A stretch of 64,000 bases of DNA from Diospyros lotus (lineage: Eukaryota; Streptophyta; Magnoliopsida; Ericales; Ebenaceae): contig NW_026267115.1 of NCBI RefSeq assembly GCF_014633365.1, forward strand, positions 294,501 through 358,500, in the 5' to 3' direction. Shown here piece by piece: positions 1-64,000 of the stretch. Position 1 is the stretch's first letter. The number at the start of each line of letters is the position of its first letter. Made by a program: the position numbers and the translations under genes. The notes below the pieces were generated by a model. The model had not been told where the DNA came from, made no database searches, and saw only the letters and a list, made by a program, of their open reading frames with translations.

Positions 1-395
1 TTCTTTAAAAATAATTAAAGTAGATATTCATACAAACATATATATTATGTATGTATATATATATTATACATAATGTGTAAAAAAATAACATTTTTTGACT
101 TCCTAAAGAGGTTTTTTTTTTTTTTTTTTTTAAGTGACTTAGAGGTTGTGGATCCCAATATTTTATATATTAGAAGAAATTTATCATTTTTAAACAAAAA
201 AAAAAATCAAATAAGGCTAATTTTGGAAAATTAACATGGATTCTCAAGAATGTTGCATTTAAACCAAACATAGAAATGTAAGATTCTTAAAAAAGAATAC
301 CCAGTATTCCTGAAAATATTTAAAACTAATCAAACATAGAATTGCATAAATCTTAGGAATCAAAGATTCTCAAGAGTATTCTCAAGAATCATAAA

Positions 396-890
396 TCTCA
401 AGAATTTAAAAACTTCTCTCATACCAAATGCCCCCTAAATGTGATAAAAGTGTAGGGAAACGAGTTACGAGATATATAATTTCCTTTAAATCATTTTGGT
501 TCCTTAACCAAGATAAGAAAGTGATATGAGTATAGACAAAAATGTAAATCTTATAGGCACCAGATGCAAAAGTAGAAATATGTGGTATATTGTTAATATC
601 CTTTAACACGAGTTCTAAACAATATTAGCATAAGGTGACCAATAAACGTGAGCATATTTTTCTTGTAATAACTTCCCAATTGACACATAATTGGCAGCAT
701 TATTAGTATTCAGTAACCATATGCACCAAATTCTTTAGTCCAACCCACTCTGTTATCTCAGAAAACAAGTTAAACAATGTTGAAGCATCTTTAACAACAT
801 CAAAGGCATCAACAAATTTAATAAATGTAATTTCTATGGGGTAATATATCAAAAAATTAATCAAAGTCCTATTCCTTTGATCCATCTAAA
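396..890 (-). pseudogene. hAT-type transposase remnant (DUF659 region)
   Basis: Read on the minus strand, this stretch encodes broken pieces that resemble the DUF659 domain of plant hAT-like transposases. One piece (885 down to 703) contains DQRNRTLINFL, VDAFDVVKDA and a stretch ending in HMVTEY. After a frameshift it continues through NNAANYVSIGKLLQEKYA and VYWSP, and a second piece (609 down to 406) has LKDINNIPHISTFAS followed by an FVYTHITFLSWLRN segment and VTRF. The order matches the family pattern known to me: D-Q-R-N-R-T-L, then T-D-N-A-A-N-Y, Y-W-S-P-C-A-A-H-C-L-N and V-T-R-F-A-T. The A-H-C-L-N part is degraded and at least one frameshift and several stops interrupt it. It is a dead fragment. 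The hAT assignment rests on recalled motifs, not on a search. Confidence 0.75.
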
Positions 891-1404
891 CATTTCAATT
901 ACTTATATACCTATCAATTCTGTACTTGAGATTTTGGGGCCCAAATGCGAAATGTAAAAGTAGGCCCTTGAATTGGCCACTAGGGCGAATTGCTAGCGAC
1001 GGTGCAAAACTGCGATGAAGTGAAGAAGCGAGAGAAAGGCAGTGAGCGATGGAGAGTGAGCCACCGACCACGAGGACGAGGGTGAGCGACCGAGCAGAGC
1101 AACGAGAGGCGAGAGAGTGAGGGAGAATGGTGATGGAGCAGTAAGAGGAGAAAGAGGCAACAAGCGATGGAGTAGCAGGAGTGAAGGTCAGGACGATTAA
1201 GTGAGAGAGGCAAGGTAACGAGCGAATCAACAAAAGCGAGAGAGGAAGAAGGGTAGGGGCGAAGCTGTACAGAAGAGGATGAGGTGGGCAACTGGGCCTG
1301 GGTAGTGGGCCCTTATAAAGAAGGATATTTCCAATTTATGGGCGCCAAATAGTCAAATTTTCATGGGACAACTGCCTCATGGGCCTCATGAAAGGTTCGG
1401 CCTT
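891..1404. other. foreign insertion splitting the hAT remnant
   Basis: This block of about 510 bases is much richer in G and C than its surroundings. It has a strong purine bias on the plus strand (runs of GAGCGA and GAGAGGAAG), which explains the long but low-complexity minus-strand open frames seen here. hAT-like coding sequence lies on both sides, so the block appears to have been inserted into the transposase relic. The right end carries a GGGCC and CATGAGGC-rich stretch (1300-1400). I do not recognise the family and see no clear terminal repeats. Confidence 0.45.
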
Positions 1405-1535
1405 GATACCCGTTAATAAGCATCTAATATTTTTTCTTACAATCCTTGAGCAAGTTAATACACAAGTCATAGTAAGATAATCCTTTATATCCAAGACCAA
1501 TAGTAGTAGTGGCATCTAATGCAAACTAAAAGTAT
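1405..1535 (-). pseudogene. hAT-type transposase remnant, N-terminal side
   Basis: The minus strand encodes IGLGYKGLSYYDLCINLLKD followed by CKKKY, a stop and MLINGYQ. This resembles the segment of DUF659 transposases that reads G-P-G-Y-K-G-P-S-Y-x-x-L-R-V-N-L-L and then D-x-Y, lying just before the D-Q-R-N-R-T-L motif found at 885. The two pieces would be adjacent without the 891-1404 block. A stop codon lies within the piece, so it is non-functional. Weaker similarity may continue to about 1620. Confidence 0.6.
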
Positions 1536-2450
1536 TGGGAACATGAATGGAGTATAAGCATCACAAAATCACCTAGCCCATGCACTATATATGAGCTTTT
1601 CAAAACTGCTTCCTTATGAGGTAGGGCACTCTTCATTGAACCTTATGCCCAAGGAGTTGTCCTAAGGACACAGATTTTCTAATTCAACAATTTTTTTTTC
1701 TCTTCCTCTTATCTTGCCACCCTTTTTGTCTTAATGCCTCTCTTTGGTAAGTTTCTTCTAATTATATTTCCCCCTCATATATAGGGTCTTCATCAAATGA
1801 AAGTTTAAGGGTTTTCTAGCAATTTTCTTGTTATGACTAATCTTCTTAAGGTTTTCATCCATTTTCACATAAATGTCACAAGGGACCTTTTACATGGAAC
1901 TACTTGACCCCTAACCCCAACAAAATGTAATTTTAGTTTATGTACGCCATGCACCACTCTTAAATTGCTTGGCACAATAAAGACAAGTGTATCACATTTT
2001 GCAAACACCTAAATGTGATGAACTCACACGGTCCCACCTTGGGTTAGTTTTTTAAAGAACCGATGGCGTGGAATCTGTTTTTAAATTCTTGTTTGATAAG
2101 TGTACATTTGGAGCATCGATTCTCCTTAATGAACAAAATAAATGCACATCATTTATTTATTAAAATAAAATAAATAAAATAATATGATTATCACATTATG
2201 AACTTTGAAGTTGAATTAAAAGTTTAAACTAAACAATTGATGACATTAATTAATCCCAAAATTAAAATGTTAAAACTTTGAATTCGAAGCTAACGTTAAA
2301 TGAATAAATAATAAATTAATATATATAAAAAAAGAATGCATATAAAGTAAATGTTTAAAAAGAAAAAAATTCATATAAATAAAAATACATAATTAATGAT
2401 AATAAATTAATATATTATATAGTTATATACTTGAGAGGTGAGTTGTGGCC
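1536..2450. other. AT-rich flank, no gene seen
   Basis: I see no open frame with protein-like composition and no terminal-repeat pair. Short T-rich tracts and (AAAT)-like stretches around 2155-2410 are the only structure. Confidence 0.5.
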
Positions 2451-2459
2451 AAAGATGAA

Positions 2460-2760
2460 TAATTGACGATCAGAGATAAACAGAGAAGAAGAAGAAAAAT
2501 GGAAGATTGACGGTCAAAGATGAATGGAGAAGAAAAAAAATAGTGGAAGCAGAAGAAGAAGAAGAAAGGAAGATTAGAGAACAAGAAAAACACTAGTAAG
2601 ATTGGAGAGCAGAAGAAGAAGAAAGGAAGATTAGAGAACAAGAAAAACACTAGTAAGATTGGAGAGCATGAAGAAGAAGGGAACATTGGAGAAGAAGAAG
2701 AAACAAGGAAATCAGAGCATGAAAAAAAGAGGAACAAGGGCTGACAAAGAAGCTTGGGGA
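2460..2760. repeat. GA-rich tandem repeat
   Basis: This is purine-rich DNA made of GAAGAAGAA tracts. A unit of about 58-60 bases containing GGAAGATTAGAGAACAAG and CACTAGTAAGATTGGAGAGC occurs twice in tandem (about 2548-2607 and 2608-2666). A shorter related piece follows. The minus-strand open frame over it (2423-2737) is a serine/phenylalanine-rich translation of the repeat and is not a gene. Confidence 0.7.
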
Positions 2761-3452
2761 GGTGGATTGAAGTGCATCTACAACACTAGGGTTTGCAAGA
2801 AAGAAAAAAAAAAAAAAAAAGAAGCAACATTTTCAAGAAGATGATATCGGATAGTTTTTTCAATTCTTCAAAACATGATGGGTTTTGCCTAAATTAGGCC
2901 AAATCACAAGGGTGGTCAAAGCAATCTACTTAAAACAAAAGGCAAAGCCAGTTTCATTTTTGGTTTGTTAATTTTATAAGGTTGCATTTGAATAGAATCA
3001 TTAGACCCTAGCATTTGTCATTTGATATTTGAAATTTTAAATTCATTATTTCCATATATAATTGTTGGAAGCAATTGAATTTTGGTCTAAATTCATACTA
3101 GATTTGAAATAGAAGAATTTGAATTTAAATAAAATCCTTAGAGCCAAAAAAAATAACAATTTGAAATAACTTTTTTATAACTGTCATTTCGAGAGATGGA
3201 ATTCAAAATGCAATTATTTTAAATGATGAAATTTAAAATAAGATCATTTGGAATCTCATTATTCAAATGTAATATATGGAATATTATAGTATATTATTTC
3301 AAGATAAAACGAAAATCAATAAAAGAATAAAATTTTGACAATTAAATCAAGTAAAATTTGTAATTTTAATGGACATTATAGCCGTTATATGACCATAATT
3401 GGTAAGTTCAAACAAAAAGTCCTAAATTGGAAGAATCCTTATATTCGAGTTG

Positions 3453-3460
3453 TATAAATT
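3453..3460 (+). promoter_or_regulatory. TATA box of GRF copy 1
   Basis: TATAAATT sits 107 bases before the exon 1 ATG at 3567. The same TATAAAT element, in the context CTTG or GTTG followed by TATAAAT, lies 107-115 bases before every other first exon of the array, which supports its role. Confidence 0.6.
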
Positions 3461-3566
3461 CCCTACTAGATGCCCTCAAACTATGCCCTATTTCATACCC
3501 CCTTTTATTTCTTTCTCTTCCTTCCCTTATCTTCGAAGATTTGTTAACTATATAGATTTTGGGTCA

Positions 3567-6011
3567 ATGGATTTAGATAGCTCAATTGACCCATTCGATG
3601 CAGTCTGAATTTCCTAAGCCACTTCACAACGAAGGGCCACTGAGGTACAAAGCAACAGTGGATGTCAAGTTCAGATTGATGGCAGATTTTGGTCCAGAGC
3701 AAAGGATAATCGGAATTTCGAAGTAGCTGAAACTAATGATTCTAGTGCACAAATCCCTTTTGATAGTAATGCAGGTAACATAAAACATCTTCCCTCTCGA
3801 CAAAACATGATTTTTTAGGGTTTTTTTTTCTTAGTTTTGTCAAGAAATAAACTTCCTCTTTTATCTTCTCTGGATTTTATTTAGTTCTCCTTTAAAGATC
3901 TCAATTTTTTTGAATATTACTGATTAGTAATTTGACGTTTCAATAGATTGTGTTTGATATGTGATTGATTGATATATAATTGAAAAATGTATCTTTTACT
4001 GACAGAAAATCTTTTAATTTTGATTTCATAAATTTGAAATAATGTTGACAAAATGGGAAACATATAGATGATTGAAGCTCAACAAATCCCTTTGATGCAG
4101 GCTCTAGTTCTCAACCCGCTTCACAACCAAAGGCCACTGACTTAAAAAGTAATAGTGGATATCAGTTTCAGATTAAGGGGAGATCCAGGTCCAGAGCATA
4201 GATAGGACAATACAAGTTTCACAGTAGCTAAAACAGGCGATTCTAGCCCCCGTTGCAAAACACCAAAACATGGCGAACTCTCCTGATTCCAGCCCACAAG
4301 TCCCATTTGACAGTAATGAAGGTAACATAAAACATCTTACCACTCAACAAAACAAGATTTTTTTCTAGGGGTTTAATTATTTTGTCAACAAATAAACTTT
4401 CTTCTTTTTATCTCTTATGGGTTTAAATTAGGTATCATTTACAAATCTCAATTTGTTCTAGTATTATTGATTTATAATTTAATGTTTCATTTAGTTGTGG
4501 TTAATAAGTGATTTATTGGTTATTGAAAAATGTACGTTATGCTGATAAAAGAAAAAAAAAACTTTACTTTTGATTTCATCAATTTCAAATTATGTGGATA
4601 AAATGGGAAACATATTTAGGTCTATAAGATTAACAAATGAAAAATATATATATATATATATTCTCTTTTACCATTTCTTCATATTTATTTATTGCAGTTT
4701 TTTAATATGTTTCCCTCATTTTTAATCTATTTGCGTGTTGTTATTAAACATTCTTAGTAAAGCTTTGGTATTCTGACTCTCTTGTGTTTTGGGATTTTAT
4801 TTTTTGCATCATATGGTATATGGGTTCTAGTTTCATAAATGTTTTCACCAAACATTTATATTATTGCAAAAAAATATTTTTTAAATTAACTTTTTTGTTT
4901 GATAAGCACATTGGATTTGATATTTTTAACAAAACAATAACAAATTTTATCAAAACTAGGGCATGAGACTACGGGACTTACGCAAAGCAAACCCGCTAGT
5001 TGCACCAGCGAGTCTGTCTTGACCCGACTTTGGGCACATCTAATGCCCCTTAAGTAAAAATTACAAAACCAATACCAGTCACGTAAAAAGTAATAATACT
5101 AATTTAATAAAAAATTCAAAAATCGTAACCAATTTTCATTCTTTTTTTCAAAATCCATTATCAATTTAATTGGCATTGGTTTCTTTTAATACAATTCTTA
5201 TTTACAGAAAAAAAAAAAGTTGAATTATGATATTTTGTTTTGGTTTTCAAATGAAGTGGTAAGTGGTAATTTTCCACTGGGAGCATCGGGTGACAGTTCT
5301 CCTAAGCTTGATATGTGCCAGAAGAACGATGGGAAAAAATGGTGGTGCTCAAAACCTGCAATTCCAAACCAAAAATATTGCCAGAGGCATATATATAAGC
5401 GTCGCGGCAATTCGAGAAAGAATGTGGCAGGAGAAGGTAGTGAGGTCTCTAAATTTGATCAAGAGGAGGCAACATTCGTTGGTGGATCCTCATCCATATC
5501 GACACCTTCTGCTAGGGTTGCTACTACACCAAACCAGTCGATCAACTTCCCATCTGATGCTGAGAGCCCTGGTGTTGGAAGCCTTGTTAACAAGTAAATA
5601 TACCCATCTCGAATTTATATTTACCTGTACTTCCTTTAATTAATTTGTTTACTCTCTCACTATGCATTTCAAGATATTCATATATATGTAACATTATTGC
5701 TACCATGTTCATTGCCTACATAGTTCTAACCCTTTTTATGGTTTCCATCCTCCAGTCAAAACATTGATGAACCTATTCTGTCAAAGTTTGCATTAGAGGA
5801 AGACTCGGAGATGAATCTCAAAGATTATTTCCTTGACTTCAGTGACCTTGAATCCCAAGAACAATACTCGTTGCGCCATCTCTTTGACAACTGGCCAATG
5901 GAGCAGCCGAAGTATGCAGATTGGTCTAAACACTCGATGAACAATATTCCTACATCCTCATCGAATCGAACATCAGCCTCATCCTCATCCCAACAAGAGA
6001 AGCCTCTCTAG
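3567..6011 (+). pseudogene. type A GRF copy 1: WRC and C-terminal exons intact, N-terminus broken, QLQ lost
   Basis: This is a relic of a growth-regulating factor gene. Exon 1 (3567-3774) begins with MDLDSSIDPFDAV and hits a stop at 3606-3608. Exon 2 (4101-4321) also has an in-frame TAG. The QLQ exon found at this position in the other copies is absent from the 4322-5256 interval. Exon 4 (5257-5593) encodes an intact WRC finger, C-x9-C-x10-C-x2-H, with the canonical DGKKWxCS core and SRKNV arm, closer to textbook GRFs than the type B copies. The last exon (5756-6011) continues in frame (NQNIDEPILSKF) and ends with LRHLFDNWP, YADWSKHSM and a Ser-rich tail. Its acceptor is internal to the longer exon of the other copies. 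A WRC-only protein from a downstream start cannot be excluded, but the gene as a whole looks dead. Confidence 0.8.
5409..5429 (+). promoter_or_regulatory. degenerate miR396 target site, GRF copy 1
   Basis: The 21 bases at the end of the WRC core correspond to the conserved miR396 site of GRF mRNAs (CGTTCAAGAAAGCCTGTGGAA is not reproduced here in full; its centre GAGAAAG and 3' part TGTGG are kept). Relative to that site, changes fall at the miRNA seed (AA to CA near the 3' end), next to the usual bulge, and at the 5' edge. Pairing would be weaker than in copies 2-4. Confidence 0.5.
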
Positions 6012-9000
6012 CTAGGACTTGGGTCATTGGGAGAGGTCTTGAGGATGAGCTCTTCTTGAAATTCTAAAACATGAGCAGAACTGTGTTGGCTTTCTAATAA
6101 GAGTTGGTGAAGGAATGCAACAACTAACAAGAAGAAGCTCAATTAAATTGTGAACTTGGGGATGAGAGGGTGAACTTGGGAAGATGAAATGACAAAGCGC
6201 AACCCTGGTTTGTAGATGTTTTAGTCTATGTTATATGGTCAATGTTTCTATAAACGATTATAAGCAGTTGTTCCTCCCTCATGTGGGTCTAAATATTTAT
6301 GTATCTCAGTAAAGTGCAATGGAGTATGTGATGGTCCAATACTGTGATCTTACATGTGTTACTTTATCTATTTTCGTCTATCATCTTAATCTAGTCTTTA
6401 AATCCAACAAACTATGCCAGGTACAAGTTTTCAGTGAAATTTGATGTGGACATGCCCCAAAGATTCTAGTTAGATTAGAGTTTTTTTTTTTTTTTTTTTC
6501 TTGTTAGGGACATTTATTATTCTTAGTCTTGACACAATTTATACTTAGATCTCACATCTAATTTCAAAATATTAGTAATTAAATATGCAGAATTTATCAA
6601 ATTTCACCTTCCATTTCTGAGTTCAAATGCTTAATGAGTACGATGTCAACAATGAATAATAACTTGTATAGATGATTGCCCAAAAAATAAAAACAAAAAT
6701 AACATGCATAAAAAATAAAAACAACTTGTGTGAAGGAAACTCATAATTAATCCTTCTGAGAACTAGATAGGATCTGATACATAGTTTGTAAATATTTTTG
6801 TAACAATACATAGAGTTTTTCTTTTTCCTTTTACCTTTAGATATATTTATGCTTAATTTAACATAGAGATATCATGATAAATTGGCATCAGACCAACGTT
6901 GTGTGCACAGACAATCACGAGTTCTTCTTCCTCAGCCGATGCAAGGGCAACATATCTTCTTTGGTAGAAATTAATAGAGGTGTATCTTTCTTTGTTTAAC
7001 AACATTTTTGATCCATTCCCTAATTGAATCAAAGAAGGTATTGAACAATATATATCTAAAGATGAAAACCCTTCCCGTATCATATCTGACTATGTTTTAA
7101 AATCAATGTAAATAAATATATATATATATATATATATCCTAGCAGAAACCTATATTCAAAAACACCAAAAAAAGGTAAGGAAAGTTCTTCTTCTCCAAAC
7201 TTCCCTCTCAATTCTCTCTATAACAAACCCTCATTTAAGTTAGTGAAAACAAAAAATTGCAATGGCATCTTCACTTATATACATGTTCCAGATGAAATCT
7301 ATACTTAGCAAATGTGAAACTGGGGATGGGGTGGTTCGTTACAGTTTTTAAGATATCCATAACTTTAACCACAGTTTTATATCCTTAACAGTAATTGAAC
7401 AGTATGGATTTTAATAATTGCATCTGTAACTTATTATTTACATCTTTTTTTAAAATCTTCATTTTCTTAACTATTTTCAATTTCATTATTTATTCCAAAT
7501 TCACTAGACATTATTCTTCTAAATGATGCTTAGGAAAATTTACCTTTAGTGGCCTCGACTTTCCATCGAAACTCTTATGTTCAGTTTAGTTCATCATGCC
7601 AAGGTCTTTGGGAGTGCACTTGTTTTAACAAATTAAAGAGAGTTTATGTTATAACTCATATTAAGAAGTCTAAATTTTAAATCATTCTAAAATAACAAAT
7701 TTAAAGGAAAAAGATAAACTTTATGATGTCCTAGACAAAAATCTTCAGATATTTAGAGTAAATTTGTAAATCATACGTGAACATAAAAGCACCTATTTCT
7801 ATCAAAATAAAATAAAAGACTTTAAATAAATATTGAGTTTGTACAACGAATTTGACATATTTAATATATTTGATATCACCAAAGTAAAATCTACATTCTA
7901 GTGCATCATATAAAGACACATATAGCATCTATAAACGCATTCCACAAAAAATAACAAAACTTCCCAAAACCTATGCTTCAAGAATTTTTTTCCCCTTCGA
8001 CCACACTTGCCTCACCTAGAACATTTGAGTATTCTAAAAGATGAACCCAAGTTATGAGATGAATTTTCTAAGTGAAGAACCCCTAAAAATAAAGCATTCA
8101 TATAAAATGTGTGCATAAAAAAATATAAGTTTCTATTCCATGGTACCACTTGTGACTATATTAGCCTTATTCCAAGAGCTTTCTCAACCGGTGCTAGAAA
8201 TGCCTCTTTCAAGGTCCCCCACCACATTATGTTAGGCCTAACCAACAAAGAAAATGTAAGTACTCAACAATGCCAGTTGTGACAATATTGACCTTTTTCC
8301 AAGAGCTTTTTCTCATGGTGCTAGAAGCGCATTTTGGGAGGTCCCTAAGCATGTCACCTAAGGTCCAAACAGCATAGAGCAAAATAAGATGAACATACAT
8401 GATCATAGATGTAAATAAAAAGTCAAAACAAAGTACATTTTCAAAATTGATTTTTTCTGCAATATGAAAAGCCACGAAATAAGAGTTGTGGGTAAGAGAA
8501 CTTTGCCTTGGGGTCTTTTTGGAGAATATCTTGTTCGATTTTCTTAGCTTCCTAACCTCTCCTTAGTCAACTTAATTGTAAGTTTCTTCTAATTCTCTCT
8601 CTTCTTTCCTCCCTTCTCTATTCTTCTTTATTTTTTCTCAAGTGAGAGACTCTATCTCAATTTATAAGATCCTCGCCTCATCTTCCCAGTAAAGAATTCA
8701 ATTGATATGAGAAATTTGTGTTTTATTTTTTTATTTTTAAAACATTCATTTTTTTGTGAAATATTCCTATAAATACATGTGAAATGGAGAAATAGGAAAG
8801 GGGGTCAATGGGCCGGGTTGATGGGGGATGGCTTCCAAACCATCCCCAATGATGCAAGGGGGCTGCCTTGTGTTGGCTCGGGGAGCTTATTGTAGCTCAT
8901 TGCCGTAGGGTCCCTTTCTTGCAAATGCAAGGAACAGGGGCTAGCGGGCTGATTCAATTGCTATCCCACTCACCTCCTATATTATATATATATATATATA

Positions 9001-9500
9001 TTATATACATGTATTTAAATCATTATGACCCACTCATTGGGCCAATTAAATTTTTCTCCAAATTGAACTGACTTTATTTTTTTAAGTCTCTAAATATTCT
9101 AAAAATAATTTAGGGGTGTTACACCCTTAGTGAATAAATAATGACAAACAAACCCCTAAACTTCACAACATCCTTCTCTAAGTCCTATTGTTGTCATTTC
9201 CCATTCTTTGCAAACATACAACTAAATTTCATCCTAACCCTAAATCAAATCGAAGCCCAAACTGTCAAAGAATCCCAATGTAGCCATAGATGAACTCATG
9301 CTTTCTATTTAGTCTCTACCCTTTTTTCTCCTCTCAAATCCCTAACCATAAGAGAAGCCCATCACAACCCTAACCGACTCAACAAAGGATGTTATGACGC
9401 ATGATTCATAGAACCCCATTTGTGGTTCACTATTGAAACTCCCACCAGCTTGCTTTCTTTTTCTATCTTTTTCTCTCTCTAGTTCTCTGGCTTCAGTGAT
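6012..9500. other. 3' flank of type A GRF (unit 1), no gene seen
   Basis: This non-coding block is repeated at 16618-20650 (unit 2) and 45843-49500 (unit 3). It starts with the probable 3' UTR (AATAAAG-like signals near 6310) and contains a poly-T tract at 6481-6500, where units 2 and 3 carry an extra 440-base LTR-like insertion. It also has a (TA)n tract near 7113-7137. The minus-strand open frame at 6853-7083 is disrupted in units 2 and 3, so I do not treat it as a gene. Confidence 0.6.
8110..8350. repeat. degenerate internal direct repeat
   Basis: Two copies of a segment of about 130 bases follow each other. Both contain a CCACTTGTGA or CCAGTTGTGA stretch, CCAAGAGCTTT, and GGTGCTAGAA followed by GGTCCC. 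The same pair occurs in unit 2 (19220-19450) and unit 3 (48500-48725), so it predates the tandem amplification. I see no coding potential that is conserved between copies. Confidence 0.5.
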
Positions 9501-9768
9501 TGTTGATAAATGCTTTTTCTCAAGCAAAATGCAAAGTTAGCCACTATATTATAAAAAAAGTCAAATAAACTCCTATCCTTTCAAATTAGGCCACATTAGC
9601 CACATTATGATTGACATCATTTGATAACAATGCCAAATCCACCACCGTATTTTAAAATGGCTAAATAAGCTACTATTTTTTCACATCTAAGGATTATATT
9701 AACCATTATGATAAATGTCATCTTAGCACCATGGACGACATCTAATTCCATTAATAGGGTTAGCAATA

Positions 9769-9786
9769 CCCCCCCCCCCCCCCCCC
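9769..9786 (+). repeat. poly-C tract (18 C)
   Basis: An uninterrupted run of 18 C sits where unit 4 has only six (49543-49548). It is an expanded homopolymer in non-coding flank. Confidence 0.9.
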
Positions 9787-10500
9787 TAAAAACAAACCCT
9801 AATTTAAAAATTACATTCCAAACAAACATGATGTAGTCTAGGGTTATTGTGTTGTAAGGCGATTGCAACTGTGTGGTGTTCTTCGAATCTTGATTTGAGT
9901 TTTGATTTAGTATTTTTGTCCTTGCTCCCTCTAAAGAATCAAAATATATAGTCACTTCCATCTCCCTCATTCAACTCACAGTGCAATCGCCTCACAATGC
10001 AATTAACCCTAGATAACAAACATTTGGAATGTGATTTTGAGTGTAATTTTGAATTAGGGATTGATTAACCAACGACATCAAGACGACATATACTATCATT
10101 CAATAGTGTCAACCATAATGGTTAACATGGCCTAATTTCTAAAACTACAATGGTTTATTTGGCCCTTTTTAAGATACAATAGTCAATTTGACACTTTGAC
10201 TTTTTTATTACTTACATATGTCTTTATATCTATATGTTTGAAAATATCTTAAATTATATGTTTAAGTATATTTTTTTATAAAATTTATTTACTTATTTCA
10301 TTTTCATGATCTGAATGTATATTTATTTTATATGCTAAATATATTTTCATATTTTTAGTTGATATTTATATTTAAAAAATATCAAATATATTATGTAACA
10401 GAAGATACATTTTATCTAAAAAAATTTATAAATACACTTAGTTTAAAAGAGAACAGTGTCTTAGCAAAAAAAACCAAAAAGGAGAAATAGAATCATTACA
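9787..10500. other. distal flank of unit 1, no gene seen
   Basis: AT-rich non-coding sequence repeated at 38057-39538 (with a Cassandra insertion) and 49520-50363. It ends in the junction motif GCAAAAAGGAGAAATAG (10475-10490 region). A diverged copy of that motif also lies inside units 2-4 at the left edge of each type B cassette. Confidence 0.6.
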
Positions 10501-11080
10501 CCAAATTAGGCCAAATCCCCATGGTGGTCAAAGCAATCTACTTGAAACAAAAACCAAAGCCAGTTTCATTTTTGGTTTGTTCATTTTATAAGGTTACGTT
10601 TGAATAGAATCATTAGACCCTATCATTTGTCATTTGTCATTTGATCATATTTGAAATTCTAAATTCATTATTTCCATATATAATTGTTGGAAGCAATTGA
10701 ATTTTGGTCTAAATTCATACTAAATTTGAAATAGAAGAATTTACATTTGAATAAAATCACATGAGCCAAAAAATAAAAATAAAAAATTGAAACAACATCT
10801 TTATTATTGTCATTTCGAGAAATAGAATTCAAACTGCGATTATTTTAAATAATAGAATTTAAAATAAAATCATTTGAAATCTCAATATTCAAAAGTAATC
10901 TAAGGAATATTATAATATATTATTCAAGATAAAACAAAAGTCAATTAAAGAAGGAAATTTTGACAATTAAGTTAGGTGAAAATTTTAATTTTAATGGCCA
11001 GTATATACGTTATATAATCATATTTGGTAAGTTCAAATAAATGATCTTGAATTGGGATCACATCCCCTTTAGTCGACTTG

Positions 11081-11088
11081 TATAAATC
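11081..11088 (+). promoter_or_regulatory. TATA box, exon 1a of unit 2
   Basis: TATAAATC lies 121 bases before the ATG at 11202, in the same GACTTG context as units 3 and 4 (40100 and 50929). Confidence 0.55.
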
Positions 11089-11201
11089 CCCCCTACTACT
11101 TGCCCTCAAAGTATGCCCTCTTCGATTCCCCTATTTTATTTTCATCTTTCTCTTCCTTCCATTATCTTCACAGATTTGTTAAATATAATAGATTTTAGGT
11201 C

Positions 11202-12131
11202 ATGGGTTTAGATAACTCCTTTTATCCATTTGATGCAGCCTCTATTTCTCAAGCGACTTCACAACCAGAGGTTACTAATCTACAAAGCAACAATAGATAT
11301 CTGTTTCAAATTGATGGGAGATTTGAGTCCAGAGCAAAGGACAACATGAGTTTTAAAATAGCCAAAACTTGTGATTCTAGAGCTCCGATTACAATGCACC
11401 AAAACCTGGTCAACTCTTCTTACTCAAATGCACAAATTCCTTTTGATAGGAATGCAGGTAATGTGAAACATCTTTCCAATTAGCAAAATAAGAGATTTTT
11501 AGGGTTTTATTTAGTTTTGTCTTGAAATAAACTTTCTTTGTTTATCTTCTTTAGGTTTTATTTAGTTCTCTTTTATAGATGTTAATTTCTTTGAATTTCA
11601 CTGATTTGTAATTTCACCTTTCAATTTGTTGTGTTTGATATGTGATTGATTGATAATTGAAAAATGTATGTTATACAGATAAAAATATTTTAATTTTGAT
11701 TTCATTAATTTGAAATAAAGTGGATAAAATGGAAACATAGAGAGGACTGATGAAAAAAAATATTTTATTTCACTATTTATTGTTATATATTTATTGCATT
11801 TTTTAAATCTCTTTCTCTTATTTTACATCTATATGTGTTCCATTATAACTCAACTAGTTCATTCCGTACAGGCTCTAGTTCTCAACCTGCTTCAAAACCA
11901 AAGGCCACTGATATACAAAGCAATTGCGGGAATCAGATTCAAATTAACCAGAGATCTTCATTCAGAATAGAGGACAATCGAAGTTTCAAAGTAGCCAAAA
12001 CTGGTGATTCTAGAGCCCCTATCGCAATATATTTATTTTATATGAATATATATTTTTCTTGTTTTAGTTTATATCTGTATTTTAAAAAAATCTATATAAT
12101 ACATAACAGAAGATATATTTTCCTAAAATAA
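11202..12131 (+). pseudogene. truncated type A GRF 5' end, unit 2 (exons 1a and 2a)
   Basis: Exon 1a (11202-11457, 256 bases) starts MGLDNSFYPFDAASIS and ends at an AATGCAG/GTAATG donor in phase 1. Exon 2a starts at 11872 after TCCGTACAG and reads GSSSQPASKPKATDIQSN. Homology to copy 1 exon 2 stops near 12027, after DSRAPIA. The frame then runs into AT-rich sequence (YLFYMNIYF) and stops at 12131. No QLQ or WRC exon belongs to this piece before a new promoter appears. It could act as an alternative first exon spliced to the QLQ exon at 13596, because the phase matches, or give a protein of about 170 residues. Both ideas are untested, and I regard it as a gene fragment. Confidence 0.7.
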
Positions 12132-12422
12132 AATTTATAAATACATTTACTTTAAAAGAGAAATAGTTGTCTTAGCAAAAAAAGTAAAAAGGAGAAATAG
12201 TGAAAGCAAAAAAGAGGAGAGGCAGCCGATAATCCAAGGGTAAAATCCACAATATGGTATATTATGGTATATATATTATTTCAAGATAAAATGGCAATGA
12301 ATAAAATTGACAATTAAATCAAGCAAAATTTGTAATTTAATGGGTCTTATATTTGTTATATAATCATATTTGATAAGTTCAAACAAATAGTCCTAAATTG
12401 GGAGGTTCTTTTAATTGAGTTG

Positions 12423-12430
12423 TATAAATT
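12423..12430 (+). promoter_or_regulatory. TATA box of type B GRF, unit 2
   Basis: TATAAATT lies 120 bases upstream of the ATG at 12543. The unit 4 copy has the same element (52287-52294), but unit 3 has a changed base. Confidence 0.6.
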
Positions 12431-12542
12431 GCCCTGCTACTCGCTTTCAAACTATGCCTCTTTGATTTCCCTCTGTTATTTCTATCTTTCTATTCTGTCT
12501 ATTTCTTTTTGTAGATATGCTAATATAATAGATTTTGGATCA

Positions 12543-14776
12543 ATGGGTTTGGATAGCTCAACTAGTCCATTCGATGCAGCCTTTATTTCTCAAGTTGCTT
12601 CACAATTGGAGACTGTCGATGAACAAAGCAATAGTGAATATCCGTTTCAAATTGAGGGGAGATCTAGGTCCAAAGCAGAAGAAGACAATAGAAGTATTAA
12701 AATAGCCAAAACTGGTGATTCTGGAGCCTCGACTGCAATACACCAAAACCCAATCAACTCTATGTATGTCACACAAAGCCCCTTTGATAATAATACAGGT
12801 AATGTAAACATCTTCCCACTCAACAAAACAATAATTTTTTTAAGGGTTTTAATTACTTTTGTCAAGAAGTAAACTTTCTTCTTTTATCTTTTTGGGTTTT
12901 ATTTTATTCTCTTTTAATTAAAGATCTCAATATCTTTGAGTATTACTGATTTTTAATTTGATGTTTTAATTGCTTGCAATTGATATATATGTGATTGATT
13001 GATGATTGAAAAATGTATATTATATTGATAAAAAAAAGCTTTTAGTTTTGATTTCATCAATTTGACTAATAGGACTAACAAATGGGAAAAAAAATTTCTT
13101 TCACACTTTCTTCTTATATATTTATTATATTTTTTAATTTCTTTCCCTCGTTTTCCATCGATGTGTGTACCAATATATTCCTAGTAAAGCATTCTAGTAT
13201 TCTATCTCACTTGTGTTTTTAGATTTTATATTTTGCATCTAATTTCTAAATATCTTCAACATATACATTATTATCAAAAATCTCGAGTTTTTTTTGTCAA
13301 ATTAACATTTTTTTCATTTAAAATCCAACTAGCTTCAAATTTGATGTTTTTATTAAGATAGTATTGAATGTTATCCAAGTTAGAGGCAAGAGACTCGAAA
13401 GCCTTGCGCAAAGACAAACTCGCTAATTTCACTAGCGGTTTTTTCCTGATTGAAACTCAGATATTATCTGATACTATTTTAGTATAAAAAAAATTACAAA
13501 ATTGATACTAGTTGTATAAAAATTAAAATATTAATATTAATTTATTAAATAACTCAAAAACCTTTACCAATTTTCATTCTTATTTCACCTTTCAGCCTAT
13601 CATTGTGGAGGCATAAATGCTGCCATGGGAACTCCTAACATGATGGGAACTCCATGTCCATTTACTCGTGCTCAGTTGGTTGAGCTAGAGCAACAGATAA
13701 GGATATACAAGTGCATCAATGAAAATTCACCTATTCCATCTGATTTGCTCATGGCGCTAAGTGCTTCCCTCAACCCAAATCAATTCATTGGTTTTCCTAG
13801 ATCCGATGCTACCAATGCAGGTTTGGATTATTTTTCTTCATTGTGACTCTCCTCATTTTAGAATGACTATGGTTTCTCTTCAGCTTTAATCTCCCATGAA
13901 TGGTTTAATTATAGTTGATTTATGATATTTTGTTTAATTTGGTTTTCAAATGAAGTGGGAAGTAATAATTTTCAACTAGGAGCATCGGGTGACAATTCTC
14001 CTAAGCTTGATAGATGCCAGTGGACATATGAGAATAAATGGCGATGCTCAAAAACTGCAATTCCAAACAAAAAATATTGTGAAAGTCATATATATAAGCA
14101 TCGCCTCTACTCAGGAAAGCATGTGGAAGGAGAGACTATTAAGGTCTACGAATCTGCTCCAGAGGAGGCAGCTCTTGTTGGTGGATCTGCATATATATCG
14201 ACCCCTTGTGGTGGTGTTGCTACTGCCCAATATCAGTCCGTCAACTTCCCATCTGATGCTGAGGGACTTGCTGTAGGAATCTGCTTTAACAAGTAAGGAC
14301 CCTATACTTCCTTTCATTAGTCTACTCTCTCACTATCCACTTGAAGATATTCATATGTTCATCATTATTGCTAAAATATTAACTACATACATATTTCTAT
14401 CATAATACTTTTTCTAATTTTGATTTGTTTCCCGTTTAATGTATACATTAGAGTGAAAGATCCACCAGGCCACCTTGTCACATCTCCAGCCAATAGCATG
14501 GGTTTAGGGTTTCCATCCTCTAGTCAAAACTTTGACAAACCTCTTCTCTCAAAGTTTGCTGAGGATGACACTGACATGAATCTCAAGGATTATTTCAATG
14601 ACTTCAGTGACCTTGAATCCCAGGAGCGATGCTCTTTGCGCCATCTCTTTGAAAACTGGCCAGCAGAGCAACCCGAGTACGCAGATTGGTCTAATCTCTC
14701 CATGAAGAATATTCCTATAGGCTTATCAGATCAAACACCAGCCTCACCCTCATCACAACTAAAGAAGCTTATGTAG
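12543..14776 (+). CDS. GRF: growth-regulating factor (QLQ-WRC transcription factor), type B, unit 2
   Basis: Four exons join in phase: 12543-12798, 13596-13820, 13956-14292 and 14452-14776, giving 1143 bases and 380 residues. I chose the MGLDSS start because it is shared by all copies. The QLQ domain (about residues 106-141) has the Q-x3-L-x2-Q core and the FTRAQLVELEQQ and PIPSDLL blocks; in the family it binds GIF co-activators. The WRC domain has an intact C-x9-C-x10-C-x2-H finger (C181, C191, C202, H205) for DNA binding, but the basic arm is weaker (KHRLYSGKHVE in place of RxRSRK). The C-terminal part keeps FFD-like LRHLFENWP (335-343) and TQL-like DWSNLSM (351-357). It should act in the nucleus on growth genes. 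The first base of the QLQ exon makes Ala instead of Gly at the junction. This and the unit 3 gene are the best candidates for working genes here. Confidence 0.82.
13416..13441 (+). repeat. short intronic inverted repeat, unit 2
   Basis: AAACTCGCTA and TAGCGGTTT face each other across a short loop in the intron before the QLQ exon. Equivalent hairpins are at 4988-5013, 42653-42678 and 53224-53250. They are the most GC-rich part of these introns. Confidence 0.45.
14108..14128 (+). promoter_or_regulatory. miR396 target site (altered 5' side), unit 2 GRF
   Basis: The site encodes YSGKHVE just after the zinc finger. Its 3' two thirds (GGAAAGC, one bulged base, TGTGGAA) pair with miR396 as in canonical GRF sites, and the differences (TACTCA for CGTTCA) fall opposite the less critical miRNA 3' end. 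The same 21 bases are present in units 3 and 4. Confidence 0.6.
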
Positions 14777-16465
14777 TGGTTGGGCCATTGGGAAAGGCCT
14801 TGAAGATTAACTCTTGTAGGGATTCTCAAACGTTAAAACAATTTTGTGGGGTTTCTAAGCGTTGGTGAAGCATTGCAACAACTAAAAATAAGAAGGTCGA
14901 TCCAAATATCGAACTTGGGGATGAGAAAGTGATCATCTAGCGGAGGTAGGAAGACGAAGGTTAAACAAAGACCAAAGCGTAACAAGTTGTTTGGGACAGA
15001 GGTGATGTAGGCAGGTAATTGGTGGAATTTCAAACAATATATTATTTCTCTTTAGCCTAGTTTGCAGATGTCTTTTGTTTATACTGCATGGTCAATAATT
15101 CTATAAATGATGGTAAGCAGTTGTTTCCCCTTATGTGGGTCTACATACTCATTTTTACAATAAAGTGCAATTGGGTATGTAACGATACAGGACTGTGATC
15201 TTACTTGATACTTTTCCTACTTCCTTCTATCATCTTATTCTAGTCCTTAAATCAGATAAACTGTATACAGTCTGGTACATGAAATAAAGCTTGTGCTAGC
15301 CTTTTTCAACCCAAAGCTTCTTATGGATGGTATTCATTTGAAGCCATAAATTTGGGACGCGAGCCAAAGCTCAATCACTAATCGCCTTCAGTGTTTTGTT
15401 TTCTGCGATTTTTTGCATTTTTGCAGTTTATTAAGTGTTTTGGTCCAAATCCCACGTGTCTTTTTCTCGTAATGATGACCATCATTTGAAGGTCTCCTGT
15501 TACTCTTCTTGGAATTTGCTATCTATCACCAGGTTCAGCTAGTTTTATGGTTTCAACAAGAAGATGCTAAGGGCTCTGGCATAAAGATGCCGCGGGCTTT
15601 GTTTGTTCTCATTCTGTGTGGTTTGTCTTTTGATTTTTGTTGGTTGATTTCTTGCTTGTTTGGTTGGTTCAGTTTGTCGTAGCTAGGTATATGGCATTGT
15701 CACAGTTTTGCTCGAAAGACTATTGAACCTGAGCATAGCTTAGTGCAAGTCCCTTGCGGACTTGGCTTAATAGTAGACCTCAAATTTCAGTTCCTTCCTA
15801 GCAACACACAAGTTGTGTCCTAGTTTGTAGTTTTCTAATTTGGTCTCTTCGTGTCTTAGGCATTTGGTTTTTAGTAGGTGTCATGTCGTCGTATTGTATA
15901 CTCTCTAGAGTATTAGACTTGAGCTAGACTCTATGTAACTATGAAAGGTCCCCTCCCAGTGGATCTCCATATGTACGCATTCCAAACCTACCCTACCCTC
16001 AACAACCCCCCCCCTCCCCCAACCAAAAAAAAAAAAACAAATTATTGCTCCGACATAAACTTTTATGTTCTCCTTCTCTTTATTTTTTTTTCCCTTCTTT
16101 TTGTGGGCTAATAAGATTCCATTCATTCAAATAATAAAACAAAAACTTGAGAAAGCAAAACTGAAACCTTAGGAATTTGAACATCCAAAAGACTTAACTT
16201 TGTGTTCCAACTTAACTTTGACTTCAAATTGGAGTTATTACTTTTTCTATTTCATGTTCCTCCTTTGTGTTCCTTTTATGTTGTTTTGATCCTGTCGTGT
16301 ATGGATCTTGAGTATCTGTTTCTACTTATGTGAGTGTGTTCTCTAAGGTATGTCCTAGATTGTGTTCTGTACAAACATTTTAGTTCTATATATATATATA
16401 TATATATATCTCTTTTACTTAAAAAAAAATCATTAATCACCCCCAAGTACAGTGGATTTAACAAA
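14777..16465. other. 3' flank of type B GRF, no gene seen
   Basis: This is probably the 3' UTR followed by non-coding sequence, repeated at 44019-45690 and 54578-55912. It has a CACGTG G-box-like hexamer near 15453. A 65-codon open frame visible only in the unit 3 copy (44727-44924) is not kept in unit 2 and is probably chance. A C-rich and A-rich tract lies at 16007-16040 and a (TA)n tract at 16388-16410. Confidence 0.55.
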
Positions 16466-16617
16466 AACAATACTTGTTGCGCCATCTCTTTGACAACTGG
16501 CCAATGGAACAGCCTAAGTATGCAGATTGGTCTAAACACTCGATGAACAATATTCCTACATCCTCATTGAATCGAACGTCAACCTCATCCTCATCCCAGC
16601 AAGAGAAGCCTCTCTAG
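16466..16617 (+). pseudogene. orphan type A GRF C-terminal fragment, unit 2
   Basis: This piece matches the end of the last exon of copy 1 (5860-6011). It encodes LRHLFDNWPMEQPKYADWSK, ends in SSSSQQEKPL and a stop, and has no upstream exon. Homology begins abruptly at AACAATACT and continues into the type A 3' flank, so it marks the right breakpoint of the type B cassette. Confidence 0.8.
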
Positions 16618-17102
16618 CTAGCACTTATTGGGAGAGGTCTTGAGGATGAACTCTTCTTGAAATTCTAAAACATGAGCAGAACTGTGTTGGCTTTCTAATA
16701 AGAGTTGGTGAAGGAATGCAACAACTAACAACAAGAAGCTCAATTAAATTGTGAACTTGGGGATGAGAGAGTGAACTTAGGAAGATGAAATGACAAAGCG
16801 TAACCCTTGTTTGTAGATGTTTTTGTCTATGTTATATGGTCAATGTTTCTATAAATGATTATAAGCAGTTGTTTCTCCCTTATGTGGGTCTAAATATTTA
16901 TGTATCTCAATAAAGTGCAATTGCGGATATTATGGTCCAACATTGTGATCTTACTTGTGTTACTTTATCTATTTTCGTCTATCATCTTAATCTAGTCTTT
17001 AAATCCAACAAACTATGTCAGGTACAAGTTTTCAATATAATTTGATGCATGTGGACATGTCACAGATATTCTAGTTAGATTAGTGTTTTTTTATTTTATT
17101 TA

Positions 17103-17542
17103 TGCAGTCACTGATCAAGACCTGGTCCAAGCCCGACCCAACTACGCTAGAGAACAATAGCACCAGAATAATATTTTAATACTTTATAAGTTTTAGGGTT
17201 CTACTTGATTTAAGATTATACTTCATATTTGATTAAAATTTATTTCTATTAGAATTCTAGTTGAATTTTACTTAGGATTTATTTCGATTAGGATTCTAGT
17301 TGAATTTTATTTACAAGTATTAGATAGATTTGCATTAGCCAAACACTATAAATATGCCTAGAACTTATAGTTTGTAATCAAGTTTTTCTCAATACAAATT
17401 TTAGCAAGCTATTTCGGTTTTCTTAACAAAATAGTCTTGTTTTTGCGTCTTTTTGAAAGCCAAGATTTGACCATTGAAGTTTGTTTTTTCAAAGATTTTA
17501 TTTTAGTGTTTTTTTTTCACACGCACACTACATGCTACGTCA
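17103..17542 (+). mobile_element. probable solo LTR, unit 2
   Basis: An insertion of about 440 bases, absent from the equivalent place in unit 1 (poly-T at 6481-6500), begins TGCAGTCACTG and ends CTACGTCA, so it has TG...CA ends. It contains a TATAAATATGCCTAGAAC promoter-like element and a downstream TCAATACAAATTT stretch typical of LTR transcription starts. The poly-T target hides any target duplication. The same insertion is in unit 3, so it predates that duplication. Confidence 0.5.
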
Positions 17543-20041
17543 TTTTTTTTTTTTGTTAAGGACATTTATTATTTTTATTCTTGACACAATTTATACTTAG
17601 GTCTCACATCTAATTTCAAAATAATGGTAATTAAATATGCAAAATTTATCAAATTTCACCTTCCATTTCCAAGTTCAAATGCTCAATGAATACGATTATG
17701 TCAATAATGAAAAATAACTCGTATAGATGATTACCCAAAAAAGAAAAAAAGAAATAACATGCATCGAAAATAAAAACAACTCGTGTGAAGGAAAGGAAAC
17801 TCATAATTAATCCTTATGAGAAAATACTTTTTATTGAAAATATAGCAAACTAGATAGGATCATATACATAGTTTGTAAATATTTTTGTAACAATACATAG
17901 AATTTTTCTTTTTCCTTTTTACCTTCAGATATATTTATGCTTAATTTAACATAGAGATACCATGATAAAATAGCATCAGACCAATATTGTGTGCACTGAC
18001 AATCACGAGTTCTTCTTCCTCAGCCGATGCAGGGGCAACAGATATTCTTTGGTAGAAATAACGGTGTATCTTTCCTTATTTATCAACAATTTTGATCCAT
18101 TCCCTGATTGAATCAAAGAAGGTATTGAACAATATATATCTAAAGATGAAAACCCTTCCCATATCATATCTAACTATGTTTTAAAATCAATATAAATATA
18201 TATATATATAAATATCCTAGCAGAAACCTGTATTCGAAAACACCATAAAAAGGTGAGGAAAGTTCTTCTTCTCCAAACTTCCCTCTCCGTTCTCTCTATA
18301 ACAAACCCAGATTAAGGTTAGTAAAAACAAAAAATTGCAATGGCATCTTCATTTATGTGATCCAGATAAAATCTAAACTTAACAAATGTGAAACTAGGGA
18401 TGGGGTGGTTTGTTACTATTTTTAAGATAACCGTAACTTTAACCATAGTTTTATATCCTTAACAATAACTGAACGATATGAATTTTCATAACTGCATCTG
18501 TAACTCTTATTATTTATATTTTATTTTTAAATCTTTCATTTTTCTTAACCATTTAGGTTCATTATTTATTCCAAATTCACTAAATATATATTATTCTCTT
18601 AAATGATGCTTAGGCAGATTTACTTCTAGTAGCCTCGCATTTTCTTTGAAACTCTTGTGTTTAGTTTAGTTATCAAGCCAGGGTCTTTGGGAGTGCACTT
18701 ATTTTAACAAATTTAACCCAATTTATGTTATAACTCATATTAAGAAGTTTAAATTTTGAATCATTCTAAAATAACAAATTTAAAGGAAAAAGATAAACTT
18801 TTTGAAGTCATACACAAAAATCTTCAGATATTTAGAGTAAATTTGCTAGTCATAAGTGAACATAAAAAGCGCCTATTTCTGTCAAAATAAAATAACAAAC
18901 TTTAAATGAATATTGAGTTCATACAACGGGGTTTGACATTTTTAATATATTTGATATCACCAAAGTAAAACCTATACATTCTAGTGCATCATATAAAGAC
19001 ATATATATATATATATAGCAACTATAAATGCTACATGCCACAAAAAATAACAAAACTTCCCAAAACCTATATGCTTCAAGAATTTCTTTCCCCTTCAACC
19101 ACACTTGCCTCGCCTAGAACATTTGAGTATTCCAAGAGATGAACCTAAGTTAAAAAATGATTCTTCTAAGAGAAGAACCCCTAAAAATAAAGCATTCATA
19201 TCAAATGGGTGCATAAAAAAATGCAAGTTTCCATTCCACGATACCACTTGTAATTGTATTAACCTCCTTCCAAGAGCTTTCTCAACTGGTGCCAAAAACA
19301 CCTCTTACAAGGTCCCCAACCAAATTATCTTAGGCTTGAACAACAAGGAAAATATAAGTTTCTACTCCACAATACCACTTGTGGAGAAAGCTTTTCAAAC
19401 GGTGCTAGAAGCATCTCTTGGGTGGTCCGGAGCATGTCATTTGAGGTCCAAACAACATAGAGCAAAATAAGATGGACATACATGATGATAGACATAAATA
19501 AAAAGTCAACACAAAGTACATTTTCAAAATTGATTTCTCATGTAACATGAAAACCACGAAATAAGAGTTGTGGGTGAGAGAACTTCGCCTTGGGGTCTCT
19601 TTAGAGAATATCTTGTTCGCTTTTCTTAGCTTCTCAACCACTCCTTAATCACCATGATTGTAAGTTTCTTCCAGTTCTCTCTTCCTTCCCCCCTTCTCTA
19701 TTCTTTTTTATTTTTTCTCAAGTGAGAGACTCTATCTCAATTTATAGAATCCCTCATCTTTCCCATAAAGAATCCAATTGATATGAGAAATTTGTGTTTT
19801 AATTTTTGTTTTTGTTTTTGAAACATTTTTTTCTTGTGTAATATCCTATAAATACATGTGAACATTGAGAAATAGGAAAGGGGGTGAACGGGGTTATATT
19901 GGGGGATGGCTTCCAAACCATCCCCAATGATGCAAGGGGGCTGCCTTGGCTGGAGAGCACCTTATCCCTTTCTGGCAAATGCAAGGAACAGGGGCTAGCT
20001 AGCGCGGCTGATTCAATTGCTAGCCCACTCACCTCCTATAT

Positions 20042-20044
<3 letters not shown>

Positions 20045-20100
<56 letters not shown>

Positions 20101-20101
20101 T
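20045..20101 (+). repeat. (AC)n(AT)n microsatellite
   Basis: About 16 AC dinucleotides are followed by about 12 AT dinucleotides. Unit 1 has only AT repeats at the same place (8983-9001). Confidence 0.9.
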
Positions 20102-20786
20102 TAAATCATTATGACCCACTCACTTGGCCAATTAAATTTTCTCCAAATTTAATTCGACTTTATTTTCTTCAGTCTCTAAATATTCTAAAAATAATTTAGG
20201 GTGTTACACCTTAGTGAATAAATAATGACAAACAAACCCCTAAACTTCACAACATCCTTCTCTAAGTCCTATTCTTGTCATTTCCCCATTCTTTGCAAAC
20301 ATACAACTAAATTTCATCCTAACCCTAAATCAAATCGAAGCCTTAACTGTCAAAGAACCCCAATGTAGCCATAGATGAACCCATGCTTTCTATTTACTCT
20401 CTACCCTCTCTTCTCCTCTCCAATCCCTAACCATAAGACAAACCCATCACGACCCTAACTGACACAGCAAAGAAACTCCTATCCTTTCAAATCAGACCAC
20501 ATTAACCATTATGATAGACGCCATTTGACGACAGTGTCAAATCTGCCACTGTACTTTAAAATAGCTAAATAAGCTACTATATTTTCACATCTAAGGATTA
20601 TATTAACCATTATGATAAATGTCATCTTGACACCATGGACAACATTTAATACCATTTGTTGATTTTGTTTGATTCAAAATTGTTTAAAATAATTGCACGC
20701 TGTTACATAATATTCAGATATATTTTTATATATATATTTTTTAATATAATTGTTATCCAAATTTATTGTTGTTATATGCTATTATA

Positions 20787-22972
20787 CACTACAAGAAAAA
20801 TCATATTTAGCGACGGAATTTAGAGACAGAATTATTTCGTCGCTAATTTGTGACGAATAGTAACGAAATTTTCGTCGTTAAGTTTTTTTAAATTTAGTGA
20901 CGAAAATTCCGTCGCTAAATTTTAATTTTTATATTTAAATTTTGTTTCTATTTTTTAGCGACGAGTGTGACCCCATCGCTAAATTTTATTTTTTTATTTA
21001 ATTTTATTATATTTAAATTTTAATTTTTTTATTTATTTTTTATTTTTAAGCGAATTTAAATTTTCATTTAATTTTTAGCAACGAGAGTAACTCGTCGCTA
21101 AATTTTATTTATTTATTTTTACTTTTTAGCGACGGGGTTGTCGCTAAATTTTATTTTTTATTCAATTTTTTTATATCTAAATTTTAAATTTATTTATTAA
21201 TTTTTTAATTTTTAGAGAATTTAAATTTTTTATTTAAATTTTTTTTTATTTCTAGCTACGGGAGTAACCAGTCGCTAAATTTTATTTTTTTATTTAATTT
21301 TTTTATATCTAAATTTTAAATTTTTTTAGTTACTTTTTATTTTTTAGCAAATTTAAATTTTTTATTTAATTTTTTTTATTTTTAGTGACAGGAGTAACCC
21401 GTGCTAAATTTTATTTTTTTTATTTTTAGCGACGAGGTTGACCCGTCTCTAAAAAATAAAAATAAATAAATAAAAAAATTTCAAATTCACTAAAATATAA
21501 AAAAAATTAAATAAAAAAATTAAAATTTAGCGACAGGCTATACCCGTTGCTAAAAAATAAAATAATAATAATAATAAATAAAATAATTCAAATTTAGCGA
21601 TGGGGTCAACCCCGTCGCTAAAAAATAAAAATAATTAAATAAAAATCACTAAAATAATTCAAATTTAGCTACGGGTTCAACCCAGTCGCTAAAAAATAAA
21701 AAAAAATTAATTAATTAAAATTTAGGGACGGGGTTGACCCTGTCGCTAAAAAATAAAATAAAGTAAAATAAAATAAAATAATTCAAATTTAGCAACAGAC
21801 TCAACTCGTTGCTAAAAAATAAAAAAAATTAAATAAAACCAAATAAAACAATTCAAATTTAGCGACGGGCTCAACCCCGTTGCTAAAAAATTAAAACAAA
21901 ATAATTTCAAATTTAGCGACGAGCTCAACCCCGTCGCTAAAAAATAAAATTAAATAAATTAATTAAGATTTAGCGACGGGCCAATCCAGTTGCTAAAAAA
22001 TAAAAAAAATAAGTAAAAATTAAAAATTAATATTAGTAAAAATTAAATTAATAATTTTTAAATATATTACAAATTAAAATTAAAATAAAAACATAATTTT
22101 TCTCAGCTAATATAATAGTTAATAAAGTTTTATTTGAATTAATAATGAAATAAAATTAAAATTAATATTCATTTTCCTTTACTAACATTAAATATTAAAA
22201 TTAATATTACTAAATAAGTTTATGAAATTTTGGTGTATAAATATAATTCTAAAATATTTAGAAGAGAATACTATAAATATATTTTATGTATAACAATAAA
22301 CAAGAAGGCTTCCAAATTGGTTGGCTCGCGCGTTAAACTTAGTCATGAGAGGTTGGGGGTTCTAATCTGGCAGAAAGTTTGAGAATAATAGTTAAGCGAG
22401 TAAAATCCAGCGTTGCCACGTGGCGAGCAGAGGCGTAGCCACGTGGCGCACATGGGAGGGGCTTAGCGTGCGTTGAATTTTGAATTTAGGGACAGAATTA
22501 GCAACGGGGTCACACCCGTCGCTAAAAAATAAAAAAAAATTAAATTAAAAAATAAAAATTTAACGACGGGGTTATACCCAACGCTAAAAAATAAATAAAA
22601 AAATTAAATTTAGCAACGGGCTCACACCCATCCCTAAAAAATAAAAAAAATTAAATAAAAAAATAAAATTTAGCGACGGGCTGTGCCCCGTCGCTAAAAA
22701 AAAAAATTAATTAATTAATTAATTAAAATTTAGTGACGGGCTCAACCCCGTCGCTAAAAAATAAAAAATAAATAAAAAAAATAATTCAAATTTAGCGATG
22801 GGTCAACCCCATCGCTAATTCCGTCGCTAATCAACGACGGGTACAACCCCCGTCGCTGATTCTGTCACAAAATAATACTCGTCGCTAATCCTGTGCCTAA
22901 AAAATTTAGCGACGGATTTTGATATTTTAGCGATGGAATTTTTAGTCGCTAAAATGCTGATTTTTTGTAGTG
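20787..22972. mobile_element. non-autonomous CACTA element made of palindromic repeats
   Basis: It starts CACTACAAGAAAAATCA and ends in the inverse, TGATTTTTTGTAGTG. The flanking triplets are ATA and TTA, an imperfect 3-base duplication. The 3' LTR of element A, without this insertion, reads straight through the site. There is no transposase frame. About two dozen short palindromes of the form TTTAGCGACGGG, a spacer of about 6-8 bases, CCCGTCGCTAAA fill the element. Spacer wording reverses around 21440, so the two sides are inverted with respect to each other. Such subterminal repeats are the known transposase binding sites of CACTA elements. Confidence 0.88.
22310..22385 (+). other. tRNA-like (SINE-like) segment in CACTA element
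   Basis: The only non-repetitive part of the CACTA element contains TTGGCTCGCGCGTTAA, then TAGTCATGAGAGG and GGGGGTTCTAATCTGG. Spacing and wording resemble a tRNA, with an A-box-like start, a CAT at the anticodon position and a B-box-like GGTTCTAATC. Cloverleaf pairing is not convincing, so it is at best a degraded tRNA-derived sequence. Confidence 0.3.
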
Positions 22973-23654
22973 TTAATTGTAATGCATGTTATTGTTGTGG
23001 GCTATTGGTTATATGTGGGCTGTTGTTTATAGGCTGAGCCCATATCCATTTCCATGTTGCATCTGCTGCTGCCCTAGCCCATTTTGTCTATTTTGATGAT
23101 ACTATATAAGGGTGGTAAGTTGCCTTAATCTCATCAGATTGCATTATTCCTTTTCTCTGAAACCCTAAGTCGGCGATTTCTTGAAACGAGACACATCCTG
23201 TGAATCCTTCGTTCTGATTTCTGTTTCAATCGATTGGTTAGTTGTTTCCATGGTAAGATCGTATGGTAAGTGGTTTTATTGCTTAATCTCTAGGTTGTTT
23301 TAAATGCCTAAGGCATGAGAGATTGGTTGACTTAAAAAACAGATACTTAGCCTTGATTGCGAGATCGGTATAGAACATATCTACTCTTATTCTTGTTTTT
23401 TGTTTCTGTTTCAATTGTATTTTTGCAATATTGTTTTACTTCCGTTTGATATCTTGTAACCGATTATAAAACTTGAGATCTAGTGGATTGACTAAAGGCG
23501 GAGCCTCTGCCGTGAGTAGGATCTATTGATCCAAACACGTATATCCCTGTGTCTTTGTTTGTGTGTGTGAGTTGTGGTTAAAATCTTTCATTTTTCTGTT
23601 TACTGTGCTTGATCTGTGTTTAGCTGAGATAATAGGTTGGTTAAAACCTCCAAG

Positions 23655-23667
23655 TGGTATCAGAGCC
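23655..23667 (+). promoter_or_regulatory. primer binding site of element A
   Basis: TGGTATCAGAGCC, two bases after the 5' LTR, is the standard complement of the 3' end of initiator tRNA-Met used by plant Copia elements. Confidence 0.9.
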
Positions 23668-24136
23668 ATGGGGATCCAAGATCCCGGTCAAGCTATCTCA
23701 GATCTAAAAGGTAAATCATAGATCTTGTAAGATCTTCGAAGAACTAAGGGTTTCTGGTCTCATCCACTATTTTGCCCTAATTTCTTGTGCGTATATAATT
23801 GTTTACTTTAGTCCGTTAAATATATGTTGCATGCCCTAAATATTTTGTATATTCTTGATCTTGAATAAGTAATCTGTTGTTTACTTTGTTCTGTGATATA
23901 TTCTGTCGTGTGTTCTAGTTTGTATTTGAAAAACCTAATTTTAGGTTTAATTAATTTTTGGAAAATTAAATTTTTTAAAAAATCTTTTGACCTCGTATTC
24001 AAAATCTAAATAAGATTGATATCTTATTTGTTTTTCATCTCTGTCTGTTCCTATTTCTACTTTAATTCTATTTGATTAGTCTCAGTAAATCTCAAATATC
24101 ACCTGAAATTACCATTCTGTTTTATTGCTCATATAA
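23668..24136 (+). other. untranslated leader of element A
   Basis: This stretch lies between the primer site and the gag ATG at 24137. It is AT-rich with no clear open frame. Confidence 0.6.
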
Positions 24137-24817
24137 ATGGCTCCATCTAAGTATGAATTAGATAAGTTTGATGGTAATGGTGATTTCTCTCTGTGGCAAA
24201 AGAAAATGACTGCAATATTTGTTCAAAACTAGTGCTCTGAAACACTAGATGAATCTTCTATAACTGAGAAAGATAAAGTAGAACCCCCTCCTACCTTTGA
24301 AATGCATAAAATGGATAGATTAGCCTATAGTCTAATTATTTTGAATCTTTATGATAAAGTCCTTAGGCAAGTTAACAAAGAAAATACTGCCTTAAAGGTG
24401 TGGAATAAGCTAGAATCTCTGTATATGACTAAATCTTTAACCAGTAAGATTTATTTAAAAGAAAAATTATTTGGTTTTAAAATGAATACCTCTAAATATC
24501 TAGAAGAAAACCTAGATGACTTTAATGTCATTGTAATAGGCCTGGAAAACATAGATGAGAGTATTTCTGAAGAAAACCAAGCTGTAATTCTTTTAAATGC
24601 TTTGCTTGAGTCATATAGGGATTTAAGGACTATAATGTAGTATGGTAGAACCTCCTTATCTTTAGAGGATGTAGTGTCTGCCTTAAGATTTAGAGATCTT
24701 AAAGATGATAAGAAAGATAAGAAAATAAATAGTGCTAAAAACTTAAATGTAAAGGGTAATTGGGAACAGAAATCTAAGAATAAAGGCAAAGAGAATTCAA
24801 GGGGTAGAAGTAAAACG
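24137..24817 (+). pseudogene. gag of element A, N-terminal part
   Basis: The frame starts MAPSKYELDKFDGNGDFSLW, typical of Copia Gag (FDG-x-G-D-F-x-x-W). Stops fall at 24230-24232 and at about 24638-24640. Recognisable Gag features follow, including KVWNKLESLYMTKSLTSKIY, LKEKLFGFKMNTSKYLEE and ALLESYRDL. It is cut at 24817 by Copia element D and resumes at 33832. Confidence 0.88.
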
Positions 24818-26325
24818 TGTTAGAAAACATGATCTGATCATACGCAGCGAAAAATAAAATCTGATTTTATTGGTATTACGTTTTTCAAATCTTACGATTA
24901 AATCGAAGACACAAAAGCGAAAAGTTACCTCAAAACGAAATCTGATTTTATAGTTGATAACCCGCCTGATATCTCCCACGTGTGAGATGCCGAATTGGTC
25001 CACCCAAAACCGTCAAGACTTCAATACACTTTAGAGAAAAAGGGACACGAAAATTTTCTCTAAAATTTTCATTTTTGATCCAACGAATTGATTGATCGGA
25101 TTCTGGGTTTAATGTTATATTTATAGACAAGAAACCCTAAAACCCTAAGTGCTAATTGGGCCGGACTTTAGGTGCTAGCAAAAAGCCCAATCCAAAATAA
25201 TTAAATAAATAATCATATTACTTATTTAATTGTTCTTATTTCTTAAATAATTGCACTTATAATTTAGTAATTCCATAATTACTAAATTTGCCCCCTTTTT
25301 TCTTTTAAAACGATTTCTATTGGGTGGGACTTTCTGGATTCACAATTAAATTGGCAACGAGAATTAATCAGTTATTAATTCTCGTAAATCACGAGTGACA
25401 TCTAGCAATATGTCATGATTACCCAATTTAATGTGAAGCAGGAATGTGAACCTTACACTACGGTGCCCTGTAATACAATCCTTCTATCATACTATATCTC
25501 GACGAGATATGAGATCACGGTCAGCAAGTCAAATCTCTCGATCTCGTCGTATGACCAAATCTAATAATCACACTTGACTAATATGACACAACCTCTACGG
25601 AATTCAAATTCCATCGTCATATTACCTTGGCCAAGGATTTATCGTCAAGTGACTACTGGATCGCATAGGATATCCTCCTCGTATATCTCGAGATGATAGA
25701 TTCCATGTCTGATGCACACATACCTCGTGTGTCACTGAACTAGGCATATAGATACGTACGGCTATCCCTGATTAGGATAGCCATATAATATCGCTGATAT
25801 CCTAATCTACTAACACACAGATATCCATGTCATCTCAGGTCTAAGGACTAATGCAAATCCGTAGTTAATATTGAATCATTGACCCGTGAGATAAAACCCA
25901 TGTGATTCAATATTAATAGTCCCGTTCAATGAACTCGTTCCTATAACGAGCACCCACTCGTCTTTCTTCTGTATCTTATACAGAGTGATACGAGACCCAC
26001 AAATCTTGTCTTTCGGTATCTTATACCGAACAAGGAGGAAGATGATGTGCCGGCCTTTGCGAGTTACTAATTATCCAAGTTAGGAACTCTATGGCTAGGA
26101 ACATATTTATAGTATAACGTATTATGGATTATCCGTCTTGATTATTCTTAACAATTAAGAATAGTATCCACTCCTTATTATACTAAAGGATATTTATATG
26201 TTCAATTCAAATCATATTGCAAATTAAATTAAACATAAAACTTGCCATTAAATAAGGTTTAAAGAATTACAAGATCAAGCCCTATTGTGTCACTAGAATT
26301 GGTCTTAAGGTCTTATATCTAACAA
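24818..26325 (-). repeat. LTR of element D (3' LTR by its own orientation)
   Basis: 1508 bases, from TGTTAGAAAAC to ATATCTAACA, nearly the same as 32320-33826. A TATATTTATAGAC-like sequence near 25115 on the plus strand is shared by both LTRs. Confidence 0.92.
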
Positions 26326-26342
26326 TCTCCCACTAACCCTAA
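26326..26342 (-). promoter_or_regulatory. polypurine tract of element D
   Basis: The minus strand reads GGTTAGTGGGAGATT immediately before the LTR, the usual purine-rich primer for plus-strand synthesis in Copia elements. Confidence 0.7.
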
Positions 26343-27532
26343 GACCATTCCGAATGGTATCTCATACCCCATCTATCTAGATGAGAATCTAGTTGCTTCT
26401 GGTTCATGGCCTTAGTCAGTGGATCTGCTGCATTCTCTGATGTATCTACTTTCTGCACATCGACATCTCTTCTGCCAACAATCTCTCGAATAAGGTGGAA
26501 GCGTCTCTCAATGTGTTTGGACTTTTGGTAAGACCTTGGTTCCTTGGCTTGCGCTATGGCCCCATTATTGTTGCAAAACAAGGGCACGACAGACTTTATT
26601 GAGGGAATCACTCCAAGTTATGTCACAAACTTCTTAATCCAGACGGCTTCCTTCGCAGCATCGGATGCCGCAATATACTCGGCTTTTGTAGTGGAATCGA
26701 CGGTAGTATCTTGTTTGGAACTTTTCCAACTGAATACTCCACCATTGCCAGTAAACACATAGCCTGAGATAGACTTTCTATCATCAACATCTGATTGGAA
26801 ATCAGAATCTGTGTAACCTTCCACTTTAAGTTCTCCCGTTCCATATGTAAGAATCAAATCCTTAGTCCTTCTCAAGTACTTAAGGATGTTCTTAACAACA
26901 ATCCAATGTTGCTCACCTGGATTAGATTGATATCTGCTTGTAACACTTATAGCATGAGCGATATCAGGCCTAGTACATAACATCGCATACATTAGGCTTC
27001 CTATTGCCGAAGCATAAGGAATCCTAGACATGCGATCTCTCTCTTCTTGTGTTTTGGGACACATATCCTGAGAGAGGTGGATTCCATGTTTAAAAGGTAG
27101 CAGGCCTCTCTTGGAATCCTCCATGTTGAACCTCTTCAACACTCTTTCTATGTACTTCGTTTGGGAGAGCCCTATCAATCTCTTGGTTCTATCCCTATAG
27201 ATCCGAATGCCGAGAATGTAGGCAGTTTCTCCCAAATCTTTCGTGGAGAACGTGCTTGACAACCATACTTTTATTTTTAATAGCAATCCTACATCATTCC
27301 CAATGAGTAGGATGTCATCAACATATAAGACCAAAAACGCAATCGCGCTCCCACTAACCTTTTTATATACACAGGGCTCGTCAACGTTTTGAATGAACCC
27401 AAACAATTTGACTTCATTATCAAAACGAATGTTCCAACTCCTGGATGCTTGCTTAAGACCATAAATGGATCTCTTAAGCTTGCATACCTTCCCTGTTTGA
27501 TCCTTGGGTGTGAAGCCTTCAGGTTGTTCCAT
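26339..27532 (-). pseudogene. reverse transcriptase (C-terminal part) and RNase H of element D
   Basis: The long minus-strand frame 27532-26618 contains SIYGLKQASRSWN, the polymerase motif YVDDILLI, PYASAIGSLMYAM, TRPDIAHA and the RNase H start YTDSDFQSD. TTKAEYIAASDAAKEAVW follows. After a stop or frameshift near 26612-26618, the rest of RNase H follows at 26611-26339, with NNNGAIAQAKEP, SKHIERRFHLIRE and ADPLTKAM. The catalytic aspartates of the polymerase are retained, but the break inside RNase H would stop a full product. Confidence 0.9.
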
Positions 27533-27541
27533 ATAGATATC

Positions 27542-28242
27542 CTAATCTATATAACCATTTAGAAAAGCTGTCTTCACATCCATTTGCCAAATCTCATAAT
27601 CATAATGAGCGGCAATGGCTAGTAGAATCCTAATGGATTTAAGCATGACAACTAGAGAAAAGGTTTCCTCATAGTCAACACCTTGCCTTTGACGATAACC
27701 TTTTGCCACTAGTCTTGCTTTGTAGGTCCCTACCTTTCCATTCAAACCTATCTTCTTCTTGAAGACCCATTTACATCCAATGGGTACTATACCTTTTGGT
27801 GGATCTATAAGAGTCTAGACCTGGTTCGAATACATGGAATCCATTTCAGATTTCATAGCCTCTAGCCATCTTTGTGAGTCAATGTCTGACATCGCCTCTC
27901 GGTAAGTGGTAGGGTCATCTAAGTGATCATGGTCTCCTACTACGAACGACTCTTGTTCACTTAGGAAACCATATCTCTCAGGTGGCCGAGGTATCCTCTC
28001 ACTCCTTCTATTGGGAGGTGCAAGACTCGATCTTGGCTCTTCACTTGGTAATTGGACATCTTGTGGGATAGATTCAGGTTCGGCGAACTCTTCACCAAGT
28101 TCTATTTTCCTTTTTGTTCCACCTTCTTGAATAAACTCTTTTTCAAGAAAAATGACGTTTATGCTAACAACTACTTGTTGCAGCTCAGGAATATAGAATT
28201 CATATCCTAAGGTATCCTTAGGATAACCTATGAAACTACCCT
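27542..28242 (-). pseudogene. reverse transcriptase N-terminal part and linker of element D
   Basis: The minus strand encodes YKARLVAKGYRQRQGVDYEE and IWQMDVKTAFLNGYID (27745-27542), the first conserved blocks of Copia reverse transcriptase. A stop follows at the join with the next piece. Between 27746 and 28242 the integrase-polymerase linker is broken by stops. Confidence 0.85.
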
Positions 28243-28736
28243 TTAAAGATCGAGTCTCAAGTTTTCTGATTTAAGCTTTTTCACAAAAGTTGTACATCCC
28301 CAAATCTTAACATATTTAAGACTTGGTTTCCTACCAAACCATATCTCATGTGGTGTTGTAGGAACTGACTTGGAAGGTACTCTATTTAGAAGGTATATTG
28401 CAGTAAGAAGGGCATGACCCCACAAGAATAATGGTAAGTCAGAATAACTTAACATGCTTCGAACCATATCTAATAGAGTCCGATTCCTCCTTTCTGAAAC
28501 CCCGTTCAGTTGAGGTGTTCCTGGTGGAGTGCGTTGTGAAATAATACCCGAGACTTTAAGAAAATCTTCAAACTCGTGACTTAGATATTCGTCTCCACGA
28601 TCTGATCGTAAGGCTTTTATCTTTTTACTAGTTTGATTTTCTACTTCAGCTTTAAAATCTTTGAACATTTCAAAAGATTCAGATTTATGTCTCAGAAGAT
28701 AAACATATCCATATCTAGACATATTATCTATAAAAG
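28243..28736 (-). pseudogene. integrase core of element D
   Basis: The frame contains [40 protein letters not shown] and [17 protein letters not shown], the second Asp and the Glu region of the D,D-35-E integrase core, then [17 protein letters not shown]. The upstream part with the first Asp lies in the preceding piece and is separated by a frame break near 28723-28736. Confidence 0.88.
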
Positions 28737-30286
28737 TTATGAAATATTGATAACCCCTCGGGCCATTACATTAATTGGCCCACATACATCAGAATGTATG
28801 AGTCCCAACAATTCTGTAACTCTAACCCTTTGTCCAACAAAGGGTGATTTGGTCATTTTGCCTAGGATACAAGATTCACATGTTGGATAAGGTTCAGAAC
28901 CCAATGGGCCAAGAAGCCCATCTTTCTCCAACTTAGTGATTCTGTCATCCCCTATATAACCCAATCGATGATGCCACAGAATTTTGGGATTTGAGTTATC
29001 CCTTTGTCTCTTGTTATTATTCAATACACGCAGATTTTTATCATTATCAACAGTTACATTCAAAATGTAAAGACCATTGACAAAATTACCAAAAGTAATC
29101 AATTTATTTCCAAAATAAATCTCACAAACATTATTTTTAAAAGAAAATTCATAATTCTCTTTCACTAAACCAGGAATAGAAATAATGTTCTTAAAAGCTC
29201 CAGGTACACATAAACAATTGTTTAAAACTAAACTATGTCCATACAATAAAAATAAAGTAACAGTGCCAATAGCCGTGGCTGCAACTCTTGCCCCGTTTTC
29301 CACCTTCAGCACGATCTCATCATCTACGAGCCTTCTACTTTGCTCCAGATCCTGTACAGAAGCACAAACATGAGTTGTCGCTCCAGAATCTAGAATCCAT
29401 AAAGCAGAACAATAAGCAATAGAAAAATACTCGTGAACTATCATCATACCTTCCACTTCCTTCTTCAAGGAACTAAGGTAATCTTTGCAGTTCCTCTTCC
29501 AGTGCCTGTCCTTGCCACAGTGGAAACATTTTCCTTTGGCAACAGATTTTCCCTTCTTCTTACTTATTGTCTTGGCCCCCTGTGGTACTTGCGTGGCCTT
29601 TTTCTTGCCTTTCCCCTTCCTAGTCTTACTGGAAGAGGTAACAGCCATCACAGTACCCGATTTCATGTTGCTTTGTGCCGTAATAAGCATGTTCATTAAC
29701 TCAGTCGGAGTACACTCTATTTTATTCATATAGAAATTCGATATGAAATTTCCATACGAATCTGGCAAAGACTGAAGGATCAAATCAATTTGGAGGTGAG
29801 GATTCAACTCATCCCCCAAACCCTTCAACTTTTCTAACAAAGAGATCATTTTGAGAATGTGTTCTCCCACTGATCCTCCCAGAGACATCTTTGCCCTAAA
29901 TAGTGCCTTAGATATCTCATACCTCGCACTCCGACTTTGTTCACCATACAACTCTTGTAGGCCTGTGTGATGATAGAGTACGCGTCAGGCATATTCGCAT
30001 GTTGACGCTGTAATTCACTACTCATTGAAACAAGCATATAACTCCTAGCGGTGAGATCATCATCTCGCCACTTGGTAAGAGTATCTTACTCCTCTTGAGT
30101 AATGTTTTGAGGAACACTTTCCCCCCCATCATCATTATTAGCAGGCACGGGTACAGGAGCATCTAATACATAAGTAATTTTCTCCAAGTTCAAAATCAGT
30201 TTCAAGTTTAAGAGCCAATCATTGAAATTTGGTCCAGTTAATTAGTGCTTGTCAAGATTTCTTGTAAGTGGGTGCAATAAAGCCAT
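28737..30286 (-). pseudogene. gag, protease and GAG-pre-integrase region of element D
   Basis: The start MALLHPLTRNLDKH is at 30286. A stop follows at 30244-30242, another in the ITQEE region, and a frameshift lies near 29951. The long frame (29951-28737) holds the zinc knuckle CFHCGKDRHWKRNC, protease motif LWILDSGATTHVC, and the zinc-binding HHRLGYIG and CESCILGK of the pre-integrase domain. All domains are present but they do not form a single frame. Confidence 0.88.
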
Positions 30287-32305
30287 TTGATGTATCTGCA
30301 GAAAATAAATAGATTATTAGATATCTTGTTTTCCTTAACTATTTGATTTTGGTATTTAAATCAAACAGTGCCTCCCACTTAGTTTTTCAGATTCCTTACT
30401 CCCAATAAAGGAAAATGCGAATTCACGTTGGCATGAATTCCAGTGAGTATTTGGATTCTTATCAAACTTATTACTCCTCACATAATAGATTCTTGGAATA
30501 AAAAATTCAATAAGTGGACAACTCTTGTCCAGTACATCTCATGTACGGCCCAAATATTATTTTGGCTCCCAGTCCAATGTACCTCACATAATAGTTTCTT
30601 GGCAATTGAACATGGTTAAATTATACCATCACGCTGACAAGTCTGCACAGTTGAATATCGATCCCCTCACATAATAGGTTCTTGGGTCTCAATATTTGTG
30701 CATCCCCGTCTCATCAAATGATAAATAGAAATTAAAAATATTTTAACCAGTGCGCAACCCCTATGTATTCATAGCCGGTCAACACACGAATCAAAATGCC
30801 CTAATCTCTACCGTGATGGAGAGCCCCGATTAAATTGCCTTAACTCTTAAGCTCTAACCGGTTACAATTTAATTTTATAAATATGGGAGATTTTCAGTCT
30901 AATTGTTAGGTCTCACTTTACACATGCAACGTTTTAATCATCATACATCAACTATGTAAAATAAACATTGCATAAAGTAGTCGATATGGTCATGGACTCA
31001 TACATGCATTCTAGGCACGATTCCAGCCATTGGAAACGTGCGATGCATACGTGGGTGCATAAAAAGAAAACTGTTTATAACTATTATAAGCATAACCTGT
31101 TTACATAGGGCCTTCATTTCTTCGATTGTTTCACCTTTAATGACTCTTTTCCACGTCGTGCCTCCATCGATTGAATCCTCGCTTTTACATTTACTATAAA
31201 CTACTTTTACAATAGAATAAAAGCGAAAATAAAATTAAACAAATTTTACAACCGTTATCCAAAAATGGCAAATCTCGGCATGCAGGCTATCAAATAAAAC
31301 AATCCATACATCCACACAATACTTACATCATCTATGTAGTGTTCTAAGTCCATGACCAATATCGATATGTGACAAGGCATTCACAACATGCTATTTAATA
31401 ATTAAAAGCATATTGTAAAATTTATATGATTGTCGGACATGTATATAACATTTATACCTTAAGTGCTTTGGAAAAAAAAATTTAAAATTTAATTTGCTGG
31501 AAAATATTTAAAATAAATTAAAAAACAAAAAAATGCAAAAAGGGGGAGGCGTCGCATGCGCGCATGCAAGCGCAGCCGCGCGCGGCAACGCGCGCCATGG
31601 GCGCACACACATGGCGCCTGCACAAGGCACGCGGCCATGCAGGCCGCGTGGCTGGGCCCTTGGCCCGGCCCATGAACGCGGCCAAGGCCGCACTCGTGGG
31701 TCAGGCCCGCGACCCAGCAAAGGGGAAGCGGGCCTAGCCCGCGTTGTGCCCTAGGCGGCCGTGGGCTATGCCCGCACCGCGTACCCACACGCCACCGCCT
31801 TAGGCGATGGCCCTCTTTCCAGGTGGCTGGCCAGCAGCCACCTTTCACCCCCGCGACCACCGTTACTGACCACGATAGTGGTCGCAGCAGCGGCCTTTAG
31901 CCATGGGTGCCACTGGCGACGCCGATCGCTGCATCTGGCGCCGCCCAACGGCACCTTTTCTTCTGGCGGTGCAGCCTAGCGGCGCCGACCGCCCAGCGGT
32001 GCCACGGCCATCAGCACCATCAACGGCGGCAGCAGATCGAAATCTGCCGCTTCGCCTTCCCTTCTTCCCTATTTTTCTTTCTTTTATTTGCAAAATATTT
32101 ATATATATATCATATATATACATATACATACATATATTACGTTCCAGCAAACAAACATATATATGTTTAAATAAAAACTTTTGTTTTGTTTTTCCAGCAA
32201 CATTTATTTACGAATATCATATATTCACAAAATTATTTTTGAATCACAACACAAAATTGATGTCCAACAAACACATAAATCAAAACCATAAGTTTGAAAA
32301 ATGAT
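30287..32305 (-). other. 2 kb leader of element D with GC-rich block and motif repeats
   Basis: The leader between primer site and gag is unusually long. Its proximal part (about 31540-32060) is very GC-rich, with runs of GCGC and GGCC, in otherwise AT-rich DNA. Its distal part carries CCTCACATAATAG followed by A, T or G and TTCTTGG three times (30476, 30582, 30665). Open frames in the GC-rich block (for example 31489-31860, minus strand) have Arg/Ala/Pro-rich low-complexity products and I do not call them genes. Confidence 0.6.
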
Positions 32306-32318
32306 GGCTCTGATACCA
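32306..32318 (-). promoter_or_regulatory. primer binding site of element D
   Basis: On the minus strand it reads TGGTATCAGAGCC, one base from the LTR edge: the initiator tRNA-Met primer site. Confidence 0.9.
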
Positions 32319-32319
32319 C

Positions 32320-33826
32320 TGTTAGAAAACATGATCTGATCATACGCAGCGAAAAATAAAATCTGATTTTATTGGTATCACGTTTTTCAAATCTTACGGT
32401 TAAATCGAAGACACAAAAGTGAAAAGTTACCTCGAAACGAAATCTAATTTTGTAGTTGATAACCCGCCTGATATCTCCCACGTGTGAGATGCCGAGTTGG
32501 TCCACTTAAAACCGTCAAGACTTCAATACACTTAAGAGAAAAAGGGACACGGAAATTTTCTCTAAAATTTTCGTTTTTGATCCAACGAATTGATTGATCA
32601 GATTCTAGGTTTAATGTTATATTTATAGACAAAAAACCCTAAAACCCTAAGTGCTAATTGGGCCGGACTTTAGGTGCTAGCAAAAAGCCCAATCCAAAAT
32701 AATTAAATAAATAATCATATTACTTATTTAATTGTTCTTATTTCTTAAATAATTGCACTTATAATTTAGTAATTCCATAATTACTAAATTTGCCCCCTTT
32801 TTTCTTTTAAAACGATTTCTATTGGGTGAGACTTTCTGGGTTCACAATTAAATTAACAACGAGAATTAATCAGTTATTAATTCTCGTAAATCACGAGTGA
32901 CATCTAGCAATATGTCATGATAACCCAATTTAATGTGAAGCGAGAATGTGAACCTTACACTACGGTGCCCTGCAATACAATCCTTCTATCATACTATATC
33001 CCGACGAGATATGAGATCACGGTTAGCAAGTCAAATCTCTCGATCTCGTCGTATGACCAAATCCAATAATCACATTTGACTAATATAACACAACCTCTAC
33101 GGAATCCAAATTCCGTCGTCATATTACCTTGGCCAAGGATTTATCGTCAAGTGACTACTGAATCGCATAGGATATCCTCCTCGTATATCTCGAGATGATA
33201 GATTCCATGTCTGATGTATACATACCTCGTGTGTCACTGAACTAGGCACATAGATACGTACGGCTATCTCTGATTAGGACAGCCATATAATATCGATGAT
33301 ATCCTAATGCACTAACACACAAATATCCATGTCATCTCAGGTCTAAGGACTAATGCAAATCCGTAGTTAATATTGAATCATTGACCCGTGAGATAAAACC
33401 CATGTGATTCAATATTAATAGTCTCGTTCAGTGAACTCGTTCCTATAACGAGCACCCACTCGTCTTCCTTCTGTATCTTATACAGAGTGGTACGAGACCC
33501 ACCAATCTTTTCTTTCGGTATCTTATACCGAACAATGAGGAAGATGATGTGCTGGCCTTTGCGAGTTACTAATTATCCAAGTTAGGAACTCTATGGCTAG
33601 GAACATATTTATAGTATAACGTATTGTGGATTATCCGTCTCGATTATTCTTAACAATTAATAATGGTATCCACTCCTTATTGTACTAAAGGATATTTATA
33701 TGTTCAATTCAAATCATATTGCAAATTAAATTAAACATAAAACTTGCCATTAAATAAGGTTTAAAGAATTACAAGATCAAGCTCTATTGTGTCACTAGAA
33801 CTGGTCTTAAGGCCTTATATCTAACA
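32320..33826 (-). repeat. LTR of element D (5' LTR by its own orientation)
   Basis: 1507 bases, nearly identical to 24818-26325. Scattered single-base differences are visible, for example a TATAC/CACAC change in the DGAT-like stretch near 33217 compared with 25718. Confidence 0.92.
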
Positions 33827-33831
33827 AAACG

Positions 33832-34500
33832 AGGTCAAACTCTAAAGCAAGAGGAACAAGTAAGGGATCCTTTAAAACAAGAACATGTTGGTATTGTAAG
33901 AAAGAGGGCCATGTAAGAAAGAATTGTTACAAAAGAAAGAAAGATCTAGAAAATGAGAGCTCTAGTAATCAAGATGTAGCAAATTTATCTGATGGATATG
34001 ATAGTGCAGAAGACCTAATTATGACAGAACATACCATATGTGATGAGTGGATTTTAGATTCAGGTTGTACTTTTCACATGACACCTAAGAGAGACTGGTT
34101 GCTTAACTTCCAACATATAGAAGGTGGGAAAGTCCTAATGGGTAACAATCAATCCTGCAATGTAACTGGTTTAGGATCAGTTAGGTTTAAAATTTGGGAT
34201 GGAGCATATAGGACTTTAGATAATGTGAGATTTGTGCCCAACCTTAGAAGAAATCTTATTGCCCTAGGTATGTTAGATTCGAATGGAGGGTCTTATAAGT
34301 CAGAAAATGGTGTCCTTAAGGTGTTTAAAGGATCCATCGTAGTTCTTAAGGGAATCCGTAAGCAAGGATTGTATGTCCTTCAAGGAGAGTCTATCTCTGG
34401 CAGTGTTGCAGTCTCATCTTCTGAAATTGATGACACTGTCTTATGGCATAGGAGACTAGGTCACATAGGAATGAAAGGTTTACTAGAATTAAGTAAATAA
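33832..34500 (+). pseudogene. gag C-terminus, protease and pre-integrase zinc region of element A
   Basis: This piece resumes the gag frame after element D. The zinc knuckle CWYCKKEGHVRKNC lies at 33886-33927. The protease motif EWILDSGCTFHM follows, and the pre-integrase LWHRRLGHIGMKGLLELSK ends at a TAA (34498-34500) where other elements continue with a Gly. Confidence 0.88.
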
Positions 34501-35230
34501 GGAATCTTAGATCCTAGGAGGATTAATAATTTAGACTTTTGTGAGACATGTGCCTTGGGTAAGTCTCACAAGTTGCAATTTATTTCTGCAACTCATAAGT
34601 CCAACGATGTCCTAGAGTATAATCATTCCGATCTTTGGGGATCTCCTCAAGTCCCTAGCTCCTTTTCAGGTGCCCAATATTTCCTTTCCTTTATAGATGA
34701 TTATTCTATGAAGGTTTGGGTATATTTCCTTAAGTATAAGAGTGAAGCTTTTGCTAAATTTAAGGAGTGGAAGACCTATGCAAAACTGCAATCAGACAAG
34801 AAAATAAAGACCCTTAGAACATATAATGGCCTGGAATTCTATAATCAATAATTCTCAAATTTCTGCAAACAAGTAGGCATTGCAAGGCATAGAACTTGCA
34901 GTGAAACACCTCAGCAAAATGGAGTTGCTGAACGCATGAATAAAACTATTCTAAATAAGGTTAGATGTTTTTTGAAAGACTCTAACTTGCCCAATAAATT
35001 TTGGGCTGAAACAGTTTCAACTGCTTGTTATCTCATAAATAGATCTCATTCCTCTACCATAAAATTTAGGACACCTGAACAGTTGTGGAGTGGGAAAATC
35101 CCATCTCTAAACCACCTTAGACCTTTTGGATATATTGCTTATGTCCATAAGAAAGAAGGGAAGTTAGACCTTAGAGCCAAGAAGGCTGTATTCTTATGAT
35201 ACCCTCAAGGGGTAAAAGGATACAAATTAT
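34501..35230 (+). pseudogene. integrase of element A
   Basis: The piece contains FCETCALGKSHK, then a decayed H-S-D-L-W-G-P block, FLSFIDDYSMKVWVYFLK and a core reading ETPQQNGVAERMNKTILNKV. Stops interrupt it at about 34849 and 35199. Integrase is therefore inactive. Confidence 0.87.
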
Positions 35231-37177
35231 GGTTGATTGAGGAAAAGAAAACTGTTATCAGCCGAGATGTAGTATTCAAAGAATCAAAATACTATACCCC
35301 AAATAAGGTGGAAAATGACAAAGTAGACCAAGCTGATAAATTTCAGTTTGAGGTGGAAAGGGATAGTAGTAATGATAAGGTAGAAGAGTCTAGCCAAAAG
35401 AGTCCTCAAGTGCCTAGCTCTCAAGATCTTGCTGAAACTGAAATTGAGGATGAGGATAATGAAAATTTAGCTGAAATCATTCAAGGCTTGGATGATTATG
35501 TCCTATCTAGGGATAGGGTGAGGATAGAGATTAAACCTCCTTCTAGGTATGCCCATGCTGATATGATTGCCTATGCTCTTAATATTGGAGACTCAATAGA
35601 GCATGAAGAACCTCTTAGTTATCAATAAGCTAGCTCCAGTAAATATAGAACTAATTGGTTAAAGGCAATGAAGGAAGAGATGGAATCTCTTTTAAAGAAT
35701 AAAACTTGGATTCTTGTAAGCAAACCTAAAGATCAAAAGGTTATAGGTTGTAAATGGATATCTAAAAGAAAGCCAGGTATCCCAAGTGTAGAATCAACCA
35801 GATTTAAGGTTAGGGTAGTAGCTAAGGGTTTTTCTGAAAAAGAAGGCATAAACTACCATGAAGTGTTCTTCCCTGTAGTAAAGCATACTTCTATAAGGTT
35901 AGTTTTATCCTTAGTAGCTTTACATGACCTTGAGTTTGAGCAATTAGACGTTAAGACTACTTTCCTCCATGGAAACCTAGAAGAGAAGATATACATGTAC
36001 CAGCCTATAAGTTTCATAGAAAAAGGTAAGGAGAATAAGGTTTGCTTGTTGCAAATGTCTCTTTATGGTCTAAAGCAATCTCCTAGACAATGGTATATAA
36101 GATTTGATAAGTTTATGCTCAAAGAAAATTACACTAGGTGTAACTTTGACCATTGTGTCTATTTCAAACAGCTTAAAGGAAAGCTTTTCATATATCTCCT
36201 TATATATGTAAATGATATGCTTATAGCATGTAAAGAAAATGGAGAAATAGATAGATTGACTCAAGCCCTAAAATCAGAATTTGAAATGAAAACCCTAGGA
36301 GCAGCCAGGCGTATTTTAGGGATAGTTATCACTAGAGATAGGAAAAGAGGTACTTTGACCTTGTCCCAATCTGGTTATTTAAAGAAAGTGATAAATATGT
36401 TTGATATGGAAGGCTGTAAACCTGTTACAACCCCTATTCCTCTTCATTTTAAGCTTCAAGTTGTAAAAGAAAATTTACCTAAGGAAGAAGCTGAGTATAT
36501 GAAGAAGGTTCCTTACTCTAATGTAGTTGGAAGCCTCATGTATGACATGATAGGTACTAGGCTTGACATAGCCTATGGAGTCAGCCTAGTAAGTAGATTC
36601 ATGTGCAATCCGTCTAAGGATCATTGATCAGCTATTAAGTGGGTTCTTAGGTATTTAAAGGGGTATATATAAGGGTTTAGTGTTTAAATCAAATGCTGAA
36701 AATTCCAGCAGCATTAAGGGTTATTGTGATTTTGATTTTACAGCTGATTTGGATAAAAGAAGATCATTATTAGGATATGTTTTCACTTTAGGTGGAAATG
36801 TGATAAGTTAGAAATCAAATCTCCAACATATAGTGGCTTTATCAACCACTGAGGCAGAATATGTTGCCTTAACAAAAGCTATGAAAGAAGCTATATGGTT
36901 GCAGGGAATAGTTAGAGAATTAAGTCTAGGTTACCAGATTCCTAAGGTATTATGCAATTCCCAAAGTGTCATTCATCTCTCAAAGAATAGTGCATTTCAT
37001 GAAAGAACCAATCACATAGATGTGAGTCTTCATTTTGTCAGGGATATTATATCTAAAGGGCAGGTTAAGGTAGAGAAGATTTCTATTCTAATAAATCGAG
37101 CGGATATCTTGACTAAATCAGTCCCAGTAGCTAAGTTTGAACAGGCCTTAGATTTGCTCAATGTTCTTCCAACATAG
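35231..37177 (+). pseudogene. reverse transcriptase and RNase H of element A
   Basis: The frame 35668-36627 contains FEQLDVKTTFLHGNLEEKIY and YGLKQSPRQWY. The polymerase motif is YVNDM where YVDDM is expected, so one catalytic Asp is lost. RNase H follows after stops near 36627 and 36810, with ALSTTEAEYVALTKAMKEAI and SVIHLSKNSAFHERTNHIDV. The last frame ends at 37177. Confidence 0.88.
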
Positions 37178-37248
37178 CTGTGGAAGACTAGCAGGGGTCT
37201 CTAGTCATTAATCCACTACTTAATCCATTCTTGAATCAAGGTGGAATT

Positions 37249-38051
37249 TGTTGATTTTGTGTGATTCAAAATTGTTTAAAATAATTGCAAGTTGTTACAT
37301 AATATTCAGATATATTTTTATATTTTTTCTGAATATAATTGTTATCCAAATTTATTGTTGTTATATGTTGTTAATTGTAATGCATGTTATTGTTGTGGGC
37401 TATTGGTTATATGTGGGTTGTTGTTTATGGGCCGAGCCCATATCCATTTCTGTGTTGCATCTGCTGCTGGCCTAGCCCATTTCCGTCTATTCTGATGATG
37501 TTATATAAGGGTGGTAAGTTGCCCTAATCTCGTCAGATTGCATTCTTCCTTTTCTCTGAAACCCTAAGTCGGTAATTTCTTGAAACGAGACATATCCTGT
37601 GAATCCTTCGTTCTGATTTCTGTTTCAATCGGTTGGTTGGTTGTTTCCATGGTAAGATCGTATGGTAAGTGGCTTTATTGCTTAATCTTTATGTTGTTTT
37701 AAACGCCTAAAACGTGAGAGATTGGTTAACTGAAAGAACAGATACTGATCCTTGATCGCGAGATCGGTATAGAACATATCTACTCTTGTTCTTGTTTTTG
37801 GTTTTTGTTTCAGTTGTATTTCTGCAATATTGTTTTACTTCCGTTTGATATCTTGTAACCGATTGTAAAACTTGAGATCTAGTGGATTGACTAGAGGCGG
37901 AGCCTCTACCGTGAGTAAGATCTATTGATCCGAACACGTATATCGTTGTGTCTTTGTTTGTATGTGTGAGTTGTGGTTGGAATATTTCATTTTTTTGTTT
38001 ACTGTGCTTAATCTGTGTTTGGCCGAGATAATAGATTGGTTAAAACCTACA
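37249..38051 (+). repeat. 3' LTR of element A
   Basis: 803 bases, starting TGTTGATTTTG and ending in a CCTACA terminus, matching the 5' LTR outside the CACTA element. It shows the uninterrupted CACTA target, GTTATATGTTGTTAATTG, near 37361-37378. Confidence 0.92.
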
Positions 38052-38421
38052 CCATTAATAGGGTTAACAACAGCCCCCAATTAAACCCTAATTTAAAAAT
38101 TACATTCCAAACAAACATGATGCAATCTAAGGTTGTTGTTGTAAGGCGATTGCAGCTGCATGGTATTCTTCAAATCTTGATTTAAGTTTTGATTTAGTCT
38201 TTTTGTCCTTGCTCCTTCTAAAGAATCAAAATAGTCACTCTTTATCTCCCTCATTCAACTCACAATGCAATTAACCCTTGATCACAAACATTTGCAATGT
38301 GCATGATTTTGAGTGTAATTTTGAATTACGAATTGATTAGGGAAATTTTAACACTTTTAATGGAATTAAAATGTAGTCCAACGACATCAAGACAACATAT
38401 ATATACCATAATGGCTAAAAT

Positions 38422-39064
38422 TGTAACATTCCGCATCGAGTGATAGGAAAAACCGAAATAACTTACCTTGATAGGCCTACGCGAACTTCCTAGGGAGTCA
38501 CCCATCCTTGAACTTCCCCATCTCAAGCACGTTTAACCCGAGAGTTCTTTGTCTACATTCAGCCCAAAAGGTATCCAGTTGGTGTTGTTTCATTCCTTAC
38601 TTATCCTCGATATATACTACTCTTCTTTGAGCTCTCGGGGTATTACATTCTCCCCCCTTGGGCACATGACGTCATCGTCATGCGATCCTACAACTAGTCC
38701 CAAATCTCCCCCATTTGCACAGCCGATGTCAAATTTGCCTAAGGTGCCTACTTGCACCCCTCCTTAGGGACTCAGCGTCCTCGCTAAGGTTTGTCCCACC
38801 ACAGTGCTCAGAGGTTTGGGGGTCGATTCTGATACCACCTGTAACATCCCGCATCGAGCGATAGGAAAGATCAGAACAACTTACCCTGATAGGCCTACGC
38901 GAACTTCCCTGAAGTCACCCATCCTTGAAATTCCCCAACTCAAGCACGCTTAAGCCATGAGTTCTTTGCCTATATTTAGTCCAAAAGGTATCCAGTTGGT
39001 ATTATTTCATTCCTTACTTATTCTCGATATATACTACTTTTCTCTGGACTCTCGGGGTATTACA
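38422..39064 (-). mobile_element. Cassandra-type TRIM with 5S-like LTRs
   Basis: Two LTRs (38422-38647 and 38840-39064, about 226 bases each) flank a non-coding 192-base interior. On the minus strand the interior begins with GGTGGTATCAGA, a tRNA-Met primer site, and ends in a G-rich polypurine tract. Each LTR contains a region resembling plant 5S rRNA (about 38475-38546 and 38893-38965, minus strand), with AAGCGTGCTT-like and GGATGGGTGACT-like words of the internal promoter. This combination is the hallmark of Cassandra. Flanking AAAAT and AAAGT suggest a 5-base duplication with one change. Unit 4 lacks it at 49885. Confidence 0.88.
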
Positions 39065-40099
39065 AAAGTAATTCAAATTTAGATATACAATGATTTATTT
39101 GACCATTTTTAAATTAAGTAAAGTAGTGAATTTGACGTCATCATCCAAATATAGTCAACCATAATGGTTAACATGGCCTAATTTCTAAAACTACAATTGT
39201 TTATTTGGCCTTAAGATATAATAGTCAATTTGACACTTCGACTTTTTTATTACTTACATATGTCTTTATATGTATATGTTTGAAAATATCATTAATTATA
39301 TGTTTAAATTTATTTTTTATAAAATTTATTTACTTATTTTTGTCATGATCTGAATGAATATTTATTTTATATGCTAAATATATTTTCATATTTTTAGTTG
39401 TTATTTATATTTCAAAAATATCAAATATATTATGTAACAGAAGATATATTTTAACTAAAAAATATTATAAATACATTTAGTTTAAAAGAGAACTGTGTCT
39501 TAGCAAAAAAAGCAAAAAGGAGAAATAGAATCATTAGACCAAATTAGGCCAAATCACCAGGGTGATCAAAGCAATCTACTTGAAACAAAAACCTTAGCCA
39601 GTTTCATTTTTGGTTTGTTCATTTTATAATGGTACGTTTGAATAGAATCATTAGACGCTATCATTTGTCATTTGATCATATTTGAAATTCTAAATTCATT
39701 ATTTCCATATATAATTGTTGGAAGCAATTGAATTTTGGTCTAAATTGATACTAAATTTGAAATAGAAGAATTTACGTTTGAATAAAATCACATGAGCCAA
39801 AAAAATAAAACAATTCGAAATAACATCTTTGTTACTATTATTTCGAGAGATAGAATTCAAACTGCGATTATTTTAAATAATAAAATTTAAAATAAAATCG
39901 TTTGAAATCTCAATATTCTAATGTAATCTATGGAATATTATAATATATAATTCAAGATAAAACAAAAGTCAATTAAAGAAGGAAATTTTGAAAATTAAGT
40001 CAGGCGAAATTTGTAATTTTAATGGCCATTATATACATTATATAATCATATTTGGTAAGTTCAAATAAATGGTCTTGAATTGGTCCTTTAGTCGACTTG

Positions 40100-40107
40100 T
40101 ATAAATC
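40100..40107 (+). promoter_or_regulatory. TATA box, exon 1a of unit 3
   Basis: TATAAATC lies 121 bases before the ATG at 40221, in the same context as units 2 and 4. Confidence 0.55.
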
Positions 40108-40220
40108 CCCCCTACTAGTTGCCCTCAAAGTATGCCCTCTTCGATTCCCCTATTTTATTTTCATCTTTCTCTTCCTTCCATTATCTTCACAGATTTGTTA
40201 GCTATAATAGATTTTGGGTC

Positions 40221-41165
40221 ATGGGTTTAGATAGCTCCATTTATCCATTTGATGCAGCCTCTATTTCTCAAGCGACTTCACAACCAGAGGCTACTAATCT
40301 ACGGAGCAACAATAGATATCTGTTTCAAATTGATGAGAGATTTGAGTCCAGAGCAAAGGACAACATGAGTTTTAAAATAGCCAAAACTTGTGATTCTAGA
40401 GCCCCGATTACAATGCACCAAAACCTGGTCAACTCTTCTTACTCAAATGCACAAATTCCTTTTGATAGGAATGCAGGTAATGTGAAACATCTTTCCAATT
40501 AGCAAAAAAAGAGTTTTTTAGGGTTTTATTTAGTTTTGTCTTGAAATAAACTTTCTTCATTTATCTTCTTTAGGTTTTATTTAGTTCTCTTTTATAGATG
40601 TTAACTTCTTTGAATTTCACTGATTTGTAATTTCACCTTTCAATTTGTTGTGTTTGATATGTGATTGATTGATAATTGAAAAATGTATGTTATACATATA
40701 AAAATATTTTAGTTTTGATTTCATTAATTTGAAATAAAGTAGATAAAATGGAAACATATAGAGGACTGATAGGACTAACAAATGAAAAAAATATATTTTA
40801 TTTCACTGTTTATTGTTATATATTTATTGTATTTTTTAAATATCTTTCCCTTATTTTTCCATCTATATGTGTACCATTATAACTCAATAAGTTCATTCCG
40901 TACAGGCTCTAGTTCTCAACCTGCTTCAAAACCAAAGGCCATTGATATACAAAGCAACTGCGAGAATCAGACTCAAATTAATCAGAGATCTTCGTTCAGA
41001 ATAGAGGACAATCGAAGTTTCAAAGTAGCCAAAACTAGTGATTCTAGAGCCCTTATCGCAATATATTTATTTTATATGAATATATATTTTTCTTGTTTTA
41101 GTTTATATCTGTATTTTAAAAAACTCTATATATTATATAACAGAAGATATATTTTCCTAAAATAA
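40221..41165 (+). pseudogene. truncated type A GRF 5' end, unit 3 (exons 1a and 2a)
   Basis: Exon 1a (40221-40476) begins MGLDSSIYPFDAAS, and its donor is AATGCAG/GTAATG. Exon 2a begins at 40906 (GSSSQPASKPKAIDIQSN) and loses homology to copy 1 near 41061, running on to a stop at 41165. Structure and likely fate are the same as in unit 2. The downstream type B exons could in principle be reached by splicing from exon 1a. Confidence 0.7.
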
Positions 41166-41454
41166 AATTTATAAATGAATTTACTTTAAAAAAGAAATAG
41201 TTGTCTTAGTAAAAAAAGTAAAAAGGAGAAATAGTGAAAGCAAAAAAGAGGAGGCGAGCAAATAATCCAAGGGTAAAATGCAAAATATGGGATATTATGG
41301 TATATATACTATTTCAAGATAAAATGGCAATGAATAAAATTGACAATTAAATCAAGCAAAATTTGTAATTTAATGGGTCTTATATTTGTTATATAATCAT
41401 ATTTGATAAGTTCAAACAAATAGTCCTAAATTGGGAGGTTCTTTTAATTGAGTT

Positions 41455-41462
41455 GAATAAAT
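41455..41462 (+). promoter_or_regulatory. altered TATA box of type B GRF, unit 3
   Basis: The sequence is GAATAAATT where units 2 and 4 have GTATAAATT, a single T-to-A change at the first base of the TATA core. Promoter strength may be reduced, or another element may be used. Confidence 0.5.
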
Positions 41463-41572
41463 TGCCCAACTAGCTTTCAAACTATGCCTCTTTGATTTCC
41501 TTCTGTTATTTCTATCCTTCTATTCTGTCTATTTCTTTTTATAGATATGTTAATATAATAGATTTTGGATCA

Positions 41573-44018
41573 ATGGGTTTGGATAGCTCAACTAGTCCAT
41601 TCGATGCAGCCTTTATTTCTCAGGTTGCTTCACAATTGGAGACTGTCGATGTACAAAGCAACAGTGAATATCCGTTTCAGATTGAGGGGAGATCTAGGTC
41701 CAAAGCAGAAGAAGACAATAGAAGTTTTAAAATAGCCAAAACTAGTGATTCTAGAGCCTCGACTGCAATACACCAAAACCCAATCAACTCTATGTATGTC
41801 ACACAAAGCCCCTTTGATAATAATACAGGTAATGTAAACATCTTCCCACTCAACAAAACAATAATTTTTTTAAGGGTTTTAATTGCTTTTGTCAATAAGT
41901 AAACTTTCTTCTTGTATCTTTTTTGGGTTTTATTTTATTCTCTTTTAATTAAAGATCTCAATATCTTTGAGTATTACTGATTTTTAATTTGATGTTTTAA
42001 TTGCTTGCATTTGATATATATGTGATTGATTGATGATTGAAAAATGTATATTATATTGATAAAAAAAAGCTTTTAGTATTGATCTATGTTGTAGGAAACG
42101 CATCATAGGAGCCGTTTTCCTAATTCTAAAACGTTTTCAAAATGTTTCCCACTCTCGTTTTGGACCATATTTATACTTATTTTTTAGAAGTTAGTCCATT
42201 TCTACATTTCTCACTCTTATTTCGGACCCTATTCATCAATTTGAAAAAATGTGGATAACATGGCAAAACATATAGAAGACTAATAGGACTAACAAATGGA
42301 AAAAAAATATTTTCTTTCACTCTTTCTTCTTATATATTTATTATATTTTTTAATTTCTTTCCCTTATTTTCCATCTATATGTGTGTATCATTATATTCCT
42401 AGTAAAGCTAGCATTCTAGTATTCTATCTCACTTGTGTTTTTAGATTTTATATTTTGCATCTAATTTCTAAATATTTACAACATATACTAGTTTCAAAAA
42501 ATATTTTCTTTCACATGTGTTTTTTTTTGTCAAATTAACTTTTTTTTTTTTCGATTAAAACCCAACTAGCTTCAAATTTGATGTTTTTATTAAGATAGTA
42601 TTGAATGTTATCCAAGCTAAAGCCAAGAGACTCGCAAGTCTTGTGCAAAGGCAAACTCGCTAATTTCGCTAGCGGGTTTTTCTTGACTGAAGCTCAGATA
42701 TTATTTGATACTATTTTAGTAAAAAAAAAAAATTACAAAACTGATGCTGATGCTAGTTGTATAAAAATTAAAATTTTAATATTAATTTATTCAATAACTC
42801 AAAAACCTTTACCAATTTCCATTCTTATTTCACCTTTCAGGCTATCATTGTGGAGGCATAAATGCTGCCATGGGAACTCCTAACATGATGGGAACTCCAT
42901 GTCCATTTACTCGTGCTCAGTTGGTTGAGCTAGAGCAACAGATAAGGATATATAAGTGCATCAATGAAAATTCACCTATTCCATCCGATTTGCTCATGGC
43001 GCTAAGTACTTCCCTCAACCCAAATCAATTCATTGGTTTTCCTAGATCCGATGCTACCAATGCAGGTTTGGATTATTTTTCTTCCTTGTGACTCCCCTCA
43101 TTTTAGAATGACTATGGTTTCTCTTCAGCTTTAATCTCCCATGCATGGTTTAATAATTAGTTGATTTATGATATTTTGTTTTGGTTTTCAAATGAAGTGG
43201 GAAGCAATAATTTTCAACTAGGAGCATCGGGTGACAATTCTCCTAAGCTTGATAGATGCCACTGGGCATATGAAAATAAATGGCGATGCTCAAAAACTGC
43301 AATTCCAAACAAAAAATATTGTGAAAGTCATATATATAAGCATCGCCTCTACTCAGGAAAGCATGTGGAAGAAGAGACTATTAAGGTCTACGAATCTGCT
43401 CCAGAGGAGGCAGCTCTTGTTGGTGGATCTTCATCTATATCGACCCCTTGTGGTGGTGTTGCCACTGCCCAATATCAGTCCATCAACTTCCCATCTGATG
43501 CTGAGGGCCTTGGTGTAGGAATATGCGTTAACAAGTAAGGACCCTATACTTCCTTTCATTAGTCTACTCTCTCACTATCCACTTCAAGATATTCATATGT
43601 TCACCATTATTGCTAAAATGTTAACTACATACACATTTCTAACATAATGCTTTTTCTCATTTTCATTTGTTTCCCGTTTAATGTATGCATTAGAGTGAAA
43701 GATCCACCAGGCCACCTTGTCACATCTCCAGCCACTAGCATGGGTTTAGGGTTTCCATCCTCTAGTCAAAACTTTGACAAACCTCTTCTCTCAAAGTTTG
43801 CTGAGGATGACACTGACATGAATCTCAAGGATTATTTCAATGACTTCAGTGACCTTGAATCCCAGGAGCGATGCTCTTTGCGCCATCTCTTTGAAAACTG
43901 GCCAGCAGAGCAACCCGAGTACGCAGATTGGTCTAATCTCTCCATGAAGAATATTCCTATAGGCTTATCAGATCAAACACCAGCCTCACCCTCATCCCAA
44001 CAAAAGAAGCTTATGTAG
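41573..44018 (+). CDS. GRF: growth-regulating factor (QLQ-WRC transcription factor), type B, unit 3
   Basis: Exons 41573-41828, 42841-43065, 43198-43534 and 43694-44018 join in phase to give 380 residues, the same exon lengths as the unit 2 gene. The QLQ core (FTRAQLVELEQQ, PIPSDLL) and WRC finger C-x9-C-x10-C-x2-H are complete; the first finger loop reads CHWAYENKWRC. Residue 86, split across the first junction, is Gly as in unit 4. The C-terminal FFD-like LRHLFENWP and TQL-like DWSNLSM motifs are kept. The role is expected to be GIF-dependent transcription control in growing tissue, inferred from the family. The first intron carries a private 151-base insertion and the TATA box is altered, so expression may differ from unit 2. 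Confidence 0.82.
42084..42234. other. unit 3-specific insertion in GRF intron 1
   Basis: Units 2 and 4 read directly from TTTTGATTT to CATCAATTTG, whereas unit 3 has 151 extra bases. The insert contains a loose internal repeat (CCCACTCTCGTTTTGGACC and CTCACTCTTATTTCGGACC). No terminal repeats or target duplication are clear. Confidence 0.6.
43350..43370 (+). promoter_or_regulatory. miR396 target site (altered 5' side), unit 3 GRF
   Basis: Identical to the unit 2 site: seed-pairing TGTGGAA and central GGAAAGC are kept, with mismatches limited to the side facing the miRNA 3' end. Confidence 0.6.
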
Positions 44019-45690
44019 TGGTTGGGCCATTGGGAAAGGCCTTGAAGATTAACTCTTGTAGGGATTCTCAAACGTTAAAACAATTTTGTGGGGTTTCTAA
44101 GCGTTGGTGAAGCATTGCAACAACTAAAAATAAGAAGGTCGATCCAAATTGCGAACTTGGGGATGAGAAAGTGATCATCTAGCGGAGGTAGGAAGACGAA
44201 GGTTAAACAAAGACCAAAGCGTAACAAGTTGTTTGGGACAGAGGTGATGTAAGCAGGTAATTGGTGGAATTTCAAACAATATATTATTTCTCTTTAGCCT
44301 AGTTTGCAGATGTCTTTTGTTTATACTGCATGGTCAATAATTCTATAAATGATGGTAAGCAGTTGTTTCCCCTTATGTGGGTCTACATACTCATTTTTAC
44401 AATAAACTGCAATTGGGTATGTAACGATACAGGACTGTGATCTTACTTGATACTTTTCCTACTTCCTTCTATCATCTTATTCTAGTCCTTAAATCAGATA
44501 AACTGTATACAGTCTGGTACATGAAATGAAGCTTGTGCTAGCCTTTTTCAACCCAAAGCTTCTTATGGATGGTATTCATTTGAAGCCATAAATTTGGGAC
44601 GCCAGCCAAAGCTCAATCACTAATCGCCTTCAGTGTTTTGTTTTCTGCGATTTTTTGCATTTTTGCAGTTTATTAAGTGTTTTGGTCCAAATCCCACGTG
44701 TCTTTTTCTCGTAATGATGACCATCATTGGAAGGTCTCCTGTTACTCTTCTTGGAATTTGCTATCTATCACCAGGTTCAGCTAGTTTTATGGTTTCAACA
44801 AGAAGATGCTAAGGGCTCTGGCATAAAGATGCCACGGGCTTTGTTTGTTCTCATTCTGTGTGGTTTGTCTTTTGATTTTTGTTGGTTGATTTCTTGCTTG
44901 TTTGGTTGGTTCAGTTTGTCGTAGCTAGGTATATGGCACTGTCGCAGTTTTGCTCGAAAGAGTATTGAACCTGAGCATAGCTTAGTGCAAGTCCCTTGCG
45001 AACTTGGCTTAATAGTAGACCTCAAATTTCAGTTCCTTCCTAGCAACACACAAGTTGTGTCCTAGTTTGTAGTTTTCTAATTTGGTCTCTTCGTGTCTTA
45101 GGCATTTGGTTTTTAGTAGGTGTCATGTCGTCGTATTGTATACTCTCTAGAGTATTAGACTTGAGCTAGACTCTATGTAACCATGAAAGGTCCCCTCCCA
45201 GTGGATCTCCATATGTACGTATTCCAAACCTACCCTACCCTCAACAACACCCCCCCACCCCCCAACCAAAAAAAAAAACAAATCATTGCTCCGACATAAA
45301 CTTTTATGTTCTCCTTCTCTTTATTTTTTTTTTCCCTTCTTTTTGTGGGCTAATAAGATTCCATTCATTCAAATAATAAAACAAAAACTTGAGAAAGCAA
45401 AACTGAAACCTTAGGAATTTGAACATCCAAAAGACTTAACTTTGTGTTCCAACTTAACTTTGACTTCAAATTGGAGTTATTACTTTTTCTATTTCATGTT
45501 CCTCCCTTTATGTTGTTTTGATCATGTCGTGTGTGGATCTTGAGTATCTGTTTCTGCTTATGTGAGTGTGTTCTCTAAGGTATGTCCTAGATTGTGTTTT
45601 GTACAAACATTTTAGTTATATATATATATATATCTCTCTTTTACTTAAAAAAAATCATTAATCACCCCCAAGTACAGTGGATTTAACAAA
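44019..45690. other. 3' flank of type B GRF, unit 3, no gene seen
   Basis: Closely matches 14777-16465. The 65-codon open frame at 44727-44924 depends on a base that differs in unit 2, so it is not supported. It ends with a (TA)n tract near 45618-45634 and the junction with the type A fragment. Confidence 0.55.
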
Positions 45691-45842
45691 AACAATACTT
45701 GTTGCGCCATCTCTTTGACAACTGGCCAATGGAGTAGCCCAAGTATGCAGATTGGTCTAAACACTCGATGAACAATATTCCCACATCCTCATTGAATCGA
45801 ACGTCAACCTCATCCTCATCCCAGCAAGAGAAGCCTCTCTAG
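45691..45842 (+). pseudogene. orphan type A GRF C-terminal fragment, unit 3
   Basis: Same fragment as at 16466-16617, encoding LLRHLFDNWPM, but here GAG is followed by TAG, an extra in-frame stop. It has no upstream exon. Confidence 0.8.
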
Positions 45843-48800
45843 CTAGCACTTATTGGGCGAGGTCTTGAGGTTGAACTCTTCTTGAAATTCTAAAACATGA
45901 GCAGAACTGTGTTGGCTTTCTAATAAGAGTTGGTGAAGGAATGCAACAACTAACAACAAGAAGCTCAATTAAATTGTGAACTTAGGGATGAGAGAGTGAA
46001 CTTAGGAAGATGAAATGACAAAGCGCAACCCTTGTTTGTAGATGTTTTTGTCTATGTTATATGGTCAATGTTTCTATAAATGATTATAAGCAGTTGTTTC
46101 TCCCTCATGTGGGTCTAAATATTTATGTATCTTAGTAAAGTGCAATTGCGGATATTATGGTCCAACACTATGATCTTACTTGTGTTACTTTATCTATTTT
46201 CATCTATCATCTTAATCTAGTCTTTAAATCCAACAAACTACGTCAGGTACAAGTTTTCAATATAATTTGATGCATGTGGACATGTCACAAAGATTCTAGT
46301 TAGATTAGTGTTTTTTTTTTTTTTTTTATGCAGTCACTGATCAAGACCTGGTCCAAGCTCGACTCGACTACGCCAGAGAACAGTAGCACCAGAATAATAT
46401 TTTAATACTTCATAAGTTTTAGGGTTCTACTTGATTTAAGATTATACTTCATATTTGATTAGAATTTATTTCTATTAGAATTCTAGTTGAATTTTACTTA
46501 GGATTTATTTCGATTAGGATTCTAGTTGAATTTTATTTACAAGTATTAGATAGATTTTCATTAGCCAAACACTATAAATATGCTTAGAACCTATAGTTTG
46601 TAATTAAGTTTTTCTCAATACAAATTTCAGCAAGCTATTTCGGTCTTCTTAACAAAATAGTCTTGTTTCTGCGTCTTTTTAAAAGTCAAGGTTTGACCAT
46701 TGAAGTTTGTTTTTTCAAAGATTTTATTTTAGTGTGTTTTTTTCACACGCACACTACATGCTATGTCATTTTTTTATTTTTTTGTTAAGGACATTTATTA
46801 TTTTTAGTCTTGACACAATTTATACTTAGGTCTCACATCTAATTTCAAAATAATGGTAATTAAATATGCAAAATTTATCAAATTTCACCTTCCATTCCCA
46901 AGTTCAAATGCTCAATGAATACGATTATGTCAATAATGAAAAATAACTCGTATAGATGATTACCCAAAAAAGAAAAAAAGAAATAACATGCATCGAAAAT
47001 AAAAACAACTCACGTGAAGGAAAGGAAACTCATACTTAATCCTTATGAGAAAATACTTTTTATTGAAAATATAGCAAACTAGATAGGATCAAATACATAG
47101 TTTGTAAATATTTTTGTAACAATACATAGAATTTTTCTTTTTCCTTTTTACCTTTAAATATATTTATGCTTAATTTAACATAGACATACCATGATAAAAT
47201 AGCATCAGACCAATGTTGTGTGCACTGACAATCACGAGTTCTTCTTCCTCAGCCGATGCAGGGGCAACAGATATTCTTTGGTGGAAATAAAGGTGTATCT
47301 TTCCTTATTTATCAACAATTTTGATCCATTCCCTGATTGAATCAAAGAAGGTATTGAACAATATATATCTAAAGATGAAAACCCTTCCCATATCATATCT
47401 AACTATGTTTTAAAATCAATATAAATATATATATATATAAATATCCTAGCAGAAACCTGTATTTGAAAACACCATAAAAAGGTGAGGAAAGTTCTTCTTC
47501 TCCAAACTTCCCTCTCCGTTCTCTCTATAACAAACCTAGATTAAGGTTAGTAAAAACAAAAAATTGCAATGGCATCTTCATTTATGTGATCCAGATAAAA
47601 TCTAAACTTAACAAATGTGAAACTAGGGATGGGGTGGTTTGTTACTATTTTTAAGATAACAATAACTTTAACCATAGTTTTATATCCTTAACAGTAACTG
47701 AACGATATGAATTTTCATAACTGCATCTGTAACTCTTATTATTTATATCTTATTTTTAAATCTTTCATTTTTCTTAACCATTCAGGTTCATTATTTATTC
47801 CAAATTCACTAAATATATATTATTCTCTTAAATGATGCTTAGGCAGATTTACTTCTAGTAGCCTCGCATTTCCTTTGAAACTCTTGTGTTTAGTTTAGTT
47901 ATCAAGCCAGGGTCTTTGGGAGTGCACTTATTTTAACAAATTTAACCCAATTTATGTTATAACTCATATTAAGAAGTTTAAATTTTGAATCATTCTAAAA
48001 TAACAAATTTAAAGGAAAAAGATAAACTTTTTGAAGTCCTACACAAAAATCTTCAGATATTTAGAGTAAATTTGCTAGTCATAAGTGAACATAAAAAGCG
48101 CCTATTTCTGTCAAAATAAAATAACAAACTTTAAATGAATATTGAGTTCATACAACTGTCAAAATAAAATAACAAACTTTAAATGAATATTGAGTTCATA
48201 CAACGGGGTTTGACATTTTTAATATATTTGATATCACCAAAGTAAAACCTATATATTCTAGTGCATCATATAAAGACATATATATATATATAGCAACTAT
48301 AAATGCTACATGCCACAAAAATAACAAAACTTCCCAAAACCTATGCTTCAAGAATTTCTTTCCCCTTCAACCACACTTGCCTTGCCTAGAACATTTGAGT
48401 ATTCCAAGAGATGAACCCAAGTTAAAAGATGATTCTTCTAAGAGAAAAACCCCTAAAAATAAAGCATTCATATCAAATGGGTGCATAAAAAAATGCAAGT
48501 TTCCATTCCACGATACCACTTGTAACTGTATTAGCCTCCTTCCAAGAGCTTTCTCAACTGGTGCCAAAAACGCCTCTTGCAAGATCCCCAACCATATTAT
48601 CTTAGGCTTGAACAACAAGGAAAATATAAGTTTCTACACCACAATACCACTTGTGATTGTATTAACCTTCTTCCAAGAGCTTTTCAAACGGTGCTAGAAG
48701 CGTCTCTTGGGTGGTCCTGAGCATGTCATTTGAGCTCCAAACAACATAGAGCAAAATAAGATGGACATACGTGATGATAGACATAAATAAAAAGTCAACA

Positions 48801-49500
48801 CAAAGTACATTTTCAAAATTGATTTCTCATGTAACATGAAAACCACGAAATAAGAGTTGTGGGTGAGAGAACTTCGCCTTGGGGTCTCTTTAGAGAATAT
48901 CTTGTTCGCTTTTCTTAGCTTCTCAACCACTCCTTAATCACCATGATTGTAAGTTTCTTCCAGTTCTCTCTTCCTTCTTGTCATTTCCCCATTCTTTGCA
49001 AACATACAACTAAATTTCATCCTAACCCTAAATCAAATCGAAGCCCTAACTGTCAAAGAACCCCAATGTAGCCATAGATGAACCCATGCTTTCTATTTAC
49101 TCTCTACCCTCTCTTCTCCTCTCCAATCCCTAACCATAAGAGAAACCCATCACGACCCTAACTAACACAGCAAAGAAAGGATGTTATGACGCATGATTCA
49201 TAGAACCCCATTTGTGGTTCACCATTGAAACTCTCACCAACTTACTTTCTCTTTGTCTTTTTCTCTCTTTGGATCTCTGGTTGACAAATGTTTTTTTCAA
49301 GAGCAAAATGCCTAGTTAGCTAAAAAAAAAAAAGTCAAATAAACTCCCCTACTCTTTCAAATCAGACCATATTAACCATTATGATAGATGTCATTTGACG
49401 ACAGTACCGAATCTGCCACCATACTTTAAAATAGCTAAATAAGCTACTATATTTTCACATCTAAGGATTATATTAACCATTGTGATAAATGTCATCTTGA
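45843..49500. other. type A 3' flank, unit 3, no gene seen
   Basis: Non-coding block matching 16618-20600. A 49-base segment (about 48106-48154 and 48155-48203, GTCAAAATAAAATAACAAAC) is tandemly duplicated only here. The direct-repeat pair lies at 48500-48725. Most of the segment equivalent to 19684-20274 is missing between CTTCCTTC and TTGTCATTTCC near 48978. Confidence 0.55.
46328..46768 (+). mobile_element. probable solo LTR, unit 3
   Basis: The counterpart of 17103-17542 at the same position, with TGCAGTCACTG and CTATGTCA ends and the TATAAATATGC element. Its presence in both units shows it was inserted before they separated. Confidence 0.5.
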
Positions 49501-50928
49501 CACCATGGACAACATTTAATACCCTTAATAGGGTTAACAATACCCCCCAATTAAACCCTAATTTAAAAATTACATTCCAAACAAACATGATGCAATCTAG
49601 GGTTATTGTTGTAAGGCGATTGAAGTTGCGCGGTATTCTTCGAATCTTGATTTAGTCTTTTTGTCCTTGCTCCTTCTAAAGAATCAAAATAGTCACTCTT
49701 ATCTCCCTCATGCTCCCTCATTCAACTCACAATGCAATTAACCCTTGATCACAAACATTTGGAATGTGGATGATTTTGAGTGTACTTTTGAATTACGAAT
49801 TGATTAGGGAAATTTTAACACTTTTAATGGAATTAAAATATAGTTCAACGACATCGAGACAACATATATATACCATAATGGCTAAAGTGACTCAAATTTA
49901 AAAATACAATGATTTATTTGACCATTTTTAAATTAAGTAAAGTAGTGAATTTGACGTCATCATCCAATATATAGTCAACCATAATGGTTAACATGGCCTA
50001 ATTTCCAAAACTACAATTGTTTATTTGGCCCTTTTTAAGATACAATAGTCAATTTGACACTTCGACTTTTTTATTACTTACATATGTCTTTATATGTATA
50101 TGTTTGAAAATATCTTTAATTATATGTTTAAGTATATTTTTTATAAAATTATTTACTTATTTCTTTTTCATGATCTGAATGTATATTTATTTTATATGCT
50201 AAATATATTTTCATATTTTTAGTTGATATTTATATTTTAAAAATATCAAATATATTATGTAACAGAAGATATATTTTATCTAAAAAAATTTATAAATACA
50301 TTTAGTTTAAAAGAGAACAGTGTCTTAGCAAAAAAAGCAAAAAGGAGAAATAGAATCATTAGACCAAATTAGGCCAAATCACCGGGGTGGTCAAAGCAAT
50401 ATACTTGAAACAAAAACCAAAGCTAGTTTCATTTTTGGTTTGTTCATTTTATAAGGTTACGTTTGAATAGAATCATTAGACCCTATCATTTGTCATTTGA
50501 TCATATTTGAAATTCTAAATTCATTATTTCCATATATAATTGTTGGAAGCAATTGAATTTTGGTCTAAATTCATACTAAATTTGAAATAGAAGAATTTTC
50601 ATTAGAATAAAATCATATGAGCCAAAAAAAAAAAAAATTGAAACAACATCTTTATTACTGTCATTTCGAGAGATAGAATTCAAACTGCGATTATTTTAAA
50701 TAATAGAATTTAAAATAAAATCATTTGAAATCTCAATATTCAAATGTAATTTATAGAATATTATAATATATTATTCAAGATAAAACAAAAGTCAATTAAA
50801 GAAGGAAATTTTGAAAATTAAGTCAGGCGAAATTTGTAATTTTAATGACCATTATATACGTTATATAATAATATTTGGTAAGTTCAAATAAATGGTCTTG
50901 AATTGGGACATCTCCTTTAATCGACTTG

Positions 50929-50936
50929 TATAAATC
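50929..50936 (+). promoter_or_regulatory. TATA box, exon 1a of unit 4
   Basis: TATAAATC lies 121 bases before the ATG at 51050. Confidence 0.55.
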
Positions 50937-51049
50937 CCCCCTACTGGTTGCCCTCAAAGTATGCCCTCTTCGATTCCCCTCTTTTATAGTCATCTTTCTC
51001 TTCCTTCCATTATCTTCACAAATTTGTTAACTATAATAGATTTTGGGTC

Positions 51050-51996
51050 ATGGGTTTAGATAGCTCCATTTATCCATTCGATTCAACCTCTATTTCTCAT
51101 GCCACTTCACAACCAAAGGCTACTAATCTACAGAGCAACAATAGATATCTGTTTCAAATTGATGGGAGATTTGAGTCAAGAGCAAAGGACAATATGAGTT
51201 TTAAAGTAGCCAAAACTTGTGATTCTAGAGCCCCGATTACAATACACCAAAACCTGGTCAACTCTTCTTACTCAAATGCACAAATCCCTTTTGATAGTAA
51301 TGCGGGTAATGTGAAACATCTTTCCACTCAACAAAATAAGAGTTTTTTAGGGTTTTATTTAGTTTTGTCTTGAAATAAACTTTCTTCTTTTATCTTCTTT
51401 AGGTTTTATTTAGTTCTCTTTTATAGATGTTAATTTCTTTGAATTTCACTGATTTGTAATTTCACCTTTCAATTTGTTGTGTTTGATATGTGATTGATTG
51501 ATAATTGAAAAATGTATGTTATACATATAAAAATATTTTAATTTTGATTTCATTAAATTGAAATAAAGTGGATAAACTGGAAACATATAGAGGACTGATA
51601 GGACTAACAAATGAAAAAAAAATATTTTATTTCACAATTTATTGTTATATATATTTATTGAATTTTTTAAAATCTCTTTCCCTCATTTTCCATCTATATG
51701 TGTACCATTATAACTCAACAAGTTCATTCCGTTCAGGCTCTAGTTCTCAGACTGCTTCACAACCAAAGGCCACTGATATACAAAGCAACAGTGGGAATCA
51801 GTTTCAAATTAACCAGAGATCTTCGTTTAGAACAGAGGACAATCGAAGTTTCAAAGTAGCCAAAACGAGTGATTCTATAGCCCCCATTGCAATATATTTA
51901 TTTTATATGAATATATATTTTTCTTGTTTTAGTTTATATCTGTATTTTAAAAAAATATATATATTATATAAAAGAAGATATTTTTTCCTAAAATAA
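51050..51996 (+). pseudogene. truncated type A GRF 5' end, unit 4 (exons 1a and 2a)
   Basis: Exon 1a (51050-51305) begins MGLDSSIYPFDSTS and ends at AATGCGG/GTAATG, where the other copies have AATGCAG, so the last AG before the donor is changed but GT is kept. Exon 2a starts at 51737 (GSSSQTASQPKATDIQSN), loses homology near 51892 and stops at 51996. It is the same kind of fragment as in units 2 and 3. Confidence 0.7.
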
Positions 51997-52286
51997 AATT
52001 TATAAATACACGTACTTTAAAAGAGAAATAGTTGTCTTAGCAAAAAAGTAAAAAGGAGAAATAGTGAAAGCAAAAAAGAGGAGAGGCAGCAGATAATCCA
52101 AGGGTAAAATGCACAATATGGTATATTATGGTATATATATTATTTCAAGATAAAATGGAAATGAATAAAATTGACAATTAAATCAAGCAAAATTTGTAAT
52201 TTAATGGGTCTTATATTTGTTATATAATCATATTGGATAAGTTCAAACAACTAGTCCTAAATTGGGAGGTTCTTTTAATTGAGTTG

Positions 52287-52294
52287 TATAAATT
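52287..52294 (+). promoter_or_regulatory. TATA box of type B GRF, unit 4
   Basis: TATAAATT lies 116 bases before the ATG at 52403, as in unit 2. Confidence 0.6.
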
Positions 52295-52402
52295 GCCCTG
52301 TTACTCGCCTTCAAACTATGCCTCTTTGATTTCCCTCTTTTATTTCTATCTTTCTATTCTGTCTATTCTTTTTGTAGATATGTTAATATAGATTTTGGAT
52401 CA

Positions 52403-54577
52403 ATGGGTTTGGATAGCTCAACTAGTCCATTCGATGTAGCCTTTATTTCTCAGGTTGCTTCACAATTGGAGACCGTCGATGTACGAAACAACAGTGAATA
52501 TCCGTTTCAGATTGAGGGGAGATCTAGGTCCAAAGTAGAAGAAGACAATAGAAGTTTTAAAATAGTCAGGACTGGTGATTCTAGAGCCTCGATTGCAATA
52601 CACCAAAACCCAATCAACTCTATGTATGTCACACAAAGCCCCTTTGATAAAAATACAGGTAATGTAAGCATCTTCCCACTCAACAAAACAATAATTTTTT
52701 TAAGGGTTTTAATTACTTTTGTCAAGAAGTAAACTTTCTTCTTTACTTTTGTCAATAAGTAAACAATAATTTTTTAAGGGTTTTAATTACTTTTGATAAA
52801 AAAAACCTTTTAGTTTTGATTTCATCAATTTGAAAGGATGTGGATAACATGGCAGAACATATAGAGGACTAATAGGACAAACAAATGGAAAAAATTATTT
52901 TCTTTCACTCTTTCTTCTTACATATTCATTATATATATTTTTTAATTTCCTTCCCTTATTTTCCATCTATGTATGTACCATTATGTTCCTAGTAAAGCAT
53001 GCTAGTATTCTATCTCACTTGTGTTTTTAGATCTTACATTTTCTATCTAATTTTTAAATATTAACAATATATACATTATTGCCAAAAATCTCAGGTTTTT
53101 TTAAACAAATTAATATTTTTTTAATTTAGAACCCAACTTGCTTCAAATTTGATATTTTTATTAAGATAGTATTGAATGTTATCCAAGCTAGAGCCAAGAG
53201 ACTCGCAAGTCTTGTACAAAGGCAAACTCGCTAATTTCACTAGCAGGTTTTTCTTCACTTAAACTTAGATATTATTTGATACTAATTTAGTTAAAAAAAA
53301 TTACAAAACTGATACTAGTTTTATAAAAATTAAAAATATTAATATTAATTTATTAAATAACTCAGAAACATTTACCAATTTTCATTCTTATTCACCTTTC
53401 AGGCTATCATTGTGGAGGCATAAATGCTGCCATGGGAACTCCTAACATGATGGGAACTCCATGTCCATTTACTCGTGCTCAGTTGGTTGAGCTAGAGCAA
53501 CAGATAAAGATATATAAGTGCATCAATGAAAATTCACCTATTCCATCCGATTTGCTCATGGCGCTAAGTGCTTCCCTCAACCCAAATCAATTAATTGGTT
53601 TTCCTAGATCCGATGCTACCAATGCAGGTTTGGATTATTTTTCTTCCTTGTGACTCCCCTCATTTTAGAATGACTATGGTTTCTCTTCAGCTTTAATCTC
53701 CCATGCATGGTTTAATTAGTTGATTTATGATATTTTGTTTTGGTTTTCAAATGAAGTGGGAAGCAATAATTTTCAACTAGGAGCATCGGGTGACAGTTCT
53801 CCTACGCTTGATAGATGCCAGTGGGCATATGAGAATAAATGGCGATGCTCAAAAACTGCAATTCCAAACAAAAAATATTGTGAAAGTCATATATATAAGC
53901 ATCGCCTCTACTCAGGAAAGCATGTGGAAGGAGAGGCTATTAAGGTCTACGAATCTGCTCCAGAGGAGGCAGCTCATGTTGGTGGATCTGCATCTATATC
54001 GACCCCTTGTGGTGGTGTTGCCACTGCCCAATATCAGTCCATCAACTTCCCATCTGATGCTGAGGGCCTTGGTGTAGGAATCTAAGTTAACAAGTAAGGA
54101 CCCTATACTTCCTTTCATTAGTCTACTCTCTCACTATCCACTTCAAGATATTCATATGTTCATCATTATTGCTAACATGTAAACTACATACATATTTCTA
54201 ACATAATGCTTTTTCTCATTTTTATTTGTTTCCCGTTTAATGTATGCATTAGAGTGAAAGATCCACCAGGCCACCTTGTCACATCTCCCGCCACTACCAT
54301 GGGTTTAGGGTTTCCATCCTCTAGTCAAAACTTTGACAAACCAATTCTCTCAAAGTTTGCTGAGAATGACACTGACATGAATCTCAAGGATTATTTCAAT
54401 GACTTCAGTGACCTTGAATCCCAGGAGCGATGCTCTTTGCGCCATCTCTTTGAAAACTGGCCAGCAGAGCAACCCGAGTACGCAGATTGGTCTAGTCTCT
54501 CCATGAAGAATATTCCTATAGGCTTATCAGATCAAACACCAGCCTCACCCTCATCCCAACAAAAGAAGTTTATGTAG
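52403..54577 (+). pseudogene. type B GRF, unit 4, with premature stop after WRC
   Basis: Exons 52403-52658, 53403-53627, 53757-54093 and 54253-54577 have the same lengths and splice sites as the unit 2 and 3 genes. QLQ and the WRC finger C-x9-C-x10-C-x2-H are complete. In the WRC exon the codon after GVGI is TAA (54083-54085) where unit 3 has TGC, four codons before the donor. The product would be 269 residues and lack the 111-residue C-terminal part with LRHLFENWP and DWSSLSM, although that exon itself is still open. The stop lies upstream of the last junction but only about 8 bases away, so nonsense-mediated decay is uncertain. A truncated GIF- and DNA-binding protein is possible. I class it as a pseudogene because of the stop. 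Confidence 0.75.
53909..53929 (+). promoter_or_regulatory. miR396 target site (altered 5' side), unit 4 GRF
   Basis: Identical to the site in units 2 and 3, so any miR396 control would extend to the truncated copy. Confidence 0.6.
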
Positions 54578-55912
54578 TGGTTCGGCCATTGGGAAAGGCC
54601 TTGAACATTAACTCTTGTAGGGATTCTCAAACGTAAAAACAATTTTTTGGGGTTTCTAAGAAGGTCGATCCAAATTGCGAACTTGGGGATGAGAAAGTGA
54701 TCATCTAGAGGAGGTAGGAAGATGAAGGTTAAACAAAGACCAAAGCGTAACATGTTTGGGACAAAGGTGATGTAAGCAGGTAATTGGTGGAATTTCAAAC
54801 AATATATTATTTCTCTTTAGCCTAGTTTGCAGATGTCTTTTGTTTATACTGCATGGTCAATAATTCTATAAATGATGGTAAGCAGTTGTTTCCCCTTATG
54901 TGGGTCTACGTACTCATTTTTACAATAAACTGCAATTGGGTATGTAACGATACAGGACTGTGATCTTACTTGATATATACTTTTCCTACTTCCTTCTGTC
55001 ATCTTATTCTAGTCTTTAAATCAGATAAACTGTATACAGTCTGGTACATGAAATGAAGCTTGTGCTAACCTTTATCAACCCAAAGCTTCTTATGGATGGT
55101 ATTCATTTGAAGCCATAAATTTGGGACGCGAGCCAAAGCTCAATCACTAATCGCCTTCAGTGTTTTGTTTTCTGCGATTTTTTGTATTTTTGCAGTTTAT
55201 TAAGTGTTTTGGTCCAAATCCCACGTGTCTTTTTCTCGTAATGATGACCATCATTTGAAGGTCTCATGTTACTCTTCTTGGAATTTGCTATCTATCACCA
55301 GGTTCAGCTAGTTTATTTTATGGCTCCAACAAGAAGATGCTAAGGGCTCTGGCATAAAGATGCCACGGGCTTTGTTTGTTCTCATTCTCTGTGGTTTGTC
55401 TTTTGATTTTTGTTGGTTGATTTCGTGCTTGTGTGGTTGGTTCAGTTTGTCGTAGCTAGGTATATGGCATTGTCACAGTTTTGCTCGAAAGAGTATTGAA
55501 CCTGAGCACAGCTTAGTGCAAGTCCCTTGCGGACTTGGCTTAATAGTAGACCTCAAATTTCAGTTCCTTCCTAGCAACACACAAGCTGTGTCTTAGTTTG
55601 TAGTTTTCTAATTTGGTCTCTTCGTGTCTTAGGCATTTGGTTTTTAGTAGGTGTCATGTCGTCGTATTGTATACTCTCTAGAGTTTTAGACTTGAGCTAG
55701 ACTCTATGTAACTATGAAAGGTCCCCTCCCAGTGGATCTCCATATGTACGTATTCCAAACCTACCCTACCCTCAACACCCCCCCCCCCCCCCCCCCCCCC
55801 CCCCCACCCTCCCGCCCAACCAAAAAAAAAAAAAAAAAAATATCTCCGATATAGACTTTTATGTTCTCCTTCTCTTTATTTTTTTTTTGGGCTAATAAGA
55901 TTCCATTCATTC
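54578..55912. other. 3' flank of type B GRF, unit 4, no gene seen
   Basis: Matches 14777-16120, with a small deletion near 54660 (the GCGTTGGTGAAGC stretch is missing). It contains a run of 28 C at 55778-55805, where unit 2 has shorter mixed C tracts, and ends at the insertion of element B. Confidence 0.55.
55778..55805 (+). repeat. poly-C tract (28 C)
   Basis: An uninterrupted run of 28 C followed by a poly-A tract (about 55822-55839). Units 2 and 3 have interrupted C tracts here. Confidence 0.9.
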
Positions 55913-56224
55913 TGTTATATTTTTTGTAAATCATCAAATGTGGCCCATAGGATTGGGGGGCCATTAGGCAACCATGGGCTGCTGGAGGGCCAATATGCAG
56001 CCACCTTTGGGCCAGCCCAAACCCTTGGTTTTCTGGCTTTTTGTCGTGTTGCCTGTAGTCGTTCCTTTTGCACAATCTTATCCAGGCCGTCTGTGTTGCT
56101 TTATTGAGAGCAATCCCAGCCATTCAATCGCCTTATTTATCACGCCTCGAGATTGATGATTCGTAGAAGGGAAAAAGACGGAAGAAAAGAAGGGGTGCCG
56201 AGGTGGCTGTCATTTTAGTGTTTC

Positions 56225-56286
<62 letters not shown>

Positions 56287-56604
56287 ATGCTGTACAATTC
56301 GTCCTCCCTTTCGTGTTCTCTAGTTTCTTGTTTTGATCGAATGTAAGCTCTTAATCTGTTAGTGATTCTGAGCGTTTTTGTATTGAAAACCAGGGTTGTT
56401 TTGGGTTTCGATTTCATTGTAATCGGATTGAATATATTAGTGGAGTGAGTTATTCTCACCGGAGCTCAAGTGGACGTAGCCCCTGTTTTGGGGTGAACCA
56501 CTATAAATCTTCTGCCTCTTGTTTCGTTTATGTCTTTATTTCATTAGAGTCGATTTTGACAGTATGTGTGTGTGGAGATTTGCTATCTCTGTTTGTTCGT
56601 AACA
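55913..56604 (+). repeat. 5' LTR of element B
   Basis: Begins TGTTATATTTT and ends TTCGTAACA. It includes a (TC)n tract of about 26 repeats at 56230-56282, which is also in the 3' LTR. Confidence 0.92.
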
Positions 56605-56605
56605 G

Positions 56606-56617
56606 TGGTATCAGAGC
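56606..56617 (+). promoter_or_regulatory. primer binding site of element B
   Basis: TGGTATCAGAGC, one base after the LTR, complementary to initiator tRNA-Met. Confidence 0.9.
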
Positions 56618-56819
56618 TTCTAGTTTCGTATCAAAAGTTTTGGGTCAAAATCGTGTTCAATTTTTTCGAAATCTAGGGTTTCCTTTCTCTTCTCTGTGTC
56701 GGTGTTGTTTTAAAAATTCTAGGGTTTACTGAAGAGACCCTGTCAGCGGGAGTTTGCTGTGCAGGTCTCAGTCAGTAATCTAGGATTTATTTTTTGGGCA
56801 TTTTTCGTGCAACACGAAA

Positions 56820-57272
56820 ATGACAACAACCCGATTTGAAATCGGTACATTCGATGGAAAAGGGGATTTCAGAAGTTGGAAAAAGAAGATGAGGGTTTTT
56901 CTCTCTCATCACAAAGTGTTTATAGCACTTGAGCCAGATGACCGAAAATGGTCACCTGAGCAGCTGGCTCGAACTGATGAAATCAGAGAAGAGGTATTTA
57001 ATCTGATATTTCTTCATCTCGATGATTCTGTAATCTGTAAGGTTGACAGTATATCTCTACCCCTTGATCTTTGGAATAGATTAGAATCTCTATATTCTGT
57101 TATGTCTGCTCCAAATTTGGTTTATTTAAAAGGCATGTTGTTTAACTTTAAGATGAATACCTCTAAATCTATGGATGAAAACATAGATGAATTTACTAAA
57201 CTCACTTTGTTACTAAGAGGTACTGATCAGGCTTTAGGCGATACTAGTGAAGCCATGATTTTGTTAAACTCA
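56820..57272 (+). pseudogene. gag of element B, N-terminal part
   Basis: Starts MTTTRFEIGTFDGKGDFRSW, the Copia Gag opening also seen in element A. LWNRLESLYSVMSAPN and MLFNFKMNTSKSMDENIDEF follow. The frame is open until the Cassandra array interrupts it after MILLNS, and it continues with LPDDYDVV at 58429. Confidence 0.88.
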
Positions 57273-58428
57273 TGTAACATCTCGTTCGAGCGATAGGAAG
57301 ATCCGGAACAACTTATCTTAATGTAATACCCCAATAGCCTAGAGAAGTTAGTATATATCGAGGATAGTGTAAGGAAGGAAAAAACACCAGCTGGATACCT
57401 TTTGGGCTGAATGTTGGCAAAGAACTCCCAAGTTAAGCGTGCTAGACCTGGGGTAATTCAGGGATGGGTGACCCCCCTGGGAAGTTCGCGTAGGCCCATC
57501 AGGGTAAGTTGTTCCGGTTCTTCCTATCGCTCGAGCGGGATGTTACAAATGGTATCAGAGCCGACCCCGAGCCTTTGAGCGCGGTGGTGGGGCAAACCTT
57601 AGCAAGGAGGCTAAGTCCCGAAGGGGGCGTGAGGCCCCTATGGGGGGTGCGTGTAGGCACCTTAGGCGAATCCCACATCGGCCATGCAAGGGGGGAGAGA
57701 TCTGGGACCGGTTGTAAGGTCGCATGACGGGGACGTCATGTGCTTAAGGGGGGAGAATGTAATACCTCGAGAGCCCAGAGAAGTTAGTATATATCGAGAA
57801 TAGTGTAAGAAAGGAAACAACACCAGCTGGATACCTTTTGGGCCGAATGTTGGCAAAGAACTCCCAAGTTAAGCGTGCTTAACCTAGGGCAATCCAATGA
57901 TGGGTGACCCCCCTGGGAAGTTCACGTAGGCCCATCAGGGTAAGTTGTTCCGGTCCTTCCTATCGCTCGATGCGGGATGTTACAGGTGGTATCAGAGCCG
58001 ATCCTTGGCGAAGGCGGTCCGAAGAGAGCCGATCCTTGGCGAAGGCAGTCCGATGAGGGCGGGGAGTGGCGTCGAGGCTTGAGGGCCTATACAAGGAGCG
58101 GCTTCTGGCAGGCTTCTAGGATGGCAGCCCCCAAGGGGAAAAGGTCTGGGACTAGTTGTAAGGTCGCATGACGAGGACGTCATGTGCTTAAAGGGGGGAG
58201 AATGTAATACCCCGAGAGCCCAGAGAAGTTAGTATATATCGAGGATAGTGTAAGAAAGGAAACAACACCAGTTGGATACCTTTTGGGCTGAATGTTGGCA
58301 AAGAACTCCCAAGTTAAGCGTGCTTGACCTGGGGTAATCCAATGATGGGTGACCCCCTTGGGAAATTCGTGTAGGCCCATCAGGGTAAGTTGTTCCGGTC
58401 CTTCCTATCGCTCGAACGGGATGTTACA
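57273..58428 (+). mobile_element. tandem Cassandra array (three LTRs, two interiors)
   Basis: LTRs of 226-227 bases lie at 57322-57547, 57758-57984 and 58203-58428. Between them are two non-coding interiors that begin with TGGTATCAGAGCCGA (tRNA-Met primer site) and end with a TTAAGGGGGGAGA-type polypurine tract. Each LTR holds a region resembling plant 5S rRNA, with AAGTTAAGCGTGCT and GATGGGTGACCCCC. The array is preceded by 49 bases (57273-57321) that are an inverted copy of the LTR 3' end, so the whole insertion has matching inverted ends. It lies inside element B gag, so it is younger than element B. Confidence 0.9.
57423..57495 (+). other. 5S rRNA-derived region in Cassandra LTR 1
   Basis: AACTCCCAAGTTAAGCGTGC and GGGATGGGTGACCC followed by TGGGAAGTTCGCG match the order of the second half of plant 5S rRNA, including the C-box part of the RNA polymerase III internal promoter. 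It is only part of a 5S gene and is not an rRNA locus. Equivalent regions are 57859-57930 and 58303-58375. Confidence 0.75.
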
Positions 58429-60002
58429 CTCTACCTGATGATTATGATGTAGTGAAGCATGCTTTACGTTATACTGGTATAGTCCCTAGTATGGAACTTG
58501 TTATTTCTGGTATAAAGGCTAGAGAACTAGAACTTAGCACATCTAAGAAAATGGGCAATAATCTGTTTATAAAAGGAAATGCTGATAAAAGAAATTATAC
58601 TGTGAATACTGAACAACTTAATGGATCAGGGCATAAGGGAAAAAAGAAAGATAAGAAGGGAAAGCAAAAACAAAAATGGAAGTGTTACCACTGTGGGAAA
58701 GAGGGACATATAAAGAAATACTGTTATGATTTTTTAAAAAAACAAAAGCAAGGGGGCAATGTAACAGTAGCAGCTAGTAGTTCTCATTGTTTAGCTGAGG
58801 TGTTTAATATATCTGTTAATACTGTTAAAAATGAATGGATTATGGACTTTGGCTGTTCTTTTCATATGTGCCCTAACATTGACTGGTTTCATAATTTTGA
58901 TAACAGAGAAAGTGGAATAGTATATATGGAAAACAACCATTCATGTAGTGTTCAGGGTAAAGGTGACATAACTCTTAAATTATATGACAACAAAGTAAGA
59001 ACACTCACTGATGTACGATATATACCAGGCCTTAAAAGAAATTTAATCTCTCTCGGTACTCTTGATGAGTTAGGATTCTCATACATAACTAAAAATAGTT
59101 CTATGAATGTTTTTAAAGGAAAGAAGTTAATCCTAACTAGTTTAAAGAAAAATGGCTTATATGTTTTAAATGGTTGTTTTCACTCTTCTGTTATATCAAA
59201 CTCTGCATGCTATGTTAACACTGATAAGACAGAGCTATGGCACTTGAGGCTTGGTCACATGAGCCTGAAAGGTTTGCAGGCACTGTCAAACCAAGGATAC
59301 CTTGGTCCAGTGTCTGCTAAGACCCTGGGTTTTTGTGAACCATGTGTGCTAGGCAAGCAACACAGGATGAGTTTCCATAAGGGGACTCACCTGGTGAAGG
59401 CATGCCTTGAGTACTTACATGCAGATCTTTGGGGACCTTCCCAGGTTCCCACCCATGGCGGCAACAGGTATTTTCTCTCTATCATTGATGACTTTACTAG
59501 GAAGGTGTGGGTTTTTCTGTTAAAAACTAAGGATCAAACATTAGAGAAGTTCAAAACTTGGAAGATCTTAATAGAAAACCAAGCTGATAGGAAAATCAAA
59601 ACTCTTATAACAGACAATGGGTTAGAATTCTGTAATAAAGAGTTTGATGAATATTGCAACTCCCAAGGAATAAATAAGCATAAGACTGTTAGGAACACAC
59701 CCCAACAAAATGGGGTGGCTGAAAGGATGAACCGAACCCTCCTTGAAAAAGTGAGGTGTCTTTTGTTCACATCTGGTTTGCCTAAATCCTTTTGGGGAGA
59801 GGCCTTAGCAATAGCTTCACATCTAGTAAATAGAAGTCCCTCAACTGCCCTTAATTTTAAATATCCTGAAGAAAAGTGGACTGGAAGGAAATTAAACTTC
59901 AACTACTTAAGAATTTTTGGCTGTGAAGCTTATGCTCATCAGTCAGAAGGCAAACTGGAACCTAGATCCACTAAGTGTGTTTTTGTTAGGTATCAGGAAT
60001 GA
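58429..60002 (+). pseudogene. gag C-terminus, protease and integrase of element B
   Basis: One long frame contains the zinc knuckle CYHCGKEGHIKKYC, then EWIMDFGCSFHMCP, where the protease catalytic motif DSG reads DFG, a likely inactivating change. The integrase zinc region (HLRLGHMSLKGL, CEPCVLGK) and core blocks follow: HADLWGPSQVPTHGGN, FLSIIDDFTRKVWVFLL, TDNGLEFCNKEF and TPQQNGVAERMNRTLLEKV. The frame ends at a TGA (60000-60002) after FVRYQE. Confidence 0.9.
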
Positions 60003-60560
60003 ACTAAGGGTGTAAAAATTATCATCAATCGAGATGTTATATTCAATGAATCAGTTTTCCCTTGCAAATTATCTAAAACTGATGAACCCAATCATCATAG
60101 TCACACAGATAATTTTATTCGCTTAGGAGGAACCTAAATAGAGGTGGAGCACCAAGTTATAAATGATAACCCTCTTAATGCTCCAGTTATACCAGAACCT
60201 CTACCTGAAGGTGATCCTTCACCTATATCGAACCTAGACCAGACCTCTAATCATGAATCTGATCATGAGGAACAAAATGATGAAACTGAGATTGAGGTGG
60301 AGCATCATGACTCACCTCAACAAAATCTTGGTAACTATCAACTTGCCCGAGATAGAAGCAGGAGGTCTATAAGGCCACTTGCTAGGTATGTTTTCTCAGA
60401 TTTAGTGTTTTGTGCCCTAGTGGCAAGTATTGAAATGAGGAGCAGTGAGCCTTCCTCATATGAGGAGGCTGTCAACTCAAAAGAAAGTAAAAATTAGCAG
60501 CAAGCCATGGACGAAGAAATGGCCTCTCTGATGGCCAACAGAACTTGGGTTCTTGTCCCT
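60003..60560 (+). pseudogene. integrase-polymerase linker of element B
   Basis: Carries KIIINRDVIFNES, typical of the Copia linker, then stops near 60136, and an acidic low-complexity stretch (60144-60497) with SRRSIRPLARYVFSD before another stop. Confidence 0.75.
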
Positions 60561-61904
60561 CGACCAAAAAGCAAAAACTGATCCAATGTAAGTGGTTGTT
60601 CAAATTAAAGGAAAGTATGTCTCCTAATGACCCTATTAGATATAAAGCAAGATTAGTAGCTAAGGGGTTTACACAAAGGGAAGTGATAGATTATACTGAA
60701 ATTTTCTCTCCTGTTGTTAAATTTAAGACAATCCGCATGATGCTTGCAGTTGTAGTTCAATTTGATTTAGAACTTAAACAGTTAGATGTTAAAACTACAT
60801 TTTTACATGGAGACCTTGATGAACACATTTACATGGTTCAGCCCAATAGTTATGTTGTGTCTGAAAAATCTGATCATGTCTGTTTACTAAAAATCTTTGT
60901 ATGGCTTAAAACAGGCCCCAAGACAATGGTACAAAAAAATTGATAATTTTGTTCTAGGGGTTGGTTTTGTTAGAAGTCAATATGACAACTGCTTCTATTT
61001 CATGCTCATTGATATTCCTGTTTATCTACTGCTGTATGTAGATGATATCCTACTTATTAGCAAATCTAAGTCAAAGATTAAGGAGTTAAAATCTATGTTA
61101 AACACAGCCTTTGATATGAAGGACTTAGGCCATGCTAAAAAAATATTAGGAATGAAAATTGAGAGAAATAGAAGCAACAATAGCCTTAAGATACATCAGC
61201 ATGATTATTTGGTAAAAGTTGTTCATAAATTTGGAATGCAAAATTGTAAAACTGTTATAGTTCCATTGGCTGGACACTTTATTCTATCTAAATTACAGTG
61301 TCCCACATCCAATTCTGAAATAATAGAAATGGAAAACGTCCCTTATGCAAATGTAATTGGAACAATTATGTATTCAATGATAAGTACTAGGCCAGACCTT
61401 GCATATTCAATTTCATTACTTAGTCGATACATGTCTAACCCTGGGAAAATTCATTGGGATGCCTTAAAACATTTGCTTAGGTACATAAATGGTACTATTT
61501 GTATTGGCTTAAATTTTAAGAAAAGATATGATACACTTGATCTTGTTGGGTATGTTGACTCTGATTTTGCAGGAGATAGAGACTCCAAAAAATCCATCAC
61601 TGCCTACTATTTTACTTTGGGTGGAAACTGCATCAGCTGGAAGTCTCAGTTGCAGCCACTTGTAGCTCTGTCCTCTACTGAGGCAGAGTATGTGGCTGTA
61701 ACAGATGCCTTCAAGGAAGCCATATGGCTCCAAGGTATTCTCAAGGAAATTCACTTGCTTCAAAGCAAAGTGGTGGTTTTCTCGGATAGCCAAAGTGCCA
61801 TCCACTTGTCCAAAAATTCAGTGTATCATGATCGAACCAAACATGTGGATGTGAAGTATCATTATGTAAGGGAAATGATAGCCAACGGAACTGTGAGCAT
61901 CTAG
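60545..61904 (+). pseudogene. reverse transcriptase and RNase H of element B
   Basis: The piece 60545-60943 has QCKWLFKLKES, YKARLVAKGFTQRE and LDVKTTFLHGDLDEHIYM. A frameshift near 60897 leads into MYGLKQAPRQWYKKID, the intact polymerase motif LLYVDDILLIS, PYANVIGTIMYSM and STRPDLAYS. RNase H follows with YVDSDFAGDRDSKKSI, ALSSTEAEYVAVTDAFKEAI and SQSAIHLSKNSVYHDRTKHV. A TAG at 61902-61904 ends the frame slightly before the usual end. Confidence 0.9.
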
Positions 61905-62108
61905 AAAGTTTCTACAACCAACAATCCTGCCGACATGGGCACCAAGGTATTAACTGCAACTAAATTCAAACATTGCTTGAATTTGTTGCATATTGATGAT
62001 GGCTAAATTATTTTAGTCATTTAGAGATATGAAGGTGAGAATTGTAGCATGCTGCTCTTATATTTTTCTGTCTGATTACTTAGTCATTTGATGGTTCAAG
62101 GTGGAGTT

Positions 62109-62437
62109 TGTTATATTTTATGTGAATCATCAAATGTGGCCCATAGGATTGGGGGGCCATTAGGCAACCATGGGCTTCCCTTTGGGCGCCCACTGGAGGG
62201 CCAATGTGCAGCCACCTTTGGGCCAGCCCAAGCCCTTGGTTTTCTGGCCTTTTGTCGTGTTGCCTGTAGTCGTTCCTTTTACACGATCTTATCCAGGCCG
62301 TCTGTGCTGCTTTATTGAGAGCAATCCCAGCCATTCAATCGCCTTATTTATCACGCCACGAGATTGATGATTCGTAGAAGGGAAAAATACGGAAGAAAAG
62401 AGGAGGTGCCGAGGGTGTTGTCATTTTAGTGTTTCTT

Positions 62438-62487
<50 letters not shown>

Positions 62488-62803
62488 ATGCTATACAGTT
62501 CGTCCTCCCTTTTGTGTTCTCTGATTTCTTGTTTTGATCGAATGTAAGCTCTTAATCTGTTAGTGATTCTGAGCGTTTTTGTATTGAAAATCAAGGTTGT
62601 TTTGGGTTTTGATTTCATTGTAATCGGATTGAATATATAAATGGAGTGAGCTCTTCTCACCGGAGCTCAAGTGGACGTAGCCCCTGTTTTGGGGTGAACC
62701 ACTATAAATCTTCTGCCTCTTGTTTCGTTTATGTCTTTATTTCATCAGAGTCGATTTTGACAGTGTGTGTGTGGAGATTTGCTATCTCTGTTTGTTTGTA
62801 ACA
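62109..62803 (+). repeat. 3' LTR of element B
   Basis: Begins TGTTATATTTTATGTG and ends TTTGTAACA. It has the GGGCTTCCCTTTGGGCGCC stretch that is shortened in the 5' LTR, and a (TC)n tract of about 21 repeats (62441-62483). Confidence 0.92.
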
Positions 62804-62917
62804 CATTCAAATAATAAAACAAAAACTTGAGAAAGCAAAAATGAAACCTTAGGAACTTGAACATCCAAAAAGATTTAGCTTTCATTAATCACCCCCAAGT
62901 ACAGTGGATTTAACAAA

Positions 62918-62942
62918 AACAATACTCGTTGCGCCATCTCTG
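62918..62942 (+). pseudogene. orphan type A GRF C-terminal fragment, unit 4 (cut)
   Basis: The 25 bases AACAATACTCGTTGCGCC plus ATCTCTG match the start of the fragments at 16466 and 45691, then stop abruptly at the LTR of element C. Confidence 0.7.
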
Positions 62943-64000
62943 TGTTGGAGAAGTAAAACCAAATTAACTTTTCTACATAATCATTCATGTACTGAATTTA
63001 TTTGAGTCAAATGTCTCCTAAAATTCTAGTGATTAGATAGATGTATTCAAAGAATCAGATTAATTCTTCTGTTATGTTTTATGTTATCTAGATGTATAAA
63101 TTGAACTACAATCAGATGTATGTGGTGTGGGTGCATTGAAATAAATACCTTTTCCAGAAAATATTCTGTCCTCTTGCCTTCAAATTGGTATTAGAGCCCA
63201 CCTACAAAAAATTGCAGAACCCTTGATCTGAATCCAACAACTGCAACAGATCTTGGAAGGGAAAAATGGCAAATTCACATAATCTGGTTTCTTTTATTCC
63301 TCGTTTTAATGGGGAAGATTGTGATTATTGGAGCCACAATATGAAAGTTTTGCTAAAATCATTAAAGTTATGAAGTATTGTTGATGAAGGCTACGTAGAG
63401 CCAGAGAATGAAGAAGGATTAACTCAAGCACAGAAAAATGCTTTAAATGACAAGAGAGAAAATGACAGCAAAGCTCTTTTCTAGATCTACCAAGCAATTG
63501 AAAGACCAGTTTTTGAAAGAATCTCCAAGGCAGAAACTTCAAAGCAAGCATGGGAGATTTTACAAACTGGACATCAAGGAGAAGAGAAAGTAAAAAAGAT
63601 ACGATTACAGTCTTTGCGGTTAGAATTTGAGAAACTTGAAATGAAAGAAGAAGAAAATATTTCAGATTATTTTACAAGAGTGACCTCAATAGTAAATCAA
63701 ATGTCATTCAATGCTGAGATTTTACAAGATCAAAAGGTTGTGGAGAAAATTCTTCGAAGTTTGCCACAAAAATTTGATTTTATAGCAACTGCTATTGAAG
63801 AATTCAAGGATCTGTCATCACTTTCATTAGATGATTTGCTTGCATCATTAAAATCTCATGAATTGCGAGTAAAGCACAGGACTCTTCCTTCCCTTGACCA
63901 AGCTCTTAAATCTCAAATTTCGGGAGGCTTTGGGTCAAATAATTACAGTGGACGAGGAAGGGGAAGAGGAAGAACTGGAGGTCGAGGAAGAGGTTACAAT
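62943..64000 (+). mobile_element. Copia LTR retrotransposon C, 5' part
   Basis: A short 5' LTR (62943-63182, about 240 bases, TGTTGGAGAAG to TTGCCTTCA) is followed by a primer site (TGGTATTAGAGCCC, 63186-63199) and gag. The rest lies beyond the window, so the 3' LTR and target duplication cannot be checked. The short LTR and Gag type differ from elements A, B and D. Confidence 0.85.
63266..64000 (+). pseudogene. gag of element C, partial
   Basis: Starts MANSHNLVSFIPRFNGEDCD followed by YWSHNMKVLLKS. In-frame stops lie at 63371-63373 and 63482-63484. The remainder stays in frame with KQAWEILQTGHQGEEKVKKI, LRLEFEKLEMKEEENISDYF, VNQM, ILRSLPQKFDFIATAIEE and an Arg/Gly-rich stretch (GRGRGRGRTGGRGRG) at the edge, the usual order of the UBN2-type Gag before its zinc knuckle. 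Confidence 0.87.

Follow-up and report, generated by a model that had tools for sequence, protein, structure and literature searches.

A tandem array of GRF-derived gene copies in Diospyros lotus

Introduction

The locus analysed here raises the question of whether several neighbouring copies of growth-regulating factor (GRF) genes in Diospyros lotus represent a genuine local expansion and, if so, whether they supply ordinary GRF function, encode altered proteins or are decaying. In the passages cited here, published surveys attribute GRF expansion mostly to whole-genome or segmental duplication. A study of 29 genomes gives only two tandem GRF pairs, both in soybean (PMC10795294), another of 15 species gives two soybean tandem pairs (PMC8919827), and the corresponding passages for sweet orange, strawberry and Arabidopsis report zero tandem GRFs. 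One tandem pair each is described for barley and indica rice (PMC10102486), tandem pairs are described for poplar and rice (PMC5121280), and five neighbouring genes, MsGRF19-MsGRF23, lie on alfalfa chr7.4 (PMC9445573). On the evidence of these passages, GRF tandem duplication is uncommon yet known, with pairs in several plants and the five-gene cluster of alfalfa. The initial annotation of this locus had held that GRFs are usually dispersed and that a local array is unusual; several of the surveys agree on dispersal, but the tandem GRFs of alfalfa, barley, rice, poplar and soybean temper the second part. Since these sources have the family growing mainly through whole-genome or segmental duplication, altered copies lying side by side offer a natural experiment on GRF copies that escape constraint. 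A GRF tandem cluster in persimmon is not among the literature matches listed, and neither the genome paper of D. lotus nor that of D. deyangensis mentions 'GRF' or 'growth-regulating' in its main text; in the cited part of a study of Diospyros oleifera, GRF6 is among the female-active targets of an mRNA-miRNA network (PMC10688080).

Results

The window, a stretch of 64,000 nucleotides, was compared with itself by blastn, a comparison that the initial annotation had suggested. Four GRF-derived units were recovered, all on the + strand, with homology extending from 2891 to 62944 and homologous starts at 2891, 10503, 39541 and 50366 (Table 1), in agreement with the four same-orientation units and matching start points proposed earlier. 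The proposed limits also hold within the window, as positions 1-2895 and those beyond 62944, where array homology stops, have no match inside the window (blastn, E 1e-3). Unit 1 is 82.9-84.5% identical to units 2-4 over the first 0.86 kb, and units 2-4 are 93.6-96.6% identical among themselves in blocks of 1.1-5.9 kb. Adjacent homologous copies on the same strand of one locus constitute a tandem gene array. Copia elements sit within and between the units, and Rfam models at gathering thresholds and a tRNA scan gave no match in the window. An assembly artefact, arising from duplicated haplotypes or a mis-joined repeat, is very improbable: introns diverge by 5.2-8.6% between type B units (units 2-4), insertions and remnants differ by unit, the copia elements in between show LTR divergence of their own (K2P 0.038-0.082), and unit 1 differs from the other units by about 16-17%. 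The array is a real local gene expansion.

Table 1. Features of the array, in window positions.
Feature	Position	Strand	Basis
Unit 1 (type A), GRF-derived, without QLQ exon, stops in exon 1	2891..6497	+	self-blastn, translation
Unit 1 exon-1 copy, in-frame stops	3567..3776	+	translation
Unit 1 second exon-1-like copy, broken	4076..4323	+	self-blastn
Unit 1 WRC exon, WWC variant, open frame, same length as in type B (337 nt)	5257..5593	+	Pfam WRC 2.6e-13
Unit 1 last exon, open, motif SLRHLFDNWP	5756..6011	+	translation
Unit 2 (type B), open gene	10095..16020	+	self-blastn, translation
Unit 2 exon 1a	11202..11457	+	translation
Unit 2 broken exon-1 copy E1b	11872..12029	+	limits by eye
Unit 2 exon 1c, alternative first exon	12543..12798	+	translation
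Unit 2 QLQ exon	13596..13820	+	Pfam PF08880, translation
Unit 2 WRC exon, divergent WRC, Cys3His retained	13956..14292	+	Pfam PF08879, translation
Unit 2 predicted miR396-type site, in-frame splice acceptor CAG/G at 14114/14115	14108..14128	+	duplex energy scan
Unit 2 last exon including stop	14452..14776	+	translation
Unit-1-type exon-4 remnant downstream of unit 2	16462..17101	+	92.6% to unit 1
Unit 3 (type B), open gene	39065..45263	+	self-blastn, translation
Unit 3 exon 1a	40221..40476	+	translation
Unit 3 exon 1c	41573..41828	+	translation
Unit 3 QLQ exon	42841..43065	+	translation
Unit 3 WRC exon	43198..43534	+	translation
Unit 3 predicted miR396-type site, in-frame acceptor at 43356/43357	43350..43370	+	duplex energy scan
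Unit 3 last exon including stop	43694..44018	+	translation
Unit-1-type exon-4 remnant downstream of unit 3	45687..46327	+	self-blastn
Unit 4 (type B), truncated by exon 3 TAA	49884..55794	+	self-blastn, translation
Unit 4 exon 1a	51050..51305	+	translation
Unit 4 exon 1c	52403..52658	+	translation
Unit 4 QLQ exon	53403..53627	+	translation
Unit 4 WRC exon, in-frame TAA close to 3' end	53757..54093	+	translation
Unit 4 predicted miR396-type site, in-frame acceptor at 53915/53916	53909..53929	+	duplex energy scan
Unit 4 last exon	54253..54577	+	translation
Unit-1-type remnant past copia insertion, right edge of array homology	62882..62944	+	96.8% to 16430-16492 and 45655-45717

The type B units share a four-exon model of 256, 225, 337 and 325 nt (380 codons), the equal exon lengths that had been claimed for them. 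The frame is open across the 380 codons with consistent exon phases in units 2 and 3 and is interrupted by an in-frame TAA within exon 3 in unit 4, which confirms two open type B genes and a truncated one, accompanied by several fragments. In each type B unit, either of two first exons, E1a or E1c (256 nt each, equal phase), is usable, and a third exon-1 copy is broken; extra exon-1 copies occur in each of the four units. In unit 2, QLQ (PF08880) was detected with E=1.1e-11 and 44.6 bits (curated cut-off 23.8). The Pfam scan for WRC (PF08879) covered units 1 and 2, giving 49.9 bits in the former and E=9.7e-9 and 35.2 bits in the latter (curated cut-off 28.6), and a sequence search for QLQ in unit 1 found no match. 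The QLQ exons of units 2 and 4 are, at the protein level, 98.6% and 95.9% identical to that of unit 3; the WRC exons of units 3 and 4 are 92.9% identical to each other's or to unit 2's exon. Type B has QLQ followed by WRC (Pfam, unit 2), as in the canonical GRF1 type represented by P0004 (Vitis riparia growth-regulating factor 1-like) and P0109 (Camellia sinensis).

Canonical GRFs for comparison came from a separate query, in which 2885 of 7987 scored candidates passed; from the best 120 of the 2885, 11 were used for the motif count and 12 for a tree. The array shares with the canonical GRF1 type the Cys3His spacing of WRC, the exon-1 motif K(V/I)AKT and SLRHxxxxWP, and in the alignment its proteins retain the Cys3His and W of WRC. 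In contrast, 23 of 42 canonical WRC invariants and 9 of 24 QLQ invariants are changed in unit 3, 21 of 42 WRC invariants are lost in unit 1, the type B protein has 380 aa instead of about 560-620, and the first exons are duplicated and the genes in tandem. The C-terminal TQL and GGPL motifs are absent from the open frames of the array when aligned with canonical GRFs, and a GPLG-like relic can be read past the stop in a different frame. The cited passages of one survey name TQL and GGPL as C-terminal GRF motifs, describe C-termini as differing between GRF groups and require only QLQ and WRC for membership (PMC10795294), so we do not hold their absence to exclude the array from the family. In the tree, an analysis also proposed by the initial annotation, the array proteins form a single clade (support 100/100) on a very long branch. 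Likeness of the exon-1 motifs would place the array in the GRF1/2 clade, the one clade covered by the sample. The structure predicted for the unit 3 WRC exon is of low confidence (pLDDT 46.7, about 57-65 in the WRC part), and a PDB search by sequence returned no solved structure matching unit 3 or the canonical P0004.

It had been suggested that the array alters GRF dosage. That it supplies additional functional copies of an ordinary GRF would accord with QLQ and WRC both exceeding their Pfam cut-offs, but we consider it highly unlikely, as the WRC and QLQ changes, the missing C-terminal part with its TQL/GGPL tail and the very long branch point to altered GRFs rather than an extra dose. The earlier interpretation is thus retained for GRF derivation, tandem arrangement and a plausible lineage-specific expansion, and weakened for dosage.

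The main rival to a coding array is a decaying pseudogene cluster, in which constraint on a GRF copy was lost, tandem copies of it arose and no unit now yields a functional protein, units 2 and 3 being open since the copies are young. This explanation, which we regard as possible though doubtful, accommodates the stops in units 1 and 4, the missing QLQ exon of unit 1, the strongly altered WRC, the frame that ends early with relics beyond it, and the retroelements within and between units. It is less easily reconciled with the exons of the type B copies, which have 0 indels in 1399 bases, while the introns of the three pairs show 16, 16 and 20 events over 2168, 2106 and 2118 bases; the depletion gives P=0.034, 0.031 and 0.009 in the E1 block alone and P=0.061, 0.060 and 0.245 in the E2-E4 block. 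Likewise, the WRC exon of unit 1 aligns with those of type B without a gap across 68-74 substitutions, and with those of units 2 and 3 (73-74 substitutions) without a gap or a stop; from the intron ratio of 0.09-0.14 indels per substitution, our own arithmetic gives about 6-10 expected indels for the comparison with type B.

Across all exons, the type B pairs have about half the intron substitution rate, but the E2-E4 block alone gives no significant difference (P=0.063, 0.46, 0.65) and its exons are faster than introns in U3-U4, and a regional effect may thus account for some of the low divergence of the exons. Over all exons, dN/dS is 0.41 for U2-U3 (neutral P=0.04) and 0.50 for U2-U4 (neutral P=0.048). 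Neutrality is not rejected for U3-U4 (0.75 for all exons, 1.05 for E2-E4, 1.11-1.27 with E1c only), for U1-B in exon 3 (0.61-0.76, P=0.14-0.40) and exon 4 (0.43-0.45, P=0.08-0.12), or for E1a against E1c (0.58-0.72, P=0.27-0.49). Values of about 0.4 to 1.1 point to weak or relaxed constraint, and the U3-U4 ratio near 1, with neutrality unrejected in most comparisons, favours the pseudogene explanation.

Canonical GRFs carry a miR396 site within the WRC exon, and a miR396-type site is predicted by duplex energy in the WRC-coding exon of units 2-4, a likeness to the canonical GRF1 type in what we take to be its canonical position. The scan used a miR396 sequence and a canonical target site that we presume to be correct. 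The type B sites, predicted with a bulge at -24.9 kcal/mol, account for the six best-ranked of 6397 tiles on the plus strand (one overlapping tile at -24.7); the next-best tile elsewhere reaches -19.6, and the unit 1 site only -19.0 kcal/mol. The site is identical in 3/3 type B copies, which is a further argument against decay. In each of them an in-frame splice acceptor falls within it, a candidate whose use would drop WRC and give a QLQ-only product.

Homologue searches, which scored only proteins sharing short exact words, kept one protein out of 2120 candidates (E<=1e-3) and three out of 6079 (E<=10). Among such proteins, the nearest full-length relative recovered is Diospyros lotus LOC127799840 (P0001), identical to unit 3 at 284 of 326 aligned residues and having no letter-for-letter encoding in the window. 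Its gene model, which is annotation only, nevertheless speaks against a pseudogene cluster; it has the exon joins of type B save one, a WRC-skipping join that equals the internal exon-3 acceptor, so that as annotated it has QLQ but no WRC, whereas the type B units keep both. Two proteins on a 1886-base contig sequence match type B exons 3 and 4. With these as the closest relatives found by short-exact-word searches, the lineage-specific expansion suggested by the initial annotation is plausible.

Discussion

We propose, as the probable explanation, a lineage-specific tandem array (probably of Diospyros or a close relative) of fast-evolving GRF derivatives with two plausibly coding copies. In its favour we count the Pfam domains, the open and phase-consistent models, the indel-free exons and gap-free unit 1/B WRC exon, the U2-U3 and U2-U4 dN/dS, the rank of the miR396 site, the WRC-skipping annotation in the D. 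lotus relative, the two proteins of the 1886-base contig, the retained Cys3His and W, the 100/100 clade and the binding of QLQ to the SNH domain of GIFs, as given in the cited part of PMC10795294. Against it we count the unrejected neutrality (U3-U4, U1-B, E1a/E1c), the E2-E4 rates, the 23/42 lost WRC invariants and the pLDDT of 46.7. It can be hypothesised that an old A/B tandem pair came first and that a block comprising the B gene, the A remnant and spacer was then amplified to three copies.

The type B proteins retain QLQ, the domain through which GRFs bind GIFs, and the miR396-type site, while their WRC is rewritten and the TQL/GGPL tail is absent. Should the genes be expressed, their products would bind GIF coactivators, DNA targeting may be changed or lost, and the transcripts would be under miR396 control, presumably through cleavage; alternative splicing at the acceptor inside the site would remove WRC and leave QLQ only. 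Expressed type B genes would provide a naturally occurring GRF-GIF-miR396 modulator whose domains can be separated. A bolder and rather improbable proposal is that the cluster encodes short, miR396-regulated GRF-derived antagonists, with the GIF-binding QLQ kept and WRC rewritten or spliced out through an acceptor that originated within the miR396 target site, and that the cluster tunes growth or flower development by sequestering GIF and titrating miR396.

Compared by description with the cited passages, MsGRF19-MsGRF23 of alfalfa form a local tandem GRF cluster similar in size to the array, but all 27 alfalfa GRFs carry QLQ and WRC, whereas the array members are degenerate and accompanied by remnants (PMC9445573). 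Local GRF duplication in soybean, barley, rice and poplar, again by description in the passages cited, takes the form of pairs, as opposed to four units and fragments here (PMC8919827, PMC10102486, PMC5121280).

Architecture of the array

Judged from the sequence, the array is real. Self-comparison of the window resolved four repeat units on one strand, as the initial annotation had observed, and the limits it had assigned (2889..62942) also hold: by blastn within the window, homology ends on the right at 62944, and neither 1-2895 nor the sequence beyond 62944 has a match inside the window at E 1e-3. Unit 1 (type A) is 82.9-84.5% identical to the other units across its first 0.86 kb, and the type B units 2-4 share 93.6-96.6% identity in blocks of 1.1-5.9 kb. 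We hypothesise that an old A-B pair came first, and that a segment made of B, an A remnant and a spacer would then have been amplified. The most similar pair shifts along the alignment: by shared sites, U2-U3 is ahead in three of the five blocks and U3-U4 in exons E2-E4, with U2-U4 narrowly in front in the upstream block. Gene conversion or unequal crossing-over could produce such a changing closest pair. Downstream of units 1 and 2, the corresponding spacers hold one copy of the 48-base segment that is perfectly duplicated in tandem after unit 3.

Coordinates of array units and repeats (window positions)
Feature	Position	Strand	LTR divergence	Remark
Units 1, 2, 3, 4	starts 2891, 10503, 39541, 50366
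Unit-1-type last-exon remnants	16462, 45687, 62882			one downstream of each B unit
Outer copia LTR retrotransposon	22971-38048		0.082
Nested copia	24818-33827	minus	0.038	within outer element
Third copia	55913-62803		0.047	between unit 4 and its unit-1-type remnant
Insertion, ~645 bases	38420-39064			unit 3
Inverted relative of insertion	57320-58428			inside third copia
AT-rich array	21100-22820
48-base tandem duplication	48108-48204			spacer after unit 3

The initial premise that GRF (Growth-Regulating Factor) genes are usually dispersed stands as a tendency but not as a rule. In the available text of the surveys, 29 genomes yielded only two tandem GRF pairs, both in soybean (PMC10795294), which also had two such pairs among 15 species (PMC8919827), and none is reported for sweet orange, strawberry or Arabidopsis (PMC10770916, PMC8468544); for kiwifruit, also of the Ericales, the accessible portion describes whole-genome duplication (PMC9269249). 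Against this, other surveys describe a tandem run of five adjacent GRFs on chr7.4 of alfalfa (PMC9445573), a single tandem pair in barley and another in indica rice (PMC10102486), and a poplar and a rice pair (PMC5121280). Degenerate arrays may be under-reported, since two of these surveys (PMC10795294, PMC9445573), as far as their available text goes, cover genes with both QLQ and WRC. No publication on this cluster was among the literature matches listed.

Gene structure and coding constraint

Our preferred reading of the array is a fast-evolving derivative of GRF, specific to its lineage, in which two copies plausibly code for protein; a decaying pseudogene cluster is a serious rival. A single four-exon structure (256, 225, 337 and 325 nt) is common to the genes of units 2, 3 and 4, with splice junctions in phase and 1143 nt including the stop (380 codons). 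As initially described, the exon lengths are identical and two B genes are open and one truncated; the open ones are units 2 and 3, and a TAA close to the end of exon 3 truncates unit 4. Each B gene has two usable versions of its first exon, E1a and E1c, and a third, broken one; the extra exon-1 copies and the last-exon remnants correspond to the several fragments noted at the outset. Unit 1 lacks the QLQ exon and has stops in exon 1, but its frame stays open through the 337-nt WRC exon and the last exon.

Between unit pairs, exons contain no indel in 1399 bases, against 16, 16 and 20 intron events in 2168, 2106 and 2118 bases (P=3.5e-4, 2.9e-4, 3.9e-5), and their substitution rate is about half that of introns. 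This difference is mostly retained in the E1 block alone (substitutions P=0.018, 0.063, 0.007; indels P=0.034, 0.031, 0.009). The E2-E4 block gives no significance for substitutions (P=0.063, 0.46, 0.65), the U3-U4 exons being faster, or for indels (P=0.061, 0.060, 0.245). The WRC exons of unit 1 and B align gap-free over 68-74 substitutions, where arithmetic from intron indel/substitution ratios predicts about 6-10 indels, a figure that AT-rich introns may inflate. Over all exons, dN/dS is 0.41 for U2-U3 (neutral P=0.04), 0.50 for U2-U4 (P=0.048) and 0.75 for U3-U4, the last compatible with neutrality (P=0.41); in the E2-E4 and E1c exon sets, pairs with U2 give 0.38-0.63 and U3-U4 up to 1.11 (NG86) or 1.27 (YN00). 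Neutrality is not rejected when the WRC exon of unit 1 is compared with that of B (0.61-0.76) or E1a with E1c (0.58-0.72); exon 4 of unit 1 versus B gives 0.43-0.45 (P=0.08-0.12). Coding constraint probably existed in the past and now appears weak and uneven.

Relationship to canonical GRFs

The array members are not ordinary GRFs. Pfam scores exceed the curated cut-offs for QLQ in unit 2 (44.6 bits) and for WRC in units 2 and 1 (35.2 and 49.9 bits). Among residues invariant in 11 canonical GRFs, retrieved with a GRF1-type query, unit 3 retains 15/24 in QLQ and 19/42 in WRC, and unit 1 retains 21/42 in WRC; the three Cys and the His of WRC are kept. The open frames stop near the canonical TQL region, and a GPLG-like relic past the stop is readable in a different frame. 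Six array-type proteins form a single clade (100/100) on a long branch in a tree of 18 proteins, two of whose rows are less than half filled and whose canonical GRFs are those retrieved with the GRF1-type query.

Within the reach of both homologue searches, which cover proteins having short exact words in common, the single-sequence search (E<=1e-3) found one relative, Diospyros lotus LOC127799840, and the profile search (E<=10) two further short proteins, each on a 1886-base ENA contig, that match exons 3 and 4. These relatives suggest that the window probably belongs to Diospyros or a close relative. LOC127799840 lacks WRC because its annotated join runs from the QLQ exon to an acceptor within the WRC exon. 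Each of the three B units has the same candidate acceptor, CTACTCAG|GAAAGC, in frame and within the miR396-type site. Between LOC127799840 and unit 3, 3/75 residues differ in the QLQ exon and 38/251 elsewhere (P=0.009).

Folded against miR396a, the three B sites reach -24.9 kcal/mol with a bulge. When 6397 plus-strand tiles of 35 bases are ranked, the first six places all go to these sites, one overlapping tile scoring -24.7; the best tile outside them scores -19.6 and unit 1 -19.0. The B sites are thus weaker than a canonical site (-29.2) and a perfect site (-35.1). Predicted pairing at the WRC-skipping junction is still -23.3. The B proteins, if they act at all, would likely do so as altered partners of GIF, the coactivator bound via QLQ, under miR396 control.

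Transposable elements

Three copia-type elements with LTR pairs lie in or between the units. The third has a five-base target-site duplication, CATTC, read from the element ends; the nested one has a readable five-base duplication if the LTR end is shifted by one base, and none is evident at the ends of the outer element. The insertion in unit 3 begins with TG, finishes with CA and contains 225-base repeats, features that suggest a small element of LTR type or a solo element. The AT-rich array consists of repeated TTTAGCGACGGG...CCCGTCGCTAAA-like motifs, which resemble DNA-transposon subterminal repeats.
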